NCBI GenBank assembly: GCA_017438945.1 | Contig: JAFRUI010000012.1 | Location: forward strand, 1 to 63,966 | Direction: 5' to 3' | Length of the DNA stretch: 63,966 nucleotides | From: Bacteroidales bacterium | Lineage (GTDB): Bacteria > Bacteroidota > Bacteroidia > Bacteroidales > WCHB1-69 | Part shown: positions 1 through 63,966 of the stretch, one piece after another | Position numbering within the stretch: position 1 is the stretch's first letter | Layout of the letters: every line of letters begins with the position of its first letter | Translations under genes and position numbers: made by a program | The notes under the pieces: model-generated | What the model saw: only the letters and a program-made list of their open reading frames with translations | Told to the model about the DNA's origin: nothing | Databases searched by the model: none

Positions 1-21
1 AACAAAATGTTTTTCTGCCAT
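1..21 (-). CDS. Start of a probable 2-oxoacid:ferredoxin oxidoreductase beta subunit (partial)
   Basis: Only seven codons (MAEKHFV) lie in the window, beginning 33 bp downstream of the korA stop on the same strand. In Bacteroidota the beta subunit normally follows the fused gamma-alpha subunit directly, so this is inferred to be its start. The visible residues alone do not identify it; the call rests on position. Confidence 0.45.
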
Positions 22-54
22 AATTATCTGTGATTAAATGGTTCGTGATTGAAA

Positions 55-1902
55 TTATTTGGCAAGCAGTCTTTCGAACTCGGCTTTCAGCTCGCCCACC
101 TCGAACGGGAGACCCATGATCTTGTTGTACTGGGTCATCGGGCATTCGGGGAACTGGGTGCGGAGGTAGCCGGCAAACTGACCGTTGTTAAGCTCGCAGA
201 CGACGATCTTCTTGTATTTCTTGAGGATGTCGCCGGTGTTCTTCGGCAGCGGGCAAATATAGTTGAAGTGGGTGTAAGCCACCTTCTTACCTTCCTTATT
301 CATCTCTTCCACAGCGAGGGTGAGCGCGCCGGAGGTGCCGCCCCATCCCACCACGAGAAGCTCGGCGTCAGGATCGCCGGTCACTTCCTGATCGGGGATG
401 TAGTTGGCCACACGGTTCACCTTCTCCTGACGGTTAGCCACCATCAAGGCGTGGTTCTCGGGATCGGTGCTCAGAGGTCCGTCGGGACATTTCTCCAGAC
501 CGCCCACACGGTGTCTCAAACCTTCCATGCCGGGCAGTGCCCATTCGCGAGCGAACGTGACGGGGTCACGACGGAACGGTCTGTAGTTGGGATCGTTAGG
601 CGTAGCCAGACGCGGTTTGATGTCAGGCATGTCGGCCATCTTGGGGATGCGGAACAGCTGGGAACCGTTGCCGAGGTAGCCGTCGGTGAGCAGGATGACG
701 GGGGTCATGTGCTCCAGGGCGACCTTGGCGGCGTTGTAAGCCCAGTAGAAGCAGTTGGCGCTGGAAGAGGCAGCCATCACCACGAGGGGAGCTTCACCGT
801 TACGGCCGTACAAAGCTTGGTTCAGGTCACTCTGCTCGGTCTTGGTGGGCAGACCCGTGGAAGGACCACCGCGCTGCACGTCAACGACGACGAGCGGCAG
901 TTCCACCATCACGGCCAAACCGAGGGCTTCGCTCTTCAGCGAGAGACCGGGACCGGAAGTGGAGGTGCAAGCCAAAGCGCCAGCGTAGGAAGCACCGATA
1001 GCGGAGCAAACACCTGCGATTTCGTCTTCCGCTTGGAAGACGCGAGCTCCTAAGGATTTATGTTTGGCGAGCTCCACCATCACATCCGTAGCGGGGGTGA
1101 TAGGGTAGGAGCCGAGGAACAGTCTGCGACCGGATTTCTCGGAAGCGGCCAGGAGACCCCAAGCGGTGGCGACGTTACCGGTGATGTTGCGGTAACGGCC
1201 CTTGGGCATGCTGTCGGCCTGCGCGATCTCGAAGATGTGGGAGTGCATCACTTCCAACTTGTCGGCATATTCGTAACCTTCCGTCAGGACGGCCTTGTTC
1301 AGTTTCACGACCTCGGGCTTCTTGGCGAACTTGCGCTCCAGGTAAGCGTAGGTCTGGTCGAGTTTCTTATGGGTGGCGTAGAAGATGATACCCAGCGCGA
1401 ACATGTTACGGCAGCGGTCGGCGGTCTTCTTGTCGGCGCCCTGCTCGTTGCCGATGCGTTGCGTGAACGAGGTGACGGGTGCCTTGATGATGGTGTAGGC
1501 ACGTTCCATCTCGTCCGTGAACGGGTTGTCGCTCTCGGTGTAGCCGGCTTTCTCGAGGGCCTCGTCGGTGAACGTGTCGATATCGACGATGATGGTGGCG
1601 CCTTTCTTGGCCCACTTGAGGTTCGACTTGAGGGAGGCCGGGTTCATGGCGACGAGGATGTCGCACTTGTCACCGGAACTGTAAATGTGATTACCCACGT
1701 GCACCTGATAGCCGGAGACGCCGGCGATGGTGTTGTGAGGGGCGCGGATTTCCGCCGGATAATCGGGGAAGGTGGCGATGTCGTTGCCTGTGAGGGCGGA
1801 AGCGTCCGAGAACAAGGTTCCGGAGAGCTGCATGCCGTCGCCAGAGTCACCCGCAAAACGGACGACGATGTCGTCAATTTTCGTGATTTGCTCTGTTGCC
1901 AT
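55..1902 (-). CDS. korA: 2-oxoacid (2-oxoglutarate):ferredoxin oxidoreductase, fused gamma-alpha subunit
   Basis: This 615-residue subunit would oxidise 2-oxoglutarate, or a related 2-oxoacid, to the acyl-CoA with transfer of electrons to ferredoxin. Residues about 12-195 form the gamma domain, with a glycine-rich start (FAGDSGDGMQ) typical of this fold. The alpha domain follows, with YPITPAT at 266-272, the AEDE stretch near 291 that faces thiamine diphosphate in the family, STSGPG at 314-319 and QRGGPSTG at 343-350. The fused order is usual for KorA of Bacteroidota. A TAATTTTG promoter box lies about 20 bp upstream of the start. The next gene downstream is probably the thiamine-diphosphate-binding beta subunit. 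Substrate choice between 2-oxoglutarate and other 2-oxoacids cannot be settled from this subunit. Confidence 0.93.
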   Translation of the reverse strand: MATEQITKIDDIVVRFAGDSGDGMQLSGTLFSDASALTGNDIATFPDYPAEIRAPHNTIAGVSGYQVHVGNHIYSSGDKCDILVAMNPASLKSNLKWAKKGATIIVDIDTFTDEALEKAGYTESDNPFTDEMERAYTIIKAPVTSFTQRIGNEQGADKKTADRCRNMFALGIIFYATHKKLDQTYAYLERKFAKKPEVVKLNKAVLTEGYEYADKLEVMHSHIFEIAQADSMPKGRYRNITGNVATAWGLLAASEKSGRRLFLGSYPITPATDVMVELAKHKSLGARVFQAEDEIAGVCSAIGASYAGALACTSTSGPGLSLKSEALGLAVMVELPLVVVDVQRGGPSTGLPTKTEQSDLNQALYGRNGEAPLVVMAASSSANCFYWAYNAAKVALEHMTPVILLTDGYLGNGSQLFRIPKMADMPDIKPRLATPNDPNYRPFRRDPVTFAREWALPGMEGLRHRVGGLEKCPDGPLSTDPENHALMVANRQEKVNRVANYIPDQEVTGDPDAELLVVGWGGTSGALTLAVEEMNKEGKKVAYTHFNYICPLPKNTGDILKKYKKIVVCELNNGQFAGYLRTQFPECPMTQYNKIMGLPFEVGELKAEFERLLAK

Positions 1903-1921
1903 AAATTCTTTTATTTTACTG

Positions 1922-1929
1922 CAAAATTA
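1922..1929 (-). promoter_or_regulatory. Bacteroidota -7 promoter box of korA
   Basis: TAATTTTG on the minus strand matches the Bacteroidota consensus TAnnTTTG and sits 20 bp upstream of the korA ATG. No well-spaced -33 TTTG box is evident. Confidence 0.55.
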
Positions 1930-2132
1930 TAAGTTGTCAAAAATAAAGTCCCACACCGCAAAAAGAACAAAACGAAAAATCAAGCAATCATCTGAAACAC
2001 AATAACTTAATTTTCCGTCCATCATCTTTTTTAGTATGGCGCAAAAATATCAAATTTAATGAGATTTCCAACGGAATTTTCGCGTGGCGGGAAATTTATT
2101 TTCGGGTGCGTACCATAGAGGGAGGACGCCAG

Positions 2133-4217
2133 TCACTCGTAATACTCGATCTTGCGCCACACGACTTCCGTCGCGATCATCGAGCCGTTGCAACTTTCGT
2201 ATCGCACGCGCTTCACCCAATTCCCCTGCTGGTCGTATTCATATTGGTAGCGGACAATCCTGAACGGATTGGCTTTTGTCTGATAACCGGCATGCTCCAC
2301 TAAATTGCCGTGCTCGTCATACGACCATTCTTCCAAAACGGCCATTTTGTAGTCGAAAAAGGACTCGTTGATCCTAAATTCCCCGACCAAGGCCTCCTTT
2401 TTCACCATTCTTCCAGCGGAATCGTAAGTGGTTTGGATATGACGGTCTAAAGTCCGCTGCGTGCCTTTCACATCATAATCCTTGCATTCAATCTCCCTTC
2501 CGGCGCTGTCATACTGGTAATAATTGTCCCATCCGCTGGGCTTCCAATCCCCGATGGAATATTTGCGGATCATATTATGTCGGTTGTCATATTCATACCC
2601 TTCATTCTTCCGGAACCCCTCGCATTTGCAGCTGTTATTGTTGCCGCGATAACCTTCGCAACGGCCATCGAAAACCATATTGTCCAAGCTGTCGTATTCA
2701 AAATAGTCCATCCATTGCACTGTTTTGCCATTGTTCATCTGATGCGCCACCAGATTTCCCCGGTCATCATAACAATAGCAATCGACGACACCGACGCTCT
2801 TTTTCCCGTGGTGCCCAAGATCGGACGGACAAGCCCTGCTTTTCATTTCATCCTTATAGATAAACTCCTCCACTCGCACAGGTTTTCCCTCGTCGTTTAA
2901 CGTGATCACCTTTTCGCTTAAGCCGTCAAATTTTCGATAATAGGTTGATAACATGGTCAGATGCCCGTTTTTGTCATATTCGAAATTAATATCTCGACCA
3001 ACAGAGCCCAACATCACTTGCTTTAGAGCTCCGGAAGCATTAAGATAGTATTTGGCCACAAATGCGGTGGAATCATAATCCTCCTCAGACAAAGGACGGG
3101 CGTTGTTGAGATCATAAACCAAGGAATCTTTCAGGAATAACTTTTCGACCTGACTTATGCACAAATTTCCATTGCGCAAAAAATGCCACGTCTGCTGTTT
3201 GGCCCAAAGGTCCTTGACGTGTTCCAGCACTTCGGTTTGCACAACCGATTTGACAGTCCCGTTCAGCGAGATGTCCAAATGTTTGTAGTCGCCATAGAAA
3301 AGTTGGAACTCCTGATAAGGCTCTGTGGAGACAAATTCAGTTTTCTCCCGTGGCTCAACGGCTTCTGCAGATACGCCGACAGAATCGGGGATGAAAACCT
3401 CAAATGCTCTGTAACGAGAACTATTTTGAGTATCGGTTTTCTTGCCTCCCTTGACAATCTCGATTATGTCATTGTGCAGCTTTTCGTAATCAATGTTCTC
3501 CTTGTAGGTGTATTCGTACATGGAGTTCCGTATTTCGCTGTTCTCCGTTGAGATGTATCTCGTCATGATGTAGTCGAAAGGCATATCTGTACCATGAAAC
3601 ATAATCAAATGCAGGCGGTATAGCTGGTCTTTGTCGCTGCCGTCGGGGTTGGTGCTGTAAACGTAATAGACCACCTTGGTGAAACTGGTGGAGAAACGGT
3701 TTTTCGGCAACTCGTCGTACCATTCGTAACCCCAGATGTTCAGCGTGTCTATCTTGAAAAAATCGAAGTTGTAATAGTGGCAAAGCTCGTACTCGCATGG
3801 CAATTTGTTCTTTTTGTGCGCTTTGTACAACAGCGCCCTGTTTTCGGCGGCTTTCTTATAATTCCCCAAACCTGAGTAGCAGACAATCTTGTTACGGATG
3901 GCAAAATAATCGGTTGCCGGCTTCATCAAGGTCTGCATCTCTTCATTGAGCTTCAACGCCTCCTCGAAGTTTTCTTGGTACCTGTATGCCATTTCAAGCA
4001 TATAGGCTGTCCTGTAATAATCGAAGGTGGCATCCTTGTAAGTCCGACTTTTGTCAGCCGGAAGCCCCTGCCAACGCTGTTTGGCGTACCGGTATGCCTC
4101 GTCGAAGAGACCTGACTGGCATAGACTGTCGATATGCTTCTCATGCGGGTCGCTTTGCGCGTAAACATCAACAGCGATTAAGGCGAAAATGGCCAACAAC
4201 ACGAATACTTTTCTCAT
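2133..4217 (-). CDS. Secreted protein with YD/RHS-like repeats, function unknown
   Basis: A 694-residue exported protein. Residues 1-20 form a signal peptide ending at A|Q. Residues about 22-140 are helix-rich with a TPR-like spacing of Ala, Tyr and Leu. The second half (about 380-690) has six or seven loosely repeated units with the pattern YD-x-x-G-N/R-x, for example FEYDKNGHL, CYDDRGNLV, YEYDNRHNM, YQYDSAGREI, SYDEHGNLV and YEYDQQGNWV. These resemble the YD repeats of RHS proteins and of cell-surface Bacteroidota proteins. No toxin domain or T9SS tail is visible. It is transcribed alone from a TAATTTTG box about 90 bp upstream. An extracellular or periplasmic location is inferred; the role is unknown. 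Confidence 0.8.
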   Translation of the reverse strand: MRKVFVLLAIFALIAVDVYAQSDPHEKHIDSLCQSGLFDEAYRYAKQRWQGLPADKSRTYKDATFDYYRTAYMLEMAYRYQENFEEALKLNEEMQTLMKPATDYFAIRNKIVCYSGLGNYKKAAENRALLYKAHKKNKLPCEYELCHYYNFDFFKIDTLNIWGYEWYDELPKNRFSTSFTKVVYYVYSTNPDGSDKDQLYRLHLIMFHGTDMPFDYIMTRYISTENSEIRNSMYEYTYKENIDYEKLHNDIIEIVKGGKKTDTQNSSRYRAFEVFIPDSVGVSAEAVEPREKTEFVSTEPYQEFQLFYGDYKHLDISLNGTVKSVVQTEVLEHVKDLWAKQQTWHFLRNGNLCISQVEKLFLKDSLVYDLNNARPLSEEDYDSTAFVAKYYLNASGALKQVMLGSVGRDINFEYDKNGHLTMLSTYYRKFDGLSEKVITLNDEGKPVRVEEFIYKDEMKSRACPSDLGHHGKKSVGVVDCYCYDDRGNLVAHQMNNGKTVQWMDYFEYDSLDNMVFDGRCEGYRGNNNSCKCEGFRKNEGYEYDNRHNMIRKYSIGDWKPSGWDNYYQYDSAGREIECKDYDVKGTQRTLDRHIQTTYDSAGRMVKKEALVGEFRINESFFDYKMAVLEEWSYDEHGNLVEHAGYQTKANPFRIVRYQYEYDQQGNWVKRVRYESCNGSMIATEVVWRKIEYYE

Positions 4218-4308
4218 AAAACACAGAGGACTTCCACAAAAACCTTTTCACGTTGTCGCCGACCATGACGCGAAGTCCGTTTAACATCAAGATGAGCAAA
4301 CAACGCTG

Positions 4309-4316
4309 CAAAATTA
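4309..4316 (-). promoter_or_regulatory. Bacteroidota -7 box for the YD-repeat protein gene
   Basis: TAATTTTG on the minus strand, leaving a 5' leader of about 85 nt before the ATG at 4217. It lies in the divergent spacer between this gene and the plus-strand outer membrane protein gene at 4458. Confidence 0.5.
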
Positions 4317-4457
4317 ATACAATTATCTGCATATATAACACAAAAAATGCGAAAGGTTGCAGTTTGTTGATAATTCCGTTTTTTTTCGCTTTCGTGTCAT
4401 ATACTAAAATCACCTTTTTCAGCGTTGTGATATAAGTTGTATTTTAAAACCACAAAT

Positions 4458-5846
4458 ATGTCAAAGCATACCCTTATCTGTCTTTTGTTGTTGCTTGGAA
4501 TGGGAGTGGGGACGGTCTGCGGACAAGAAGATTCCGTCAGAATCTCCAATCCGCCTGTGAAGATCCCGATTTGGGACAACGGATTCCGCATCGGGCTGAC
4601 CTCCCAGGCCCAGCTGGTGCTGCCCGCCACCCTCTCGGCCGATGACCCTTACGTGAAGAGCCAGCCCGGCTTCGGGGGCGAGAACGGCATCGAACTCTCC
4701 TACCATTTCGGCTATTTCGGGGTCTCCCTGGGGCTGACCTTCGGAACTTTCCGCGTGTTCAACTTCAAGCCCCACTTCGATGACGCGCCTGGCGCCGACT
4801 TTGACGACCCGGACTTTTGGTTCTACAACCAATTTCACCATTACTCGATGGTCCACAACGTCTTCCTCCCGCTAAAGTTCGAGTTCCACTACCCGTTCAA
4901 CGACAAGTTCGCCATCATGGCCGACATCGGGACGAAGCTCGCCGTTGGATACCAACTTCGAATGGCTGACGGGAGCATGTGGATGACGACCTACGAGGAT
5001 GCGGCGATGAAGCCGCTGTTCGCCTCTTTGGTGACGGACGTCGGGTTCTACTACCGCCTGCCCTACGGTGACCTGATCCGAGGCTCCATTGGGGCGAACG
5101 TGGGATTCCAGCACGTGACGGACGGTGAGTACAGTTACCAAAATCCGAGCTGCAACGTGGAGGGGTCAGGGACTTTTTTCAGCAGGAACACCAATTTCAA
5201 TGTGCAGGCGGCCTATATCCACACTTTCCACCGCTACAAGCAGCGCCGCGTGACGGAAACCGCCTGGAAAACGGAACTGCCGCGCCACGAGTTCCAGTTC
5301 AACGTCGGCGACCCGGTGCTGACCGCAAACAGCAGCAATATCGGCTTTGACAATTTCTTCTGCAGTCTTTTCCGCGGATTCCCGTACATCTATTCCCCGA
5401 CGTATTGGACTCGACCCATCGGCGACTATCCCATAACCCGTATTGTACCGACGTTTTCCTTCAATTACCACTACCGCGCCGCAAAGTGGCTATGGGTGGG
5501 CGGACTCACCACGGTTTCCGGACTGCACAACACCTGGCACGACCGTTTCACGGACGAAGTGACCGGCCACGGCAGTGAAGTCCACGTCACACTGATGCCC
5601 GACCTGCGCTTCTCCTACCTCAACCGCAAGCATGTGACCTTATATTCCGGATTCGGGCTCGGACTGAATATGAAATTTATGCACGACCCCCATCTTTACG
5701 GCGAAGACACCCAGTCGTATTATGGCTTGGCCTTCCAGCTGACCGCTTTCGGCGTGAAGGCCGGCGCAAAACACTGGTTCGGCGACTTGGAATTGGGCTA
5801 CGGTGACAAGGGAATTATATCAGCAGGATTTGGATATGAGTTTTAA
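4458..5846 (+). CDS. Probable outer membrane beta-barrel protein, function unknown
   Basis: 462 residues from the ATG at 4458. This start is preferred over 4437 because it gives a clean signal peptide (MSKHTLICLLLLLGMGVGTV, cleaved near CG|Q). The mature part alternates polar and aromatic residues in strand-like stretches (YHFGYFGVSLGLTFG, YHYRAAKWLWVGGL, VTLYSGFGLGLN) and ends in ...GFGYEF. A terminal aromatic residue is typical of barrels inserted by the BAM machinery. Two lipoprotein genes follow on the same strand after 29 bp and 76 bp, suggesting a small envelope operon. No specific substrate family is recognised. Confidence 0.75.
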   Translation: MSKHTLICLLLLLGMGVGTVCGQEDSVRISNPPVKIPIWDNGFRIGLTSQAQLVLPATLSADDPYVKSQPGFGGENGIELSYHFGYFGVSLGLTFGTFRVFNFKPHFDDAPGADFDDPDFWFYNQFHHYSMVHNVFLPLKFEFHYPFNDKFAIMADIGTKLAVGYQLRMADGSMWMTTYEDAAMKPLFASLVTDVGFYYRLPYGDLIRGSIGANVGFQHVTDGEYSYQNPSCNVEGSGTFFSRNTNFNVQAAYIHTFHRYKQRRVTETAWKTELPRHEFQFNVGDPVLTANSSNIGFDNFFCSLFRGFPYIYSPTYWTRPIGDYPITRIVPTFSFNYHYRAAKWLWVGGLTTVSGLHNTWHDRFTDEVTGHGSEVHVTLMPDLRFSYLNRKHVTLYSGFGLGLNMKFMHDPHLYGEDTQSYYGLAFQLTAFGVKAGAKHWFGDLELGYGDKGIISAGFGYEF

Positions 5847-5875
5847 TTTGTTAATAATGAAAACGTTATAATATC

Positions 5876-6727
5876 ATGAAGAAATCAATAAAAGTTGTCA
5901 TTATGATACTAGCCGTCGTGATGATGGCGGGCTGCGAAGTCGGCGAAGGCGAACTGATGAAGACCAAAACCGGACATCTGATGTACCTCGGCTGGACGGA
6001 CGACATCAACGGTATTGTGTTCAACATAGTGGAGCCGGCCTTCAACCTCAACGCTTGGGTGCAAGCGTCTGAAGATCAGAAACCGGAGATTTTCCAGAAA
6101 CACTTTTACAGCAACGCGGTCATCGATGTGTTGTCGGACCACACGTGGCGGATCCGGGTTGAAGGCACCACGGCCTCGCTTCGGGTGGTGTTGGTAAATG
6201 GAGCTTCGCTTGCGGAAACCGGGGCGAAGATGCGGTTGCTCTATACGAAAAATTATGATCACAGCGTTTGGACAAACACCGTCTTTGTCTTGGAGAACAA
6301 GGGGGACGGTCTGTGGGATTTTTACTCCGAAGATGGGCAAATCCATCTCCAATTCACGCTCGGCACGTCTGAAGTCCCTGAATCGCTCTCCGAGACACCC
6401 CTCAAGATAGCAGGTGCCGGCACTTTCACCGAAAGAACCGTCATATCACATTGCTCGGGGGATGTCTGCTCAGAGGAGACCTACTTTACCTACCTGTCGT
6501 ACGACATTCAACAGCCGTTCGAGGCCAGCTGGACGCAGGATGCGAGACGCATCAATTGGACAAGTCAGTTTAACCGGAGTGATTATTTTATCGCGTTTTC
6601 CGCCGGCAAGGTGCATCTGCAGGCCCTCGATGAGGAAGGTCAGAGCAACGCCGCCGGTATCACCGTGCTCAACCCCGAGGAAATCGAAATCGAGATGGAC
6701 GGCATCGTGCAACGGAGGAAGGTGTGA
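5876..6727 (+). CDS. Lipoprotein, function unknown
   Basis: 283 residues with a lipoprotein signal peptide; the lipobox MAGC puts the lipidated cysteine at residue 20. The mature part is acidic and strand-rich and ends with an NPEEIEIEMDG segment of the kind seen in small Bacteroidota beta-sandwich domains. It starts 29 bp after the probable outer membrane protein, so the two are probably co-transcribed. A heptamer array (AGTTAGT/AGTTAGC) begins 3 bp after its stop. No known domain is recognised. Confidence 0.7.
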   Translation: MKKSIKVVIMILAVVMMAGCEVGEGELMKTKTGHLMYLGWTDDINGIVFNIVEPAFNLNAWVQASEDQKPEIFQKHFYSNAVIDVLSDHTWRIRVEGTTASLRVVLVNGASLAETGAKMRLLYTKNYDHSVWTNTVFVLENKGDGLWDFYSEDGQIHLQFTLGTSEVPESLSETPLKIAGAGTFTERTVISHCSGDVCSEETYFTYLSYDIQQPFEASWTQDARRINWTSQFNRSDYFIAFSAGKVHLQALDEEGQSNAAGITVLNPEEIEIEMDGIVQRRKV

Positions 6728-6730
6728 ACA

Positions 6731-6758
6731 AGTTAGTAGTTAGCAGTTAGCAGTTGGG
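6731..6758 (+). repeat. Heptamer array, four AGTTAGN-like units
   Basis: The units read AGTTAGT, AGTTAGC, AGTTAGC and AGTTGGG, starting 3 bp after the stop of the upstream lipoprotein gene. The same word family recurs after pyrK and at the recX stop. Confidence 0.85.
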
Positions 6759-6803
6759 GGAAAGGGGCGGAAAGTACTGATTCTCTTCTTCTTTTTGGAA
6801 TCA

Positions 6804-7361
6804 ATGAAAAAAATCCTACTGTTTCTGGTAATAACCTTTGTGCTTCAGGCGTGTGCGATCGTACGTACGCCTGGTTTCAACAGTGGTTACAAACGATTGA
6901 CGGCCGAGGAACAGAAACAGATTTGCTTTGTGAGTTCGGTGGAAGAAATCCCTAACCAGAACGACGGCAGAATCATGGCCGTTACAGCCGAGCAGCTGTC
7001 GGTGCTGTTGAAGAAAAATGGGACCACGCTGCTTTACTTATGGTCGCCCCATTGCTCAAGTAGCGTTTGCGTTTCTTTGAAAGCCGTTCAAGATTACTGT
7101 GACCAAGCCAATTTGTCCTTGTATGTTTTAACCGAATATTACACTGATGCGTTTACGCAGATTGAATTCTTGTCACGTCCGATGCTGAGTGTCAATGAGT
7201 TTTATTATAAAACCAGCTACTGCAATTCATACATGAAACGGTTTCTGTCAGAATTGATACCCGATGACAAACGAGAGAGCGATTCGAATCATCGATTTCT
7301 GCTGTTCTCAAAAGGAAGTTTTGTGCAATCGTATGAAAGAATGGAAGATGTTTTTCCTTAA
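6804..7361 (+). CDS. Small lipoprotein with a possible thioredoxin-like fold
   Basis: 185 residues from the ATG at 6804; an in-frame TTG nine bases earlier is less likely. The lipobox LQAC places the lipidated cysteine at residue 17. Residues about 55-80 (VLLKKNGTTLLYLWSPHCSSSVC) have the strand-W-x-P-x-C layout of thioredoxin-fold proteins. The two cysteines are four residues apart (CSSSVC) rather than the usual CxxC, so classical oxidoreductase activity is doubtful. It is third in a run of envelope genes. Its TAA stop is the first triplet of a composite palindromic repeat. The fold assignment is inference from one motif. Confidence 0.6.
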   Translation: MKKILLFLVITFVLQACAIVRTPGFNSGYKRLTAEEQKQICFVSSVEEIPNQNDGRIMAVTAEQLSVLLKKNGTTLLYLWSPHCSSSVCVSLKAVQDYCDQANLSLYVLTEYYTDAFTQIEFLSRPMLSVNEFYYKTSYCNSYMKRFLSELIPDDKRESDSNHRFLLFSKGSFVQSYERMEDVFP

Positions 7362-7433
7362 GCAGCCTCGAAGAGGCAAGACGCGCGAAGCGCAATTAAC
7401 CCCATATATGCAACGAAGGAGCGCAGTGTGGGG
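7359..7433 (+). repeat. Composite palindromic element, copy 1
   Basis: Module A is an AGCAGCC...GGCAAGA hairpin, module B is CGCGCGAAGCGC, and module C begins TTAACCCCATA and ends GCGCAGTGTGGGG. The element starts at the stop codon of the upstream lipoprotein gene. Related full or partial copies lie near 13.6, 17.7, 22.8, 26.1, 26.2, 55.9 and 62.5 kb. Confidence 0.75.
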
Positions 7434-7457
7434 CGGCGAGGACACAGCTCCGTAACA

Positions 7458-7474
7458 GCGTCTCGGAGAGACGC
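7458..7474. repeat. Short hairpin GCGTCTC-GGA-GAGACGC
   Basis: A perfect 7-bp stem with a GGA loop. Two hairpins at 26132 and 26169 share the layout with a compensatory stem change (GCGTGTC/GACACGC), which suggests that the structure rather than the sequence is kept. Confidence 0.6.
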
Positions 7475-7543
7475 AACTCCTTGAAAAAAATTTTTCCACA
7501 AGCTGCAACCCTTTGGCATTTCTGCGTCCTATAAATAAAGTTG

Positions 7544-7551
7544 TAATTTTG
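7544..7551 (+). promoter_or_regulatory. Bacteroidota -7 box upstream of the gene at 7593
   Basis: TAATTTTG, 41 bp before the ATG. A TTTG at 7512-7515 is too distant to be a convincing -33 box. Confidence 0.5.
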
Positions 7552-7592
7552 TCACGTTGAATGAATAGAGTTTATCATCAAAACAAAGAAAA

Positions 7593-8465
7593 ATGAAAAG
7601 ATCCATGACCGTTGCGGTTTTGTTGCTGCTCGCCGGATTCAGTCTGATGGCGCAACCATCCCTCGTTGTGCGGGTTGACACCCTCTTTGTAGTAGGAAAT
7701 GAAGCCGCTTTCGACGGTTATTCATTCGAGCTCTACCATAACCGATGGTGTTTTTCAATGTCAAATCTGGATCCGGCTGTCATGTATGAGGATGACCTCT
7801 ACACTGTCAGTATAAAAGGACATGACGATATCATTTTCACGGAAAAGCAACCTTCTTGGTATATAGATTCCCATAATGGATGGCCGCAATACGAATATGT
7901 AAATCGGCAACACTATTTTCCCGAGAGATTCTACCAAATCCTTCGTAATGGAGGTTACTACTATTTTGTTTATAAAAATAAGGTGGATAGTCTGAATATT
8001 GGAAAAGGTCCAGGAAACCCGTTGGTAAAGAATACTTTGCCCGTTATTTGGGATGTCAATGACGTCGTTCATAAATCCAAATGGTGTGATCCGATAAGCG
8101 GTTATGGTGGCTGGGTGATACGCGATTGGTTTTGTTGTCTCGGTTGTGGTTGCTATCCTTTCTCTAAACCCATTGACACCACTTATTGCGGTGCTTTCGT
8201 AGCGGATAACCATGTATATTATCTCCTTGACTATGACAAAGAGATTTTCATCGCCCAAAGACACGGCGATAACATGACCAATGTCTTGGACTTGGGCACG
8301 GGATGGTCTTTCGATTATGGATACAACTGGTGGAATCTCGGTCCGGGCGACAACCGCTTAATGAAACCATTTCATACTACCGACGGCACTGCGGGTCTGC
8401 TGACCATCGATGGTAATGACATCCATGTCCAATATGTCATGTCACCCAAGACGGTGGTGCCGTAA
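7593..8465 (+). CDS. Secreted protein of unknown function (DKNYY-like)
   Basis: 290 residues with a signal peptide (MKRSMTVAVLLLLAGFSLMA|Q). The mature part is rich in Tyr, Trp and Asp. Segments such as YYFVYKNKVDSLN and ADNHVYYLLDYDKE resemble the DKNYY-type repeats of secreted Bacteroidota proteins, though this is a weak match by eye. It stands alone between a promoter box and a hairpin that separates it from the convergent gene at 8513. Function unknown. Confidence 0.7.
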   Translation: MKRSMTVAVLLLLAGFSLMAQPSLVVRVDTLFVVGNEAAFDGYSFELYHNRWCFSMSNLDPAVMYEDDLYTVSIKGHDDIIFTEKQPSWYIDSHNGWPQYEYVNRQHYFPERFYQILRNGGYYYFVYKNKVDSLNIGKGPGNPLVKNTLPVIWDVNDVVHKSKWCDPISGYGGWVIRDWFCCLGCGCYPFSKPIDTTYCGAFVADNHVYYLLDYDKEIFIAQRHGDNMTNVLDLGTGWSFDYGYNWWNLGPGDNRLMKPFHTTDGTAGLLTIDGNDIHVQYVMSPKTVVP

Positions 8466-8475
8466 CCGCCCTGCC

Positions 8476-8495
8476 TGCACACCTGACGGTGTGCA
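8476..8495. terminator. Hairpin between convergent genes
   Basis: TGCACACC-TGAC-GGTGTGCA is a perfect 8-bp stem with a tetraloop, 11 bp after the stop at 8465 and 18 bp before the convergent gene's stop. It has no U-tract on either side, so intrinsic termination is uncertain. Confidence 0.4.
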
Positions 8496-8512
8496 AACCC
8501 GCTTGCGAGACT

Positions 8513-9652
8513 TTACATTGCACATTCATCTAATTTGACCACCACCGCGTATTGCGTCTTTTCTGTGACGGGGTTTAGAACCATCGTGCCGGAAAACCAC
8601 AAACCGTTACGGCAGTGCATTTCCGTTTGTAGAGACGGGGCGCGCCCCGTCTCTACATTTCCGTGGACAATCCGGAACGTGCCCCGCGATTCGGGATGGC
8701 AATATCGTGCGTAGATGTCGTGCGCGGCCAGCCCCATCGTCTTCCGCAGGTTTACCTCCACGAAGGGATGCAGCTCGTATGCTCCATCTTCCTGATAAAC
8801 AAACATATCGACCCCGGCATCGCCGTTGTAGTGCGGCGCAATCTCCTGTTGCAGAAAATCGCTGACGAGCGACTGGACGGCAGCCAGTTCCTCTGTATCA
8901 ACATAGCGGGAAAGAGTCCGAAGAATCTCGGAATCCGGCATCAGCAGGTTGCCGCCGTAGCCGTAATGCTCGGTTTTGAAGAGCGAATAGCCCCGGAAGA
9001 GAACCTCCCCGTTCCGGCACTCGAACTCCATGGCAAAGTCCTGGACCACCGTGTATTGCTTTTCCGCCAGAATGCCGCCTTGCCGTTTCAGCACGCCGCC
9101 GCACTGCCGGAGCAGGGTAGGGGAGCACTCCCCGTGCGCGTAGAGGTGCCCGCGCCCGTTGCCTGAGTACGGCGACTTGAAAATCACGTCTTTCTTCTGA
9201 AGCACAAAATCCTCAACCTGTTGGATCTCCGTCAAGTATGACGGAGCCGAAGGTAGGCGTTCTGGATGAGGGTGCTTGTCGTGGAGGAACTCCATCGCCG
9301 CAATGGTGGTTTTGCGGTGCGCCAGCGCGCGGAGTTTCGACAGTTGTTCGTCTGTCGGCAGTAGCTTGTCCGGAACCCCGATGCGCTGCAACTGATAGAC
9401 CACCGCCGCGTTCCAGCCCCAAGGGGTTACCTTCGTGATGTGGTCCGCGTTCTCCAACGGAGCGAAATTCTTCTGGAACTCCTTCCCGAAAGGATGGTAA
9501 GTGTCCAACACAACCGCCTCATCCTCCGTTAGATACCGCATGAACGGCGCACAGTCGTAGGCGAACTGCGCCGCCGACCGCAACGCCACAAACTGCGGCT
9601 GGTTGTCCGCCAGCGCGTAGTCGTGTTCGGGGTTGAAGACCAAAAGTTCCAT
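8513..9652 (-). CDS. ATP-grasp-like protein, function unknown
   Basis: A 379-residue soluble protein with no signal peptide, starting MELLVFNPEHDYALA. Several segments fit an ATP-grasp fold: VIFKSPYSGNGRGH (a lysine and a glycine-rich loop for ATP, about residue 155), an acidic VVQDFAMEFECRNG strand, and near residue 300 ELHPFVEVNLRKTMG, where the E-x-N-x-R/K arrangement matches the metal- and phosphate-binding end of the fold. It is probably a ligase acting on a small carboxylate or peptide. Near the C-terminus it encodes a 28-bp perfect palindrome in frame. A TATTTTTG box lies about 40 bp upstream. Fold call moderate; substrate unknown. Confidence 0.65.
   Translation of the reverse strand: MELLVFNPEHDYALADNQPQFVALRSAAQFAYDCAPFMRYLTEDEAVVLDTYHPFGKEFQKNFAPLENADHITKVTPWGWNAAVVYQLQRIGVPDKLLPTDEQLSKLRALAHRKTTIAAMEFLHDKHPHPERLPSAPSYLTEIQQVEDFVLQKKDVIFKSPYSGNGRGHLYAHGECSPTLLRQCGGVLKRQGGILAEKQYTVVQDFAMEFECRNGEVLFRGYSLFKTEHYGYGGNLLMPDSEILRTLSRYVDTEELAAVQSLVSDFLQQEIAPHYNGDAGVDMFVYQEDGAYELHPFVEVNLRKTMGLAAHDIYARYCHPESRGTFRIVHGNVETGRAPSLQTEMHCRNGLWFSGTMVLNPVTEKTQYAVVVKLDECAM
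8629..8656. repeat. Perfect 28-bp palindrome ending in GTAGAGACG, inside a gene
   Basis: Each arm reads GTAGAGACGGGGCG. It encodes part of ...NVETGRAPSLQTE... in the minus-strand ATP-grasp-like protein. A 9-bp direct repeat, CATTTCCGT, flanks it at 8618-8626 and 8656-8664. The same GTAGAGACG ends occur on an intergenic hairpin at 11907-11939. Confidence 0.85.
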
Positions 9653-9692
9653 AATTCAATTGCCGCCGATATCCCATATGGAATACTGGCGG

Positions 9693-9700
9693 CAAAAATA
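9693..9700 (-). promoter_or_regulatory. Bacteroidota -7 box for the ATP-grasp-like gene
   Basis: TATTTTTG on the minus strand, 40 bp upstream of the ATG at 9652, within the 100-bp spacer after ccsBA. Confidence 0.6.
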
Positions 9701-9714
9701 CGATTTTTAGATTT

Positions 9715-9749
9715 CCTTAACCCTTAACCCTTAACCCTTAATCCTTAAC
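9715..9749 (-). repeat. Heptamer array, five CCTTAAC units
   Basis: Five consecutive units (four CCTTAAC, one CCTTAAT). The array begins 4 bp downstream of the ccsBA stop codon. In the sense of that gene the word is GTTAAGG, which contains TAA. Confidence 0.9.
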
Positions 9750-9753
9750 CCAT

Positions 9754-11817
9754 CTATGCGTAGCTATGCATCCCGCCCAGCAAGAAGTTCACCCCGAAAT
9801 AGGTGATCAGCACGCTGAGGAAGGCGATGATGCCGTAAATGTGGAAAAACATAGGTTTCTGGAACGATTTCCAAAGCGAGCTGTGCAGCGGGGCGGTGTA
9901 AACCAGCAGTGTGATGAGCGCCCAGACCTCCTTGGGGTCCCACGACCAGTAGTTGCCCCACGAGATGTTGGCCCACACCGCGCCGATGAAGATGCCCGCA
10001 GCGAGCAACGCCACGGCAGGGTAGAGCATGATTGTGCTGATGTCGCGCAAACGCTCCAGATATTGAGTGTTCGTCGGCTGCGTGAATCGGACTATCACCG
10101 CGCTGATGCCGTTCAGCATGATGAAGAACAACAGTGCGTAAGCGATCATGATGACCGTGACGTGCAGACTGAGCAGCGGCGACGAGAGTACTGGCATCAG
10201 GTGGGTGATGGGGGGATTGGATCCGCCCATCATCTGCACCAACAGCACGAAACCTGTCATCATCAGACCCGCCGGCAATGCCATCTCGTATTTTCTGCTC
10301 ATGAGCAAGGTGATGATACAGATGCTTAGCGCCAAGAGGTTCATGGAGTCGAAGCTGCCGGCCATCGGCACGTGCCCGCCGGCAATCCACCGCAGGATGA
10401 ACACCGTCGCCAAGAAGAGACAAAGCAATGACACCCAGATGGTTGCGATAATGCGGACGGGCTTGTGAAGCTTTCGCCCTTTTCCGAGGCAGATTAACGC
10501 CATCGCAAAACATATTAGTCCAAGGGTGATGGTCACCATGGCGAGCCATCGGCCGGCAGAGAGACGGTTGTAGAGCCGCTCGGCACGGTATTGCGACTTG
10601 GATTGTACTTGTCCGAGGGCGTGCTTCTCCTGATAGATTTTGGTTTTTTCGAAGACTTCGTTCAGCTCGTCGAAATTGCCCGTTACAGCATATTCTTTGC
10701 AGAGACTCATCTGTTTACGGATGAAAAGGTACTCGTCATCGGGAATGTCCAAGGGCAGCTCGTCATTTTGGGAGTACCAGGTCACTTGTCCGGCGCTGTC
10801 AGCGTGGGGGAAGATTTTCAACAATTGCGTGTTTTGCAACATGTTGATAATCTGTTTTTTCTCCTCGGCTTCACGGATTTTGTTCCGTTTCAGGTCGCGC
10901 TCAATTCTGGGTGTCGGCTCGTTTTGCCATTCGTCGGTGTAGAAGAGCCAGCCGCTGAAGACCTGCTCCGGGGTGTATCCTTTGTAACGGGCGCTGCCGT
11001 ACAGCTTGGTGGTGAAGTCTTTGGCGAGGGTCTGCAGCGGACAGACGCGGCCTTTGTACATCACGTACATCTGTCCCATCTTGTCGGCGCTCTCCCTCGG
11101 CAGGACGCTCGGTTTGTCGGCGGCTTTTGCAGGCAGGGCGGCGCACAGCGTCACGAGGATCAACAGCGCGGCGGTCTTGCTAGCGGTATTCCGTAAGAGC
11201 GTCCGGAACTGTCCGTTTCGCTCAACGAACAGCCCGATCAAGGCGATGAACAGCAGGATGTAACCCGCGTATGTCACTCCGACGCCCCAGGGGTCGTGTG
11301 CCACGGAAAGCACGGAGTTGCCCTCCTCGTCGTAGTCGCTCTGGTAAAAGCGGTAGTGGCGATGCTTCAGGATGTTGTTCATCGAGATTTTCGCGTCCGT
11401 GACCGTTCCGTTGTCGGAAATTTGGAGGTAGCTCACGAAATCCATCGGCGTGCGGGTGCCCGGGTAGGTCTCCACTTCGAAACGGTCGAGGATGAGCGAG
11501 AAGGGAAGTCTCGCATCGTGGGTGTCGCCGTGTTTTTCGATGGAGAAGCTACTGACGGGTTTTCCAGGTGCGAGGGTCATCTCGCCGTGCTGTCCAGTGG
11601 TCATTGTCAGCAGGGCGCCGAGCAGGATGAGCAGCACGGAGAAGTGCAGGGCGCAGATGACTGGCCGTTGCCAGCTTTTGCGCGTGATCATCATGACCAG
11701 CATTCCGATGGCCAGCAATGCCCACAGGGACACGAACCACCAGCTGCCATAGACGTGGCTCAGTGCATATTCATTGCCGTGGAATTTCTCCACGATGGTG
11801 CCCGCCGCCATCGCCAC
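9754..11817 (-). CDS. ccsBA: Cytochrome c biogenesis protein, CcsB(ResB)-CcsA fusion
   Basis: At least 687 residues. This integral membrane synthetase exports haem and attaches it to CXXCH motifs of c-type cytochromes (System II). The N-terminal part is ResB/CcsB-like, with a periplasmic beta-rich domain. The C-terminal third is CcsA-like, with several membrane helices and the haem-handling signature WGNYWSWDPKEVW near residue 625, plus histidines in HVPMAG, HVTVIM and LHSSLW. GTG at 11817 is the first standard start, but the frame stays open upstream and adds IIPLRHLLSSLLIALIV, which completes the first membrane helix. The true start may therefore be a rare ATT near 11862-11865. It lies downstream of a di-haem oxidoreductase gene that needs such haem attachment. 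Confidence 0.88.
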   Translation of the reverse strand: MAMAAGTIVEKFHGNEYALSHVYGSWWFVSLWALLAIGMLVMMITRKSWQRPVICALHFSVLLILLGALLTMTTGQHGEMTLAPGKPVSSFSIEKHGDTHDARLPFSLILDRFEVETYPGTRTPMDFVSYLQISDNGTVTDAKISMNNILKHRHYRFYQSDYDEEGNSVLSVAHDPWGVGVTYAGYILLFIALIGLFVERNGQFRTLLRNTASKTAALLILVTLCAALPAKAADKPSVLPRESADKMGQMYVMYKGRVCPLQTLAKDFTTKLYGSARYKGYTPEQVFSGWLFYTDEWQNEPTPRIERDLKRNKIREAEEKKQIINMLQNTQLLKIFPHADSAGQVTWYSQNDELPLDIPDDEYLFIRKQMSLCKEYAVTGNFDELNEVFEKTKIYQEKHALGQVQSKSQYRAERLYNRLSAGRWLAMVTITLGLICFAMALICLGKGRKLHKPVRIIATIWVSLLCLFLATVFILRWIAGGHVPMAGSFDSMNLLALSICIITLLMSRKYEMALPAGLMMTGFVLLVQMMGGSNPPITHLMPVLSSPLLSLHVTVIMIAYALLFFIMLNGISAVIVRFTQPTNTQYLERLRDISTIMLYPAVALLAAGIFIGAVWANISWGNYWSWDPKEVWALITLLVYTAPLHSSLWKSFQKPMFFHIYGIIAFLSVLITYFGVNFLLGGMHSYA

Positions 11818-11906
11818 GATCAGGGCGATGAGGAGGGAGGAGAGGAGGTGACGGAGGGGAATAATAAAATTAAGAATTAAGAAAAGATTGCAAAAATAGG
11901 AAAAAT

Positions 11907-11939
11907 GTAGAGACGCAATGCATTACGTTGCGTCTCTAC
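11907..11939. repeat. Intergenic hairpin with GTAGAGACG ends
   Basis: GTAGAGACGCAA pairs with TTGCGTCTCTAC around a 9-nt loop. It lies between the di-haem oxidoreductase and ccsBA and shares its terminal 9 bp with the palindrome inside the gene at 8513. Confidence 0.75.
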
Positions 11940-11960
11940 GGTGACATTATCGGTTGGCTT

Positions 11961-12016
11961 CAATAACCCATAACCAATAACCCATAACCAATAACCCATA
12001 ACCAATAACCCATAAC
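11961..12016 (+). repeat. Four perfect copies of a 14-bp unit (two heptamers)
   Basis: The unit CAATAAC-CCATAAC is repeated four times without a mismatch, ending 2 bp from the di-haem oxidoreductase stop codon. The plus strand has TAA in every frame; in the sense of that gene the word carries no stop. Confidence 0.95.
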
Positions 12017-12018
12017 CA

Positions 12019-13578
12019 TTAAATAGCATTGATGAATTTGACGACGGCGTCGCGGTCTTCTTTGCTGAGGTTACGGAATTTCTCGACGGTCCAGCGGGCG
12101 TCGCTTTGGGCGCTGCCGTGCCACATGATGGCCTCGATGACGTTGCGGGCGCGGCAGTCATGCAGACGGTCGCTGGAGCCGGTGCAGATGGCGGAGAGCC
12201 CGCGGCCCCAAAGCGGGGTGGTCCGGCACCAACCCGTGCGGATGTCGTTCTTCATGCAAAGACGGTGCTGCACCATATCGGTGTAAGGCCATATCTTCTG
12301 GTTGGGATAACGCGGCAGACGGCTGTCGCCCGTGGTGAAGAAGCCGTTGGGGTCGGTGAAGCGGTCGGGACCGGTGGTCCAGCTGGGACGGTGGCAGGTG
12401 GCGCATCCGATTTCGCGGAAGATCTTGCGGCCCTTCTGCACCTCCTCGTCTTTGAGGTTACGGGCGGCGGGCACGGCCAAACCGCGGTGCCACACCATCA
12501 GGTTGACGTAGTCGTCATTGCTCATTTCGGCGGGCAATTCTTTGCTCATCAGATAGTTGTAGATATCGGTCTCGGGATTTCCCGTCTTGTTGTATTCAGG
12601 GAAATAGGTGTAGAATTCGGCTTGCACCTGCGGGTCTTGCGAAGCCACGCGGGCGTAGGTCTCGGTCATGTAGTGGTAGCGACGGTCGCCACGAGTCACG
12701 TTGGTGATATTCCAGATGGCGTTGGCGCCGGGACCGTCCTGCAGCGGACCGCGGGAGCAGGCGTAGGTGAAGCGTTTCGGATGGTTAGTCTTGCCGTAAA
12801 GTCCAGTGGGTGCCCAGTCGGTGCCGGCCCACATAGCCGGGTTCAGATTCGCGCCGGCCATCGACTCACGCAGGTATTGCGCCTTCAGCGAGTCGTCGGG
12901 GATGGCATCCAACAGTCCGGTGCCATAAATGCCGATGGTTGATTCCAGACGCACAATCTCGCTGCCGTAAGGGATCTGCACCCCGTTGGATACCAGCGGG
13001 ACGTAGTACGCCGAGGCGGGAATGTAAACTTCTGGATAAATCAGACTGTAAGTTTCACCATCGGGGAAGCGGTTGCCCCATTCATCCACGTAGTCTAGCC
13101 AGTTGATCTGGATTTGGCTCTCGTCGATGGGCGCCTTGAAGGGCGGCACGGCTTTGGTCTGCGGCATGCCCGTGAGCGAACTCACGTAGTTGTCGTTCTG
13201 GTCGGTGACCACCAGCAGGTAACCGTTGCCCCAGTCGCCGGCGGCGTAGCGGTCCATGCGCTTGCCGTGGCCGTAGCCCGGGTGACAGGCGATGCATGAG
13301 CTGCGGATGTAGAGCGGTCCCAAGCCGTTGAACGGCGGCGTGTTGATGTTGAAGTCGCGCTCAAAGAGGTATTCGCCGTACTTGAACGCGGCAATGTCGG
13401 TGACCGCCGGGGCGGGGTCCTCGTAGGCGGACGACGAATTGTTAAACGTTGTTCCCAGTTTTCCTCCGGCGTAAGTCTCTTCCTCAATCCAAGACATTTC
13501 GTCGTTTTCGGGTCTGTGGCAGCCCGCCATCATGATGAATGCCAAAACGATGATAAAAATGTTTTCTATCTTATTCAT
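12019..13578 (-). CDS. Di-haem c-type cytochrome oxidoreductase lipoprotein (DHOR/DUF1111 family)
   Basis: 519 residues. A lipobox (MAGC, Cys 20) anchors it to a membrane. Two haem attachment motifs are visible, CIACH at 95-99 and CATCH at 392-396. The C-terminal RTTPLWGRGLSAI, RLHDCRARNVIEAIMWHG segment is the signature of the di-haem oxidoreductase family (the usual LHDGRA reads LHDCRA here). Members of this family are often found beside imelysin proteins in iron-responsive clusters. Here an imelysin gene and a porin gene lie just upstream on the same strand, and a cytochrome c assembly gene just downstream. A periplasm-facing redox role in iron or haem acquisition is inferred. The natural electron partner is unknown. 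Confidence 0.88.
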   Translation of the reverse strand: MNKIENIFIIVLAFIMMAGCHRPENDEMSWIEEETYAGGKLGTTFNNSSSAYEDPAPAVTDIAAFKYGEYLFERDFNINTPPFNGLGPLYIRSSCIACHPGYGHGKRMDRYAAGDWGNGYLLVVTDQNDNYVSSLTGMPQTKAVPPFKAPIDESQIQINWLDYVDEWGNRFPDGETYSLIYPEVYIPASAYYVPLVSNGVQIPYGSEIVRLESTIGIYGTGLLDAIPDDSLKAQYLRESMAGANLNPAMWAGTDWAPTGLYGKTNHPKRFTYACSRGPLQDGPGANAIWNITNVTRGDRRYHYMTETYARVASQDPQVQAEFYTYFPEYNKTGNPETDIYNYLMSKELPAEMSNDDYVNLMVWHRGLAVPAARNLKDEEVQKGRKIFREIGCATCHRPSWTTGPDRFTDPNGFFTTGDSRLPRYPNQKIWPYTDMVQHRLCMKNDIRTGWCRTTPLWGRGLSAICTGSSDRLHDCRARNVIEAIMWHGSAQSDARWTVEKFRNLSKEDRDAVVKFINAI

Positions 13579-13615
13579 AATGCTAATTACAAAGATTATA
13601 CAATTGTTAATGCTC

Positions 13616-13650
13616 TACCGAGCTCTTGCCCCTTCGGGGCCGCTTAAGGA
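13616..13650 (-). repeat. Composite palindromic element, module A only (copy 2)
   Basis: A GCCCC-TTC-GGGGC hairpin flanked by TACCGAGCTCTT and CCGCTTAAGGA, in the spacer between the imelysin and di-haem oxidoreductase genes. The 17.7-kb copy has almost the same flanks. Confidence 0.75.
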
Positions 13651-13653
13651 ATA

Positions 13654-13681
13654 ATTCTTAATTCTTAATTCTAAATTATTC
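13654..13681 (-). repeat. Heptamer array (ATTCTTA) containing the imelysin stop codon
   Basis: The units read ATTCTTA, ATTCTTA, ATTCTAA and ATTATTC. In the sense of the upstream gene the word TAAGAAT carries TAA. The gene's stop triplet (13676-13678) lies in the fourth unit. Confidence 0.85.
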
Positions 13682-14821
13682 CTCGTATGTTCTCAAAGCA
13701 TCGTTGACTTTTGACAGCACATCATCGAGGTTCTGGCATGCTTCGATAGCTTCGCCATTGGCGGGGTTGGTGTAGTTCTGCACGAACGGGCGCGGCATGG
13801 CGTTGATTTTCTCCAATGCGGTGTTGATGGCTTCCTCCACCTCGTTGTCGAGGGCTTTGTCCATCTTCTTGACGTAGGCGTGCAGGGAGAGCTTGTCGTT
13901 GCGCTGGCCTTCGATGCCGCCGTAGTAGGCGTTCTGGATGCTGAGGATGTTGTCGTAGAAGTCCTCAATGGATTTCTGGCTGTAAGGAGACTCGATGTAG
14001 TTGGCGTCTTCGCCGTTGTAGGGTTTGCCGATTTTGGAGGTGCCCACTTCGTCGGCGATGGTCTTGCAGCCATCGACGATGGCCATGAGACCGCTCACGG
14101 AGCTGGCGTAGGTGCTGCCGGGATTGCCGGCCTTTTTGAGGTTGTCACCGTAGCTGTAGCTGCCTCCGTTGACGGTGGTGTTGAGCTCCAGCTCTTCCAC
14201 TTTGTCGCGGTGCGACTTCGGAGCGGCGTCACCGATCCAGCTCACCTCGAGTTGGAAGCAGCGGTTGCGCAGGTCGCCGGCCACGGCCACGGCATATACC
14301 ATCTGCGTCTCGGTGATTTCGCTGGCATTGCGCACTTGTCCGTTGTGGAAGAGGATGTACTCGATGCCGTGGAATCCGAGCAGGGCGTTGCCGAGCTGCT
14401 CGCCGGCTACCACATCGCCGTCCTCACCGGCCAAAACGGCCAGCATGTTCGGACTGCTCATCAGGTTGTTGAAGGCATCCACATCCAACGGCCATGAGTC
14501 GATGTGCGGGTCGATGCCGAAGTCGTTGGCGGCTCCGAAGAGGAAGGCCTCGCTCTTCTCCCACCAGGCGCGGGCGTTCAGGAAGGTCTCGCACACCTTG
14601 TTCAGGTCGCTCTGCGAATGGCTGCTCTGGAAGGTCTTCAACTCGTTGACCAGTTGGTCGGCGTAGTTGGCCAGGTTGGTGTACGTGGGCGCTACGGTGT
14701 GGTCCACATATTGTTCGATGACGGCGGCCTGCTTCTCGTTGACCAGCTCGCCGTTGCCGTGATTGCATCCCACGCTCAGGAATGCGATTGCCACCATTGT
14801 GGCGATGATTGATTTTTTCAT
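13676..14821 (-). CDS. Imelysin-family lipoprotein (iron-regulated, M75-like)
   Basis: 381 residues with a lipobox (SVGC, Cys 19). The imelysin fold is recognisable from the early helices (WWEKSEAFLFGAANDFGIDPHIDSW) and from the family GxHxxE motif in GFHGIEYILF. Imelysins are envelope proteins of iron-uptake loci; the peptidase label is historical and catalysis is doubtful. The start ATG overlaps the TGA of the upstream porin gene by 4 bp (ATGA), indicating translational coupling. The di-haem oxidoreductase follows after about 100 bp of repeats. The stop codon lies inside an ATTCTTA heptamer array. Confidence 0.9.
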   Translation of the reverse strand: MKKSIIATMVAIAFLSVGCNHGNGELVNEKQAAVIEQYVDHTVAPTYTNLANYADQLVNELKTFQSSHSQSDLNKVCETFLNARAWWEKSEAFLFGAANDFGIDPHIDSWPLDVDAFNNLMSSPNMLAVLAGEDGDVVAGEQLGNALLGFHGIEYILFHNGQVRNASEITETQMVYAVAVAGDLRNRCFQLEVSWIGDAAPKSHRDKVEELELNTTVNGGSYSYGDNLKKAGNPGSTYASSVSGLMAIVDGCKTIADEVGTSKIGKPYNGEDANYIESPYSQKSIEDFYDNILSIQNAYYGGIEGQRNDKLSLHAYVKKMDKALDNEVEEAINTALEKINAMPRPFVQNYTNPANGEAIEACQNLDDVLSKVNDALRTYEE

Positions 14822-16167
14822 ATCTGTTTGGTTTTATAAAAGTCATGATGGAAGAATCCTGCCCAGGTGATGCCGAGGGCGCACCAGGGCTCGGGGTTAT
14901 ACTGCGACTTCAGCAGCCGCACGCCGCCTTCGGCCTTGATGATGATCTCCTTGATGGGACTGTAGTTGAGGCCGCCGCTCACGCAATGACGGTCGCTCCA
15001 AGCATAGTCGGTCATGTTGTGGCCGGGAATGTAGGAGTCGTAGTATTCGTAATGGGCGAAGACGTAGAGCTTGTGACGGTCCATCTTCGGATTTTTGTGA
15101 TGATGGAAGACGTCGTAGCCGATCTCGCCGCCTGCGCTCCAAGCCGCCTGTCCTACAAGGGTCTGCGGGTAGGGCGCTTGCGAGCTGTGGGGTAGGGTGG
15201 AGTTATAGACGGAAATCAGCTCGCAGTCACTGAGGTGGCCGTAGAGACCGCTGCCGCGCAGCACGAGTCCGCCGGTCTTGTATCTGAAGTCCAAACCGCC
15301 GATGACCACCGTGCCGCGCACGTCCGCGTAACGTGAGGAGCCCTCGTCGGTGATGATGTCGTTGCGGAAGGTGTTGCCCACGAAGCCGCTGACGCCGATG
15401 TGCAGCCCTTTGACGCTGTAGTTATCGACACGGGCGGCCACGGCCAACTTGTTGGCGACACGGAACTCGTAGGGCGATGCCGAACCGTCGTGCGCCCAGC
15501 CGGAAACGCTGAACATGCTGGAGTTGAGCGACGGGATGAGCATCACGTCGTAACGCCAGCCCTTGATGCGGCCCCACACCTCAATGCCGGTCTCGTGCCA
15601 TGTGCAGGGAAGGATGGTGTTCTCGCCCTCGGGACGATAGACCCCGAAGAACTCGTTGGGCAGGTGGGCGTTGTTGGTGCCCCCGACCGGCACGACGATG
15701 TGGCCGGCACGGATGTTCATCTTCCCGTCCCAGAAGGCCTTCTGTAACCAGAACTGCTCCAGGGCGACCTCGCCGCCGCGCTCAATCTCTTTCTCGAACT
15801 CGCCGGTCTCCTCGGCCTCCACCTCCACGGCCGACTCGGTGCCGCCGTGCTCGAACTCGATTTCCGTGTTGAAACTCCAGCCGTGACCGAAATCATAACC
15901 TAACATGATGACGGCGTGCGGCAAATCCACACGCCCGTGACCTTTGGAGTTGGCGTAGTTGGCTGCGTGTGAGTAACGGAAAACATTGTCGCTGAAGAAA
16001 TTGTATTTATAGACAGCTTCTCCGTAACCACCAATAGTGAGCGTGCCCAAAGATTTCCCTTTCGAAGAGTTCTCAACCTTTGAAGTGTCTGCACTCTGTT
16101 GGGCAGTAATTGTTTGTAAACCAAAGAATAAAATACCTGCTAATGCGAGTAATGCCTTTCTGCTCAT
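14818..16167 (-). CDS. Outer membrane porin-like barrel of the imelysin cluster
   Basis: 449 residues from the ATG at 16167; an ATG two codons earlier is possible. The signal peptide ends QTITA|Q. The mature chain starts with GTLTIGGYGEAVYKYNF, a common first barrel strand, and continues as alternating strands with charged loops. An acidic loop near residues 120-140 (EVEAEETGEFEKEIERGG) could bind cations. It is first in the cluster and overlaps the imelysin gene by 4 bp, so it probably forms the outer membrane route of that system. A near-consensus CACTTTTG lies at 16188-16195 on the minus strand. Substrate, perhaps iron or haem, is inferred from neighbours only. Confidence 0.75.
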   Translation of the reverse strand: MSRKALLALAGILFFGLQTITAQQSADTSKVENSSKGKSLGTLTIGGYGEAVYKYNFFSDNVFRYSHAANYANSKGHGRVDLPHAVIMLGYDFGHGWSFNTEIEFEHGGTESAVEVEAEETGEFEKEIERGGEVALEQFWLQKAFWDGKMNIRAGHIVVPVGGTNNAHLPNEFFGVYRPEGENTILPCTWHETGIEVWGRIKGWRYDVMLIPSLNSSMFSVSGWAHDGSASPYEFRVANKLAVAARVDNYSVKGLHIGVSGFVGNTFRNDIITDEGSSRYADVRGTVVIGGLDFRYKTGGLVLRGSGLYGHLSDCELISVYNSTLPHSSQAPYPQTLVGQAAWSAGGEIGYDVFHHHKNPKMDRHKLYVFAHYEYYDSYIPGHNMTDYAWSDRHCVSGGLNYSPIKEIIIKAEGGVRLLKSQYNPEPWCALGITWAGFFHHDFYKTKQI

Positions 16168-16309
16168 GAACACTTGATTTTATGCAGCAAAAGTGCAAAA
16201 CTCACCCCAGTCGCGATATACCTAAAAATGATGATTCGAGGCGTGGGGAATAATGATTAATGAGGATGTGAAGAAGCTAGATACGACGGGGATTTTCGGC
16301 TTGTGGGGA

Positions 16310-17647
16310 TTATCTGGTCAGCCGTTTATATCGTTCAGTCTTGATTTTAAGGTCGATGAGGGCGTCGGTGTGCTGGTTCTGGGCTTGCAGGAGCAAGGTC
16401 TGGGCCTCCAGCAGCTCGGAAACGGCCACCATGCCTGCGTCGAAGTTGGCTTTCGTGTCGTGGAGGTTGGCTTCCGCGCTGCGCACGGAGGATTCGGCGA
16501 GCGTCACCTGACTGTTGGCCTCCTCGATGTTGCACCACGCCTGACGGGTCTCCAGCGCCATCTTCTCCACATAGTCGGCACGCTCGTTTTCGGCCTTTTG
16601 GATGAGGTAATTCTGCTGACGTACCTTGTGCGCCGTCTCCCACCAGCCCGTCAAAGGGACCTGCAATGTTATGAAGGCCAGTGCGTTGTAGTCGTAACGG
16701 TCGAAAATGAGACTGCCATACGAGGCGTTAGCCCCGATCATCAGGTGCGGCACGCTCTCCCCGATGGCGATCTCTTTCTTCAGCTTCTCCGCCCTGACCT
16801 GACAATCCAACAGCTGTTTCTCCGTCCTGCGATACACCGCGTTCCGGATGTCCGCATCCGTCGGGGCTTCGCTACTCAAATCTTGACCGATTAAATCTGT
16901 GAGCGCCAGATTTTCACTGTATTCCATGCCAATCATCTGGCAGAGAAGCATGGCGGAGAGGGTGATGCCGTTGTTAACTTTGAGCAGGTTGGATTGCATC
17001 TCGTTCTGCTTGAGCTCGACCTTCAGGACATCGTTGCGGGTCACCAGACCGGCTTCCGCTGCGACGGTCACATCGCGGTGCAGCGTATCCAGGAAAGTAA
17101 TCGCCTGCAGCAGCGTTATCCTTTTTTCGAGGAGCGAGACGGTCTGCCAGTAGGTCTCTTCCACCTGCTGCAAGACCTGGTCGCGGGTCAGCTGGCTTTG
17201 GTAGTGCGAGGCGGCTACCCCAACGTCAGCCAGCGCGTTGCCGCCCACGATCTGTCCGCCCATGAAGACCGGCTGCACGGCCGTCACCCCGACGCCCAGA
17301 CCGCCGTCGCAGAGCGAGATCTTGTCGGAGAGTCCCATCGCCGCGCCGTACTCGTAGTAGAGGTTGTGCAGCTGCTGCCGTGCCGCGGCGCTCCCGATGT
17401 CGTTGATGCCGTATTCAAGCAACGGCTTCGCGGGAACATAGCCGATGCCCGTGGCGCTGATCTGCGGGAAGTATTTCGTGCGGGCCTGCATCTTCACCTC
17501 CTGCGCCGCCTTCACGTCCAGCACGGCATTCTTCACCGCCGCGTTGTTCCGCAGTGCCATCGCCTTGCAGGTGTCCAAGGAGAGATGCTGCGCGGAACCC
17601 GCCACGCATCCCATGATCATCACTATGGTTATCCATGTCTTATTCAT
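16310..17647 (-). CDS. TolC-family outer membrane efflux channel
   Basis: 445 residues with a signal peptide (...MIMGCVAGSAQ). Two homologous helical halves are visible, each with long amphipathic helices rich in Ala, Gln and Glu (AAQEVKMQARTKYFPQ, LLEAQTLLLQAQNQHTDA), the pattern of TolC/OprM proteins. It is last in the minus-strand operon TetR, lipoprotein, RND adaptor, RND permease, TolC, and would form the outer membrane exit duct for the RND pump. The spacer to the permease gene is a mosaic of repeats (17680-17867). No repeat array marks its own stop, unlike most genes around it. Confidence 0.92.
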   Translation of the reverse strand: MNKTWITIVMIMGCVAGSAQHLSLDTCKAMALRNNAAVKNAVLDVKAAQEVKMQARTKYFPQISATGIGYVPAKPLLEYGINDIGSAAARQQLHNLYYEYGAAMGLSDKISLCDGGLGVGVTAVQPVFMGGQIVGGNALADVGVAASHYQSQLTRDQVLQQVEETYWQTVSLLEKRITLLQAITFLDTLHRDVTVAAEAGLVTRNDVLKVELKQNEMQSNLLKVNNGITLSAMLLCQMIGMEYSENLALTDLIGQDLSSEAPTDADIRNAVYRRTEKQLLDCQVRAEKLKKEIAIGESVPHLMIGANASYGSLIFDRYDYNALAFITLQVPLTGWWETAHKVRQQNYLIQKAENERADYVEKMALETRQAWCNIEEANSQVTLAESSVRSAEANLHDTKANFDAGMVAVSELLEAQTLLLQAQNQHTDALIDLKIKTERYKRLTR

Positions 17648-17679
17648 CGTTCTTCATCGTTTGTTCATCGTTATTCCTC

Positions 17680-17707
17680 CCAGGGGTTTCGCTGCGCTCA
17701 CCCCTGG
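17680..17707. repeat. Hairpin CCAGGGGT...ACCCCTGG
   Basis: An 8-bp stem with a 12-nt loop, the first of three palindromes lying side by side in the spacer between tolC and the RND permease gene. Confidence 0.6.
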
Positions 17708-17708
17708 C

Positions 17709-17743
17709 TACCGAGCTCTTGCCCCTTCGGGGCTGCTTAAGGA
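17709..17743 (-). repeat. Composite palindromic element, module A (copy 3)
   Basis: The core is GCCCC-TTC-GGGGC, with the same TACCGAGCTCTT and GCTTAAGGA flanks as the copy at 13.6 kb. Confidence 0.75.
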
Positions 17744-17763
17744 AGTTGTTTTGATACCCCCCA

Positions 17764-17792
17764 GCCCTTCGGGCATCCCCCCTAAAGGGGGG
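17764..17792. repeat. Double hairpin GCCCTTCGGGC and CCCCCC-TAAA-GGGGGG
   Basis: Two adjacent small palindromes (17764-17774 and 17777-17792) in the same spacer. With the neighbouring elements they make the tolC-permease spacer almost wholly repeat-derived. Confidence 0.6.
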
Positions 17793-17818
17793 AATGGTCC
17801 TTCGACCGTATCTTTTGT

Positions 17819-17867
17819 CATTCAGCATTCAGCATTCAACATTCAGCATTTAACATTCTACATCATT
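17819..17867 (-). repeat. Heptamer array (CATTCAG) containing the RND permease stop
   Basis: Seven units: CATTCAG, CATTCAG, CATTCAA, CATTCAG, CATTTAA, CATTCTA, CATCATT. In the sense of the permease gene the main word is CTGAATG, carrying TGA. The permease TGA (17863-17865) is in the last, degenerate unit. Confidence 0.85.
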
Positions 17868-20800
17868 TGAAGATTTGCCAGTACATCACGGGCAGCACCG
17901 TCACCACCAAGGGCAGCGAGAAGATGGTGCCGAAGCAGATGACCACGCCCATGGGCATCCAGAGGGCGGTGTGCGCCACGATCATCGGCATCACGCCCAA
18001 AGCCGTGGTCGCGGAGGTGAGGAAGATGGGGCGCATACGGCGGCGGCCCGCTTCGAAGGCGGCCTCCCGGGCACTGTACTGGTGCCGCTTCCGCAGACTC
18101 TCCGCGTACTCGAACATGATGATGGCGTTGCGCACGATGATGCCGATCAAACTGACCACACCCAACACCGCCGTGATGCTGAAGTCGAGACGGAAGAGCC
18201 AGAGACCTAAACACGCCCCGAACACGCAGATCAGACTGGCCGACAGGGTCAGGAACACGATGTCCAGCCGCCCGAAATGGTAGAGCAGGAAGATGAACAG
18301 CACCAGCACCGCCGCGATGAAGCTGAGGGCGATCTGCGGGATCACCATGTTGTTGGCGCCAGTCAGTCCGCCGTAGGTGATCTCCACACCGTCGGCCATC
18401 GCCGGCTTCAGATCCTCGTTGATGTACTTGTCGATTTTTTCCATCACCTTGGGTTGGCTGCAGCCGTAGTTGAGGTCGGCGCCCACGGTCACCGTGCGGA
18501 TGCTGTTGCGCCGGTTGATGACCGCGTCGTGCCATTCGGGACCCACCTCCGCCACCTGCCGCAACGGTACCCACGTGCCGGGAATGGAGGTGGGGATGAG
18601 GAAGTCTTCGAGGTCCTGGTAGGCGAGGGTGTCGCCGCTTTTCCGGGTGTAGAGCATCACCGGCACCTTGTAGTCGCCCTCCCACACGTTGGTGAGGTTC
18701 TGCCCGCCGAGTGCCGAGGAGAGGTACAGCGACAACATGCTCTGCGTGACCCCGAGGCGCGTGGCTTCGTCGCTCTTCAGCGTGATCCCGATGTCCTGCG
18801 AGGTCATGTCCATGTCGGAGTGCACCCAAGTCAGCTCCGGCATGGTGTTCAAGAAATTCTTCAGGGAGTCGGCGGCCGACTTCATCGCATCGAAGTCGTT
18901 GCCGGCGAAACGCACCTCCACGGGATTGTTGACGGGCTGGTAGTCAATCTGTTTGAAACGGATATAGGCGTTCGGGAAATGGTATTCGTATTTCGGTCCG
19001 TACTCGCGGATGAGCTTCAGGGTGTTCTTTTCGGAGGTGGTGTTGACGATGAACTGGGCGTAGTTCTTGTGCGCCATCTGCGGTGCGTAAGTGGCGTGGA
19101 AGCGCGGCGAGGAGCAGCCGATGAAGGAGGTCACGGAGGTCACCCGCGGGTCGGCGCGAAGCACGTGTTCCATGCTGTCGGCGATGGCCCCCGTCTGCTC
19201 AAGCGTGCTTCCCTCCGCGATGTGCATCTCCACGGCGAAGCAGTTGCGGTCGGCCTTCGGCAGCATCTGGATCTGCAGGCGCGTGAACAGGAACACGCCG
19301 AGAGAAATGGCGCTGACAGCCACACAGATGACGATAGCAGGGTGATGGAAACAGTGCGCCAGCACCTTGTCGTAAAGGTTCTGCAAAAGGACAAAGAATC
19401 GGTTTTGCGCCGCCTCAAACCGGTTCGGCGCGATACCGTCTTTGTTCCGCTTGATGAAAACCGTTGACAGATAAGGGATTATCCATACGGCATAGAAGAT
19501 GGAGCAGACTAACGCGAACAAGACCGTCCAGGGGAACAGCTGCACGAAGTCGCCCAACGGCCCGGTGATGATACGGGTCATCGGGAAGAACATGCCCGAG
19601 ATGGCCAGTGTGGCCAACGACATCGGGACGAAAAGCGTCTTGGTGCTGTTAAACGCTGAGTACCAGCGGGAATAGCCCTTCTGCAGCGTGTCGGTGTAGC
19701 CGTCGATGACGATGACCGAGTCATCCACGATCATGCCCAGCACCACGATGAGGGCGGCAAGGGTGACCGTGTTCAGCTCGATGCCGAAGATGTACATCAG
19801 CCCCATGGTGATGGCGGTGCAGACAGGCACGCTGGATCCGGACACCAAAGCTGTGCGCAACGGGAAGAGCAGCAGCATCACCGCGATGACCACGAGGATA
19901 GAGAAAAGCAGGTCGCGCAGGAACGACATCACCGACTTGTTGACCACGTAGGGCTGGTTGGTGATCTTGTGCATATCGACATCCGGTGGCAGCGTCTGCT
20001 TGCATTTGGCAATCTCGCTTTCCACCTTCTTGCCGAAGGCCACGATGTTGTTGCCGGGTGCCATCTCCATGGAAATCAGTACGGTGGATGCCCCGTTGTA
20101 TTTGATGTGGCTCTTGGCTTCGGCGTAACGGCGTTGGATGTCAGCGATGTCGCGAAGCCGTATTTGATGACCTAAAGGATCGGTGAAAATAATCTGTTCA
20201 CCAATCTCATATTCAGATTGATAGGGGATAGAGACATGCACTTGCGCATCGCCGGCTTCGTTCTCCACGTTGCCGCCCATAGTGCGTATGCCTTGCGTGG
20301 CCAGTTCCACCAATAGCGCCCGCTGGCTAATGCCGTAGGAGGCCAATTTCTCCTGATCCACCAAAACGGCGATTTCCTCGTTTTGCTGTCCGAGGATCTT
20401 GATGTTGCCCATCTCGGGGATGCTCCGCAGTCGGTCACAGAGCTGTTCGGCGTAGTGCTCCAGCTCGCGTGGTGTCCGCTCGGGTGATTCCACGGTCAGC
20501 AGCATGGAGGAGGTGTTGCCGAAGTCATCGACTACCACGATCTCCAGTACGCCCGCGGGCAACGAGGTCTTCTTGAACAGCTGCAACCCGTGGCGAATCT
20601 TCGACCAGGCACCGTCCTTGTCCTTCACCGACACGCGCAGTTCCGCATACACATAGACGATGCCGTTCTCCGTCACCGAGTAGGTCTTCTCTTTGTCGAT
20701 TTCGGAGTAGGTGAACAGGAAGCGCTCTAACGGCTTGGTGACCTGCTCCTCGACCTCCTGCGCCGTCGCGCCGGGATAGACCGCCGCCACCACGCCCTGC

Positions 20801-20937
20801 CGGATCGTGAACTGCGGGAACTCGTCCTTGTTCAGCTTTGTCAGTGCGAAAATGCCGAATGCAACCAAGCAAGCCACAATGAAGAAGATGATCTTGTGGC
20901 CGCGCATCGCGGAGAGGATATGGTGACGTTTATTCAA
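17863..20937 (-). CDS. RND-family efflux pump inner membrane permease
   Basis: 1024 residues, full length for an AcrB/MdtC-type proton-driven exporter. The first membrane helix (IIFFIVACLVAFGIFALTKL) is followed by a periplasmic porter domain (YPGATAQEVEEQVTKPLE is a family hallmark). A central membrane block contains GMIVDDSVIVIDGY, whose two aspartates correspond to the proton-relay pair of AcrB. A second periplasmic domain and six further helices follow. Its operon partners are the adaptor upstream and TolC downstream. It lies close to MdtB/C-like or multidrug pumps; the substrate cannot be told. The start codon is 2 bp from a 14-bp repeat array. Confidence 0.95.
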   Translation of the reverse strand: MNKRHHILSAMRGHKIIFFIVACLVAFGIFALTKLNKDEFPQFTIRQGVVAAVYPGATAQEVEEQVTKPLERFLFTYSEIDKEKTYSVTENGIVYVYAELRVSVKDKDGAWSKIRHGLQLFKKTSLPAGVLEIVVVDDFGNTSSMLLTVESPERTPRELEHYAEQLCDRLRSIPEMGNIKILGQQNEEIAVLVDQEKLASYGISQRALLVELATQGIRTMGGNVENEAGDAQVHVSIPYQSEYEIGEQIIFTDPLGHQIRLRDIADIQRRYAEAKSHIKYNGASTVLISMEMAPGNNIVAFGKKVESEIAKCKQTLPPDVDMHKITNQPYVVNKSVMSFLRDLLFSILVVIAVMLLLFPLRTALVSGSSVPVCTAITMGLMYIFGIELNTVTLAALIVVLGMIVDDSVIVIDGYTDTLQKGYSRWYSAFNSTKTLFVPMSLATLAISGMFFPMTRIITGPLGDFVQLFPWTVLFALVCSIFYAVWIIPYLSTVFIKRNKDGIAPNRFEAAQNRFFVLLQNLYDKVLAHCFHHPAIVICVAVSAISLGVFLFTRLQIQMLPKADRNCFAVEMHIAEGSTLEQTGAIADSMEHVLRADPRVTSVTSFIGCSSPRFHATYAPQMAHKNYAQFIVNTTSEKNTLKLIREYGPKYEYHFPNAYIRFKQIDYQPVNNPVEVRFAGNDFDAMKSAADSLKNFLNTMPELTWVHSDMDMTSQDIGITLKSDEATRLGVTQSMLSLYLSSALGGQNLTNVWEGDYKVPVMLYTRKSGDTLAYQDLEDFLIPTSIPGTWVPLRQVAEVGPEWHDAVINRRNSIRTVTVGADLNYGCSQPKVMEKIDKYINEDLKPAMADGVEITYGGLTGANNMVIPQIALSFIAAVLVLFIFLLYHFGRLDIVFLTLSASLICVFGACLGLWLFRLDFSITAVLGVVSLIGIIVRNAIIMFEYAESLRKRHQYSAREAAFEAGRRRMRPIFLTSATTALGVMPMIVAHTALWMPMGVVICFGTIFSLPLVVTVLPVMYWQIFK

Positions 20938-20938
20938 T

Positions 20939-20966
20939 GGTTATGGGTTATTGGTTATGGGTTATT
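20939..20966 (+). repeat. Two copies of a 14-bp unit upstream of the RND permease start
   Basis: GGTTATG-GGTTATT occurs twice, starting 2 bp from the permease start codon. The words are the reverse complement of the array at 11.96 kb and match those at 40.74 kb. Confidence 0.9.
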
Positions 20967-21020
20967 GAAGCTTGTGAATAGTGATTAGTGAATTGTGATT
21001 AGAAACTACTTTGGAGGTTA

Positions 21021-21048
21021 ATTATCAATTATCAATTATCAATTATCA
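21021..21048 (-). repeat. Heptamer array, four ATTATCA units, containing the adaptor stop
   Basis: Four perfect units. In the sense of the adaptor gene the word TGATAAT carries both TGA and TAA. The adaptor's last codons (ELIIDN) and its stop at 21032-21034 are made of this array. Confidence 0.92.
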
Positions 21049-22057
21049 ATTCTGCATTAAGATAAAGTTTGTCCATGCCGGCGGTGACGACGGTGTCGCC
21101 GGGGTGGAGGCCGGAGGAGACGAGTACGCCGTTGGCGACAAATTCCGAGGAGGTGATGAGACGGTGTTGCGCGCGGCCGTTCTCCATCACCCAGACGGAG
21201 AGGCCTTCGGGACGGGTTTGCACGCATTTGGCGGGAATCACAAAGCCTTGGTCGTCAGGTTGTTCGAGCATCACCTTGCAGACCATTCCCGGCAGGAGCG
21301 AGCGGTCGGCATTGGGGAAGGCGATCTTCACCTGGTAGCTGTGTGACAAGCGCGAGGAGGTCACGCTCCGGTCGGTGATGCGGCCCGTCATCATGCGGTT
21401 GTCCAAGGCGGGGACATAGACGTAGGCGTCTTCTCCGAGTTTCACGGAGTTGATCTCGCTTTCGGGTACCGAGAAGGTCACGCACACCTTGCCGAGGTCG
21501 AGAATCGTGACGGCGGGTTCGCCGGGCAGCAGCGAGCCGCCCGCTTTGGCGTTGCAACTGCCGATCACTCCCGATACAGGCGCCCGTAACGTGCAGTCAT
21601 CCAGCTGTTTCTTGGCAATCTGCTCCATTGAGCGGGCTTGCTCTAAGGTGGTCTGCATCTCCACCCACTTCACCTCGGCCAGACTGCCCTGGTCATACAC
21701 TTTCTTCAGCCGTTTATAGGCGTCCTCGGCCTGCTCCAGCGCGGCTTTGGCGGAGTTGTAGGCGTTCTGCGCGGTGGCGCTGTTGGCGGTGACGAGGATT
21801 TGTCCCTCGCGCACGCGGTCACCTTCATGCACATAGACGCGCTCCATGCGTCCGCCCATGGGGAAGCTCACCGCCACGGACAGGTTCTCCTCCACGGTGC
21901 CCACGTAGGTGCGAGTCATGCCGCCGGCCACCGTATCGACCACCAGCACTTCCACGTCTATGGGTGGACGCTCCTGTTTCGGCGCCTCGTGCTTGCAGCC
22001 GATTGCCACGGTACAGAATGCCGCCACGGCCAATATCAAGGATGTTGTTCGTTTCAT
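21032..22057 (-). CDS. RND efflux periplasmic adaptor (membrane fusion) lipoprotein
   Basis: 341 residues with a lipobox (AIGC, Cys 21). The domain order is that of an HlyD/AcrA adaptor: a first barrel-sandwich strand (YVGTVEENLSVAVSFPMGGRM), a helical hairpin with Ala/Gln/Glu heptads (about 105-150), the second half-motif (LRAPVSGVIGSCNAKAGG), then beta-barrel and membrane-proximal domains. It would join the RND permease to TolC. Its ATG lies 1 bp after the stop of the upstream lipoprotein gene. Its C-terminus and stop codon fall inside an ATTATCA heptamer array. Confidence 0.93.
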   Translation of the reverse strand: MKRTTSLILAVAAFCTVAIGCKHEAPKQERPPIDVEVLVVDTVAGGMTRTYVGTVEENLSVAVSFPMGGRMERVYVHEGDRVREGQILVTANSATAQNAYNSAKAALEQAEDAYKRLKKVYDQGSLAEVKWVEMQTTLEQARSMEQIAKKQLDDCTLRAPVSGVIGSCNAKAGGSLLPGEPAVTILDLGKVCVTFSVPESEINSVKLGEDAYVYVPALDNRMMTGRITDRSVTSSRLSHSYQVKIAFPNADRSLLPGMVCKVMLEQPDDQGFVIPAKCVQTRPEGLSVWVMENGRAQHRLITSSEFVANGVLVSSGLHPGDTVVTAGMDKLYLNAELIIDN

Positions 22058-22058
22058 G

Positions 22059-22595
22059 TCAGTTCTTTTCTGCGATGATGGTCATTTCCGGACCGCTGAT
22101 GGTGACGGCGCTGTTTCCGCTCTGCATTCCATTCCAAACCTCTCTGAGTATCAGGATGTTCCCGTTGACGGTTCCGCTGCCCTCAGCCGAGATGCGATAG
22201 ACGATGGTGGCTTCCTCATCTTGGTTGAGGTCGATGTCGATATCCGGGATGCTATTGGTGGAGAGGATGTTCGTGTTGAACGAGTGCGGGTCTATCAGCA
22301 GAGAGTCGCCGTGCAATGTGGCGTTCATCGTGTAGCATCCGCCGGTCATCTCGTTCATCGTGATGATGTAGCGGTCTTTGTCCGACTTGTCCCGCAGGAT
22401 GTTCATCTGTCCGTTCCGGTGGATAAGCCGGTAGGTCACCGCCCCGTCCTCGTCGGTCAGCGCCACCTCGCCCGAAAGCTTGTAGCTGTAGTCGCCGGTC
22501 AGCACCTGTCTGTCGCGATCGCAGGCCGTACATAGCACCGCCATGACGAAAACACAGCATAGCGCGGCCGTAGTTGTGCGTGCCTTGCCCCACAC
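22059..22595 (-). CDS. Lipoprotein of the RND efflux operon, function unknown
   Basis: 178 residues when started at GTG 22595. This start gives a normal lipoprotein signal (KARTTTAALCCVFVMAVLCTAC, lipobox LCTAC). An ATG at 22868 in the same frame would add 91 residues, but these are only translation of the palindromic element and of a 66-bp tandem repeat, so that longer form is rejected. The mature part is strand-rich and resembles small lipid-binding or lipocalin-like lipoproteins. It sits between tetR and the adaptor gene, 1 bp before the latter, and is probably an accessory of the pump. The GTG lies within the first repeat unit. Confidence 0.65.
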   Translation of the reverse strand: MWGKARTTTAALCCVFVMAVLCTACDRDRQVLTGDYSYKLSGEVALTDEDGAVTYRLIHRNGQMNILRDKSDKDRYIITMNEMTGGCYTMNATLHGDSLLIDPHSFNTNILSTNSIPDIDIDLNQDEEATIVYRISAEGSGTVNGNILILREVWNGMQSGNSAVTISGPEMTIIAEKN

Positions 22596-22803
22596 TGTGC
22601 TATGCTTGTCGTTATCGTTGACTCCGCAGTCCGAACCAGGTTCCTGGTTCAATCCCCACGCTGCGCTGCGGTTGTCGTTATCGCTGTCTCCGCAGTCCGA
22701 ACCAGTCTCGTGTGTCAATCCCCACACTGCGCTGCGGTTGTCGTTATCGCTGTTTCCGCAGTCCGAACCAGTCTCGTGTTTCAATCCCCACACTGCGCTG
22801 CGC
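22588..22803. repeat. 66-bp tandem repeat, three units plus a partial copy
   Basis: Each unit starts with CCCCACACTGCGC or a variant, at 22588, 22654, 22720 and (partial) 22786, exactly 66 bp apart. The last partial copy merges into module C of the composite palindromic element. The unit length is a multiple of 3, so the minus-strand frame stays open through it. The probable GTG start of the downstream lipoprotein gene lies in the first unit. Confidence 0.93.
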
Positions 22804-23014
22804 TTATGTGGGGTTATTAGCGCTTCGCGCGTCTTGCCCCTTCGGGGCTGCTCAAGGAAAGTTTTCATATATATTGGGGTTTTTCGTTAATTCCTCATTA
22901 AATCATCGCCTCATCGTTTCATCGCCTCATCGTGTCATCGTTTCATCGTTTCATCGCCTCATCGTCTCATCGTTTCATCGCCTCATCGTCTCATCGCCTC
23001 ATCGTTTCATCGTC
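22596..23014. other. Gene-free, repeat-only spacer in the RND operon
   Basis: This 419-bp stretch between tetR and the operon lipoprotein gene holds three repeat types end to end: the 66-bp tandem repeat, a composite palindromic element and the TCATCG octamer array. No extra gene or clear promoter box is visible in it. Confidence 0.7.
22786..22862 (-). repeat. Composite palindromic element, copy 4 (full length)
   Basis: Modules C (CCCCACACTGCGC...GTGGGGTTATTAG), B (CGCTTCGCGCG) and A (CTTGCCCCTTCGGGG) occur in reversed order. This is the most complete copy apart from the one at 7.36 kb. Confidence 0.8.
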
Positions 23015-23038
23015 TCATCGTTTCATCGCCTCCTCGTG
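22903..23038 (-). repeat. Octamer array, TCATCGNN repeated sixteen times plus a variant
   Basis: Consecutive 8-bp units TCATCG followed by TT, CC, TC or TG run in strict register. In the sense of tetR the unit NNCGATGA carries TGA; the tetR stop (23015-23017) is in the fifteenth unit. The array then continues 112 bp beyond the gene. The absence of unique spacers excludes a CRISPR. Confidence 0.95.
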
Positions 23039-23644
23039 TCCAACAAACTGCACGAACACGCTGTTGACGATCAAGTCGATGAGCATCTCGTAGGAGGGTT
23101 TGTACTGTTCGTATTTGTCTTCCACGAAAAAAGTGTAGCTCAGGCCGTTGAGGGTCACGCTGAGCATGTCGGCGAAGGCGACGGCCTGCTGCTCAACGGT
23201 TGCGGGCGGGTCGTTCGTCGGTTTGGCGTACCAGACCTTCTTGAACAGCTGGTGTTCCCAGTCTGAAAACTCGGCCATCCGATTACGTAAGTTGTCGAAA
23301 CGGAAGTCGTTGTCCTCCAGGTGTTTGTCTTTCATGGCCACCTGAAGTGTGCCGGCTTCGGCGAGGAGTTCCACGCGTGCGAGGAGGTATTGACGGAGGC
23401 GGGGCAGCACAGGTTGCTGGTCGCCGGCCATGGTCTCCGCCAGCCGTTGCTGGATATGGTCGATCTCCGAGATGACCGTGGTGCAGAAGAGTTCTTCCTT
23501 GTTGCTGAAATAGTTGTAGATAGAGCGTTTGGCCTTGTGCGCTTTCTGGGCGATGTCGTCCATGGAGGTCTTCTCGAAGCCGAACTTCCGGAAAAGTCCG
23601 CTCGCGACCTGCTGTATCACCTCGCCCGTCGTCGGTTTGTTCAT
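23015..23644 (-). CDS. TetR/AcrR-family transcriptional regulator of the efflux operon
   Basis: 209 residues from the ATG at 23644. Residues about 8-55 form a TetR helix-turn-helix domain (FRKFGFEKTSMDDIAQKAHKAKRSIYNYFSNKEELF, shown by its A-x-x-A-x-x-S/Y-x-x-YF pattern). The rest is helical, as in ligand-binding TetR domains. It is the first gene of the RND operon and probably represses it and itself. A TATTTTTG promoter box lies at 23672-23679. A longer frame reaching 23917 runs through the promoter and the divergent antitoxin gene and is not used. The C-terminal codons and stop are built from the octamer array. Confidence 0.9.
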   Translation of the reverse strand: MNKPTTGEVIQQVASGLFRKFGFEKTSMDDIAQKAHKAKRSIYNYFSNKEELFCTTVISEIDHIQQRLAETMAGDQQPVLPRLRQYLLARVELLAEAGTLQVAMKDKHLEDNDFRFDNLRNRMAEFSDWEHQLFKKVWYAKPTNDPPATVEQQAVAFADMLSVTLNGLSYTFFVEDKYEQYKPSYEMLIDLIVNSVFVQFVGHEEAMKR

Positions 23645-23671
23645 TTTTTGCACGTTTTTAGTTTCAGGGTG

Positions 23672-23679
23672 CAAAAATA
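23672..23679 (-). promoter_or_regulatory. tetR promoter -7 box
   Basis: TATTTTTG on the minus strand, 27 bp upstream of the tetR ATG. Its probable -33 TTTG (minus strand, 23702-23705) is almost back to back with the -33 box of the divergent toxin-antitoxin promoter. Confidence 0.65.
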
Positions 23680-23696
23680 CAAAAATTCCGGTTTCT

Positions 23697-23727
23697 TTTG
23701 TCAAATCGGGATTTTTTTGTATTTTTG
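23697..23727 (+). promoter_or_regulatory. Promoter of the toxin-antitoxin operon
   Basis: TTTG at 23697-23700 and TATTTTTG at 23720-23727 are separated by 19 bp, a textbook Bacteroidota promoter. Transcription would begin just upstream of the antitoxin ATG at 23754. The sequence TTTTGTCAAA around 23696-23705 joins the -33 boxes of both divergent promoters. Confidence 0.75.
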
Positions 23728-23753
23728 CCGTTGATATTAAACACACCAGAAAG

Positions 23754-24020
23754 ATGACAGCAGTGCAATTAAACACGATGAATACGGAATTGTGGCAGAG
23801 CATAGGTGCCATAGCCGACTGCGAGCCTCTGATGCGGAGACTGACTCGGTATGCCAAAAAGTTGGCGAAGGAGAAAAGAGACGAGGCGCTGATGAGCGAG
23901 GAAGAATACTTTGCCAAGATTGAACGAGCTGAGCAACAGGCAGCCCGAGGGGAAGGTATGGAATTGTTACCAGGCGAAGATCTGACTACTTTCTTGAAAC
24001 GTAACGGCTATGAAATATAA
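23754..24020 (+). CDS. Antitoxin of a type II toxin-antitoxin pair
   Basis: 88 residues from the ATG at 23754. It is acidic and helical, with a C-terminal tail (GEGMELLPGEDLTTFLKRNGYEI) of the kind that wraps a RelE/YoeB toxin. Its last 11 bp overlap the toxin start, the usual translational coupling of such pairs. The toxin type and this overlap make the assignment; no named antitoxin family is obvious in the N-terminal part. As usual it would bind its own promoter at 23697-23727 and neutralise the toxin. Confidence 0.8.
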   Translation: MTAVQLNTMNTELWQSIGAIADCEPLMRRLTRYAKKLAKEKRDEALMSEEEYFAKIERAEQQAARGEGMELLPGEDLTTFLKRNGYEI

Positions 24021-24285
24021 AGTATTCATTATGCCTGAGGCCGCAAGCGATTTGCAACGCCTTGCCAAAAATGAACCTAAAGCTTTTGCCAAGGCCAATC
24101 GTTTCATAGAAGAGCTTGCAGAGCACCCCAAGACAGGCACAGGTCATCCTGAACCGTTGAAAGGCAAGCCTGAAGGACGATGGAGCCGTGAAATCACTAA
24201 GAAACACAGACTCGTGTATCGTATTTTCGAAACCGAGGTGTACGTTGATGTATTGACTGCCTACGGGCATTATGGAGACAAGTGA
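24010..24285 (+). CDS. YoeB/Txe-family toxin (ribosome-dependent mRNA endonuclease)
   Basis: 91 residues, the usual length. The hallmarks of YoeB are visible: GHPEPLKG (general base Glu 48), GRWSREITKKHRLVYRI (Arg 67 and substrate-binding basic residues) and the C-terminal YGHY with His 87. It would cleave mRNA in the ribosomal A site when freed from its antitoxin. It opens the accessory island, whose genes run in the opposite direction further right, and may help to stabilise it. Confidence 0.9.
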   Translation: MKYKVFIMPEAASDLQRLAKNEPKAFAKANRFIEELAEHPKTGTGHPEPLKGKPEGRWSREITKKHRLVYRIFETEVYVDVLTAYGHYGDK

Positions 24286-24464
24286 CATCCTGCGTTAGCG
24301 GCAGAATCTCTTGTGTCGCTGGGATTATAAGGGGATAGCCTGCGATTGTGAAGAAACTTCCCCGCATATCGTTTTCCAAGACAGGACTATTTCAGCGCCA
24401 ATAGTGGAGGTCTTTTCTCTTTCTGAAAAAATTATCAAACAATGTCTGGATATTAAAAAAAATG

Positions 24465-24472
24465 TATTTTTG
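24465..24472 (+). promoter_or_regulatory. -7 box upstream of the tRNA-like RNA
   Basis: TATTTTTG matches the Bacteroidota consensus; the -33 region is weak. The nearest plus-strand feature is the tRNA-like element that begins about 12 bp further on. Confidence 0.5.
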
Positions 24473-24483
24473 CGGTTGAAACA

Positions 24484-24564
24484 TTGGTTGATGGTCGCAA
24501 CATGGTAGCGGGGCACGCTCATCATCGGAGCCTGCATATTGAGGGTTCGACTCCCTCCGCCAAA
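24484..24564 (+). ncRNA. tRNA-like RNA or degenerate tRNA(CAU)
   Basis: A perfect T arm is visible: GAGGG-TTCGACT-CCCTC at 24541-24557. A D-arm-like TCGC-AACATGGTA-GCGG and a GCTC-ATCATCG-GAGC stem-loop with CAT in the anticodon position precede it. TTGG at 24484-24487 can pair with CCAA at 24560-24563 as part of an acceptor stem. The junctions are wrong for a working tRNA: about five nucleotides instead of two separate acceptor and D stems, the anticodon stem is short, and two acceptor pairs are mismatched. It could be a decayed tRNA left by an integration event, or a small RNA that mimics a tRNA. Confidence 0.35.
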
Positions 24565-24568
24565 TCCC

Positions 24569-24601
24569 AAAGGAGGCTTCGTGCCTCCTTTATTTTATTT
24601 T
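24569..24601 (+). terminator. Intrinsic terminator after the tRNA-like RNA
   Basis: AAAGGAGGC-TTCGT-GCCTCCTTT is a perfect 9-bp stem followed by an A/T-rich tail (ATTTTATTTT). It also overlaps the end of the convergent gene at 24590 and could serve both directions. Confidence 0.8.
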
Positions 24602-25099
24602 CCGGTATTGGATTCCGTTCATTTTGCTCGCTTCCACTATTCCCCATGATTTCGCAAGGTTCATTACTATTCCGTGTCTTCTGTAATTTGTTTCAACAAC
24701 CACCTTTACCAAGCGGTCGCCATGGTACGGGTGCGTACATACGTAAACAAGGTGTTTTTGTACAGTGTCCTCATATATGTGCGCGGGATTCTTCAATGCA
24801 TCTTCGACAATTCCATAGTCTTCCACAGGGACATCGGCTCCCTTGGTCGTTTTGGGGTGATTTCGGTATTTGAAGATCTGTCGTTGCGTGACAATGATGT
24901 CTTTTGCATACAACTCCATGCCAAAAGATTTCATGTCGTTAATGATTGCCGAAGATATTTCACATATTCGACATACTTCCCCATCGCCGCGTCCTTTTGT
25001 CAACAACTCATTCGCAAATTGCAGTAACGAGCCTCTGTAATATTTTAATTTACAACATTTTGTATCCAAACCATCAAACATGGCATCTTTCGTTTTCAT
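24590..25099 (-). CDS. Hypothetical protein, possible small RNase/toxin-like C-terminal domain
   Basis: A 169-residue soluble protein without signal peptide. The C-terminal half (from HIYEDTVQKHLVYVCTHPYHGDRLVKVVVE to the end) has the compact alternating strand layout with conserved-looking His, Lys and Tyr residues seen in RelE/Barnase-like phage nuclease domains (PBECR group). That resemblance is by eye and weak. The gene lies alone on the minus strand between the RNA element and a broken DUF1016 gene and ends at the terminator hairpin. A plain hypothetical is the safe call. Confidence 0.5.
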   Translation of the reverse strand: MKTKDAMFDGLDTKCCKLKYYRGSLLQFANELLTKGRGDGEVCRICEISSAIINDMKSFGMELYAKDIIVTQRQIFKYRNHPKTTKGADVPVEDYGIVEDALKNPAHIYEDTVQKHLVYVCTHPYHGDRLVKVVVETNYRRHGIVMNLAKSWGIVEASKMNGIQYRKIK

Positions 25100-25145
25100 A
25101 GTGGCAATAATACTATTGCGGATGTTTTTAAACTACTTCTTTTTC

Positions 25146-25716
25146 TTACATTTTCCCCTTCGCCAGCTTCTTTGCCGTATCAACTTCCTTGATGAGCTGT
25201 TCTGATGTAGGAAAATACAATAGCCAGAACGTTCTCTTTATCGTTGCTTAAGAGTAGTCGTTCATAGAGCATGGAATTGATTTGCCGCTCCGTTTCCCGC
25301 GCTGTCCACGCATTGTTCACCGATTCCAACTCATAATACTCGCGCTTGTCAGGATCTGCGATAGCGGTAAGTAGCTTATATTGACCCCAGTTCAATTGCG
25401 TCCGCAGTGCGGACGCAATTGGGTAAAGTCGGTAAAATGCCCTTGCACGCTCTAATTGTCTTGGTCCAAATCCGCTGCCATAGTCAGGTTTCAATCGTGT
25501 GGAAAGGTTCTTAATCAGATAGGTGCCATAATCGGCACGCTCTTTCCCTTGTTGTTCTTCTTCAAAGATGCGTTTCCCCAAGTTCCAATACATCTGCACT
25601 CGACAGAAGTCCACGCTTCGCACAGCGTTGCTGCGTGCTGTTTCTATTATTTGACAGGCATCTTGGTAGAGTGAGTCTATGGGTGTGAAGGTCATAAGAT
25701 TTGTTTCTTTCTTCAT
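25146..25716 (-). pseudogene. Truncated DUF1016 (YhcG/PDDEXK-associated) gene
   Basis: The frame from 25716 to 25180 encodes 178 residues that match the DUF1016 N-terminal domain (YWNLGKRIFEEEQQGKERADYGTYLI, GFGPRQLERARAFYRLYP, LNWGQYKLL). Full proteins of this group are about 340-380 residues and end with a PD-(D/E)XK nuclease domain, absent here. At the 3' end the frame closes soon after SYIRTAHQGS, while a shifted frame continues as SEQLIKEVDTAKKLAKGKM to a TAA at 25146. This suggests a deletion or frameshift scar joining two fragments. Residues ASALRTQLN are encoded by a perfect 13-bp-stem palindrome (25393-25421). Probably non-functional. Confidence 0.65.
25393..25421. repeat. Perfect palindrome inside the DUF1016 fragment
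   Basis: CAATTGCGTCCGC-AGT-GCGGACGCAATTG is a 13-bp stem with a 3-nt loop. It falls just before the conserved NWGQYKLL segment of the domain. Confidence 0.85.
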
Positions 25717-26071
25717 CCTAATCTATATAATATTTCCGCCGACAAACATACAAAATCCTTACGTGAAAAACAACCGAAAATAATGTTTAACTTGTTAAAA
25801 ATCAAATATATAAAAATAACATTTTTCGATTTGAAAGATGTCGTTTTCGTGAACAAAATTGCAGATTGCAGAAAAATTGCAAAGCCCCGGGCATCTACTC
25901 GTAGGGTGGGACGGTGTGAATTTTGGATGATTTTGGCGATAGTACGTTCACTTGCGAGGCGGAGGTTCCGTTTGGCCGGAAAATGTCCGGCGGTTCCGAC
26001 ATTCATGGATCGGATAAGACGGCGATGGGAATGAACGGCACCACAAGGCGTGCCAGAGGTACGCTATTTTA

Positions 26072-26112
26072 GTAACCCCACATAAGGCCGACAGGCCGCA
26101 GTGTGGGGTTAC
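26072..26112 (+). repeat. Composite palindromic element, module C (copy 5)
   Basis: GTAACCCCACA (26072-26082) pairs with TGTGGGGTTAC (26102-26112). The inner segment has GGCC-GACA-GGCC. Confidence 0.75.
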
Positions 26113-26131
26113 GCGGACGGTGCGCGGGACT

Positions 26132-26185
26132 GCGTGTCGGAGACACGCCACAAAGTCGCCATGCTGTAGCGTGTCTCCGACACGC
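26132..26185. repeat. Pair of inverted short hairpins (GCGTGTC-loop-GACACGC)
   Basis: A 17-bp hairpin with loop GGA at 26132-26148 and its exact reverse complement with loop TCC at 26169-26185, 20 bp apart. Each can fold alone or pair with the other. The hairpin at 7458 has the same layout with a covarying base pair. Confidence 0.8.
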
Positions 26186-26207
26186 CGCCGGGCGACCGCA
26201 TCCTTCA

Positions 26208-26272
26208 CCCCACACTGCGCTCCACTCCGTTGCGCTTGTATGGGGTTATTAGGATTCCGTGCCTCCGGCACG
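26208..26272 (-). repeat. Composite palindromic element, module C with a different hairpin (copy 6)
   Basis: CCCCACACTGCGC...GTATGGGGTTATTAG is followed by CGTGCC-TCC-GGCACG instead of modules B and A, so the modules are interchangeable. Confidence 0.7.
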
Positions 26273-26424
26273 AGTTCGCAACCGGTACTGGCATCCTATG
26301 CCATCTACTGGCAAATCGGAGAAGGAAGACGATGGTATGACCGTGATAAAGCGATGGTCATCGGAAAGTGCAAGGGCTTGCGGTATGGCGTGGTGGGCAA
26401 ACGGAATGGCTTTGTAACGTTTTG

Positions 26425-27480
26425 TCAGCCCAGCGGCTCACACCTGTCCTTTCGCACCACGCGGTCGCGCATGAGGGTGGGACTGGTGAAGTTTCGGGCT
26501 ATGTTTTGAACGAGTTCGCGATAGTTGTCACTTCCGTCTTCTTTCCTGTGGTAATAAGGCTTGATAGAAACACAATTCGGATGTTCGAAAAGCGTGGCAA
26601 GCAGCGTCCGGTCGGAAAGACCACAAGAGTGGCCCATGATGCAAACTTGGTACGGGGCGGATTCAATAAACGAGAGCATGTCACGATAGTTTGAGGCCTC
26701 CAAATATCGGAACGATTTAATGTGCTGTAAGTATTCGTTATCGTTCTTTTTCATCAGCACTTCGTATTCATCGTCCCGTTCGTCCCCATAGCCGAAAATC
26801 ACGCTTTCGGGATTTGACAGATCACCGTGAATATGATTGATCGAATATTTGTATGCTTTTGGCAGATACATATCCGCAGTGTTGGTGTAATTAAAGTTGA
26901 GGAGCATAATATTATTTGGCTCCATTCTACCCCATTTATCCATGGAACTGATGGCAATGTCCTCCTTGTTAAAATACTCTAAGATCTGTTTTTGGATATT
27001 GGGATTGATGGTTGCCTTAGGGATAGATTTTAGATATTCGATGAGTTTGTTTTTGAGGAATTCGAGATCGTCATTAATGTGTTTTGGCACAAAACTTTTT
27101 TTCAAGAAAACGTAGAAAATGTCTTCAATATCAACCCACTTCTTTCTTTGTAGATGATTGCAGATATTTTCAAAAAAATCGCTTTTGCTTTTATAAGTGC
27201 ATAAATCTTGATTATTTTTTGCTTTAGATAGTACTTCTTTGTTGCTCCAAGGTTGTTTAGGATTTTCATTAAAACGACAAGACCATGCATGCCCCCATGA
27301 AGCAGCACGTAAACTATCACTCAACTTGAAAGAATAAAAACGATCTTCTTCCAATTTGTTTTTGCCATTACGCAACCGTTTTCCCCATTCATCCCAATAC
27401 CACTCAATGAAATCCGCATAGCTCGTTTTCAATCCATGCGCCAAATCGAAGCCGTTACCAATGAGAACTAGTTTGTTCAT
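26425..27480 (-). CDS. AbiH-family abortive infection protein
   Basis: 351 residues. The N-terminal LVLIGNGFDLAHGLKTSYADF is the diagnostic AbiH motif. The C-terminal VCIMGHSCGLSDRTLLATLFEHPNCVSI matches the second conserved block (GHS-x3-SD). AbiH proteins protect against phage by abortive infection; the mechanism is not established. Only 32 bp separate it from a small membrane-protein frame and about 320 bp from the large YobI-like NTPase gene, all on the same strand, which suggests one defence module. It is complete in length for the family. Confidence 0.88.
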   Translation of the reverse strand: MNKLVLIGNGFDLAHGLKTSYADFIEWYWDEWGKRLRNGKNKLEEDRFYSFKLSDSLRAASWGHAWSCRFNENPKQPWSNKEVLSKAKNNQDLCTYKSKSDFFENICNHLQRKKWVDIEDIFYVFLKKSFVPKHINDDLEFLKNKLIEYLKSIPKATINPNIQKQILEYFNKEDIAISSMDKWGRMEPNNIMLLNFNYTNTADMYLPKAYKYSINHIHGDLSNPESVIFGYGDERDDEYEVLMKKNDNEYLQHIKSFRYLEASNYRDMLSFIESAPYQVCIMGHSCGLSDRTLLATLFEHPNCVSIKPYYHRKEDGSDNYRELVQNIARNFTSPTLMRDRVVRKDRCEPLG

Positions 27481-27512
27481 AAATGTATGGGGTTAATGAT
27501 AAAACTCTCAAG

Positions 27513-27668
27513 TTATTCAAAAATCATGCCGATGGTCTCCATCATATTGAGGTTTTGAGCGGTGACGAAAATATCCAATTGGTTGTAAACTGATTCTGTT
27601 TGTTGTTTGGTTTCTTTGGAAGAACGACGAGCGATGATTAAGGCGACAATGATCGCAATTACTCCCAC
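27513..27668 (-). CDS. Small single-pass membrane protein between the NTPase and AbiH genes
   Basis: 51 residues starting at GTG 27668. The frame is open a little further upstream, without a standard start but with more hydrophobic residues (TVISLL). It has one strongly hydrophobic segment (VGVIAIIVALIIA) followed by RR and a polar helix (SSKETKQQTESVYNQLDIFVTAQNLNMM). This is typical of a membrane anchor with a cytoplasmic tail. It ends 32 bp before abiH on the same strand. It is too small to assign by homology here; reading direction and spacing support a real gene. Confidence 0.45.
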   Translation of the reverse strand: MGVIAIIVALIIARRSSKETKQQTESVYNQLDIFVTAQNLNMMETIGMIFE

Positions 27669-27803
27669 AAGTAGGCTAATAACCGTTGCACAAGGATAAA
27701 ATAGAGTTCATGACATAAACTTGTTAAATGCTACTACTTTTCTTAGAATTCACCTCCAGTTTTAAGAGGGTATTAAAAACCTTGTTGTGGGTGGATAACC
27801 GTG

Positions 27804-30800
27804 TTAAATATTCTTGGTAATGACTCTATACATATTGTCTTTTTCCTTGTATGATGATATGAACTCTACTCTTTCCAAATATTGCAACAACTCTTTGTTA
27901 TAGTTGTTAACGGCCAATTTTGGCCTTAAACCCTTTTGAGCAGCAATCTCCCGATATTCTCCTCCTAAAGTGTTCAAAAAAGTCTTTACCATTTCGTCTT
28001 CAACGTTTTCTTTCTCAGCAAGACTAACAAAGATTCTTATCTTTTCCGCAATATCGTCCATGCTTATAATGAACTTTATCATTTTACTAACGCCAAGGTT
28101 TTTAAGGGAACCCTCTTGAACCAAACGACAAATCAGTTTGGCCATCTCAAGTGGCACATCATTTTTGGAAATATCATCAATGTTATCAGAAATGAACGAA
28201 ACCAATTCTTTGGCTTTGATGTTGTCAGGTTCCGCTTTAATGAACCCTTCTATGTTCTCCCACGTTGGTTTGATCACATTTGTTTTCAAAGCCACTTTCT
28301 TTTTAACATTGTCTGGAATTTCTGAAAGATTAGCAATTTTGTTGCGTTGTTTGTCTAAATATACCTCTATAGAGCCATCAATTTCAAATTCGTTGATTAT
28401 AAACAAAAGGCTTTCTTCTGATTCTTCAATACTTTCTTCAGGAAAACAACCAATATATTCCTGAAGATTATTGTTCATATCAACAATAAGGGTTTTATTT
28501 CCAAGCATTCTTATAGTGGTCATGCTTGCCGAAATATAAGATTGTACCAATTTTGTATTCAAAAAGGAGACGATGCTCAATATGTTTTGCTGGTTTCGTT
28601 CAAAGTAGCACCCTAATATAATAAAACTCATGAATTCTGGATTACTGGACTTAGTAATCAAATCCCTAAATTTCAGGTTTCTATTATGAATGTGTGTTTT
28701 AATTTTTTTGGGTCCAATCTTATCCAAACAATCATTTATCAAATCAAAACTATTGCATATTTGTTTGTCAAAATCTAAATTGTTTTTAGAGACATCTTCA
28801 AGGTTTGCATACCTCAACAAAACTTCAAACAACACACTTTGTTCCTCTTCGTTTGATCCAGTTCCGGTAATTACACAGTCCTTATAAAAGGTCTTCCATT
28901 TTTGAAAAAGGCGAGTAAATACGACACTACAGTTATCATACTCAGAATAGAAAGCATGTACAAAGTCTTTCTCTTTGTGTTTTACAATGCATCTAATAAT
29001 CCTATCTAATTTTGAAGACATTTCGTCACTACACGTGGAATGATCTGCAATGTGTTTAACAAGAGAAATATTCAAGACGCCTGCTTTATTATAGAGCTCA
29101 TCTGTAAGTTCCTCAATAACAGAGTCGATTTTGATGAGTTGGTAGTTGTAATCTTTTTTTCGCCCCACGCGTAAGTCCGTGATGAACTCTTTATCTTGGG
29201 GGGTTAGCGTAGCTGGATAGAAATAAGATATGTAGTCGTAGTAATACTCATTGATATATCCTTTTTTTAATAAGAACTCTACAAGTCTGTTTTTATCTTC
29301 TATCTCAGAAATGTCTTTTTGATAGGCTTTTATGTCGGAAGAATTCAATAATAGTGCAAGGGGCTTTTGTTGACAAATGGAGATTTCTTCATCTATTTGT
29401 TCTATTTCGTTCAAAAGTTTCCGAATCACTTCATTCTCAAAATTTAACCTTTGGAGGTAACCGTGTTGAGCATCCACCTGCTTCTCGACTTTTTCAAATT
29501 TCAAATTTAAAGTATCAGTTTGTCGTCCATTATAATAATTAGTATATTCATAATGGCTAAAGTTATCATTCATCAATTCTTGGAACTTTTGTTCATCATC
29601 AATTAGTTCTTGTGGAGAGACTCTCTTGTTTCCAGAAACAAAATACAATATTTTGTATCGTGTATCTAACAAATACCTATTCACATATAACGACCTCAAT
29701 TCTTGGCCAGTTGTCAACTGATATTTATTCTTCTCAGAAACATACTTGTCTTCAAGCTCTTTCTTTTTTTGACGCAATGTCTCTAGTACTTCATCCTGAT
29801 ACTTTTTCTTGTTTGAGATCACCTTATAAACAACCCCACCACGATTGTGTAATGCTGAAAAATCATCTGGAAAATAGTTTTTGTACACAATCATTCCGAG
29901 AAGATTTTTGGCCTCTAAGTTGTTACCAAGTTTTGTGCTATACTGAATATACTCATCAACTATATTGTACAACATTCTCATATCATCGATGTAGAGTCCC
30001 AACTCTTTACATGTAGATTCCAAAATATTTGTAACCCCATGTTGACGAAGAGCATTCAACAACATGTCTTTTGCATTTGAATAGTTGATGACAGGAATCA
30101 CAGTCGTGATATAATCGAAGAATTTTGTCCTATTTGTATCATTAAAAATATCATCCCGGACAGCATAAATAAAGACGATACGTCTTCCAACTGAGTTTGA
30201 TGAGTTTAGCAATTGATTGAGTTCACGCAATTTAAGGAAAATGTGAGTCGTTTCAAATCTGTCTAAATCTTCAATAATAACCACATTGTATTTTGTGACC
30301 TCAAAAAAGTAAATGATCTCATCCAAATGTTTGTTGAAAACCGATGTGTTTTCAGCAATGCTGATTTCTCCGTCTTTGAAATTCAATTTGTTTACTGTAG
30401 AATTGTATGTGGAGACAAAGATTTTACCTATAAAAAAGATAGAAACGCCAGTCAAGTAAACTACACATAATAAATCCCATACCTTCTTCCATCCTGTGCT
30501 GCAAGAAAAAATGGAGCGCAAGGATTCCACCATAAGGAACTCCGGCTCAAATAGTACTATTACAGCGATAACAGCAAGAACTATAGCACCTGCTATCATG
30601 AGCGCTTTGGGAAGTCTTATGTCTTGTATTCTTTTTAATCTTGATTGACGAAGCTTGCTGGCTTTCTCTTTATATATGATTTGCTGGAGAATACTGTATT
30701 CTATAAGGTGGTTGATTTCATCTTTTTCTTTTGGGATTTTTTTGTCGTTTTTGTCGGTCCCTTTATTCTGTTGAACTACTTTATCTTTATCAATCAGATC

Positions 30801-31136
30801 TTTATACAGTGTGTCGTCTTCCAATGTTGCCAACGAAATACTCAGGTACTTTGCCTTTGGATAATCACGCATTAATGTCCTTAACACAGAACTCTTTCCA
30901 GAACCGTAGGGTCCTGTTAAAGCAATATTTCTCACGTTCTCATCGCTGAGTTTATTTGCGATGTCTTCGACGGGACCATACTTTGGATTCGGCCGACCAT
31001 CTTTATCTTCCAGTTCAATATATACTGGAGCCAAATCATACTGATTTGATTCGTCTTTAAAGTGGCGAAGTAAAGGATCTTTATGGTTAAATCTCAACTT
31101 GTGAAAGAAAGAACAGATTTTTTCTTTGTTTAACAT
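27804..31136 (-). CDS. Large YobI-like (KAP-related) P-loop NTPase with two membrane helices
   Basis: 1110 residues. Residues 40-90 hold the opening typical of YobI-type NTPases (PVYIELEDKDGRPNPKYG, then Walker A GPYGSGKSS at 75-83). Two membrane helices at about 177-198 and 219-241 are inserted between Walker A and Walker B (VVIIEDLDRF, 285-294), the hallmark layout of KAP-like ATPases. FIYAVRDDIF follows as a sensor strand. The 750-residue C-terminal part is helical and divergent, fitting a sensing or effector role. These NTPases occur in defence islands. It lies downstream of hsdR by 183 bp and upstream of a small membrane protein and AbiH. Base composition is clearly A/T-richer than the flanking core genes, consistent with transfer. 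Confidence 0.85.
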   Translation of the reverse strand: MLNKEKICSFFHKLRFNHKDPLLRHFKDESNQYDLAPVYIELEDKDGRPNPKYGPVEDIANKLSDENVRNIALTGPYGSGKSSVLRTLMRDYPKAKYLSISLATLEDDTLYKDLIDKDKVVQQNKGTDKNDKKIPKEKDEINHLIEYSILQQIIYKEKASKLRQSRLKRIQDIRLPKALMIAGAIVLAVIAVIVLFEPEFLMVESLRSIFSCSTGWKKVWDLLCVVYLTGVSIFFIGKIFVSTYNSTVNKLNFKDGEISIAENTSVFNKHLDEIIYFFEVTKYNVVIIEDLDRFETTHIFLKLRELNQLLNSSNSVGRRIVFIYAVRDDIFNDTNRTKFFDYITTVIPVINYSNAKDMLLNALRQHGVTNILESTCKELGLYIDDMRMLYNIVDEYIQYSTKLGNNLEAKNLLGMIVYKNYFPDDFSALHNRGGVVYKVISNKKKYQDEVLETLRQKKKELEDKYVSEKNKYQLTTGQELRSLYVNRYLLDTRYKILYFVSGNKRVSPQELIDDEQKFQELMNDNFSHYEYTNYYNGRQTDTLNLKFEKVEKQVDAQHGYLQRLNFENEVIRKLLNEIEQIDEEISICQQKPLALLLNSSDIKAYQKDISEIEDKNRLVEFLLKKGYINEYYYDYISYFYPATLTPQDKEFITDLRVGRKKDYNYQLIKIDSVIEELTDELYNKAGVLNISLVKHIADHSTCSDEMSSKLDRIIRCIVKHKEKDFVHAFYSEYDNCSVVFTRLFQKWKTFYKDCVITGTGSNEEEQSVLFEVLLRYANLEDVSKNNLDFDKQICNSFDLINDCLDKIGPKKIKTHIHNRNLKFRDLITKSSNPEFMSFIILGCYFERNQQNILSIVSFLNTKLVQSYISASMTTIRMLGNKTLIVDMNNNLQEYIGCFPEESIEESEESLLFIINEFEIDGSIEVYLDKQRNKIANLSEIPDNVKKKVALKTNVIKPTWENIEGFIKAEPDNIKAKELVSFISDNIDDISKNDVPLEMAKLICRLVQEGSLKNLGVSKMIKFIISMDDIAEKIRIFVSLAEKENVEDEMVKTFLNTLGGEYREIAAQKGLRPKLAVNNYNKELLQYLERVEFISSYKEKDNMYRVITKNI

Positions 31137-31319
31137 GGTTTATAATTTACGAATATTTAATAATAATGACACATTTACTAACAAAAATCGTGCCATCTTT
31201 AACGAGGTCTCATTTCCTGTCAAAAATGCAGATTGATGGTGAAAACTGTTCGCTGCCCAGTTTTATCTGTCAGTCAAGTTATAATGGTTATAGCTTATTA
31301 TGGAAAATCAGGGTGAATT

Positions 31320-34300
31320 TCACTCCTCGTTCTCCTTAAAATTCTCCACCTGCTCCATCACTTCCCTAAATACCTCAGGGGTATATTGAGGCGGGTAACC
31401 GTTCTTTACAAGGCAAATCTTGATGTCCTGCTTCAATTGGTCTCGAACACGCTGATTGTTGATCCAGTCGGCAAATGAGGATTTGGCATCAATGATTTCC
31501 TTAATCTTACTAGCAAGATTTTTACATTTGTCGTTCACCACGATGCCGTCAACGGTTTTGTCCTCACCATATTCGAAGTTGTTCTTATCGCGAAGGTGGA
31601 TAAGAATGTCGTAGAAAGCCTTTTCCTCAAAAGTGAGTCCCAGTTTTCTGAAACTCTCTCGGTCCGCTTGCATCTCTTTAAGGATGTCAAGAGCCTGTTC
31701 CGTCGCTGTTTTGATGATGCTTTCTGCCGTTTCTTCTTGCGTGGCACCAGCCTCCTGCTCTGAAAGGAATTTCCTTCTTTCGTGGTATTGCGTGATGGTG
31801 GCCTCAAGCAACTCTTGAAATTTCTTGGAAGCGAGCTGGTTGGTCTTGCTGTATTCCGTAATTTGCTTGCGCAACAACTTCACGAGCATCTCCAACTTTG
31901 ACGCAGGCATCTTGATGTCAGCAAGCCTTTCGGTAAACTCAGGCCCGAAGATGTCCATCTCGTCGCCTTCTTCAAGGATGCTCTCCACCTTGTTGTATTT
32001 CAGGGCCTCCTCCACCATCTTGGCCACTCGGCGGTTCATGGTGTCGGTATCGGGCGCATCGGTGCCGCTCATTTTGTAAATCATGCCGGCGATGGCCATG
32101 AAGCATTGCGCCAACGCTTCTTCCTCTTCACCCAATTCGCCTGAAGGTTGACAGAGGTCGTAAGCCTTGCGCATTCGCTTCACCTCTTGCAGGAAGTAGG
32201 TCTTGAAGCTGACCTTCTTGGTCTTTTTCCCGTCTTTGCTCACCGAGTTCAGAATCTCGGTGGAAGCAAACACATACTCTGCCGCCTTGGCCAAAAGCGT
32301 GTAGCGTGTGGCCGGGTCGGTGTCGGGATTCAAGAACGGCGTCAGGTCGTAATCCTTGAACATAGTCTTAAGGATTTCCAAATGTTCGCGGAATATAAGC
32401 GTGGCCTGCTCGATGTCATCTGGCGAGGGTGCTAGCGAACCGCCACCACTTCCATTGCCTCCACCGCCGTATATCTTCATGGCCTCCATCATATAGTCGC
32501 GGATGCCGATATAATCGACAATCAGGCCGAACTCCTTGCCCGGATATTTGCGGTTCACGCGGCTGATGGTCTGGATGAGCGAATGTTTCTGCAAAGGTTT
32601 GTCGTTGTACATGTAGGTAAGGCAATCCACATCGAAGCCAGTGATCCACATGTCCACCACGATGACGATGCGGAAATTGGAATGTTCCTGCTTGAAAGCG
32701 GCGTCCAACTCATCACTACGCTGGTCGTTCTTTACGCCACCAAGATAGTTGTACATCTCCGCTGGGTCGTTGCTGCCCACGCTGGCCACCATGGCGATGG
32801 TCGGCATCTCTTTCAGTTCCTTCAATTCTTCGGGCGAAACGGCAACGCCTTCGGGTGTCTTTCTCTCCTCAAACCATTCGGAATAATGCTCCTTGAACTT
32901 CATCAATAAATCGTAGGCAATCCTTCGGTTGGCACAGACTATCATGGCCTTCTGCACACGGTCGGGGTCGTTGGCTACTGCTGAAACATAATGGTCATGG
33001 ATGTCCACCGCCAGTTTGTCAAGTCGGTCTGGCTCGCCCAGCAACACTTCCAGCGAGCTCATCGCTTTCTTGCTCTTGGCAATGTCCTCTTGCGTTGAGC
33101 CTTCTTCGGCACATTTCGAATAGTATGCCTCAATGTCTTTCACCCTTTCTTGATTCAGCAGCACTTTGGCAATGCGCGGGTGATACTTGATGGGGACGGT
33201 GATGCCGTCAGCAACGGCCTGGTCCATCGTGTAGCGGTCAATCTCGTCGCCGAAGGTTTGGTAGGTTTCGGCAATGGGCGTGCCAGTAAAGCCCACGAAG
33301 GTGGCGTTGGGCAAGGCCTCGCGAAGCACCTTGGCGTAGGGCTTCGACACCATCGCTTTCATGTTTTCGTCGGCATCCTCGCTGAACTGGATGCGGCGCG
33401 AGCCTTCAATCTGTGTCCTGTGGGCCTCATCGCTGAAGCAGATAATGTTGGAACGGTCGTTGATGAGTCCTACAGGGTCGTCCTTGCGGTCGCAGAATTT
33501 CTGAATCGTGCAAATGTAAAATCCTCCACTTTGGCGAGACTTCAACTCTTCACGGAGTTTCTTACGGGTCGGCACAATCATCACCTCTCCCAATCCCAGA
33601 AATTCCGTGCTCTTGGTGAACAACTTGGCTCCTTGTTTTTGCAGGTCTTCGCGGTCAACAATCATCAGAATAGTAGGTGAACCAATCTCGGCAGTACAGC
33701 GCATCGAGAGCTGGCGCGCCAGGAATGCCATCGTATAGGTCTTTCCGCATCCAGTGGCTCCGAAGTAGGTGCCGCCTTTGCCGCTCTTGTTTTTGACCGA
33801 CTTGATAACGCTCTCACGCAGCAATCGCGTGGCGAAGAACTGCGGATAGCGGCACACAATCTCCTTCTCGTCGCGGTCGAAGTTCTTGTCTTGGAAATAG
33901 ACGTAATCCCTGAAGATTTCAAGGAAACGCTTAGGGCGATACACGCCCTTTACCATAGTCTGCAACTCATCGAACGGCATGGTCGAGACCTTGTCGCCGT
34001 CCTCCACGCGACGCCAAGCATAGAAATGCTCGTAAGGTGCGCGAACGGTTCCCAAACGGGTCTTCACGCCATCGCTGATACAGGCCAACGGGCAATAATG
34101 AAGCAAGTGTGGAATATCTCTCCAATAACGAATGTTGATTTGCTCCCAAGCATCATAAACCGTGGCATTGGCATCGGCTGGGTTCTTCAGCTCGATGATG
34201 CAGACGGGCATACCGTTTACATAAAGCAACACATCAGGGCGGCGGTTTTTCAGCGCACCGTTGTTGATATAATCCACCGTAAACTGGTTGACCACGCGGA

Positions 34301-34682
34301 AGATATTGTTGTTTGGCTTATCGGGGTCGTCAACCTTGGTAAAGTCAATGAGTGATATCATTCGTGGCTCACCTTTTTGGGTGACATACTGAAGGCCATC
34401 CACCATCCAGCCGTACACCTTGTGGAGCGTGGCAAAGTCGGAGTCTGCACCCACCAGGCGCACTTTGTTGGCAATCTGGCGAATGTCATCATCTTCCAAG
34501 TCGGGATTGGTCTTCTCAAGATATTGGATAAGGTCATCCACATAGAGGACTTCTTTCCGGCTCGCCCTTGGGATATTGTCGCCATAGAGGTACTGCCACT
34601 CTTCCTGCTCGAGGAACGAGATTAGGGCATCCTCATAGTCGCTTTCCACAAAGTGACCATTGATATTCTTCAACTTTGCCAT
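31320..34682 (-). CDS. hsdR: Type I restriction endonuclease subunit R
   Basis: 1120 residues. The N-terminal nuclease domain shows the PD-(D/E)XK residues in RRPDVLLYVNGMPVCIIELKN (Asp 150, Glu 164, Lys 166). The translocase has Walker A GATGCGKT at 308-315 and the DEAH box in FSDEAH at 418-421, followed by helicase motifs (FVGFTGTPI, VDMWITGFDVD, QTISRVNR). It would cut DNA after ATP-driven translocation with HsdM and HsdS. It is co-directional with hsdM and hsdS, with an unrecognised gene between. It appears intact. Confidence 0.96.
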   Translation of the reverse strand: MAKLKNINGHFVESDYEDALISFLEQEEWQYLYGDNIPRASRKEVLYVDDLIQYLEKTNPDLEDDDIRQIANKVRLVGADSDFATLHKVYGWMVDGLQYVTQKGEPRMISLIDFTKVDDPDKPNNNIFRVVNQFTVDYINNGALKNRRPDVLLYVNGMPVCIIELKNPADANATVYDAWEQINIRYWRDIPHLLHYCPLACISDGVKTRLGTVRAPYEHFYAWRRVEDGDKVSTMPFDELQTMVKGVYRPKRFLEIFRDYVYFQDKNFDRDEKEIVCRYPQFFATRLLRESVIKSVKNKSGKGGTYFGATGCGKTYTMAFLARQLSMRCTAEIGSPTILMIVDREDLQKQGAKLFTKSTEFLGLGEVMIVPTRKKLREELKSRQSGGFYICTIQKFCDRKDDPVGLINDRSNIICFSDEAHRTQIEGSRRIQFSEDADENMKAMVSKPYAKVLREALPNATFVGFTGTPIAETYQTFGDEIDRYTMDQAVADGITVPIKYHPRIAKVLLNQERVKDIEAYYSKCAEEGSTQEDIAKSKKAMSSLEVLLGEPDRLDKLAVDIHDHYVSAVANDPDRVQKAMIVCANRRIAYDLLMKFKEHYSEWFEERKTPEGVAVSPEELKELKEMPTIAMVASVGSNDPAEMYNYLGGVKNDQRSDELDAAFKQEHSNFRIVIVVDMWITGFDVDCLTYMYNDKPLQKHSLIQTISRVNRKYPGKEFGLIVDYIGIRDYMMEAMKIYGGGGNGSGGGSLAPSPDDIEQATLIFREHLEILKTMFKDYDLTPFLNPDTDPATRYTLLAKAAEYVFASTEILNSVSKDGKKTKKVSFKTYFLQEVKRMRKAYDLCQPSGELGEEEEALAQCFMAIAGMIYKMSGTDAPDTDTMNRRVAKMVEEALKYNKVESILEEGDEMDIFGPEFTERLADIKMPASKLEMLVKLLRKQITEYSKTNQLASKKFQELLEATITQYHERRKFLSEQEAGATQEETAESIIKTATEQALDILKEMQADRESFRKLGLTFEEKAFYDILIHLRDKNNFEYGEDKTVDGIVVNDKCKNLASKIKEIIDAKSSFADWINNQRVRDQLKQDIKICLVKNGYPPQYTPEVFREVMEQVENFKENEE

Positions 34683-34717
34683 ACTTGCATTCAGCTATTT
34701 ATTTCATTATTGTACAG

Positions 34718-35596
34718 TTATTCTCTTTCTCTACGTACAATATCATTATCATCATTTAATTGCCCTTCTATATATATAATAGAGAGGCCTTCTTCACCAT
34801 CGAATGGAATGTCATTATTATTTTGAATAAAGCATTTCAATAAATCACCTTGGTATCTATTAACATTATCATATCCTGCTTTTCTTCTTTTAAAAACAGA
34901 ATTTGCAGAAATACTAATTAAGTCCCAAATCATCTGAGACCAATCATCAATTCTACCTCTTTTCTTTTCAACGAATGGTTTTCCGGTATGGAACTCAACG
35001 AAATCGACAAGACAACAAGCAAAACACCTTGAAGCTTGAATAATTTGAGAAGAAGGTGCCGTATAAAACTTTACATAATTTGGCAGATTATTTTCTTCAA
35101 TAAGTAAATATTGTGCACCAGGAGTACATGTTTTTGGATTAACACTTCTTTGTTGGCCATTTAACATTCCAGCTCTCTGATATTTAAACATTGGCCATTT
35201 AGTATATAATGTAAGTTGATGATCATTTGCGGGTATAGAAGTCATACCCCAAGGATCGTTGTTCTTTTTTGCCTGCATCAATAATGCATTAAACATAACC
35301 TCGTTATTTTTGATTTGTTTATACACAATTAACAAATCTCCAATTTCAGGGGATTTTAGTTTGTTATATGGAGCTTTAATGAATTTTGCCAAAGGCTTTT
35401 GGTGTATAAAGCAACCGCCGACTTGGAAATTCATGCCTTTTATTCTTTTATTTAGTATTCCTGGTAAAGACTTCACAAAACCAGTTGTCAAAGCTGCAAT
35501 ATAATCCGGTTCTTGATGTTGAGTTAAGTTTTTTATTGCATCTAGTATGGAATTCTCTATTTCATGTGCAAGTATATGTTTTTCTCTAATATCCAT
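34718..35596 (-). CDS. Unrecognised protein inside the type I restriction operon, possible PD-(D/E)XK fold
   Basis: 292 residues from the ATG at 35596; the longer frame to 35704 overlaps hsdS and is not used. It is cytoplasmic with no signal or membrane segment. Residues 84-110 (EIGDLLIVYK...FNALLMQAKK) place Glu 84, Asp 87, Gln 108 and Lys 110 in the spacing of a PD-(D/E)XK core with Q in place of E/D. Later blocks QLTLYTKWPMFKY and the paired cysteines in RCFACCLVDFVEFH look conserved. It lies 14 bp after hsdS and 35 bp before hsdR, so it is surely co-transcribed. Role unknown: perhaps an extra nuclease or a regulator of the restriction complex. Confidence 0.6.
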   Translation of the reverse strand: MDIREKHILAHEIENSILDAIKNLTQHQEPDYIAALTTGFVKSLPGILNKRIKGMNFQVGGCFIHQKPLAKFIKAPYNKLKSPEIGDLLIVYKQIKNNEVMFNALLMQAKKNNDPWGMTSIPANDHQLTLYTKWPMFKYQRAGMLNGQQRSVNPKTCTPGAQYLLIEENNLPNYVKFYTAPSSQIIQASRCFACCLVDFVEFHTGKPFVEKKRGRIDDWSQMIWDLISISANSVFKRRKAGYDNVNRYQGDLLKCFIQNNNDIPFDGEEGLSIIYIEGQLNDDNDIVRRERE

Positions 35597-35610
35597 AATT
35601 CTTTTCTTTT

Positions 35611-36753
35611 TTATTCTGTTAAACTTCCTCTTATCAACACAGGGCATATATTCTTTAGCTGTTCTTTGAGTGCCTCTGCTATGCGTTGGCGCTCGATATA
35701 ACACTTATGGATATTGACAATCTCACGTTGAACAGAGATGTCTGGGATTGGAATAGCCACATCGTTCATATCATCCATCGTAAACACCTCTCTTGCACTT
35801 CCCCATGAATTGAAACGTGCATAACGGTCAAATTCAGGACGGTTGAAGTACATGAAAAGGTATTCAGGCATAAGTTTGTTTTCGTCTTTACACTTGAATG
35901 TTGTATAGATAGAGGAAATCAACAACGGCTTCTCTTCAGTATTCAACGCAAGTGCCATTTTATCGCCTCTTCTTGAAGTATCTGGAACATAAACAAAGAC
36001 ATTCTTTCGCACGACCTTGTATGAATCCAAACTGACACCATTCATGTCCGCTTTGGTATCAATGAATTTTTTCTCAGTAGATATTCCAACGAGATTATCC
36101 AAACCGTATATGTTATCAGAATTTCTTTCATCGCATTGCTCGATAAACTCTCCAATTCTCAACTTTTCACTTTCAACTTTCAACTTATCCAAGTACCCAT
36201 CGCAAACCAGTTTCAGCTCCTCCACCTTGCTTTGATAGGCAGCGAGGTTCTTTTGAAGTGCCAAATAAACATCAACATATTTGCGCTGCTGCTTGATGGA
36301 AGGGAGAGTGATGTCAAAATCAATAAATCTTTCCCAATCCAAGTTTGAGCGAATGCTGCCATCGCTACAAAAAGCACCGAAACGGTCTTTTTCTTTCGAC
36401 AAAAAGAGCATAAAGAAATATTCTGGAATAACAAGGTCTTCTCGAGAGATCTCAAAAGTAGTGTAAGCAGGCGAAACGATAATAGGTTCTTCGCCATTAT
36501 ACATACTTATACGGATACACTCATCACGACCTGTTTGCATACCACTGAATACAAACCGTTTGTTACGAACCACCTTGTACTTTGATTCGTCCAAACCTTC
36601 GGTATTTGCAACGGTGGGCATAAACTCTTTATTGATATTCAAACCATAAAAGTCTGTAAAGCCAAAAGAGTTTCGTTCATCGCAAACTGAAATTAGTTCT
36701 CCGAGTTTATACTTAGTCGATCCCATAGCCAATACCTTTAAAAGCCTCTTCAA
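35611..36753 (-). CDS. hsdS: Type I restriction-modification specificity subunit S
   Basis: 380 residues with two homologous halves. Each starts with a target recognition domain of the same layout (KLGELISVCDERNS... and RIGEFIEQCDERNS..., both with Y-K-V-V-R-x-x-x-F-V), followed by the conserved coiled-coil spacer (KQQRKYVDVYLALQKNLAAYQSKVEELK; VQREIVNIHKCYIERQRIAEALKEQL). The two domains would recognise the two parts of a split DNA site. The start overlaps hsdM by 41 bp, or by 14 bp if the ATG at 36726 is used. Confidence 0.94.
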   Translation of the reverse strand: MKRLLKVLAMGSTKYKLGELISVCDERNSFGFTDFYGLNINKEFMPTVANTEGLDESKYKVVRNKRFVFSGMQTGRDECIRISMYNGEEPIIVSPAYTTFEISREDLVIPEYFFMLFLSKEKDRFGAFCSDGSIRSNLDWERFIDFDITLPSIKQQRKYVDVYLALQKNLAAYQSKVEELKLVCDGYLDKLKVESEKLRIGEFIEQCDERNSDNIYGLDNLVGISTEKKFIDTKADMNGVSLDSYKVVRKNVFVYVPDTSRRGDKMALALNTEEKPLLISSIYTTFKCKDENKLMPEYLFMYFNRPEFDRYARFNSWGSAREVFTMDDMNDVAIPIPDISVQREIVNIHKCYIERQRIAEALKEQLKNICPVLIRGSLTE

Positions 36754-38317
36754 GCATACGTTGTGATTCCTTTTCGCGCTGCATCAATTCACGCATTTCC
36801 TGTTGGATGCGGGCCATCTCCTTGGGATAGTCAATCTCCAAATCGTGGTCGATAAACTCAATGTATTTGCTGGGCACCAGCGTCCAATTGTTCTGCTCAA
36901 TCTCTTCCACGCCCACGCTGCGGTATAGTTCCGGCTCGGCAAAGTCTTTTCCGTTGGTGCCAACGGTCTGCCATTCGTGGTAAATTTCGGCTACCCGTTG
37001 AATCTGTTCCGTAATCAGCTGCACTTTCTTCTTCTGTTCGCCCTTTACGGGGTTTTCCGTCCAACGGCGCAAGTCCATGAAGAGTATCTGGTGCTCACGG
37101 TTGCGAAGCTCGCGCCCATGATACTTGCCACCCTTCTTGTTTTGGTTCAGAATCCAGAAAGTGACACTGATGTCGGTCGTAATAAACAGCTCTCTGGGAA
37201 GGATGATAATGGCTTCCACCTTGTCGTTCTGTATCAGTTTCTTGCGGATTTCAAGGGCATCGGTATCTCCCAAGGCGCCATTGGCCAACAGAAATCCCGC
37301 TACGCCTGACAGTGGTTTCAAGTGCGAAAGCATATGCAGAATCCACGCATAGTTGGCGTTGCTCTCGGGTGGCTGGCCGTAGTCAGTCCATCGCGCATCG
37401 TTTTTTAGGCTGTCGTCCCACCAACCTTTGAGGTTGAATGGCGGATTAGCCATGATATAATCAAAATACAGCCCTTTGTGCAAGTCATTGGTAAACGAAG
37501 AATCGCTTTCGCTGCCTAGGTTGTGGCTGATGCCTCGCAAGGCGAGGTTCATCTTTGCCAGACGATAGGTCGCTGCCTCTTTTTCTTGGCCCCAAACATT
37601 CACACGGCTGATGTCACCTTGTTTTACCCTTACCAGCTCCGTGCTTTGTATAAACATACCCCCCGAGCCGCAACAAGGGTCATAAAGTGTACCATCGAAA
37701 GGTTCTATCACCGTGGCAATCAGTTGCACCACATCGTGCGGCGTATAGAATTCACCTTCCTCCTTGGTGGCGTTCACGGCGAACTCCTTCAAGAAATACT
37801 CGTAAACGCGGCCGATAAGATCTTTTTCCTCGCCGAAGGTCTTATGGTTGATTTTATTGACCTCATCCACAATTTTCTTTATGTCGTTTGCGCCAAGGTT
37901 GCGTTGGGTAAAAGTGCCCTCCACAAAACAGCCTTTCAGTTGCTGGGTAGATGAAGCAATGCTTTTCAAGGCATTATCTAACGCCACATTCAGTTGAGGG
38001 GCTGGTGTATTGATGATGGTTGACCAGCGTGCCTCAGGCATCAGATTAAAAGTGCCATCAGCGAAGGTAGGGTCATCGAAAAAGGCCTTTTGGATTTCCT
38101 CATTGTCAGGGTCCAATCCTTCCTCGATAAGTTTATTGCGTAAGACAACGATTCCGTCCTCGTATTTTTCACCTAAAAAACGAAGAAAAACAAGCGTTAG
38201 CATAATATCTCTCTTCTCGAAAAAAGAGCCTGAGTTCTTTGCGTTTCTCAAAATATCCCTGCACTTGAACAGGATGCTGTCAAGGTTGAGGGTTTCTTCT
38301 TTGTCTTTCTTTGCCAT
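36713..38317 (-). CDS. hsdM: Type I restriction-modification DNA methyltransferase subunit M
   Basis: 534 residues. The N-terminal helical domain is followed by an adenine N6-methyltransferase core: S-adenosylmethionine motif DPCCGSGG at 213-220 and catalytic NPPF at 291-294. It methylates adenine in the sites chosen by HsdS and protects host DNA. It begins 3 bp after the stop of the GIY-YIG gene and overlaps hsdS. Complete length for the family. Confidence 0.96.
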   Translation of the reverse strand: MAKKDKEETLNLDSILFKCRDILRNAKNSGSFFEKRDIMLTLVFLRFLGEKYEDGIVVLRNKLIEEGLDPDNEEIQKAFFDDPTFADGTFNLMPEARWSTIINTPAPQLNVALDNALKSIASSTQQLKGCFVEGTFTQRNLGANDIKKIVDEVNKINHKTFGEEKDLIGRVYEYFLKEFAVNATKEEGEFYTPHDVVQLIATVIEPFDGTLYDPCCGSGGMFIQSTELVRVKQGDISRVNVWGQEKEAATYRLAKMNLALRGISHNLGSESDSSFTNDLHKGLYFDYIMANPPFNLKGWWDDSLKNDARWTDYGQPPESNANYAWILHMLSHLKPLSGVAGFLLANGALGDTDALEIRKKLIQNDKVEAIIILPRELFITTDISVTFWILNQNKKGGKYHGRELRNREHQILFMDLRRWTENPVKGEQKKKVQLITEQIQRVAEIYHEWQTVGTNGKDFAEPELYRSVGVEEIEQNNWTLVPSKYIEFIDHDLEIDYPKEMARIQQEMRELMQREKESQRMLEEAFKGIGYGID

Positions 38318-38320
38318 AAA

Positions 38321-39154
38321 TCATTGTATATCTTTTTTCCCACCCAAATTTTTCATTATCCCTTTGATAGTAACGCTTTTATCGTAAAGCCACCGTACTG
38401 CATCCGACCATTGAGTCTTGTCATCTATATCAAAGGGTCTGCAAATCAAGAATCTACTCGCTTTAGAAGCCTCTTTCCATTTTATTTTGTCTCCAATAGC
38501 CTGCTCTAATTCTTCTGTATGATTCCGCAAATGATAGTAAAGTTCTTTATTGTCTGAAATGTAAAGGCCAGCTGTTAATTCATGCTTTTGACGACTTGCG
38601 GTTAAGCAGATATGATATTCTGAAGAACCGATACTCAAATCATACCAATGCTGTGGATACGCTTTCCTGACAGAAAACTCTTTGAAAAAAGTTTCATGGT
38701 TAACGGCTTGAGTGTTAAATTCCTCCCAAAATCTAAGTTGAATTTCAGAAGTGTCAGAAAAGGCACTCTTAATTGTCTTGTCAATGATATCAGTCTCGGG
38801 ATTGATAGGTAGGTTGTTCTCATACTCAATAATTTCAGCATCATCAACAGCCATCGCTATATCCCTGAAAATGTCAAGCGCCACCTGTGGATCAACATTG
38901 AAAAACTCCCTGTTCTGGCGTATGCGCAAGTCGGTGAGGCGGTCTATCGTCTTGTGAACCAACTTCTCCACCTCATTGTATTTGGTGGTTCTCATCGTAG
39001 CAAAAATCTCAAATGGCAGAGGAACAGCCGTGTTGTCCAATTCTTTTGAACGGACATCCACGGGACGGGAACTCTTCCCAATCTTCACCCAATCCTCCTT
39101 AAAACTGGGATTCGTCAGGATATAGACATACCCTTCTTGCGGGTCTTTGGTCAT
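38321..39154 (-). CDS. GIY-YIG (T5orf172-type) plus DUF4268 protein, first gene of the restriction operon
   Basis: 277 residues. Residues 8-30 (GYVYILTNPSFKEDWVKIGKSS) form a T5orf172-type GIY-YIG motif, with a further YNEVEKLVHKTIDRL helix as in that family. Residues about 140-275 (FWEEFN..., SIGSSEYHICLTAS..., KASRFLICRPFDIDD) match DUF4268, often found in restriction-associated proteins. It ends 3 bp before hsdM and has its own TATTTTTG promoter box just upstream, so it is probably the first gene of the operon. Possibly an accessory nuclease or sensor of modification; not a standard Hsd component. Confidence 0.8.
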   Translation of the reverse strand: MTKDPQEGYVYILTNPSFKEDWVKIGKSSRPVDVRSKELDNTAVPLPFEIFATMRTTKYNEVEKLVHKTIDRLTDLRIRQNREFFNVDPQVALDIFRDIAMAVDDAEIIEYENNLPINPETDIIDKTIKSAFSDTSEIQLRFWEEFNTQAVNHETFFKEFSVRKAYPQHWYDLSIGSSEYHICLTASRQKHELTAGLYISDNKELYYHLRNHTEELEQAIGDKIKWKEASKASRFLICRPFDIDDKTQWSDAVRWLYDKSVTIKGIMKNLGGKKDIQ

Positions 39155-39181
39155 ACAAATGATTTTCTACAATTACAGCCG

Positions 39182-39189
39182 CAAAAATA
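39182..39189 (-). promoter_or_regulatory. -7 box of the restriction operon
   Basis: TATTTTTG on the minus strand, 27 bp before the ATG at 39154. A TTTG -33 candidate (minus strand, 39213-39216) lies 23 bp further up. Confidence 0.6.
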
Positions 39190-39316
39190 GCATTTTCCCG
39201 CACATAATGTGCCAAATTACGAATGTTTTTGCAATGCCCGCAAAACCAATGTAACAACGACTATTGTGCTAAATCAGACTCTTGAACTTCCATGAACGTG
39301 CTCACCCTTCAGCAAC

Positions 39317-39344
39317 ATTCATAATTCTTAATTCTTAATTCAGA
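39317..39344 (-). repeat. Heptamer array (ATTCTTA) containing the xseA stop
   Basis: The units read ATTCATA, ATTCTTA, ATTCTTA and ATTCAGA. The xseA TGA (39340-39342) lies in the last unit. The same word is used at the imelysin stop, 25 kb away. Confidence 0.85.
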
Positions 39345-40728
39345 ATTCCACCTTCGATCTCACCTCCCCGCAATAAAACCTCGTCACCAAGCTGTCGCCC
39401 TGCGCGAGCTCGGCGGCGTCGGTCACCGCCTTGCCGTCTTTTAACGTGATGCTGTAGCCGCGCTTCAGCACGTTCTCCGGACTGAGCAGCTGCAGCTTCT
39501 CCTCCATGGCCGTGAGGTCGCGGGTCTTGCGCTTCAGCAGGGCATGGCACTCGCGCGGCAGCCGCTCCTCCACGGTCACCAAATGCTGCCTCGACCGCTG
39601 CAACTGCAACTGCGTCTCGTTGCCCGCCTCGCGCATCAACTCTTTCAGCCGGAAATTCTGGCTTGTCATGAACTCTTTGCTCTTGAAAACCAGATTCTTG
39701 TAGGTGTCGGCGAGGTTGCTCCGATGCCAGTCCAGCGCCTTCGGCAACTTGTACTGCAGGGAGGCCTCCACCTTGAGCATCTCCTGACGGCAGTCCGTGA
39801 TCTGCTGCTGCACCCGTTGCACGATGCGACTTACGGCGTCGTCAACCTGCTCGTCGAAGTGGCGGAAGGCGGCTAGCAGCGAGAAGGCCACATCGGTGGG
39901 GGTGATGAAGTGGGCGTGCGCCACCATGTCGGTGACCGTCAGGTTGGTGGAATGCCCGATGCCGGTGAGCACGGGCAACGGGAAGGTGGCCACGCTGCGG
40001 GTCAGTTCGTAGTCGTCGTAGCAGCTCATCCCTACGTCGCCGCCGCCACCGCGCACGATGACCGCCACGTCGAAGTCGTCCTGCCGCATCGCGATCTCCC
40101 CGAGCCGCCCCATGATTCCCGTAATGGCCTTGTCGCCCTGCAAGATGCTGGGAAACAGTTCCGTACGGAAACGGTAACCGTACTCGTTCTGCTGCAGCGT
40201 CTGCATGAAGTCGCTGTAGCCCTTGCTGGTCTCCACGGAGATGACCGCCACGCGCTTCGGCAGCAGCGGCATCGGCAGGTTGCGGTTCCGCTCGAAAAGA
40301 CCCTCCTTCTTGAGACGCGCGATCACCTCCTGACGGTTCTTCACCATCTCCCCGAGGGTGTAGGTGGGCTCGATGTCCTCGATGTGCAACGCCAGCCCGT
40401 GCTTCGGACTGAACTGGATGGTGGCAAGGCACAGGATGCGGATGTTCTCCTTCAACGGCTCGCCGGTGATCTGCTCGAACCGCCGGTTGATGTCCTTGAA
40501 ATTGGCGGACCAGATGACGGCGCGCATCTCGGTCTTGATGGTATTCCCCTCGCGCTCAACAAGTTCCGGATAGCAGTGACCGCTGTAAGGATAGTAGTTC
40601 AGCTTCAGGATTTCCGCCTTGATGTAATAGGGTCGGGTATAGGTGCGCTCGATCATCTTGTGGATGCTCATGGCCACATCCGACAAGGAATAAACGGTAT
40701 GGTTGTTGAAGGTTTCGCGTTCGGACAT
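39340..40728 (-). CDS. xseA: Exodeoxyribonuclease VII large subunit
   Basis: 462 residues. The order is an N-terminal OB-fold single-stranded-DNA-binding domain (about 20-110), the catalytic core with conserved RGGGGDVGMSCYDD (about 230-245) and GIGHSTNLTVTD, then a long coiled-coil C-terminus. With the small subunit XseB it degrades single-stranded DNA. xseB usually follows xseA but is absent here: the next 185 bp hold only repeats and the promoter of the restriction island. The stop lies in an ATTCTTA array. Confidence 0.95.
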   Translation of the reverse strand: MSERETFNNHTVYSLSDVAMSIHKMIERTYTRPYYIKAEILKLNYYPYSGHCYPELVEREGNTIKTEMRAVIWSANFKDINRRFEQITGEPLKENIRILCLATIQFSPKHGLALHIEDIEPTYTLGEMVKNRQEVIARLKKEGLFERNRNLPMPLLPKRVAVISVETSKGYSDFMQTLQQNEYGYRFRTELFPSILQGDKAITGIMGRLGEIAMRQDDFDVAVIVRGGGGDVGMSCYDDYELTRSVATFPLPVLTGIGHSTNLTVTDMVAHAHFITPTDVAFSLLAAFRHFDEQVDDAVSRIVQRVQQQITDCRQEMLKVEASLQYKLPKALDWHRSNLADTYKNLVFKSKEFMTSQNFRLKELMREAGNETQLQLQRSRQHLVTVEERLPRECHALLKRKTRDLTAMEEKLQLLSPENVLKRGYSITLKDGKAVTDAAELAQGDSLVTRFYCGEVRSKVEF

Positions 40729-40739
40729 GCTTTTGTAAT

Positions 40740-40806
40740 GGTTATTGGTTATGGGTTATTGGTTATTGAAGGTTTAATGGTTATGGGTTATTGGTTATTG
40801 GTTATT
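40740..40806 (+). repeat. Heptamer array (GGTTATT/GGTTATG) upstream of xseA
   Basis: Four units (40740-40767), an 11-bp break, then four more (40779-40806), starting 12 bp upstream of the xseA start. The word is the same as upstream of the RND permease. Confidence 0.85.
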
Positions 40807-40809
40807 GAA

Positions 40810-40865
40810 GGTTAAAGGTTAGAAGGTTAAAGGTTAGAAGGTTAGAGGTTAGAAGGTTAGAAGGT
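40810..40865 (+). repeat. Irregular 7/8-bp array (GGTTAGAA, GGTTAAA)
   Basis: About seven units of mixed length directly beside the previous array, completing a spacer between yqgE and xseA made almost only of repeats. Confidence 0.75.
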
Positions 40866-40902
40866 ACGATGTTTAGGACGAAAGTACGGTTTGCCAATTA
40901 TA

Positions 40903-40930
40903 ATTATCAATTATCAATTATCCATTATCA
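40903..40930 (-). repeat. Heptamer array (ATTATCA) containing the yqgE stop
   Basis: The units read ATTATCA, ATTATCA, ATTATCC and ATTATCA; the yqgE TGA (40928-40930) is in the last unit. The same word ends the RND adaptor gene. Confidence 0.88.
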
Positions 40931-41509
40931 ATTAAACGTAATGTTTTTCGGGATTTTCAGCCAGTGTTCGTAGGGTTTGCCGAGGCGTTTGACGGCGAGG
41001 GGCCAGATCTCTTCGGGGGGCGTGTCGAATATCAGGGAATGCGTGGCGGGGGCGACTACCCACATGTTGCGCAGAAGCTCGTCTTCGAGCTGTCCGGGTG
41101 ACCAGCCGGCGTAGCCCAACAGGAATTTGTGCTTCAGGTTGGGGATGGCCGCGTGCTCGATAACGGCCAGCAGCACAGGATTGTAGCCCACATAGACGTT
41201 GGGGAGCAGTTTGGACGCCTCCGGACAGGAGTCGAAGTTGTGCAGAAGGAAAACGGCTTCGGTCAGCACCGGCCCGCCGAAGAAAATGGGCGTATCGACT
41301 TTGATCTCGTTCACCACCTCGCGCACGCTGTGCGGCAGCGGCCTGTTGATGATCAGCCCCGCCGTGTGCTCCTCCTCGTAGTCCGTCAGCAGCACCACGG
41401 AATGGTTGAAGAAGGGGTCGTTGAAGTACGGGGTGGAGATCAACAACCGCCCCGCATCCGGCACGATCCCGGTGGGCTCAAAATCCAGAAAATCATTGTA
41501 CATGTCCAT
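40928..41509 (-). CDS. yqgE: YqgE/AlgH family protein
   Basis: 193 residues from the ATG at 41509, or 191 from 41503. An upstream start at 41527 is rejected because the -7 promoter box lies across it. The family blocks LLISTPYFNDPFFNHSVVLL, GLIINRP, FFGGPV and LGYAGWSPGQLEDEL are all present. YqgE/AlgH is a small conserved cytoplasmic protein, linked historically to transcription control, whose exact role is unsettled. It is divergent from pyrK. Confidence 0.92.
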   Translation of the reverse strand: MDMYNDFLDFEPTGIVPDAGRLLISTPYFNDPFFNHSVVLLTDYEEEHTAGLIINRPLPHSVREVVNEIKVDTPIFFGGPVLTEAVFLLHNFDSCPEASKLLPNVYVGYNPVLLAVIEHAAIPNLKHKFLLGYAGWSPGQLEDELLRNMWVVAPATHSLIFDTPPEEIWPLAVKRLGKPYEHWLKIPKNITFN

Positions 41510-41524
41510 TTTCCAAAATTTGCG

Positions 41525-41532
41525 CAAAAATA
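41525..41532 (-). promoter_or_regulatory. -7 box of yqgE
   Basis: TATTTTTG on the minus strand. Transcription would start just inside the longer frame, which supports the ATG at 41509 or 41503. Confidence 0.65.
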
Positions 41533-41661
41533 CGATTTTTATTTTTATCCTAATATGATGCCGTTGATAGGACGGGAAGGAAGTTGTGCTTCCATTTTGA
41601 ATTTTTTTCTATTTTCGCCGTTTGATAAATTTTGGATTCTTATCATTGAAACAATCTGATT

Positions 41662-42405
41662 ATGAGATATTTTGACAGTAAAGTGCTGGACAATCAACAG
41701 GTGGCTGACGACATTTTTGTGCTACGTGTGGAACGTAATGGCGCGGAGGCGAAGGCGGGACAGTTCTACATGTTGAAGAGCTGGGACAAGGAATTGACTT
41801 TGATGCGTCCGATCAGTGTCTTCAAGGCGGAACCGGATGAGCTGTGGTTTATGTACCGCTTGGTCGGAAAAGGCACCCAAAGGATGTCGCTGTTGGAAAA
41901 GAATGCGTCCATCAAGTTGCTGGGACCATGCGGGAACGGCTACCCTTGCGAGAAACTCTCCGGAAAAGTGGCTGTCGTCGGTGGCGGACTGGGCGTCCCC
42001 CCGTTGTGCGAGACGTCCAAACAGCTGACCCAGGCCGGGGTCACCGTTGATGCTTACCTCGGCTTCCGGGATGTCCTTTTCGGCGTGGAGGATTTTGAGC
42101 CGTGGTGCGACAGTATCTTCGTCTCCACCGAAAAAGGAGAAGAGGGCTACAAAGGATTTGTCACGGATCTGCTGAAACCGGAAGGATACGATTGCGTGAT
42201 CACCTGCGGACCCGAAATCATGATGCGCAAGGTCGCCGCGATGTGCGCGGAAGCCCATGTTCCCTGTTACTGCTCGCTGGAGCATCGGATGGCCTGCGGA
42301 CTCGGCGCCTGCCTCGGCTGCAGCATCCGCACCCAAAACGGCATGAAACGCGTCTGCAAAGACGGCCCGGTCTTCCTCAGCACCGACCTGCTGTGGAATA
42401 GTTAG
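41662..42405 (+). CDS. pyrK: Dihydroorotate dehydrogenase electron-transfer subunit
   Basis: 247 residues. An FAD-binding barrel (LMRPISVFK near residue 50) is followed by an NAD-binding domain (VAVVGGGLGVPPL) and a C-terminal 2Fe-2S cluster site with four cysteines (CSLEHRMACGLGACLGC... ...RVCKDG). PyrK passes electrons from dihydroorotate oxidation to NAD in class 1B enzymes. Its partner PyrD follows 135 bp later, across a spacer made of heptamer and hexamer repeats. The TAG stop is part of the first heptamer. Confidence 0.94.
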   Translation: MRYFDSKVLDNQQVADDIFVLRVERNGAEAKAGQFYMLKSWDKELTLMRPISVFKAEPDELWFMYRLVGKGTQRMSLLEKNASIKLLGPCGNGYPCEKLSGKVAVVGGGLGVPPLCETSKQLTQAGVTVDAYLGFRDVLFGVEDFEPWCDSIFVSTEKGEEGYKGFVTDLLKPEGYDCVITCGPEIMMRKVAAMCAEAHVPCYCSLEHRMACGLGACLGCSIRTQNGMKRVCKDGPVFLSTDLLWNS

Positions 42406-42462
42406 CCGTTAGTAGTTAGCAGTTAGCAGTTAGTAGTTAGTAGTTGGCGGTTAGTAGTTGGC
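42400..42462 (+). repeat. Heptamer array, nine AGTTAGC-type units, containing the pyrK stop
   Basis: The units read AGTTAGC, CGTTAGT, AGTTAGC, AGTTAGC, AGTTAGT, AGTTAGT, AGTTGGC, GGTTAGT and AGTTGGC. The pyrK TAG (42403-42405) is in the first. Confidence 0.93.
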
Positions 42463-42474
42463 TTTGAGCCAATA

Positions 42475-42540
42475 GTCATAGTCTAAGTCTAAGTTATAGT
42501 CTAAGTTAAAGTCTAAGTCTAAGTCATAGTTAAAGTCATA
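42475..42540 (+). repeat. Hexamer array, eleven GTCTAA-type units, ending at the pyrD start
   Basis: Units such as GTCATA, GTCTAA, GTTATA and GTTAAA run in strict 6-bp register and end at the base before the pyrD ATG. Confidence 0.92.
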
Positions 42541-43452
42541 ATGGATAAAGAAATCAATTTGTCAGTGAATATCGCGGGAATCCCGTTTAAGAATCCGGTC
42601 ATTGCCGCATCAGGGACTTTCGGGTTCGGCGAAGAATATAATGAACTGTATGATGTCGGGCGTCTGGGCGGAATCTGTTCCAAAGGCCTGACCCTTCATC
42701 CGAAAGACGGGAACGAGGGCATTCGGGTCTGGGAAACGGCCTCCGGGATGATGAACAGCGTGGGGTTGCAGAATCCGGGTGTTGAGTATTTCATCGCGAA
42801 TGATATTCCCTTGATGCGCCGTTTCGGGAATGTGCTGATTGCCAATATGGGCGGTCACAGTTTGGAAGATTATGTCACCGGCGCTTCCATGCTTTCCGCC
42901 GCCGATATCGACATGTTGGAACTGAACATCTCCTGTCCGAATGTGAAGAGCGGCGGCATGGCTTTCGGCATCAAAGCGGATGTGGCGCACGATGTGGTCA
43001 AAGAGGTGCGTGCGGTCTGCAAGAAACCCTTGATAGTCAAGTTGTCCCCGAATGCGGAGAACATTCTGGATATGGCCAAGGCGTGTGAGGATGCCGGCGC
43101 TGACGCGCTTTCGCTGGTCAACACGTTCCAGGCCATGGCCATCGACATCCGCAAACGGAAACCGGTCTTCAACAACGTCTATGCCGGCCTGTCGGGCGCG
43201 GCCATCAAGCCGATCGCGCTCCGCATGGTCCATTCGGTCAGCAAACAGGTCCGCGTTCCCGTGATCGGGATTGGCGGAATCTACACGGCGGAGGATGTCC
43301 TCGAATTCATGATGGCGGGTGCCAGCGCCGTGCAGATCGGCACCGTGAATTTTAACGACCCGCTCGCAGGCAAGAATGTGCTGGAGGATTTGTCCGCACT
43401 CTGCCGGCGTGAGGGAATTGTTGACATAAACGAAATCAAAGGGATATGCTAA
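42541..43452 (+). CDS. pyrD: Dihydroorotate dehydrogenase B, catalytic subunit
   Basis: 303 residues. It shows the class 1B features: [14 protein letters not shown] near the start, [11 protein letters not shown] with the active-site-loop cysteine, [15 protein letters not shown] and [16 protein letters not shown] for FMN phosphate binding. It oxidises dihydroorotate to orotate in pyrimidine synthesis and works with PyrK upstream. It overlaps the next gene by 7 bp. Confidence 0.96.
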
Positions 43453-44522
43453 ATCGTTTTCGGAATTTATGGATGCTGCTCATTTGCATGGGCTTAACCG
43501 TTTATGGATACGGCCAGTCGTCGGCCACGCAGCCGCCTAACCCGGGATTTGAGAACTGGCCCGGCAGCGAGACCAGCTCCCCTGCGGGATGGCATTCTTA
43601 CGACGAGGCCTCTGGGATTTTCGCCAGCACCGTCTCCAACAAAAGCGGCGGTGACCAGCCCTCCCTGCAACGGGTCAGCGGCCGTTTCGGGAAAAACGCC
43701 GTGGTGATCCGCTGCAACAAGGTCATCGGCGTCGCGGCCAATGGCGCGCTGACCTGCGGACGCGTGTGCATGGCGGCGATGGGCGCCTCCAGCCCGAAAA
43801 ACTACTGCTTCACCGACCGAGCGAACGGATATGCCTACAAGTTCACCGCCCGTCCGGATTCGGTCTATTTCTGGGCCAAGTTCAAAATGAAAGGGAATGT
43901 GACGGCCTCCGCCAAGGCGCATCTGCACACCGACTGCGATTTCCGGGATTTTGTGGATATCGGCCAGCCGTCGGACATCGCCTCCGCGATTTTCTATTTC
44001 CAAGACAAGGGGAACGGCCAATGGCATCAGTACAAACAGGCGTTCAAGGCATTCGCCTCCCCGCAAAAGGCCACAGCGGAACAGGCTCCGATCCCCACGC
44101 TGGACAACTGGACCCGCCGGCCAAGCTACCTGCTGTTCTCTTTTACCACAAACCGTTATGTGATGAAGGGAACGAAGGGGGACGCCCTCTACATCGACAA
44201 TATCCAGTTCATCTACAATAAGAAATTGTCCATGCTGTATATTGACGGGGTGGAGCTTCCCGACTTCTCTGGCGACAGGGATGAATATGTCTGCTTCTAC
44301 GATCCGAAATCTTCGTCTTCACTGCCACTCGTCGAAGCGGCCACGGAATCGCCAAGAGCGGAGGTGTCTGTACGTCAGGCAACGATGGCCAACCCTGTTG
44401 CTGAGGTGACGGTCTCCCATGACGATGTGGTATTAGGCAACGCCTCGCCGAAAGTGTATAGGATATTTTTCCTCCCGCAATACGCCTCACCTTTGGCGTT
44501 GGGCAAAGAGGGTGCTCGATAG
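43446..44522 (+). CDS. PCMD-domain secreted protein (putative carbohydrate-related)
   Basis: 358 residues. The N-terminal [23 protein letters not shown] is a signal peptide. [10 protein letters not shown] opens a PCMD (putative carbohydrate metabolism) beta-sandwich domain; [11 protein letters not shown] near residue 255 is its usual last strand. The C-terminal [18 protein letters not shown] region is not a recognised sorting domain. It overlaps pyrD by 7 bp, so it is read from the same transcript although unrelated in function. Probably a cell-surface protein. Confidence 0.75.
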
Positions 44523-44599
44523 CAGAAATGTGCCCATGATGACAATAAAAGGAGGGATTGTACGTTATCGATTTTTATCAATAAAATAATAAAAGGAAA

Positions 44600-45196
44600 A
44601 TGAAAAGTGTTCAGCTAAAATCCGTTATGCTGTTTGTGGCGTCTTTGCTGGTATTGAATCTCTCCACGATCGAGAATTCACACGCACAGGTCGCTTTAGG
44701 TATAAAGGCGGCAGGGAACCGGACAAATTATCAGAAACTGACAACAGCGAATTTCGGAATGGAAGCGGGTGTTTTCATGCGTTTGGGACAGAATTTCTAT
44801 TTCCAGCCCGAGGTGAATTATTCTTTGAGAAATTCCACATTCAAGAAAAATTCCGATGAGATATCCTCCTCGAATGTGAATTTAAGACAACACTTCGTCT
44901 CTGTCCCCGCTTTGTTGGGATACCATTTCATCAATATGGAAAACTTCAAATTCCATCTGACTTTCGGTCCCCGTTTTGATTTCAGGATTGCAGACAATAT
45001 CGAAGGGACAGATTGGAAAGCGAATTCTTTGCAGTGGGGAGCACAAGTTGGTCTGGGTGTGGATTTATGGCGGTTTACCCTTGACGCCAGTTATTGCTTT
45101 GCGGCGGATAATTTCCACAATACGGTCACCACGGTGACGCAAACCGAATTCGTCAATACCGTCCTTGTTTCGTTGGGCTTCAAAATTCTCAAATAA
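44600..45196 (+). CDS. Outer membrane beta-barrel (porin-family) protein
   Basis: 198 residues with a signal peptide ending ENSHA|Q. The sequence VALGIKAAGNRTNYQ, then FYFQPEVNYSLRNSTF, FHLTFGPRFDFRI and VLVSLGFKIL is typical of the small eight-stranded barrels of Bacteroidota. It sits just before an ECF sigma gene, separated by a terminator-like hairpin. Function unknown. Confidence 0.8.
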   Translation: MKSVQLKSVMLFVASLLVLNLSTIENSHAQVALGIKAAGNRTNYQKLTTANFGMEAGVFMRLGQNFYFQPEVNYSLRNSTFKKNSDEISSSNVNLRQHFVSVPALLGYHFINMENFKFHLTFGPRFDFRIADNIEGTDWKANSLQWGAQVGLGVDLWRFTLDASYCFAADNFHNTVTTVTQTEFVNTVLVSLGFKILK

Positions 45197-45207
45197 CCCT
45201 TTCAAGC

Positions 45208-45239
45208 CTTGGGTGATTTTTTTTTGAGAGTCACCCAAG
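45208..45239 (+). terminator. Terminator-like hairpin after the barrel gene
   Basis: CTTGGGTGA pairs with TCACCCAAG around a T-rich loop of 14 nt and is followed by ATTTTGTTTT. It separates the barrel gene from the ECF sigma gene. Confidence 0.55.
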
Positions 45240-45267
45240 ATTTTGTTTTCAAAATACGTTCATATAT

Positions 45268-45822
45268 ATGAAAGAGCAGTCGGAGGTGTTGCAGTGGGTG
45301 CAGGATTGCCGTTCGGGCAGTACCCGTGCGCAACACAAACTGTTCCGGTATTTCTATGGCAAAGTCATGAGCATCTGCATGCGCTACGCCGGAAGTACGG
45401 ACGAGGCCGCCGATATGCTCAACGAAGGTTTCTTGAAAGTGTTTTCTAACCTTGATAAATATGAAAACTCAGGTTCTTTTGAAGCGTGGCTGAAACGTGT
45501 GGTGTGCAATGCCGCACTGGATTACCGGCGCAGGTATGACAAGAATGTGGAATTGGTGGATATTGACGAGGTTCAGGATTCCCATCTTTCGGATTACAAT
45601 GTGAACGACGCCATGTCGAAGATTTCATCGGAGGAGATTGTCGGATTGATCCAGCACTTGCCGCCTGTGACGCGGGTCGTGTTCAACATGTACGTGTTCG
45701 AGGGCTTCTCGCATCGCGAGATCGCCCAACAGCTGGACATTTCGGAAAACACCTCAGCATGGCATGTGAATCAGGCCAGAAGTCGCCTCAAGGAATCATT
45801 AAAACAGTATGACAATGAATGA
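45268..45822 (+). CDS. RNA polymerase ECF sigma factor
   Basis: 184 residues. Region 2 is recognisable in MRYAGSTDEAADMLNEGFLKVFSNLDKYENSGSFEAWLKRVVCNAALDYRRR. Region 4 is in FNMYVFEGFSHREIAQQLDISENTSAWHVNQARSRLKESL, with the helix-turn-helix that binds the -35 element. The next gene overlaps it by up to 14 bp and has one membrane segment, as anti-sigma factors do. The signal and regulon are unknown; the barrel gene upstream is a candidate target. Confidence 0.93.
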   Translation: MKEQSEVLQWVQDCRSGSTRAQHKLFRYFYGKVMSICMRYAGSTDEAADMLNEGFLKVFSNLDKYENSGSFEAWLKRVVCNAALDYRRRYDKNVELVDIDEVQDSHLSDYNVNDAMSKISSEEIVGLIQHLPPVTRVVFNMYVFEGFSHREIAQQLDISENTSAWHVNQARSRLKESLKQYDNE

Positions 45823-46330
45823 TATGACGGATTTTGACAAACTGATCAAAGAAAAAGCGGAGAAAGCCTCCTATCCTTACGATGAGGCTGCCTGGAGACA
45901 ATTCAAGCGCAAGGCTGGATTGCCTGGCAGCACTGCAAAGTATTGGGTGGCGGGTGCTTCCGCCCTTATGGTGGCCGGAGGTCTCTTTTTGCTCAAACCG
46001 GGGCATCCGGAAAAGTCGTTGCAGGATAATCCCTCAACGACGGGCGTTGTCGCGCCTGATTCTGCAATGGTGTTGCAGAACCCCTCTGACGAGGCATTGG
46101 AAGACACACTGACCTTGCCGGCAGAGAACACCACTGCGAAAAAACCGCTCCAGGCTTCCCGTCACCAAACCGAACCGATGGATGCAACTAAAGTACAAGC
46201 AAAGAAAGATACGCCTAAAGTGTCCCGAAAGGTCATCTACGGAAAACCGCTGGTCATTGATGTGGACACCATCACCCGGATGGTTCCTACGGACGAGGAA
46301 CTGGAGAAAGGGCACAGCCGCTTGTTCTGA
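45809..46330 (+). CDS. Probable anti-sigma-like single-pass membrane protein
   Basis: 173 residues; ATGs at 45809, 45815 and 45824 are all possible. A short cytoplasmic part (TDFDKLIKEKAEKASYPYDEAAWRQFKRKA) precedes one membrane helix (YWVAGASALMVAGGLFLL, about 49-67) and a polar periplasmic tail. This is the layout of Bacteroidota anti-sigma or sigma-associated proteins, and the gene is coupled to the ECF sigma gene. No zinc-binding anti-sigma motif is visible, so the function is inferred from context. Confidence 0.65.
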   Translation: MTMNDMTDFDKLIKEKAEKASYPYDEAAWRQFKRKAGLPGSTAKYWVAGASALMVAGGLFLLKPGHPEKSLQDNPSTTGVVAPDSAMVLQNPSDEALEDTLTLPAENTTAKKPLQASRHQTEPMDATKVQAKKDTPKVSRKVIYGKPLVIDVDTITRMVPTDEELEKGHSRLF

Positions 46331-46347
46331 GGATAGTAATGAATGAC

Positions 46348-46381
46348 AAAAAAAACACCGCAAATTTGCGGTGTTTTTTTT
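46348..46381. terminator. Bidirectional intrinsic terminator
   Basis: Eight A, CACCGCAAA, TTTGCGGTG, eight T form a perfect palindrome. It lies between the convergent genes ending at 46330 and 46398 and gives a U-tract in both directions. Confidence 0.93.
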
Positions 46382-46397
46382 GATTATATGGATGTGA

Positions 46398-47495
46398 TTA
46401 CAGAATCTTCGCAGAGAGTTTCACCGTTTGAATCGGCTTGGCGGGGTCGTTCGTGATAATGTCGAGCGTGGCGTTTTGAGTGCTTGGACGACCCGGGGCT
46501 TTTATCGTGACGGTGATTTCAGCGGTCTCACCGGCAGGGATGACCATCATGTTGGTGCTGGCAGAGATCATCGGAACGCTGGACTCGAGGGCTCTGATGG
46601 CCAGAGGCGATTTACCCGTGTTTTTCACCTGCATGGTCTGGGTCTTGGTCGTGTTCTTCTGCATGTTGCCCAGGCTGAGAGAATCTGTGGTCAGTTGGCA
46701 CACCGGAGCGTTCTTGAGTTGCTTGGGGGTGAGTTTGGAGAAGTCTTCTTTGATGTTGATGGCGTAGTGGACGCGTTTCGTAGGCTCGATGGAGTCGTTG
46801 GTCTGGAAGCTGATCATGTCTTTCACCTGACCGAATTTGTTGCGCTTGGAGGCATCGTATTTCAGGATGAAGAAACCTTCTTGACCGGGAAGCAGCTCGG
46901 CGCCGAAGTTGCGGTAAACTTCCGTGACATAGTCGTAAGTTTTGTCGAGCTTGATGGAGACGGGCTTGGTCCAGAAGTTGCGGACATTGAACGTGTCGTT
47001 GACCGTTGCGGTGTTCAGCAAATCGTGAGCGACGTTGGGTTCTTTGATTCTCAACATGCCGTTGGACTTGGTGTATCCGGCTTTTTCAAACTCTGTGGGG
47101 GGGCGTTTGATGACCTCACCCTTGATGAAAATCATGTGGGGTGTGGCTTTCTCGTTCTCAACGAAACGGGGTTCGTTGGTCGTGACGCGGATGTTCTTGT
47201 TGAAAGCACCCGGTCTGTTGTAAGGATTGTAAGTGGCCTCGATATAACCCTGCTCGCCGGGAGCAATGGCACCTTTGGTGTAGTTGGCCGCTGTGCAACC
47301 GCATCCGGGACGTACGTTGGTCAGTTCCAGGGGCTCAGTGCCGACGTTGGTGAAGATGAATTTACCTGTCACTTTGCCACCTTCCTCTTTGATTTTACCG
47401 AAATCGTAGGTGGTGTTTTCAAACTTGATTTCCGGCTGAGCAACGCAAATGATGCATGCTACAACCGCTAACAATAATAAACCTAACTTTTTCAT
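46398..47495 (-). CDS. DUF1573 domain exported protein
   Basis: 365 residues from the ATG at 47495; an in-frame TTG at 47501 is less likely. The signal peptide is MKKLGLLLLAVVACIICVA|Q. IKFENTTYDFGKIKEEGGKVTGKFIFTNVG is the DUF1573 opening, followed by GCGCTAANYTKGAIAPGEQG. At least one further immunoglobulin-like domain (about 265-365, PVCQLTTDSLSLGNMQKNTTKTQTM) follows. Such proteins are common secreted or surface proteins of Bacteroidota; the role is unclear. The promoter box overlaps the 3' end of mpl. Confidence 0.9.
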   Translation of the reverse strand: MKKLGLLLLAVVACIICVAQPEIKFENTTYDFGKIKEEGGKVTGKFIFTNVGTEPLELTNVRPGCGCTAANYTKGAIAPGEQGYIEATYNPYNRPGAFNKNIRVTTNEPRFVENEKATPHMIFIKGEVIKRPPTEFEKAGYTKSNGMLRIKEPNVAHDLLNTATVNDTFNVRNFWTKPVSIKLDKTYDYVTEVYRNFGAELLPGQEGFFILKYDASKRNKFGQVKDMISFQTNDSIEPTKRVHYAINIKEDFSKLTPKQLKNAPVCQLTTDSLSLGNMQKNTTKTQTMQVKNTGKSPLAIRALESSVPMISASTNMMVIPAGETAEITVTIKAPGRPSTQNATLDIITNDPAKPIQTVKLSAKIL

Positions 47496-47552
47496 TGTCA
47501 ATTATTTTTGTTGTTTGTATTTTTATTATTTTTTGATATTTCTTCTATATTT

Positions 47553-48917
47553 TTAAGCCGGCAAAAGTACAATTTTTTCTCCGAATTCATTCAAATTAAT
47601 TCCGTCAAAATTTCCCGATGACATCAGGAGAAGTACACTATGGTGCCAATCCATAGACAACAGCTTGTCTATTAGCATATTAGAGTCGTTGTAAATCTGT
47701 AAATCTTCTCGTTTGAAAGCGTTGAAAATCATGTCAGGACTTATGGGAGGAAGTTTTTTGTGTTGCACGGCGGCGGGGGAGTAGTAAACCATGGCCGTGT
47801 CTGCCTCATCCATGGCGTGTTGGTACTGCTTCAGAAACTCCTCCGTAAGGCTGCTGAACGTGTGCAGTTCCATACATGCCACCAACTTCCGGTCAGGGTA
47901 CTGCTCGCGTACGGCGTTAATGGTCGCTTTGAGTTTGGATGGCGAATGCGCAAAGTCTTTGTATACAGCGCACTCAGAGTTCTCCGCTACTAACTCCAAC
48001 CGTTTTGAAGCGCCTTTGAAGGTGGCGATGGCTTCGTAGAATTGCGCATCGCTCAGCCCCAATGCGTTGCATGCGAGGCGCGCGGCATTGATGTTCATCA
48101 GGTTGTGCTTGCCGAAAATCTGCAACGGCACGGGCTGACTGTCGGTTTTGAGATAGGTGATGCCCTCCTCGATATAGTAAGGATGGATGCCGTAGGGCTT
48201 GCAGGTTGTGGTGGTGATTTTTTCTCCGAGTTTTCGGAGCTCCGCATCCTCTTGACAATAAATCAGTTGTCCGTCCTGAGGAATCAGTTTTGCGAAAATC
48301 TCGAATTGCTGCACGTAGTTCTCGAATGTGGGGAAGACGTTGATGTGGTCCCATGCAATGCCGCTGATGATGCCGATAGTCGGCTGATAGACATGGAATT
48401 TCGGACGACGGTCGATAGGGGAGGTGAGGTATTCGTCGCCTTCGATGATCATCATCTTTGCCGTGTCGGAAAGGCGGACCATCACCTCGAAACCCTCCAG
48501 CTGCGCCCCGACCATGTAGTCGCACTCGATGTGGTTGTGCTGCAACACGTGTATGATCATGGAGGTGATGGTGGTTTTGCCGTGGCTGCCACCCACCACC
48601 ACGCGGATTTTGTCTTTGCTTTGTTCGTAAAGATATTCGGGGTATGAGTATATTTTGAGATTTAACTCTTTTGCTTTCAGTAATTCCGGATTGTCTTCGC
48701 GTGCATGCATGCCTAAGATGACCGCATCCAAGTCGGAGGTGATCCGTTCAGGGTGCCACCCGATATCGTCAGGCAGAATCCCATATTTGGCCAGACGCCC
48801 CTTGGCTGGGTCGAATATTTCGTCATCAGATCCGGAGACCTCAAAACCTTTGATTTTCAATGCGATGGCAAGATTGTGCATCGCGCTGCCCCCAATAGCG
48901 ATAAAATGTACTTTCAT
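47553..48917 (-). CDS. mpl: UDP-N-acetylmuramate:L-alanyl-gamma-D-glutamyl-meso-diaminopimelate ligase (murein peptide recycling)
   Basis: 454 residues. The Mur-ligase order is clear: an N-terminal Rossmann part (HFIAIGGSAMHNLAIALKIKG, then GSDDEI), the ATP site GGSHGKTTITSMI near residue 108, a central domain (EGDEY, GIAWDHINVFPT) and the C-terminal domain (DFAHSPSKLKATI). The MHNLA variant of the first loop and overall length favour Mpl over MurC. It attaches recycled tripeptide to UDP-MurNAc. Downstream of it is the DUF1573 gene with its own promoter. Confidence 0.88.
   Translation of the reverse strand: MKVHFIAIGGSAMHNLAIALKIKGFEVSGSDDEIFDPAKGRLAKYGILPDDIGWHPERITSDLDAVILGMHAREDNPELLKAKELNLKIYSYPEYLYEQSKDKIRVVVGGSHGKTTITSMIIHVLQHNHIECDYMVGAQLEGFEVMVRLSDTAKMMIIEGDEYLTSPIDRRPKFHVYQPTIGIISGIAWDHINVFPTFENYVQQFEIFAKLIPQDGQLIYCQEDAELRKLGEKITTTTCKPYGIHPYYIEEGITYLKTDSQPVPLQIFGKHNLMNINAARLACNALGLSDAQFYEAIATFKGASKRLELVAENSECAVYKDFAHSPSKLKATINAVREQYPDRKLVACMELHTFSSLTEEFLKQYQHAMDEADTAMVYYSPAAVQHKKLPPISPDMIFNAFKREDLQIYNDSNMLIDKLLSMDWHHSVLLLMSSGNFDGINLNEFGEKIVLLPA
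47562..47569 (-). promoter_or_regulatory. -7 box of the DUF1573 gene, inside the mpl 3' end
   Basis: TACTTTTG on the minus strand matches TAnnTTTG; a minus-strand TTTG at 47592-47595 is a possible -33 box. Confidence 0.55.
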
Positions 48918-49100
48918 AATACTTTCAATTGTTTTGTCAGACTCGCCAATAACGAAAAAGTTGAAATATTATTACATTTTTTTTAGTTGGTTTTCCCTGT
49001 TTCCGAATCATTATCGCCTTGAACCTCACGTCTGTGGACCTGAATAAATCAAGTGGGTGAATAAATCAGGAAAAAATAGTCAGTGATAATCTTTTTTTTG

Positions 49101-49108
49101 TAATTTTG
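49101..49108 (+). promoter_or_regulatory. -7 box of the HlyD-ABC operon
   Basis: TAATTTTG, 46 bp upstream of the adaptor ATG at 49155; no clear -33 box. Confidence 0.6.
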
Positions 49109-49154
49109 CGGGTTAGAGTAATGATTTTTTTAAGTAACTGATTATTAGTCTTAT

Positions 49155-50135
49155 ATGTCAAATAAGTATATGCGTGTCGAACAGTTTGGACATAAATTCT
49201 TGCGATTGGGATTTGCCTGCCTGCTCATGGGCGGGATCATGATATTTACCGCCGGTTGCGGGAAAAAGCACCGGAAAAATACTGCCAACGGCGTCTTTGA
49301 GGCCACGGAAATCATTGTTTCTTCGGAAAGCAACGGTAAAATGTTGAGTTTTGACATTCAAGAGGGACAGACCTATGAGGCAGGGACGCTGTTGGGGTGC
49401 ATCGACACTTTCCAGACCTACCTGCAGATCAAGCAGCTGGAATCCTCGATCAGTGCGACATTGGCCCGCCGTCCCAACATGCCTTCGCAGATGCGCGTTT
49501 TGGAGGACAAGTTGGCGACCCTCAACAAAGAGGAACGCCGTGTGCAAAATCTGTTGAAGGCCGATGCCGCAAGCACCAAGCAGCTTGAGGATCTCCAAGC
49601 GGAAATCAACATCACCAAAAGCCAGCTCGCCGCGCAAAAGTCCGCCCTCTCCATTCAGGACCAATCCATCCTTGAAGAGGTGGAGGCAATGCGCTTCCAA
49701 CTCCAGCAGCTGGAACACGCCATGGAGAATTGCAAGATTAAAGCCCCTATAACAGGCACGATTATCAACAAGTACATAGAAACCAACGAGTTGGCATACG
49801 CGGGGAAACCCCTTTTCAAAATCGCGGACATCACCAATATGTTCATCAAGGTGTATGTGACGGAGGACATGTTGGCGTCCATCAAACTGAATCAGGATGT
49901 CCTGGTGCATCTGGACAGCTACTCCCAAGAATCCGAAAAATCAAAAAAGGATAAGAAAACAGACGGTATCACCTATAACGGTAAAGTCACGTGGATTTCA
50001 CCCAAAGCGGAATTCACGCCCAAGATGATCCAGACCAAAGAGGAACGTACAAATCTCGTGTATGCTGTCAAAGTGAATTTCCTCAATGACGGCTCTGCGA
50101 AGATCGGTATGCCCGGGGATGTGGAATTCAAGTAA
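49155..50135 (+). CDS. HlyD-family adaptor lipoprotein of an ABC exporter
   Basis: 326 residues. The signal peptide ends at a lipobox (FTAGC, Cys 35 from the first Met; a second Met at residue 6 is an alternative start). Half-motifs of the barrel-sandwich domain (GKMLSFDIQEGQTYEAGTLLG and KAPITGTIINKYIETNE) flank a long coiled-coil hairpin (about 95-185). This matches the YhiI/HlyD group that partners ABC-2 type exporters. The ABC ATPase follows 24 bp later. No permease gene is present next to them. Confidence 0.88.
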   Translation: MSNKYMRVEQFGHKFLRLGFACLLMGGIMIFTAGCGKKHRKNTANGVFEATEIIVSSESNGKMLSFDIQEGQTYEAGTLLGCIDTFQTYLQIKQLESSISATLARRPNMPSQMRVLEDKLATLNKEERRVQNLLKADAASTKQLEDLQAEINITKSQLAAQKSALSIQDQSILEEVEAMRFQLQQLEHAMENCKIKAPITGTIINKYIETNELAYAGKPLFKIADITNMFIKVYVTEDMLASIKLNQDVLVHLDSYSQESEKSKKDKKTDGITYNGKVTWISPKAEFTPKMIQTKEERTNLVYAVKVNFLNDGSAKIGMPGDVEFK

Positions 50136-50159
50136 TGTCCTGACAAAACCGTTTTCCCG

Positions 50160-51083
50160 ATGCTCAATGCCATCAGCATAGATTCTGTCAGCAAAACCTA
50201 CGACGGGGGGATCCGCGCACTGCAGCACGTCTCTTTTGATGTGTTGGAGAACGAGGTTTTCGGACTTGTCGGTCCCGACGGCGCCGGAAAATCCACACTG
50301 TTCAACATCCTCACTTCCTTGATCTTACCTGACGAAGGAAAGATTTCCATGCTGGGCTATGATGTGGTGAAAGACTACAAAGCGATCCGGCGCATGATCG
50401 GCTATTTGCCGGGAACGTTTTCCTTGTACCCCGACCTCACCGTCCAGGAGAATCTGGAGTTCTTCGCGGTGATGTACGAAAGCAGTATCCGTGCGAATAT
50501 GCGGTTGATCACTCCGATATGGAAACAGCTGATGCCGTTTAAGGACAGAAAGGCCGGCAAGCTATCCGGTGGTATGAAGCAGAAACTGGCGTTGTGCTGC
50601 GCGCTCATCCATCGCCCGCGCATCCTTTTCCTGGATGAACCTACCACCGGCGTGGACCCCGTCTCCCGTAAGGAGTTCTGGGATATCCTGCGCTCCATCA
50701 AGAGCCAGGGCATCACCGTGGTGGTGTCAACCCCCTATATGGACGAGGCTACCCGTTGCGACCGCATCGCCATGATTCAGGAAGGCGTTATCTTCAAGAT
50801 TGACACTCCCGCCAATATCGTCCGACAATTCCAAGGTCACCTCTACTCGTTCAAATCCGAAAACATTTTCTCGCTGTTGCAGGTGATGGAGTCGTGTCCG
50901 CTGAATTGCATCTATTATCCCTACGGGGAATCGTGCCATATCGTCTTTTACGATGACATCTCGACAGCGCTGCCTTCGTTCCAAGAGTTCATGCAACAGA
51001 ATGGTCAGAATATTTTGGAAATCACGCCAATAGACCCTTCCGTGGAAGACTGTTTCATTGAGATTGTCAAAAAGGCAGAATAA
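50160..51083 (+). CDS. ABC transporter ATP-binding protein
   Basis: 307 residues. Walker A GPDGAGKST (near residue 38), Q-loop region YLPGTFSLYPDLTVQENL, signature LSGGMKQKLAL, Walker B RILFLDEPTTGVDP and the switch His replaced by T-P-Y (VVSTPYMDEATRCD). The usual switch histidine of S/THH is thus not obvious. A 90-residue C-terminal extension follows, as in ABC-2 exporters such as YhiH. The adaptor lies 24 bp upstream. No membrane component follows; the next gene is an unrelated hydrolase. Confidence 0.93.
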   Translation: MLNAISIDSVSKTYDGGIRALQHVSFDVLENEVFGLVGPDGAGKSTLFNILTSLILPDEGKISMLGYDVVKDYKAIRRMIGYLPGTFSLYPDLTVQENLEFFAVMYESSIRANMRLITPIWKQLMPFKDRKAGKLSGGMKQKLALCCALIHRPRILFLDEPTTGVDPVSRKEFWDILRSIKSQGITVVVSTPYMDEATRCDRIAMIQEGVIFKIDTPANIVRQFQGHLYSFKSENIFSLLQVMESCPLNCIYYPYGESCHIVFYDDISTALPSFQEFMQQNGQNILEITPIDPSVEDCFIEIVKKAE

Positions 51084-51116
51084 ACCAGGTAACATATCCA
51101 TTAATTGTTGTTGAAT

Positions 51117-51887
51117 ATGATGAAAATCACGTTGTTGGGCACTGGAACTTCACAAGGCGTTCCTGTTGTGGGATGCCAATGCGAAGTCTGCAAGTCCAAC
51201 GATCCGCGTGACAATCGTCTGCGCACCTCCGCCTTCGTGGAAACCGACGGTGTGCGGCTGCTCATTGATGCGGGGCCGGACTTGCGTCAGCAACTTTTAC
51301 GTGAAAACATTTCGCATGTCGATGCCGTCTTGGTCACGCATGAGCACAAGGATCATCTGGCCGGTCTCGACGATATCCGCCCGGTTTATTTCATACAGAA
51401 ACAACCGATGGATATCTATGCGATGCAGCGCGTCTTGACCGTGATCCGAAAGGATTATGATTACGCGTTCAAGGACAATCCGTATCCCGGCGCGCCTTCG
51501 TTCCAGCTTCACCCTGTCCGATATGACCGCTTTTTTGTGAAAAATGTCGAGATACAGCCCATCCAGGTGCGTCATCTGACCCTCCCGATTTTAGGCTATC
51601 GTATCGGGACGTTCGCGTATATTACGGACGCAAGCTTTGTGGCGGATTCGGAACTTGCCCATCTTCAAGATTTGGACGTTTTGGTGGTCAACGCTTTGCA
51701 TCACGAGAAACACTATTCCCATTTCAACTTGGAACAGGCACTGCATTTCGTGGAGGTGGTCCGGCCCAAACATGCCTATCTGACACACGTCTCCCACCAC
51801 ATGGGATTATATGCCGAAGTGGAGAAAACACTGCCGCCTCACGTGACGTTAGGCTATGACGGATTGCAGATCACAATCGATAGATAG
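51117..51887 (+). CDS. MBL-fold metal-dependent hydrolase (PhnP-like)
   Basis: 256 residues from the ATG at 51117; one three bases later is equivalent. MKITLLGTGTSQGVPVVGCQCEVC opens the fold. THEHKDHLAGLDD holds the metal-binding HxHxDH motif, YITDASFVAD supplies the next metal Asp, and H-x-x-H residues (HVSHHMG) come near the C-terminus. The early GCQCEVCKSNDP cysteines resemble the PhnP group, phosphodiesterases acting on cyclic phosphate sugars. The natural substrate is not defined here. The last 17 bp overlap the convergent lamin-tail gene. Confidence 0.88.
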   Translation: MMKITLLGTGTSQGVPVVGCQCEVCKSNDPRDNRLRTSAFVETDGVRLLIDAGPDLRQQLLRENISHVDAVLVTHEHKDHLAGLDDIRPVYFIQKQPMDIYAMQRVLTVIRKDYDYAFKDNPYPGAPSFQLHPVRYDRFFVKNVEIQPIQVRHLTLPILGYRIGTFAYITDASFVADSELAHLQDLDVLVVNALHHEKHYSHFNLEQALHFVEVVRPKHAYLTHVSHHMGLYAEVEKTLPPHVTLGYDGLQITIDR

Positions 51888-53604
51888 AGACCACTTTGCG
51901 TTTCCGGATTGTTTTTCGGATTCGTAGATTCCAGCTCTCGATTTGCACCACATACATTCCTGCCGGTGCGGACTGGTTTCGGTCGTCAAGACCATCCCAT
52001 CGGAATCTGGCTGTTGTTCCACACAACACGTTGTTTGCCAGATGTTTCACGGGAAATCCTCGGCTGTCGTAGATGGTGATGTTCACGCGGTTTTCCTCTT
52101 CGTTGAAAGAGCACAGCACCTCTGCGTAGTCCTCGTAACCATCATCGTCGGGAGAAAACACTTCCGGGGCGATTTCAAATTCGTTGTATTCCAAGGCATT
52201 GCCGGATTGCGAATTCTCGTATCCCGGCGTGCCGAAGCCCGCACTCTCCGCTGCCGAACGCCAGTTGTTCTCGTCTTGGGTGGGCATGTCCGCATACAGC
52301 CGTTCCAAACTTACCCCCTTGGTGGTCATCAGGTTCGGATAGTGCATCTCTTCGGTATAGCAGAACCGATCGATGGGTTGCAAACTTCTGTCAGTCAGAT
52401 GGATGGTCCCTTTTCCGATGGCGAAGTCAGGCAATGAGTCGCACTCCACCAACCGTTTCTCGTCCTTGCAAACATACTGTTGTAGGGTTGCACTTTTCTG
52501 TTTGCAGAGGGCTACATACGTTTTGGGCATCAGCTGACAACCCTTGGAAATTGCCACGACTGCTTTTTGCGGCAAGGTGTCCCCGCCGTATCCGACTTTC
52601 ACCTCCTTCAAATCGATGATGTGGTTTGAGCGGTTGTATATTTCAACATAATCCGCATTTTCGTTGTCGATCGGATTTGTCAGTATCTCGTTGATTATCA
52701 AATCAAAAGAGGATGGCGGATAATCTCTTCCGAACGGAATCCGCTCGTCCATCGGATAGCTGTTCCCGCCGCAGTCGGTGAGCGTGCCGGAAAGGAGCAG
52801 CGTGTAGTCCGTGTTGGGTTGCACTGCGGTTTCAAACTTGATGTCCAAAGAAGCGAATTCCGGCGGAACCTCGTTGATGCTCAATATGTTGAGAGTTGGC
52901 TTTATGTTGAAAACACTATGGTTTTCCAAAACATCGGCAGAGAGCGTTTTCGAAAAATGGACCCGCAAGGTGGTGGAATCCGTCAAGGTAACCCCTGTGA
53001 TGAATGGCATGCTGTTGGAGTTCAGCGTGTTACGGATAGAGTTGGGTTGTCCGGGAGTGCCTCCGAGAGGACTTGCGGAAGAGTTCCAGTTTTCGCTTCC
53101 CGCGCACGGCAGGCTTTCGTTGATCATCTCCAACGACCAGCCTCCTTCCTGCTTGATGGGCTCTGTGTGCCAAGACCTGCTATAACTCACATAATGAATC
53201 ACTTCGTCGTGTTGGTTGTATAGGGTCAGCCGTTGACCGCCGTCGGTGAGTGCCAGTGAGGACAGTGTGAAAATGTGGTCGCAATAGGGAGCGAAGTCCT
53301 CTGAATATTTCTGTGCGATGAGAACCGCGTATCCACAGCTGTCCAGGGTGATGTCCGGGAGTTTCTTGGAAGTGTTTCCAAGTGTCAGCCGCCAGTTCCG
53401 CAGGGTGCAGGGGTGGGGGAGTCGGCTGTGCAACTCAAGGTACTCCACCCCGGGAAGTCCGATTTCGGGGGCCGGCTTGGCCATGATTTCGCTGATGATG
53501 ATGTCATAACGATTTGGTTCTGAGTCTGTTTGACTCAGAATGTGGCTATGGCTCAACAGGATAGATGCCGTAAGCAATAATGCTTTCAAAGTTTTTTTTG
53601 TCAT
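51871..53604 (-). CDS. Lamin-tail-domain secreted protein
   Basis: 577 residues with a signal peptide (MTKKTLKALLLTASILLSHSHILS|Q). Two lamin-tail-like domains are visible, each with E-(Y/V)-x-E-(L/I)-(H/Y)-x-R (GVEYLELHSRLPHPCTLRNW and NADYVEIYNRSNHIIDLKEV). A beta-rich middle and a final FlgD-like sandwich (VNITIYDSRGFPVKHLANN, RWDGLDDRNQSAPAGMYVVQIES) follow, as in gliding/T9SS-associated extracellular proteins. It is probably surface-exposed or secreted. The stop overlaps the convergent MBL gene by 17 bp. Confidence 0.88.
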   Translation of the reverse strand: MTKKTLKALLLTASILLSHSHILSQTDSEPNRYDIIISEIMAKPAPEIGLPGVEYLELHSRLPHPCTLRNWRLTLGNTSKKLPDITLDSCGYAVLIAQKYSEDFAPYCDHIFTLSSLALTDGGQRLTLYNQHDEVIHYVSYSRSWHTEPIKQEGGWSLEMINESLPCAGSENWNSSASPLGGTPGQPNSIRNTLNSNSMPFITGVTLTDSTTLRVHFSKTLSADVLENHSVFNIKPTLNILSINEVPPEFASLDIKFETAVQPNTDYTLLLSGTLTDCGGNSYPMDERIPFGRDYPPSSFDLIINEILTNPIDNENADYVEIYNRSNHIIDLKEVKVGYGGDTLPQKAVVAISKGCQLMPKTYVALCKQKSATLQQYVCKDEKRLVECDSLPDFAIGKGTIHLTDRSLQPIDRFCYTEEMHYPNLMTTKGVSLERLYADMPTQDENNWRSAAESAGFGTPGYENSQSGNALEYNEFEIAPEVFSPDDDGYEDYAEVLCSFNEEENRVNITIYDSRGFPVKHLANNVLCGTTARFRWDGLDDRNQSAPAGMYVVQIESWNLRIRKTIRKRKVVSIYRL

Positions 53605-53622
53605 ACCGTTTTTTGTTTTCTG

Positions 53623-53649
53623 TTTGTGTTTGCAAAAATACTAATTTTG
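53623..53649 (+). promoter_or_regulatory. Promoter of asd
   Basis: TTTG boxes at 53623-53626 and 53629-53632, with TAATTTTG at 53642-53649, about 50 bp before the ATG. The spacing from the first TTTG (15 bp) is shorter than usual. Confidence 0.6.
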
Positions 53650-53700
53650 CAGCGAAAATCAAGTATTGTTGATAACTTTTTAAGAAAAAATCAAGAAATT

Positions 53701-54684
53701 ATGAAAATAGCTCTTGTCGGAGCCACTGGATTAGTGGGTGGCGTAATGCGTAAAGTGTTGGTTGAAAGAGGATTTGAGGATTGTGAATTCATTCCTGCCG
53801 CCTCTTCTAAATCTGTCGGAAAAATGTTGTCATACGGAGACCGTGAGGTTGCCGTTGTGTCTGTGGAGGATGCCATCGCGCGGCGTCCGGACTTCGCCAT
53901 CTTTTCTGCTGGCAGTGCGGCCTCGCTTGAATATGCGCCCAAGTTCGCTGCCGTCGGCACCGTGGTCATTGACAACTCCGCCGCTTGGCGCAGCGACCCG
54001 AAGATTCCGCTTGTGGTGCCCGAAATTAACGGCGACGTCATCACCCCTAATGACAAGATCATCGCCAACCCGAATTGCTCCACCATCCAGATGGTGATGG
54101 CGTTGGCACCGTTGCACAAACGCTTTGGAATCAAACGGTTGGTGGTGTCGACCTATCAGTCTGTCACGGGCACGGGCAAGAAGGCTGTGGATCAGCTGAT
54201 GAGCGAGCGTGCGGGGCTTCCATGCGATCCCGCCTATCCGTATCCCATCGACATGAACCTCTTCCCGCATGGCGGTTCCTTCACCGATGACGGCTACACC
54301 ACCGAGGAGATCAAGCTGTTGAATGAGACCCGCAAGATATTGAGGGATAATAATATACAAGTCACAGCAACGGTTGCCCGCGTGCCTGTCACAGGCGGTC
54401 ATTCCGAGGCGGTGAATGTGGAGTTCCGTCAGGAATATGATTTGGCGGAGGTCTATGAGCTGTTGAATAATATGCCTGGCGTGAAGGTGCTGGACGCCCC
54501 TGCCGAGAATGTCTATCCGATGCCGAAATATGCTGAGGGACAGGACGATGTCTTCGTGGGTCGTATCCGTCGCGACTTCTCCCAGCCGAACACCCTGAAT
54601 CTTTGGGTGGTGGCCGACAACCTCCGCAAGGGTGCCGCGACGAATGCGGTGCAGATCATGCAGTATATAATTCATAATTCATAA
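53701..54684 (+). CDS. asd: Aspartate-semialdehyde dehydrogenase
   Basis: 327 residues from the ATG at 53701; the 25-residue upstream extension spans the promoter and is rejected. NADP-binding GATGLVGG at 7-14; catalytic Cys 126 in NPNCSTIQ; later QSVTGTGKKAVDQL and HSEAVNVEF. It makes aspartate semialdehyde for lysine/diaminopimelate, threonine and methionine synthesis. The last residues (YIIHNS) and the TAA are encoded by an ATAATTC heptamer array, followed by a strong terminator. Confidence 0.96.
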   Translation: MKIALVGATGLVGGVMRKVLVERGFEDCEFIPAASSKSVGKMLSYGDREVAVVSVEDAIARRPDFAIFSAGSAASLEYAPKFAAVGTVVIDNSAAWRSDPKIPLVVPEINGDVITPNDKIIANPNCSTIQMVMALAPLHKRFGIKRLVVSTYQSVTGTGKKAVDQLMSERAGLPCDPAYPYPIDMNLFPHGGSFTDDGYTTEEIKLLNETRKILRDNNIQVTATVARVPVTGGHSEAVNVEFRQEYDLAEVYELLNNMPGVKVLDAPAENVYPMPKYAEGQDDVFVGRIRRDFSQPNTLNLWVVADNLRKGAATNAVQIMQYIIHNS

Positions 54685-54708
54685 TTCATAATGCATAATG
54701 CATAATTG
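54667..54708 (+). repeat. Heptamer array, six ATAATTC-type units, containing the asd stop
   Basis: ATAATTC three times, ATAATGC twice, then ATAATTG. The asd TAA (54682-54684) lies in the third unit. Confidence 0.92.
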
Positions 54709-54734
54709 GCGTAGCCGCGGGCTGCGCCTTTTTT
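54708..54734 (+). terminator. Intrinsic terminator of asd
   Basis: GGCGTAGCC-GCG-GGCTGCGCC is a 9-bp stem with one G-T pair, followed by six T. Confidence 0.85.
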
Positions 54735-54788
54735 CGATGTGCAATATGCGGGTGGATTTTTCGTTACCCGTTGATACGATATTTTTTG

Positions 54789-54796
54789 TAATTTTG
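54789..54796 (+). promoter_or_regulatory. -7 box upstream of the phosphatase-family gene
   Basis: TAATTTTG, 20 bp before the ATG at 54817; TTG at 54771-54773 is a weak -33 candidate. Confidence 0.55.
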
Positions 54797-54816
54797 CAAA
54801 CTTATATTATCGGGTT

Positions 54817-55836
54817 ATGAAAAGAACTTTTTTGCTGTTTTCCGGATTGTTGCTCGCTGTTTTACTGTACGCACAACAACCTTATAACAAGGCTGTTGTC
54901 GGTTTTTATAATGTGGAAAACCTCTTTGATACGATAGATGACCCTGTCAAGAACGACGAACAGTTCCTTCCTGATGGCGATTATCGTTGGAATACCGCGC
55001 GTTACAATGCCAAACTGCAAAGCTTATCCAAAGTGATTGCCGAAATCGCCAAGATTGACGGCGGTTTGGTGGTGCTGGGCGTTTCCGAGATCGAGAACGA
55101 GCAGGTGTTGCTGGATTTGGCCGCCACAGAACTTCTGAAACCGTATCATTTGTCGGTCTGCCATCACGAGTCGCCCGACCGTCGTGGTGTGGATGTGGCT
55201 TTCTTCTACGATGCGTCACGGTTCAAGATTTTGAGTACCAAGGCTTTCCCAACGATTGTCCCAAACAACCCCGATTTCATCACCCGCGACCAATGGCTGA
55301 TGACGGGGGTGCTGGATGGCATTGACACGCTGGACATTGTCGTCAACCACTGGCCTTCCAAGTCGGGCGGTGAGAAAAGAAGTCTGCCCGGACGTATGGC
55401 CGCCGGTCAGCTCGGCCGTCAGATCGCTGATTCCGTGCTGCAATCCCGTCCCAACGCGAAGTTCATCTACATGGGCGACCTGAACGACAACCCGACGTCC
55501 AAGTGCATCTTGGCGGAGATGAACACGAAGACCAAACCCGAGAAGCTCACGCAGTACGACCTCTATAACCCGATGTGGAAGCTCTTCCGCGACGGACTGG
55601 GCTCGTACGCCTACCGTGACTCTTGGGAGATGCTCGATAACGTCATCATCTCCGGCGGCCTCGTGAATGCGAAGCCAGGCACCTACAAATTCCGTTCCGC
55701 CCATATCTTCCGAAAAGACTTTTTGTTTACGAAAACCGGCTCTTATATGGACTATCCGTATCGAACCTTCGCGGGTGGCAACTACCAGGGCGGATACAGC
55801 GACCACTTGCCGGTGTATATTGTGCTGACGCGATGA
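54817..55836 (+). CDS. Secreted endonuclease/exonuclease/phosphatase-family protein
   Basis: 339 residues with a signal peptide ending LLYA|Q. The EEP fold is shown by GFYNVENLFDTIDDP (metal-binding Asn), GVSEIENEQVL (catalytic Glu), HWPSKSGGE, IYMGDLNDNPTS (GDxN) and YSDHLPVYI (SDH). It could be a nuclease or phosphodiesterase acting outside the cytoplasm. The substrate cannot be told. Its stop is the start of a GATGATACGATG-type repeat. Confidence 0.9.
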   Translation: MKRTFLLFSGLLLAVLLYAQQPYNKAVVGFYNVENLFDTIDDPVKNDEQFLPDGDYRWNTARYNAKLQSLSKVIAEIAKIDGGLVVLGVSEIENEQVLLDLAATELLKPYHLSVCHHESPDRRGVDVAFFYDASRFKILSTKAFPTIVPNNPDFITRDQWLMTGVLDGIDTLDIVVNHWPSKSGGEKRSLPGRMAAGQLGRQIADSVLQSRPNAKFIYMGDLNDNPTSKCILAEMNTKTKPEKLTQYDLYNPMWKLFRDGLGSYAYRDSWEMLDNVIISGGLVNAKPGTYKFRSAHIFRKDFLFTKTGSYMDYPYRTFAGGNYQGGYSDHLPVYIVLTR

Positions 55837-55876
55837 AGGACGATGATACGATGATGCGATGATGAAATAATTCATA

Positions 55877-55934
55877 GAGCAGCCCTGAAAGGGCAAGTTT
55901 TAATAAGCCCATATAAGCGAAGCGCAGTGTGGGG
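55877..55934 (+). repeat. Composite palindromic element, copy 7
   Basis: Module A (GAGCAGCCCTGAAAGGGCAAG) is joined to module C (TAATAAGCCCATATAAGC...GCGCAGTGTGGGG). It lies in the 131-bp spacer before the glycosyltransferase gene. Confidence 0.75.
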
Positions 55935-55967
55935 TGAATGTGAAAGAATAAAAACAACATCAATAAT

Positions 55968-56717
55968 ATGAAACGACTGGTTATTATTCCGACTTATAAG
56001 GAGAAAGAGAACATTGAGAACATCATCCGGGCAATTTATGACCTGATTGATGTCCATATTTTAATTATAGACGACAATTCTCCGGACGGCACTGCGGACA
56101 TTGTGAAGTCGCTGATTCCGGAGTTTGAGGGACGTCTGTTCATTGAGGAACGTTCGGGCAAACTCGGTCTGGGAACCGCTTACATCCACGGATTCAAGTG
56201 GGGATTGGCGCGTGGCTACGACTATATGTTCGAAATGGACGCCGATTTCTCGCACGACCCGCACGACCTGCAACGGTTGTATGACGCGTGCGAGACGCAG
56301 AACGCCGATGTGGCCATCGGTTCCCGTTACTGTCAGGGAGTCAATGTGTTGAACTGGCCGATGGGGCGTCTGCTGATGTCCTACTACGGCTCCGCGTACG
56401 TGCGCACCGTCCTGGGCGTGCCCGCGAAAGACACCACCGCCGGCTTCATCTGCTACCGCGCCGATGTCCTCAACGCCATCGATTTCGACAAGATCAAACA
56501 TATCGGCTATGGTTTCCAGATTGAGATGAAGTTCACCGCTTGGAAACTCGGTTTCAAGATTGTGGAGGTTCCGATCATCTTCAAGGACAGAACGTTGGGT
56601 GTCTCCAAAATGAGCTCCGGCATCTTTCGTGAAGCCATCTTCGGCGTCATCGGTCTCAAAATCCGTAGCTGGTTCCGCAAATGGGAACGCGTCGATAACC
56701 GCGCGAAGCTTCAATAA
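55968..56717 (+). CDS. Family 2 glycosyltransferase, polyprenyl-phosphate mannosyltransferase-like
   Basis: 249 residues. The dolichyl/polyprenyl-phosphate mannose synthase layout is clear: PTYKEKENIENIIRAI, DDNSPDGTADIV, the DxD-type EMDADFSHDP and the acceptor loop GSRYCQGVNV. It has no C-terminal membrane helices, so it is the soluble single-domain type. It would use a nucleotide sugar to load a lipid carrier at the membrane. Its stop lies in a CAATAAC/CCATAAC heptamer array. Confidence 0.9.
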   Translation: MKRLVIIPTYKEKENIENIIRAIYDLIDVHILIIDDNSPDGTADIVKSLIPEFEGRLFIEERSGKLGLGTAYIHGFKWGLARGYDYMFEMDADFSHDPHDLQRLYDACETQNADVAIGSRYCQGVNVLNWPMGRLLMSYYGSAYVRTVLGVPAKDTTAGFICYRADVLNAIDFDKIKHIGYGFQIEMKFTAWKLGFKIVEVPIIFKDRTLGVSKMSSGIFREAIFGVIGLKIRSWFRKWERVDNRAKLQ

Positions 56718-56732
56718 CCCATAACCCATAAC
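56712..56732 (+). repeat. Heptamer array (CAATAAC, CCATAAC x2) containing the glycosyltransferase stop
   Basis: The TAA at 56715-56717 lies in the first unit. The word is the same as in the 11.96-kb array. Confidence 0.85.
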
Positions 56733-56742
56733 CATTACAAGA

Positions 56743-57903
56743 ATGGAATACTTTGTGGCAAAAACGTTCGCCGGTCTGGAGACGGAACTTTTGAAGGAGC
56801 TGCACGCTTTGGGCGCCAAGAATTGCGAGAAGCTCAGTCGTGCCGTGGCTTTCGAGGGCGACATGGAGATGCTGTATCGGGCGAATTACTACTGCCGCAC
56901 CGCCCTGCGCATATTGTGGCGGCAAAAACGGTTCACTTTTAAGAACAACCGCCAGTTTTACGAGCAGATTTTCGATTTTCCCGCCGAAGAGTACCTTTCC
57001 CCGGACGGGACGTTGGCCGTCCACGCCACGATTGTCGACACCATTTTCAGTACGCCGTTGTACGCCTCCGTGTTGGCCAAAGACGCGATTTGCGACCGTT
57101 TCAGAGACCGTTACGAGCGTCGTCCATCGGTGGACAAGGAGTACCCTGACGTGCAGTTCCATCTGCATATCTACAAGGACGAGGCGCAGCTGTTCATGGA
57201 CAGTTCCGGCGAGTCGTTGCACAAGCGCGGGTACAAGGTGCGCAACCATCCTGCCCCGCTGAACGAGGTGGTGGCCGCCGCCATGATCATGAAGAGCGGA
57301 TGGAAAGGCGACTGCGATTTCATCGACCCGATGTGCGGGGGCGCGACCCTTCTTGTCGAGGCGGCCATGCAGGCGCTGAACATCCCCGCAGGCTTCTACC
57401 GTCGCGAATACGGATTCTACCAATGGAAGAATTTCGACCGCCAGCTTTGGAAGAAGGTGCGTGAAGAAGCGGATATCAAGGATGATGTGGATATTAACTT
57501 TTACGGTTCCGATATCGACGGACGATTTCTGGATATTGCGCGCGCCAATGTCCAGAAAGCCCGTTTACTGGATTTCATCATTCTGGAGAGGCAGGATATG
57601 CGGCACAGTGCGCCGGAGAATGTCCCCTCGGTGGTGATGATGAACCCGCCATATGGAGAACGGCTTTCCGTCGATGACATCAACACCTTGTATCAGGAAA
57701 TCGGAGACACGCTGAAAAAACGCTATGCGGGATGCAAGGCGTTTATTATCAGTTCGGATATGGAAGCCCTGAAGCATATTGGATTGAAACCCGCCCATAA
57801 GTGGCCGATGTTGAACGGTTCGCTGGAGTGCGTGTTCCTGGAATATGAACTTTTCTCAGGAGACAGAAAGCAACATGTCATTCAGAAAAAGCAGCGTGTA
57901 TGA
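56743..57903 (+). CDS. THUMP-domain class I RNA methyltransferase (RlmL/RlmK-N-terminal type)
   Basis: 386 residues. A THUMP-like RNA-binding N-terminus (about 1-160; MEYFVAKTFAGLETELLKEL) precedes a Rossmann methyltransferase domain with the S-adenosylmethionine site DPMCGGATLLVEAA near residue 196 and the catalytic MMNPPYGERL near 300. By family it would methylate guanine N2 in 23S rRNA. The start of the next gene overlaps its stop by 4 bp (ATGA). Confidence 0.92.
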   Translation: MEYFVAKTFAGLETELLKELHALGAKNCEKLSRAVAFEGDMEMLYRANYYCRTALRILWRQKRFTFKNNRQFYEQIFDFPAEEYLSPDGTLAVHATIVDTIFSTPLYASVLAKDAICDRFRDRYERRPSVDKEYPDVQFHLHIYKDEAQLFMDSSGESLHKRGYKVRNHPAPLNEVVAAAMIMKSGWKGDCDFIDPMCGGATLLVEAAMQALNIPAGFYRREYGFYQWKNFDRQLWKKVREEADIKDDVDINFYGSDIDGRFLDIARANVQKARLLDFIILERQDMRHSAPENVPSVVMMNPPYGERLSVDDINTLYQEIGDTLKKRYAGCKAFIISSDMEALKHIGLKPAHKWPMLNGSLECVFLEYELFSGDRKQHVIQKKQRV

Positions 57904-58979
57904 GGCGTAAACTGTTCATAGTAGCCCTGTTGTTGTCTGGATGCCTATGTGTGCATGCGCAGAGCAAGTACAGCAACGAGTTCCTCTCGTTGGGCTTGGG
58001 TGCGCGTGGTCTGGGCATGGCGAACACGATGTGCGCCCTGACCGATGACGTGACCTCCGCCTACTGGAATCCCGCCGGGTTGACCCGCATGGACAAGCGT
58101 TACCAGCTGGCTCTGATGCACGCCGAATATTTCGCAGGCATTGCCAAGTATGATTATGGTGGCATCGGTTTCAAGATAGACTCCTGTCAGTCGGTGGCTT
58201 TCTCCTATATCCGTTTCGGGGTCGATAACATCATGAACACCACGCAGCTCATTGACGACCAAGGGAATGTGGATTACGACAGGATCACCTATTTCTCGGC
58301 GGCCGACAACGCTTTCCTGTTGAGCTACGCCTATGCATTTCCGCAAGTTCCTGGCCTTTCGTTGGGCGCGAATGCCAAAATCGTGCACCGCAAGATCGGA
58401 AAGTTCGCCCGTTCGTGGGGCTTCGGACTGGATTTCGGCTTGATGTACAACCGCAAGGGCTGGCAGGCCGGGGTGATGCTGCGCGACGGTACCTCCACGT
58501 TCAATGCTTGGCGTTACTCGCTGACGGATGACGTGATCGCCGTGTTTGAGCAGACGGGCAACGAGATTCCCGAAAACGATCTGGAACTGACGGTTCCGGC
58601 GCTGCTTTTGGGTGGCGGCAAGACGGTCCACTTCGGGAAAGGATTTCACGGAACGTTCGCTCTGGGGTTGGATTTCACCTTTGACGGAAAACGTAATTCG
58701 CTGGTTAGAAGCAATGTGTTGAGTATGGATCCTCATTTCGGAATGGAGTTCGACTACAAGAAAATCGTGGCGTTGCGTGCGGGTATCGGTAATTTCCAAC
58801 AGGAACCTGATTTTGACGGTAAGCGGAAAACCACCTTGCAGATTAACTTCGGCGTGGGTGTCTGCATAAAGAATATTGTAACGATAGACTATGCGTTCAC
58901 CGATCTCGGAAATTTGTCCATCGCCCAGTATTCTCATGTGTTTTCCCTTAAGGTAGGTATTGATAAATTCAAAAAATAG
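57900..58979 (+). CDS. PorV/PorQ-family outer membrane barrel protein
   Basis: 359 residues with a signal peptide (...LLSGCLCVHA|Q). NEFLSLGLGARGLGMANTMCALTDDVTSAYWNPAGL is the family opening (FadL/PorV-like). The chain continues as a regular beta barrel. PorV and PorQ proteins act in or beside type IX secretion, so this supports T9SS in the organism. It overlaps the methyltransferase gene by 4 bp and precedes deoC by 4 bp. Confidence 0.9.
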   Translation: MRRKLFIVALLLSGCLCVHAQSKYSNEFLSLGLGARGLGMANTMCALTDDVTSAYWNPAGLTRMDKRYQLALMHAEYFAGIAKYDYGGIGFKIDSCQSVAFSYIRFGVDNIMNTTQLIDDQGNVDYDRITYFSAADNAFLLSYAYAFPQVPGLSLGANAKIVHRKIGKFARSWGFGLDFGLMYNRKGWQAGVMLRDGTSTFNAWRYSLTDDVIAVFEQTGNEIPENDLELTVPALLLGGGKTVHFGKGFHGTFALGLDFTFDGKRNSLVRSNVLSMDPHFGMEFDYKKIVALRAGIGNFQQEPDFDGKRKTTLQINFGVGVCIKNIVTIDYAFTDLGNLSIAQYSHVFSLKVGIDKFKK

Positions 58980-58983
58980 CATT

Positions 58984-59850
58984 ATGCCAGATAATAAAAT
59001 AAAAATCCAAAAATTCCCTTTTTCGGATGCGCAGTTCAAGCAGCGGCTGAAGGCGGACACCACTTTCAATTATACGGCGGCAGAGGAGTTGGAGATGTGC
59101 AAAACGGTTCTGGGTTGCATTGATCTGACCACGCTGGAAGGTTCTGACACCAAAGAGAAGGTCACTAAGTTGTGCGAAACAGCGAAAGGTTTCCGTGACG
59201 ATGCGAAAGGGATTCCCTCCACCGCATCGGTATGCGTCTATTCGCCGTTTGTGGCATTGGCGAAGGACCGACTGCAGGATACGCCCATCCATGTGGCGTC
59301 TGTCGCCGGCGGTTTTCCCGCAGGTCAGCTGCCCATCAACTTGAAGGTGGCGGAAGTGGAGTATGCCGTCGCCCAGGGCGCAGACGAAATCGACATGGTG
59401 ATTTCGCGGGGTGCTTTCTTAGAGGGCGATTATCAGCGGGTGTATGATGAAATCCGCGCTATCCGGAAGGCATGTCCGAAACAGAAACTGAAGGTGATTT
59501 TGGAGACGGGCGAGTTGCAGACCCCGCAGAACATTTTCCGTGCCTCGCAGTTGGCCATCTATGCGGGTGCTGATTTCCTGAAGACCTCCACGGGGAAAAT
59601 CGCTATGAATGCCACCCCGGAAGCTTTCTGGGTGATGATGTTCGCCATCCGGCAGCATTTTCAGGAAACAGGGGTGAAAGTGGGCATCAAAGTTGCCGGC
59701 GGCGTGTCGGAATTGACACAGGCATACACTTATTTGCATATTTGGAAGCACAATATGGGCAAGGAATGGGCCGTGCCGGAACTCTTCCGAGTGGGCACCA
59801 GCCGCCTAGCCAATAAGGTTTTCGAAAAAATTCAAGATTTTTTTGTATAA
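58984..59850 (+). CDS. deoC: Deoxyribose-phosphate aldolase
   Basis: 288 residues from the ATG at 58984; the upstream frame overlaps the previous gene. It is a class I aldolase: the Schiff-base lysine is in DFLKTSTGKIA, and the barrel motifs VASVAGGFPAGQLP, EIDMVISRG, KVILETGEL and GIKVAGGV are present. It splits deoxyribose 5-phosphate to glyceraldehyde 3-phosphate and acetaldehyde in nucleoside breakdown. The N-terminus is about 30 residues longer than E. coli DeoC, common in Bacteroidota. Confidence 0.94.
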   Translation: MPDNKIKIQKFPFSDAQFKQRLKADTTFNYTAAEELEMCKTVLGCIDLTTLEGSDTKEKVTKLCETAKGFRDDAKGIPSTASVCVYSPFVALAKDRLQDTPIHVASVAGGFPAGQLPINLKVAEVEYAVAQGADEIDMVISRGAFLEGDYQRVYDEIRAIRKACPKQKLKVILETGELQTPQNIFRASQLAIYAGADFLKTSTGKIAMNATPEAFWVMMFAIRQHFQETGVKVGIKVAGGVSELTQAYTYLHIWKHNMGKEWAVPELFRVGTSRLANKVFEKIQDFFV

Positions 59851-59853
59851 GTG

Positions 59854-59883
59854 TTGGATTATAAAGAAATTATTGTATTTTTG
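59854..59883 (+). promoter_or_regulatory. Promoter of the HU gene
   Basis: TTG at 59854-59856 and TATTTTTG at 59876-59883, 19 bp apart, 43 bp upstream of the ATG. This is one of the best-formed promoters in the window. Confidence 0.7.
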
Positions 59884-59926
59884 CAGCCCGAAAAATTAAG
59901 TATCAAACTTTAAACAAATTAAGATT

Positions 59927-60211
59927 ATGACTAAAGCAGAAATCGTTAATGAAATTTCCAATCGTACTGGTTATGAGAAGAATAGCGTTCAAACTATCGT
60001 TGAAGCTTTCATGGATTCAGTGAAGAAGAACATGGTGAACGGTGAAAACGTTTATCTGAGAAGTTTCGGTAGTTTCATCGTAAAACACAGAGCCGAGAAG
60101 ACCGCTCGCAATATTTCCAAGAATGAGACGATCACCATCAAGGCTCACAATATTCCGGCTTTCAAACCTTGCAAGGATTTCGTCGAAGCTGTTAAGAAAA
60201 ACACGAAGTAA
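59927..60211 (+). CDS. HU-family DNA-binding protein
   Basis: 94 residues, complete. The HU/IHF fold is shown by MTKAEIVNEISNRTGY, the dimer helix and the DNA arm region (FGSFIVKHRAEKTARNISKNETITIKAHNIPAFKP). It compacts or bends DNA in the nucleoid. It is followed after 19 bp by a tiny basic protein and then a terminator. Confidence 0.96.
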   Translation: MTKAEIVNEISNRTGYEKNSVQTIVEAFMDSVKKNMVNGENVYLRSFGSFIVKHRAEKTARNISKNETITIKAHNIPAFKPCKDFVEAVKKNTK

Positions 60212-60230
60212 TCATATAATTCAATTTATT

Positions 60231-60320
60231 ATGCCTAGCGGAAAAAAACGTAAACGTGCGAAAATGAACACGCACAAACGCAAAAAAAGATTGAGAAAGA
60301 ACAGACATAAATCAAGATAG
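60231..60320 (+). CDS. Tiny basic AURKAIP1/COX24-domain protein (bS22/mS38-like)
   Basis: 29 residues; more than half are Lys or Arg (MPSGKKRKRAKMNTHKRKKR and RKNRHKSR at the end). This is a known, highly conserved short protein of Bacteroidota with the COX24/AURKAIP1 C-terminal motif. Homologues elsewhere are small ribosomal subunit proteins (mycobacterial bS22, mitochondrial mS38), so a ribosomal role is inferred. Co-transcribed with HU and ending 20 bp before a terminator hairpin. Confidence 0.88.
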   Translation: MPSGKKRKRAKMNTHKRKKRLRKNRHKSR

Positions 60321-60340
60321 TTCTTTCTGCGTTGCAAAAT

Positions 60341-60376
60341 GAAAACTAAATGATTTTAACGAGTCATTTAGTTTTC
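60341..60376 (+). terminator. Intrinsic terminator after HU and the basic protein
   Basis: GAAAACTAAATGA pairs with TCATTTAGTTTTC (13 bp) around a 10-nt loop and is followed by TTTCTTTAT. It lies just before the rng start at 60391. Confidence 0.85.
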
Positions 60377-60390
60377 TTTCTTTATAGACT

Positions 60391-61977
60391 ATGGAGAATA
60401 ATCAAGCAGAAATCACAAAAGAAATCATCATCACTTCTCATACCAATGAGGTTCAGGTGGCTTTGCTGGAGGATAAGAAGTTGATGGAAATTCATACCGA
60501 GAAATCATCGGCGCAGTTTTCTGTCGGAGATATCTATTTGGGCAAGGTGAAGAAGATTATGCCCGGTTTGAATGCGGCTTTTGTGGATGTGGGGAGTGAA
60601 AGGGAGGCTTTTTTGCATTATCTCGACCTCGGCCTGCATGGCCGCACTATCAATGCGTTTGTAAGTCAGGCGATCACGACCGGCAAACGCAGTATCAGTC
60701 GTGTACAATATTTAGAGGAGATTCCTAAAAACGGGAAGATCAGCGATGTGTTGACCTCCGGTCAGCAGATCATGGTGCAGGTGGCCAAGGAGCCCATCTC
60801 CACCAAGGGCCCGCGTATCACCACGGAGATCTCCTTTGCGGGCCGTTATCTCGTGCTGGTGCCGTTCGGCGACAAGGTGTCCGTCTCGCAGAAAATCAAA
60901 AGCAGCGAAGAACGGAAACGCCTGCGCACCGCCGTCCAAAGCATACGCCCGCGCAACTTCGGCATCATCATCCGCACCGTGGCGGAAAACAAGTCGGTGG
61001 AGGAACTCTCCGCCGACCTCGACATGCTCCGTTACCGTTGGGACACGACCGTGGAAAACCTGTTCGCCTCCAAGGCCCCTCTGCGCCTCGCCCAAGAGGA
61101 AAACCGCGTGGCTTCCCTGCTGCGCGACTTCCTCAACGACTCGTTCCACGCCATCTACGTCGATACGCCTGAAATGTTCACGGAAGTCAAGAACTACCTG
61201 CACGTGCATGCGCCCGAGCAGGAGGAAATCGTCAGCCTTTACAACGAAAAACGCCCCATCTTCGACTATTTCAACGTGGCCAAGCAGATCAAGGGGTCGT
61301 TCGGCAAAGTGGTGACCGTGAAGAACGGCGTGTATCTGATTATCGAACACACCGAAGCGATGCACGTGATTGACGTCAACAGCGGAAACCGTGTGAAATC
61401 CTCCCAGACTCCTGAGCAGAACGCCTTGAACACCAATATGATAGCGGCGCAAGAAATTGCCCGTCAGCTGCGTCTCCGGGATATGGGCGGCATCATCACC
61501 ATCGACTTCGTGGATTTGCACGATCCCGCCAACAAGAATACGCTCAACAAGGCGATGGCCGAGTTCATGCGCAACGACAAAGCCAAACATACCATACTGC
61601 CTCTCAATAAGTTCGGACTGATCCAGATTACGCGGCAGCGTGTGCGGCAGGCTACCATTATTGAGAACACGGAGGTTTGTCCCACCTGTAAAGGGACTGG
61701 CAAGATTAAGCCGCCGATTGTCATTGAAGACGAGATTGCCAATGCACTCGACTTCCTTTTCCAGAAGCAGCACGAACCGAAGATCACGGTGGTCACACAT
61801 CCGTTCGTATATGCTTATCTGACAAAGGGTTTCCCTTCCATCCGGATGAAATGGTGTTTCCAATACAAGAAGAATATCCGGATTGTGTCTAACCAAAGCA
61901 GCCGTCTGACGGAGGTGCATTATATGAACGAGCACAACGAGGATATCATCCTTTGGAACGAACCCGCAAGAGAATAA
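60391..61977 (+). CDS. rng: Ribonuclease E/G family protein
   Basis: 528 residues, the RNase G length, without the long RNase E scaffold. An S1 domain at about 38-125 (QFSVGDIYLGKVKKIMPGLNAAFVDVG) is followed by the DNase-I-like catalytic core with metal-binding Asp in HVIDVNSGN and TIDFVD, and the zinc-link cysteines CPTCKG near 430. It takes part in rRNA maturation and mRNA decay. recX follows after 2 bp. Confidence 0.95.
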   Translation: MENNQAEITKEIIITSHTNEVQVALLEDKKLMEIHTEKSSAQFSVGDIYLGKVKKIMPGLNAAFVDVGSEREAFLHYLDLGLHGRTINAFVSQAITTGKRSISRVQYLEEIPKNGKISDVLTSGQQIMVQVAKEPISTKGPRITTEISFAGRYLVLVPFGDKVSVSQKIKSSEERKRLRTAVQSIRPRNFGIIIRTVAENKSVEELSADLDMLRYRWDTTVENLFASKAPLRLAQEENRVASLLRDFLNDSFHAIYVDTPEMFTEVKNYLHVHAPEQEEIVSLYNEKRPIFDYFNVAKQIKGSFGKVVTVKNGVYLIIEHTEAMHVIDVNSGNRVKSSQTPEQNALNTNMIAAQEIARQLRLRDMGGIITIDFVDLHDPANKNTLNKAMAEFMRNDKAKHTILPLNKFGLIQITRQRVRQATIIENTEVCPTCKGTGKIKPPIVIEDEIANALDFLFQKQHEPKITVVTHPFVYAYLTKGFPSIRMKWCFQYKKNIRIVSNQSSRLTEVHYMNEHNEDIILWNEPARE

Positions 61978-61979
61978 CG

Positions 61980-62420
61980 ATGGAGATACCATCTGAGATA
62001 ATAATGAAAATAGAGCGTTTCTGTGCCTATCAGGAACGGTGTGAAAATGACGTGAGGAAAAAGCTCACGTCATTTCGTTTGTCGGGGAGCCAGGAAGATG
62101 CCATAATAAAATCGTTGCGTGAGAACAATTTTCTGAGCGACGAGCGTTTTGTGGAGGTTTTCGTGCGCAGTAAGGTGAAAGCCGGCTGGGGAGTTCAGAA
62201 GATTGTGGCGGCGTTGCGCGCGAAACGTATCCCGGCGGAACTCATCGACCAAGCCTATGCGCAAATCCCTGCGGATGATTATCTAGGGAAATTGCACGAT
62301 GCCATCGCCAAATGGCGCCGCTCGCATCCCGACGAACCGGCCAAGAGTCCGAAACTGGTCCGGCACCTGCTGTCGAAAGGGTTTAGGGTGGAGGAGGCTC
62401 TGGAAGCAGTTAGTGGTTAG
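61980..62420 (+). CDS. recX: Regulatory protein RecX
   Basis: 146 residues from the ATG at 61980; an in-frame upstream start overlaps rng. RecX three-helix repeats are visible (RFCAYQERCENDVRKKLTSFRLSG, ENNFLSDERFVEVFVRSKVKAGWG, LRAKRIPAELIDQAYAQI). It binds RecA and tunes its filament. A 12-bp perfect inverted repeat (62045-62075) lies in the early coding region. The C-terminal codons and TAG are formed by an AGTTAGT heptamer array. Confidence 0.9.
   Translation: MEIPSEIIMKIERFCAYQERCENDVRKKLTSFRLSGSQEDAIIKSLRENNFLSDERFVEVFVRSKVKAGWGVQKIVAALRAKRIPAELIDQAYAQIPADDYLGKLHDAIAKWRRSHPDEPAKSPKLVRHLLSKGFRVEEALEAVSG
62045..62075. repeat. Perfect inverted repeat in the recX 5' coding region
   Basis: AAATGACGTGAG and CTCACGTCATTT are separated by GAAAAAG. 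In RNA this gives a 12-bp stem with a 7-nt A-rich loop about 65 nt inside the gene. Confidence 0.85.
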
Positions 62421-62428
62421 CAGTTAGT
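62408..62428 (+). repeat. Heptamer array (AGTTAGT, GGTTAGC, AGTTAGT) containing the recX stop
   Basis: The TAG (62418-62420) is in the second unit. The word family matches the pyrK array, 20 kb away. Confidence 0.85.
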
Positions 62429-62503
62429 GACGGGCGACCCCAATTCCCCTTCTATTGAAGAAGGGGTGGCCGTAGGCCGAGGTAATAATATAAAAAATAT
62501 ATT

Positions 62504-62541
62504 CCTTGAGCAGCCCCGTTAGGGGCAAAAGCTCGGTAGGG
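62504..62541 (+). repeat. Composite palindromic element, module A (copy 8)
   Basis: CTTGAGCAGCCCCGTTAGGG is followed by GCAAAAGCTCGGTAGGGG. A CCCCTTC...GAAGGGG hairpin lies just upstream near 62455. Confidence 0.65.
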
Positions 62542-62585
62542 GTACGGATGATGATGAATGGATGATGAAAAACGATGAATAAACG

Positions 62586-63419
62586 ATGAATAAGAAAACG
62601 ATAACGATTATTACGGCGGCGGTGTTGGCCGTCGCAGTGGTGGCGGTGAGTTTCGCCACCAAGGGGAAATCCGGGGCGCAGGCGGAGTTCGCCCGTGCGG
62701 AGAAAACGGTCGCCGTGGTGCCGGACGGGGCGCTCGAGGTCCCGACATTCACCCGCTCGCGGGAGCATTCGCAGCAGATTGCGCACAAAGCCTATACGGT
62801 GGATTACAACGAGGAGTGGCGATTGGCGAACTGGGTGGCCTATTCGTTGACGAGCGAGCAGACCAAAGGCCCGGTGGAGCGTTACAACAAATTCGATGCC
62901 GACCCGCAGGTGAAGGGTGCGACCGCTCAGTGGTGGGATTACAAGCACACGAAGTATGACCGCGGCCATTTGGTGCCCGCCGGCGACATGAAGTGGGACG
63001 AGACCGCCATGCGCGAGTGCTTTTACCTCAGCAACATCTGTCCTCAGGACCACACCTTCAACGAAGGTGACTGGAACTATCTGGAGAACCGTGTGCGCGG
63101 CTGGGCCAATTTCTACGGCAAGGTCTATGTGGCTTGCGGCCCGATAGTGTCGCAGCATCCCGAGGTGATAGGGGAGAACTGCATCGCGGTCCCCGACTCT
63201 TTCTACAAAGTGGTGCTCTGCGACATGCGCGGCACCTGGAAAGCCGTCGGATTCGTATGTCCCAACGATCCCACTCACCACAATCTGAACCATTATTGTC
63301 GCACCGTCGATTACGTGGAAAGCCTCACGGGCATCGACTTTTTCCCGCTACTCCCCGATGATGAGGAGAACCGCGCCGAGTCGGAGATTGACTGGGAAGC
63401 GTGGCGGATCAGGAAATAA
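62586..63419 (+). CDS. DNA/RNA non-specific endonuclease, exported
   Basis: 277 residues with an N-terminal signal anchor (ITIITAAVLAVAVVAVSFA). The NUC family motif DRGHLVPAGDM carries the catalytic His near residue 128. NICPQDHTFNEGDWNYLE supplies the metal-binding Asn region, and WKAVGFVCPND is another family block. It would degrade DNA and RNA in the periplasm or outside, anchored or released. The preceding spacer is a GATGAATAAAC-type repeat. Confidence 0.93.
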   Translation: MNKKTITIITAAVLAVAVVAVSFATKGKSGAQAEFARAEKTVAVVPDGALEVPTFTRSREHSQQIAHKAYTVDYNEEWRLANWVAYSLTSEQTKGPVERYNKFDADPQVKGATAQWWDYKHTKYDRGHLVPAGDMKWDETAMRECFYLSNICPQDHTFNEGDWNYLENRVRGWANFYGKVYVACGPIVSQHPEVIGENCIAVPDSFYKVVLCDMRGTWKAVGFVCPNDPTHHNLNHYCRTVDYVESLTGIDFFPLLPDDEENRAESEIDWEAWRIRK

Positions 63420-63451
63420 GTTTTTTTTGATCTGCCGTATCCTTTAGTCCA

Positions 63452-63966
63452 TCAGTGCGCGACAAGGGATAGTACATCTTCGGTGGTTAGTCCGGTGATT
63501 TCCGCCACGAGGTTCGGAGCGAAATTCTTGGCGAGCATGTTGAGGGCAAGCTGGCGCTTCTCATCTTCTCGACCCTGTTGTAAACCTTGTCGCAAGCCCT
63601 TTTCCAGTCCTTCCTTTTCCCCTTCGCGGCGACCGATGCCCTTCCAAGTGGCCTCAATGCTGACGGCATCCCAGTATTTGTCATAGAGGTACTCCTCTGC
63701 CTCGTTGTAGTTGATGATCTCCAATAGTTCGATGGCCTTGGCGATGTCAGGGTCGGCGAGCAGCTCGGGCGCAGGTTTCCTCGTCTCCTCGGTCATCTCC
63801 GTGAAATAGCGCATCCACAAGTCCATCTTAGTGTCACCCTTTTTTGGCAGTTTCTTGTACTTGTCCATTTCGGCGAAGACAATCTTGAGCCCGTCGAAGA
63901 CGCGGTCGCTATGGTAGATGTGGACAAATTGATAAGGATGATACCATTCGTTGAGTCCCTTGTGCA
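63452..63966 (-). CDS. PD-(D/E)XK nuclease-family transposase (Rpn-like), C-terminal part
   Basis: The frame runs open to the right edge; the N-terminus with the nuclease core is outside the window. The visible 171 residues begin HKGLNEWYHPYQFVHIYHSDRVFDGLKIVFAEMDKYKK. They end in the characteristic glycine-spaced charged tail (REGEKEGLEKGLRQGLQQGREDEKRQLALNML) and a final helix ITGLTTEDVLSLV. This matches PD-(D/E)XK transposase-family proteins abundant in Bacteroidota, which promote recombination. The ATG at 63868 is internal to the gene. Confidence 0.85.
   Translation of the reverse strand, partial: HKGLNEWYHPYQFVHIYHSDRVFDGLKIVFAEMDKYKKLPKKGDTKMDLWMRYFTEMTEETRKPAPELLADPDIAKAIELLEIINYNEAEEYLYDKYWDAVSIEATWKGIGRREGEKEGLEKGLRQGLQQGREDEKRQLALNMLAKNFAPNLVAEITGLTTEDVLSLVAH

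Follow-up and report, generated by a model that had tools for sequence, protein, structure and literature searches.

Why do so many genes in one stretch of bacterial DNA end in short tandem arrays that supply their own stop codons? The window, a stretch of 63,966 nucleotides from an uncultured Bacteroidales bacterium whose habitat is probably the rumen, holds arrays of 7- and 8-bp words at many gene borders (Table 1). The initial annotation placed the stops of at least eleven genes, one of them only probably, inside, or built from, such arrays and took this to suggest selection for a stop that works in every frame, or slippage tolerated only where it yields one. TRF recovers a tandem array at every site named there, and the stop lies wholly inside the array in eight of the eleven genes (RND adaptor, tetR, xseA, yqgE, pyrK, asd, glycosyltransferase and recX). 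The imelysin and RND permease stops share only two bases and one base with their arrays, and the Exo_endo_phos stop lies just before its array, within a degenerate copy of a CGATGA word. For the stops at 6727, 9754 and 12019, which had been given arrays starting 2-4 bp further on, the ungapped scan puts this distance at 1-5 bp. The word of the di-haem oxidoreductase array has indeed no sense-strand stop; a 14-bp TRF row (11961-12022) extends across the stop of this gene. The glycosyltransferase stop is provided by an element (CTTCAATAACC...) that belongs to the start side of the gene following it. The gene names, which had been assigned from sequence, are backed by Pfam, while the gene at 5903-6727 has no Pfam match at E 0.001. 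Rfam gave 0 matches at gathering scores in the window, and the arrays there match no known structured RNA family.

Table 1. Tandem arrays and GGTTANN elements at gene borders of the window.
Word or element	Position	Strand	Relation to genes
AGTTAGC array	6731..6755	+	starts 3 bp past stop 6727; TRF and scan
GTTAAGG (sense) array	9715..9751	-	2 bp (TRF) or 5 bp (scan) past stop 9754 of cytochrome c assembly/ResB gene (Pfam)
GGTTATG/GGTTATT array, 8 units	11963..12017	-	1 bp past TAA 12019 of di-haem oxidoreductase gene; word without sense stop
AGAATTA array	13652..13677	-	2 bases common with imelysin stop codon (13676)
CTGAATG array	17819..17863	-	at RND permease stop (17863); 1 base common with stop in one TRF row
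AAT(GGTTANN)4GARG element, four units	20936..20970	+	some 30 bp before called start of RND permease; G-rich strand leaves gene
GTGATTA/GTGAATA array	20974..21002	+	same spacer as 20936..20970 element; TRF
GATAATT array	21020..21051	-	holds RND adaptor stop (21032)
NNCGATGA 8-bp array	22903..23037	-	holds tetR stop (23015); Pfam-backed gene
GAATTAT/GAATTAA array	39317..39348	-	holds xseA stop (39340); Pfam-backed gene
GGTTANN element, four units	40737..40771	+	about 10 bp upstream of xseA start
second GGTTANN element, four units	40776..40810	+	same spacer as 40737..40771 element
GATAATT array	40902..40934	-	holds yqgE stop (40928)
AGTTAGC/AGTTAGT array	42399..42459	+	holds pyrK stop (42405)
ATAATTC array	54667..54707	+	holds asd stop (54684); other words at asd end in sister species
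CGATGATG 8-bp array	55841..55864	+	after Exo_endo_phos stop (55836); Pfam-backed gene
GGTTANN element, three units	56709..56736	-	start side of gene beginning 56743; C-strand gives glycosyltransferase stop (56717)
AGTTAGC-type array	62405..62427	+	holds recX stop (62420); Pfam-backed gene

At the scale of the assembly, 637,878 bases were scanned, 34% of the 1,859,213-base Bacteroidales assembly. Arrays were found from TRF rows and an ungapped scan, gene ends were read against the TRF rows, and gene borders were those of a gene calling made for this analysis. Among periods 4-13 the ungapped scan gave 99 arrays of period 7, with 6, 9, 1 and 5 of periods 6, 8, 10 and 12, respectively, while one first-order Markov resample contained 0 arrays of period 4-13. 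At score 12, the lower of two thresholds (12 and 14), an array of period 7 or 8 is present at the 3' end of 70 of the 509 called genes (13.8%) and at the start of 25 (4.9%); the stricter score of 14 leaves 65 and 24 genes. Periods that are not multiples of three do dominate, yet this is uninformative about stop codons, as it mostly reflects the dominance of period 7 alone.

Most of the arrays adjoin gene borders. Pooled counts of position and strand were taken from samples of ten genomes of the genus, orthologous arrays included. In co-directional spacers, 84 of 204 arrays overlap a stop codon, where uniform placement expects 38.8, a further 32 begin at a distance of 0-5 bp past one (10.4 expected) and 40 end 0-15 bp before a gene start. 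The border-adjoining arrays thus amount to 156 of 204, and mid-spacer positions hold 45 against an expected 104.0. Inside coding sequences we found 4 of 260 arrays of period 7 or 8. The arrays are hence neither equally common inside genes nor as frequent before starts as at stops, but those before start codons form a second class, and the arrays are not the gene-end feature only that they had been taken for.

They also have a direction. Read outward from the coding sequence, words hold more G than C in 103 versus 15 cases at 3' ends (129 words) and in 39 versus 6 at 5' ends (46 words); for arrays 0-5 bp past a stop the ratio is 30 to 2, of 33. In G000 by itself, where no orthologue is counted twice, the figures are 62 versus 15, of 81, and the GC skew of array-free spacers is not consistent. 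Along the G-rich strand the 5' neighbouring coding sequence lies a median of 4 bp away and the 3' neighbour 82.5 bp, the nearer one being the 5' neighbour in 197 and the 3' neighbour in 58 of 256 cases. In the 49 spacers with at least two arrays, the order from left to right is G...C in 29 and C...G in 1, with like or neutral signs in 19. Words without GG or CC keep this polarity on the 3' side (90 vs 15), while on the 5' side 12 versus 4 is not significant; GATAATT arrays outside the genus have no clear polarity (8 versus 6, with 14 of 17 loci scorable). Most arrays therefore adjoin the 3' or 5' border of a coding sequence, and their G-richer strand mostly runs 5' to 3' away from it.

Array length peaks at about four to five units (28-35 bp). 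With two mismatches allowed per unit, spacer arrays of two, three, four, five and six units number 57, 46, 95, 61 and 25; with one mismatch, 132, 61 and 82 arrays have two, three and four units, a local peak at four. When exact units are required the counts fall monotonically (320, 64, 15), hence the four-unit mode depends on tolerating variation between units. A Markov control of five resamples yielded 46 two-unit and 3 three-unit runs. The mode holds for words without GG or CC too, while period 8 shows a long tail of unit numbers and no mode. The element AAT(GGTTANN)nGARG has sharp ends and occurs with n of 3, 4 and 5 at 88, 415 and 18 places in 40 genomes, a few of the three-unit matches being nested within four-unit ones; its reversed control gave 0 matches. 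Three and four units are near parity in some species (9 vs 8 in G062, 9 vs 5 in G009, 9 vs 11 in G031 and 3 vs 3 in G016). In the aligned orthologous cases examined, empty sites of the element revealed no clean insertion, the aligned spacers being too scrambled.

The words belong to a limited genome-wide set: heptamer words recur at unrelated loci, and sister species can differ at the same gene end. Arrays occur in one or more species at 26 orthologous gene ends, and at 7 of these the word family differs between species. At asd, the residues and stops behind a conserved QIMQYI are encoded by arrays of different words among species, which fits tolerance of arrays at gene ends. The RND permease gene end carries CGATGAGG 8-mers instead of CTGAATG in G020, and the Exo_endo_phos gene ends in GATAATT in G011 and in CTTTGAC-type words in G012.

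On this evidence we think it probable that the arrays are border elements with a polarity, made of heptamer and sometimes octamer units. Their nearest counterparts, in the way they work too, would be the heptamer repeats known from Xanthomonas, Nostoc and Beggiatoaceae, with the all-frame stop mainly a by-product of tolerance and any added preference for stop-bearing words modest at most. Some process would place arrays, each of about four units, in spacers or rebuild them there; these may later lengthen or shorten in multiples of 7, and purifying selection would clear them from genes. Where an array adjoins or replaces the last codons, it would persist on condition that translation meets an in-frame stop on its sense strand; neither 7 nor 8 is divisible by 3, so any word with a stop would serve, and stops in all frames would arise mainly through tolerance. 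Similar arrays before starts, which point the same way and are also about four units long, likewise make the stop look like a by-product of a wider repeat system. Searches of 40 genus genomes for RVT_1 and Ku genes identified no array-placing enzyme or binding protein.

The reading first proposed, that arrays are kept at gene ends because they halt ribosomes whatever the frame and so shield the gene that follows, appears rather improbable to us. Stops in all three frames are indeed found on the sense strand of 90 of 109 stop-overlapping arrays and on the antisense strand of 44. Sense-stop words occur in 101 of these 109 arrays against 77.0 for shuffled words, a figure inflated by ascertainment: if an overlapping array had no in-frame stop on the sense strand, the reading frame would run on through it, hence only non-overlapping arrays test selection. 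Just after stops, 26 of 37 words carry a sense stop versus 23.3 for shuffled words, which is not significant, and an excess emerges only when the GGTTA family is left out (25 of 28 vs 18.1, a value reached by about 0.0015 of shuffles); this residual effect is modest. Start-side arrays carry a gene-sense stop in 39 of 50 cases versus 20.6 for shuffled words, but the excess is due to one family, without which 14 of 25 compare with 11.4. Both excesses, the one past stops and the one on the start side, would be expected under selection for stops as well. Where polarity and sense-stop content disagree, polarity wins 16 to 1 among arrays without overlap of a coding sequence, or 17 to 2 with start-overlapping arrays kept. 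GGTTAT words make up eight of the nine disagreements at 3' ends, and GGTTATT-type arrays without any sense stop directly follow stops. Polarity is hence a stronger rule than sense-stop content. In its available portion, a eubacterial study reports no evidence for selection of fail-safe 3' stop codons (PMC6764699). The enrichment at stops and the rarity in genes remain valid; as the main driver, a frame-independent stop is rejected on the shuffled words and the discriminating cases, and we keep it as a modest possible addition.

Simple slippage is an unlikely origin of the arrays. Period-7 microsatellites would here arise everywhere by ordinary replication slippage, be purged from genes and be tolerated at borders, in line with the near-absence from coding sequences, the monotonic counts of exact units and the differences in unit number between orthologues, such as the 28 bp at the di-haem oxidoreductase gene, which has four units in G013 and eight here with proteins 99.4% identical. 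A match of 7 nt with the contact length of the polymerase has also been put forward, as reported in PMC4692102. However, slippage is at odds with the four-unit mode, which appears when units may vary and in the GGTTANN element with its sharp ends, with the strong polarity and the placement at borders rather than mid-spacer, and with the recurrence of words at unrelated loci and the different words at one gene end.

Less probable still is a telomerase- or terminal-transferase-like extension of 3' ends at DNA breaks in spacers, whereby broken ends would gain outward G-rich repeats and then rejoin. The outward G-rich strand on both spacer sides, the convergent array pairs and the varying last base of the heptamer unit are consistent with it. 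Such a variable base recalls the telomere repeats of Plasmodium. A bacterial telomerase-like reverse transcriptase that makes tandem-repeat cDNA, DRT10, is described in the available part of PMC12632851. RVT_1, however, occurs in 9 of the 40 genomes of the genus, among them the array-rich G013 and G006, and is absent from G000 (63% complete), G020, G026, G012 and G011, while Ku was found in 0 of 40; with no gene of either kind consistently present in these genomes, an RT- or telomerase-like activity with Ku-dependent end joining was rejected. Least probable of all are G-quadruplex regulatory elements, in which four G-tracts would fold, as DNA or RNA, close to the borders of genes, a role that Rehm et al. 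consider for their GGGAATC repeats: 43 of 60 GGTTANN elements have exactly four units and hence four GG tracts, and the GGGAATC repeats are reported to have a like polarity and to prefer four units (PMC4692102), but GG/CC occurs in 108 and GGG/CCC in 17 of 307 arrays of period 7 or 8 outside genes, and the words without GG, which keep the four-unit mode and the 3'-side polarity, are the reason why quadruplexes were rejected as a general cause.

The polar border elements that we favour have published relatives. Rehm et al. (2015) described GGGAATC and GGGGA(C/T)T heptamer repeats in Xanthomonas and Nostoc that are polar, prefer four units and form quadruplexes in vitro, and they count repeats that overlap stop codons (PMC4692102). 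The arrays studied here are alike in their period of 7, in being mostly intergenic and far above chance (99 vs 0; 4 of 260 in coding sequences), in a G-rich strand that is the sense strand downstream of stops and the antisense strand upstream of starts, in lying nearer the 5' neighbouring reading frame (4 vs 82.5 bp), in some stop-codon overlap and convergent pairs, and in the four-unit preference, which holds here with two mismatches per unit and is absent with exact unit identity. They differ in that the Rehm-type repeats have one word type with G3/G4 tracts, whereas GGG/CCC is found here in 17 of 307 words, and each genome has many words, most without GG, with sister species differing at one gene end. 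In the available text of MacGregor (2015), TAACTGA direct repeats are reported from Beggiatoaceae, Cyanobacteria and some Bacteroidetes; forward repeats carry stops in all three frames and hence necessarily lie at ORF ends, repeats also occur close upstream of starts, and tolerance at the gene periphery is proposed (PMC4679880). Our arrays share the heptamer, the all-frame stops in one orientation and the overlap with ORF ends (90 of 109), whereas the portion of that study available describes one word, mostly at starts. A TAACTGA doublet (TAACTGATAACTGA) was found in 0 of 10 genus genome samples, and with equal G and C the word does not allow the polarity rule to be read. A third relative is the STRR, or long simple sequence repeats, of cyanobacteria. 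These are alike by description only, as intergenic heptamer arrays with several words per genome, abundance being taken from PMC4692102 and the available text of PMC4679880. Contrary to the initial annotation, which knew of no description tying heptamers to stop codons, both papers link repeats with stops. Polarity and four-unit preference (PMC4692102) and, in the text available, all-frame stops at ORF ends (PMC4679880) are thus already published; new here are the validity of the rules for words without GG, the many words per genome and the fast turnover of words.

Border position, outward G and about four units, with no need for GG, make up a signature that can be tested when the process is sought in other bacteria, and these rules argue against the quadruplex as a general explanation and make simple slippage unlikely. 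Tentatively, and with more doubt than confidence, we suggest that a general class of polar heptamer elements of about four units may mark the borders of coding sequences in distant bacteria. What would define such a class is the length and number of its units and its strand polarity, and not sequence or G-quadruplexes. An undiscovered activity, either the addition of repeats to DNA 3' ends within spacers or the copying of pre-formed four-unit arrays, could make the elements and, among species with 96-99% identical proteins there, exchange one word for another at a given gene end. In this genome, about 14% of the sampled gene ends carry arrays and the words can differ between sister species, hence gene ends and spacers are undergoing rewriting, with proteins that stay nearly identical. 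Gene callers and comparative studies should take into account that C-terminal residues and stop codons may be array-coded here.

The arrays that the initial annotation had named at gene ends were all found again by TRF and an ungapped period scan. The array encloses the entire stop codon in 8 of the 11 genes named; in two others the stop shares only 2 or 1 bases with it, and in one it falls in a degenerate copy of what we call the word, the repeated unit. The ungapped scan of 637,878 bases, 34% of the window's own assembly (G000; 1.86 Mb, 63% complete), yielded 6, 99, 9, 1 and 5 arrays with periods of 6, 7, 8, 10 and 12 bp, respectively, while one first-order resample of the scanned DNA, used as a control, contained none. 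The density of heptamer arrays is 15.5 per 100 kb in G000, 15-20 in samples of the genus genomes G020, G026, G013 and G011, ~10.6 in G006 and G012, 5.8 in G016, 4.4 in G029 and 2.3 in G022; 20 other families of the order, sampled over 235,809 bases, contained a single one. The arrays are present at matching gene ends in different assemblies, which speaks against an assembly artefact. Judged by asd, the nearest named relatives are Bacteroidales MAGs that come mainly from rumen and other ruminant gut, so that the window likely originates from the rumen.

Gene borders were defined with our own codon-model gene caller. Samples of 10 genomes contained 260 arrays of period 7 or 8 with a score of at least 14: 204 in co-directional, 23 in convergent and 15 in divergent spacers, 4 within genes and 14 at contig edges, which were set aside. 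Expected counts were derived from uniform placement in the same spacers, with 20 bp of overlap permitted per side. In the co-directional spacers, the stop is overlapped by 84 arrays (38.8 expected) and 32 begin 0-5 bp past it (10.4), 45 lie mid-spacer (104.0), 40 end 0-15 bp ahead of the start (20.8) and 3 overlap the start (30.1). Hence, stop codons are favoured, as had been proposed, yet starts form a second class, and the arrays are not tied to gene ends alone. With the score threshold lowered to 12, arrays were found at the 3' end of 70 of the 509 genes in the G000 sample (13.8%) and at the start of 25 (4.9%). In one case a single GGTTANN element supplies the upstream stop and precedes the next gene, one element thus bordering two genes (see table).

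It had been suggested that gene-end arrays are selected as frame-independent translation stops. Sense stops, i.e. TAA, TAG or TGA in the sense of the adjoining gene, occur in all three frames in 90 of 109 stop-overlapping arrays, in 25 of the 37 arrays immediately following a stop (antisense 18) and in 38 of 50 start-side arrays (antisense 16). Among the overlapping arrays, 101 of 109 have sense-stop words versus 77.0 for letter-shuffled words, an excess that is large but partly forced, as an ORF ends at its first in-frame stop. After stops there is no excess overall (26/37 versus 23.3), but there is one when the GGTTA family is excluded (25/28 versus 18.1). The start-side excess (39/50 versus 20.6) is borne by this family; outside it, 14 of 25 were observed versus 11.4.

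The G-richer strand of the words generally reads 5' to 3' away from the coding sequence. At 3' ends G exceeds C in this direction in 103 of 129 border arrays (15 with fewer G than C, 11 equal), and at 5' ends in 39 of 46 (6 and 1). Arrays starting 0-5 bp after a stop, the class without an ascertainment effect, show 30 versus 2 (n = 33), and 10 of these 33 lack any sense stop. The trend also holds in G000 alone (62 versus 15) and with each distinct word counted once (42 versus 14 at 3' ends, 18 versus 6 at 5' ends). Among words lacking GG and CC it holds at 3' ends (90 versus 15), whereas their 5' counts of 12 versus 4 are not significant. No consistent GC skew was found in array-free spacers. 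Polarity tracks spacer geometry, not gene direction: on the plus strand of co-directional spacers, G-rich arrays prevail on the left and C-rich ones on the right in both orientation classes (left versus right 53/14 versus 5/24 and 40/8 versus 23/50; Fisher p ~2e-8 each). Convergent (p 0.052) and divergent (p 0.057) spacers show the same trend. The 49 multi-array spacers show the order G...C 29 times, C...G once and like or neutral signs 19 times. Along the G-rich strand, the median distance is 4 bp to the 5' neighbouring coding sequence and 82.5 bp to the 3' one. To discriminate between polarity and sense stops, we considered border arrays overlapping no coding sequence for which the two conflict: 16 obey polarity (9 at 3', 7 at 5') and 1 obeys stops (17 versus 2 with start-overlapping arrays retained), the word diversity behind this test being small, since 8 of the 9 3' cases are GGTTAT words. 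Polarity thus outweighs stop content, which is at most a secondary rule.

Unit numbers were determined for spacer arrays from the eight array-richer samples. When each unit may carry up to 2 mismatches, heptamer arrays of 2, 3, 4, 5, 6 and 7 units number 57, 46, 95, 61, 25 and 7, and the peak at four is found for words with and without GG/CC. From two units up, the series is 114, 18, 3, 3, 4 for period 6 and 18, 5, 4, 5, 5 for period 8. Heptamers give 132, 61, 82, 31, 15 with 1 mismatch allowed and 320, 64, 15 with exact units, so that the mode is seen only if units are allowed to vary. Five Markov resamples of the spacers together contained 46 runs of two units and 3 of three. Of the elements seen, AAT(GGTTANN)nGARG is the best defined. 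Among 60 GGTTANN runs of at least three units in the sampled DNA, 43 have exactly four, with TAAT ahead of 42 and GAAG behind 34 of the 60; position 7 is G, T or A in the first three units and T in 40 of 43 last units. Across 40 genus genomes, the full pattern with n = 3, 4 and 5 occurs at 88, 415 and 18 places in 17, 17 and 11 genomes, and its reversed control has 0 matches; G062, G009, G031 and G016 have three-unit copies about as often as four-unit ones.

Words can differ between species at the same gene end. After the conserved QIMQYI of asd, ATAATTC arrays follow in G000, G013 and G026, CGATGA-type words in G006 and G020, AGGCAAT and further words in G012, GAACAGT in G016, and no array in G019, G007 and G063. 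The RND permeases of G000 and G020 are 98.8% identical; one ends in CTGAATG arrays and the other in CGATGAGG, and the homologous spacer resumes past both. By our own count, word families differ between species at 7 of the 26 orthologous ends where any species has an array; the remainder show the same word or an array in one species only. Unit number differs by 28 bp between orthologues of the di-haem gene. Of 395 Bacteroidota genomes, 16 contain GATAATT triplets, G000 included (reversed word in 1). GATAATT is therefore used in other families as well, but shows no clear polarity there (8 versus 6). Word sets look lineage-specific, judging from the other words in the array-poorer sister species G029 and G022 (samples L114-L127; TAGAGTT, AGATTAG and TAATAGT in G029). 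The G029 arrays share the outward-G trend (6 versus 2).

The data are most simply accommodated by a polar border element with about four units, its word drawn from a genome-wide set. Such an element would be placed or rebuilt in spacers and would grow or shrink in steps of 7, while selection would keep it out of genes. A gene whose end is overrun would survive only if the array provides a stop, and any stop-bearing word would suffice, because a period of 7 or 8 gives a stop in whatever frame. Among the 40 genus genomes, reverse transcriptases occur in 9, including the array-rich G013 and G006, and were not found in G020, G026, G012 and G011; Ku was found in 0 of 40. No Rfam family matches the window.

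Other elements were observed in the window. In the G000 sample, a loose pattern for the hairpin-like element matched 9 times. A CCCCACACTG(C/T)G motif was located 7 times in the window and 14 times in that sample. The long array-free stretch is possibly a horizontally acquired island.

Features of the window with their positions
Feature	Position	Remark
GC-rich hairpin-like dispersed element (GCTCTTGCCCC...GGGGC..CTTAAGG)	13622-13649, 17715-17742, 62504-62532	near array-bearing gene ends
Called gene	22059-22793	no Pfam match; 5' part covered by 66-bp repeat
66-bp tandem repeat	22588-22802	3.3 copies, beginning with CCCCACACTGCG
Array-free stretch	~23.1-39.3 kb	no period 7 or 8 arrays in scan; several weakly scored genes
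YobI-like P-loop NTPase gene	27804-31136	within array-free stretch
Type I restriction HsdR-like gene	31320-34682	within array-free stretch
GGTTANN element	56709-56743	start side of next gene; gives glycosyltransferase stop codon

Heptamer repeats of this kind have precedents. In Rehm et al. 2015 (PMC4692102), GGGAATC-type repeats are linked to quadruplexes, and as portrayed there they share polarity, stop overlap, a four-unit preference and convergent pairs with the arrays described here. TAACTGA repeats, according to MacGregor 2015 (PMC4679880), lie at ORF ends because they give stops in all three frames. What the present data add is that words lacking GG obey the rules too, as do many words within one genome, and that words are replaced at fixed gene ends.
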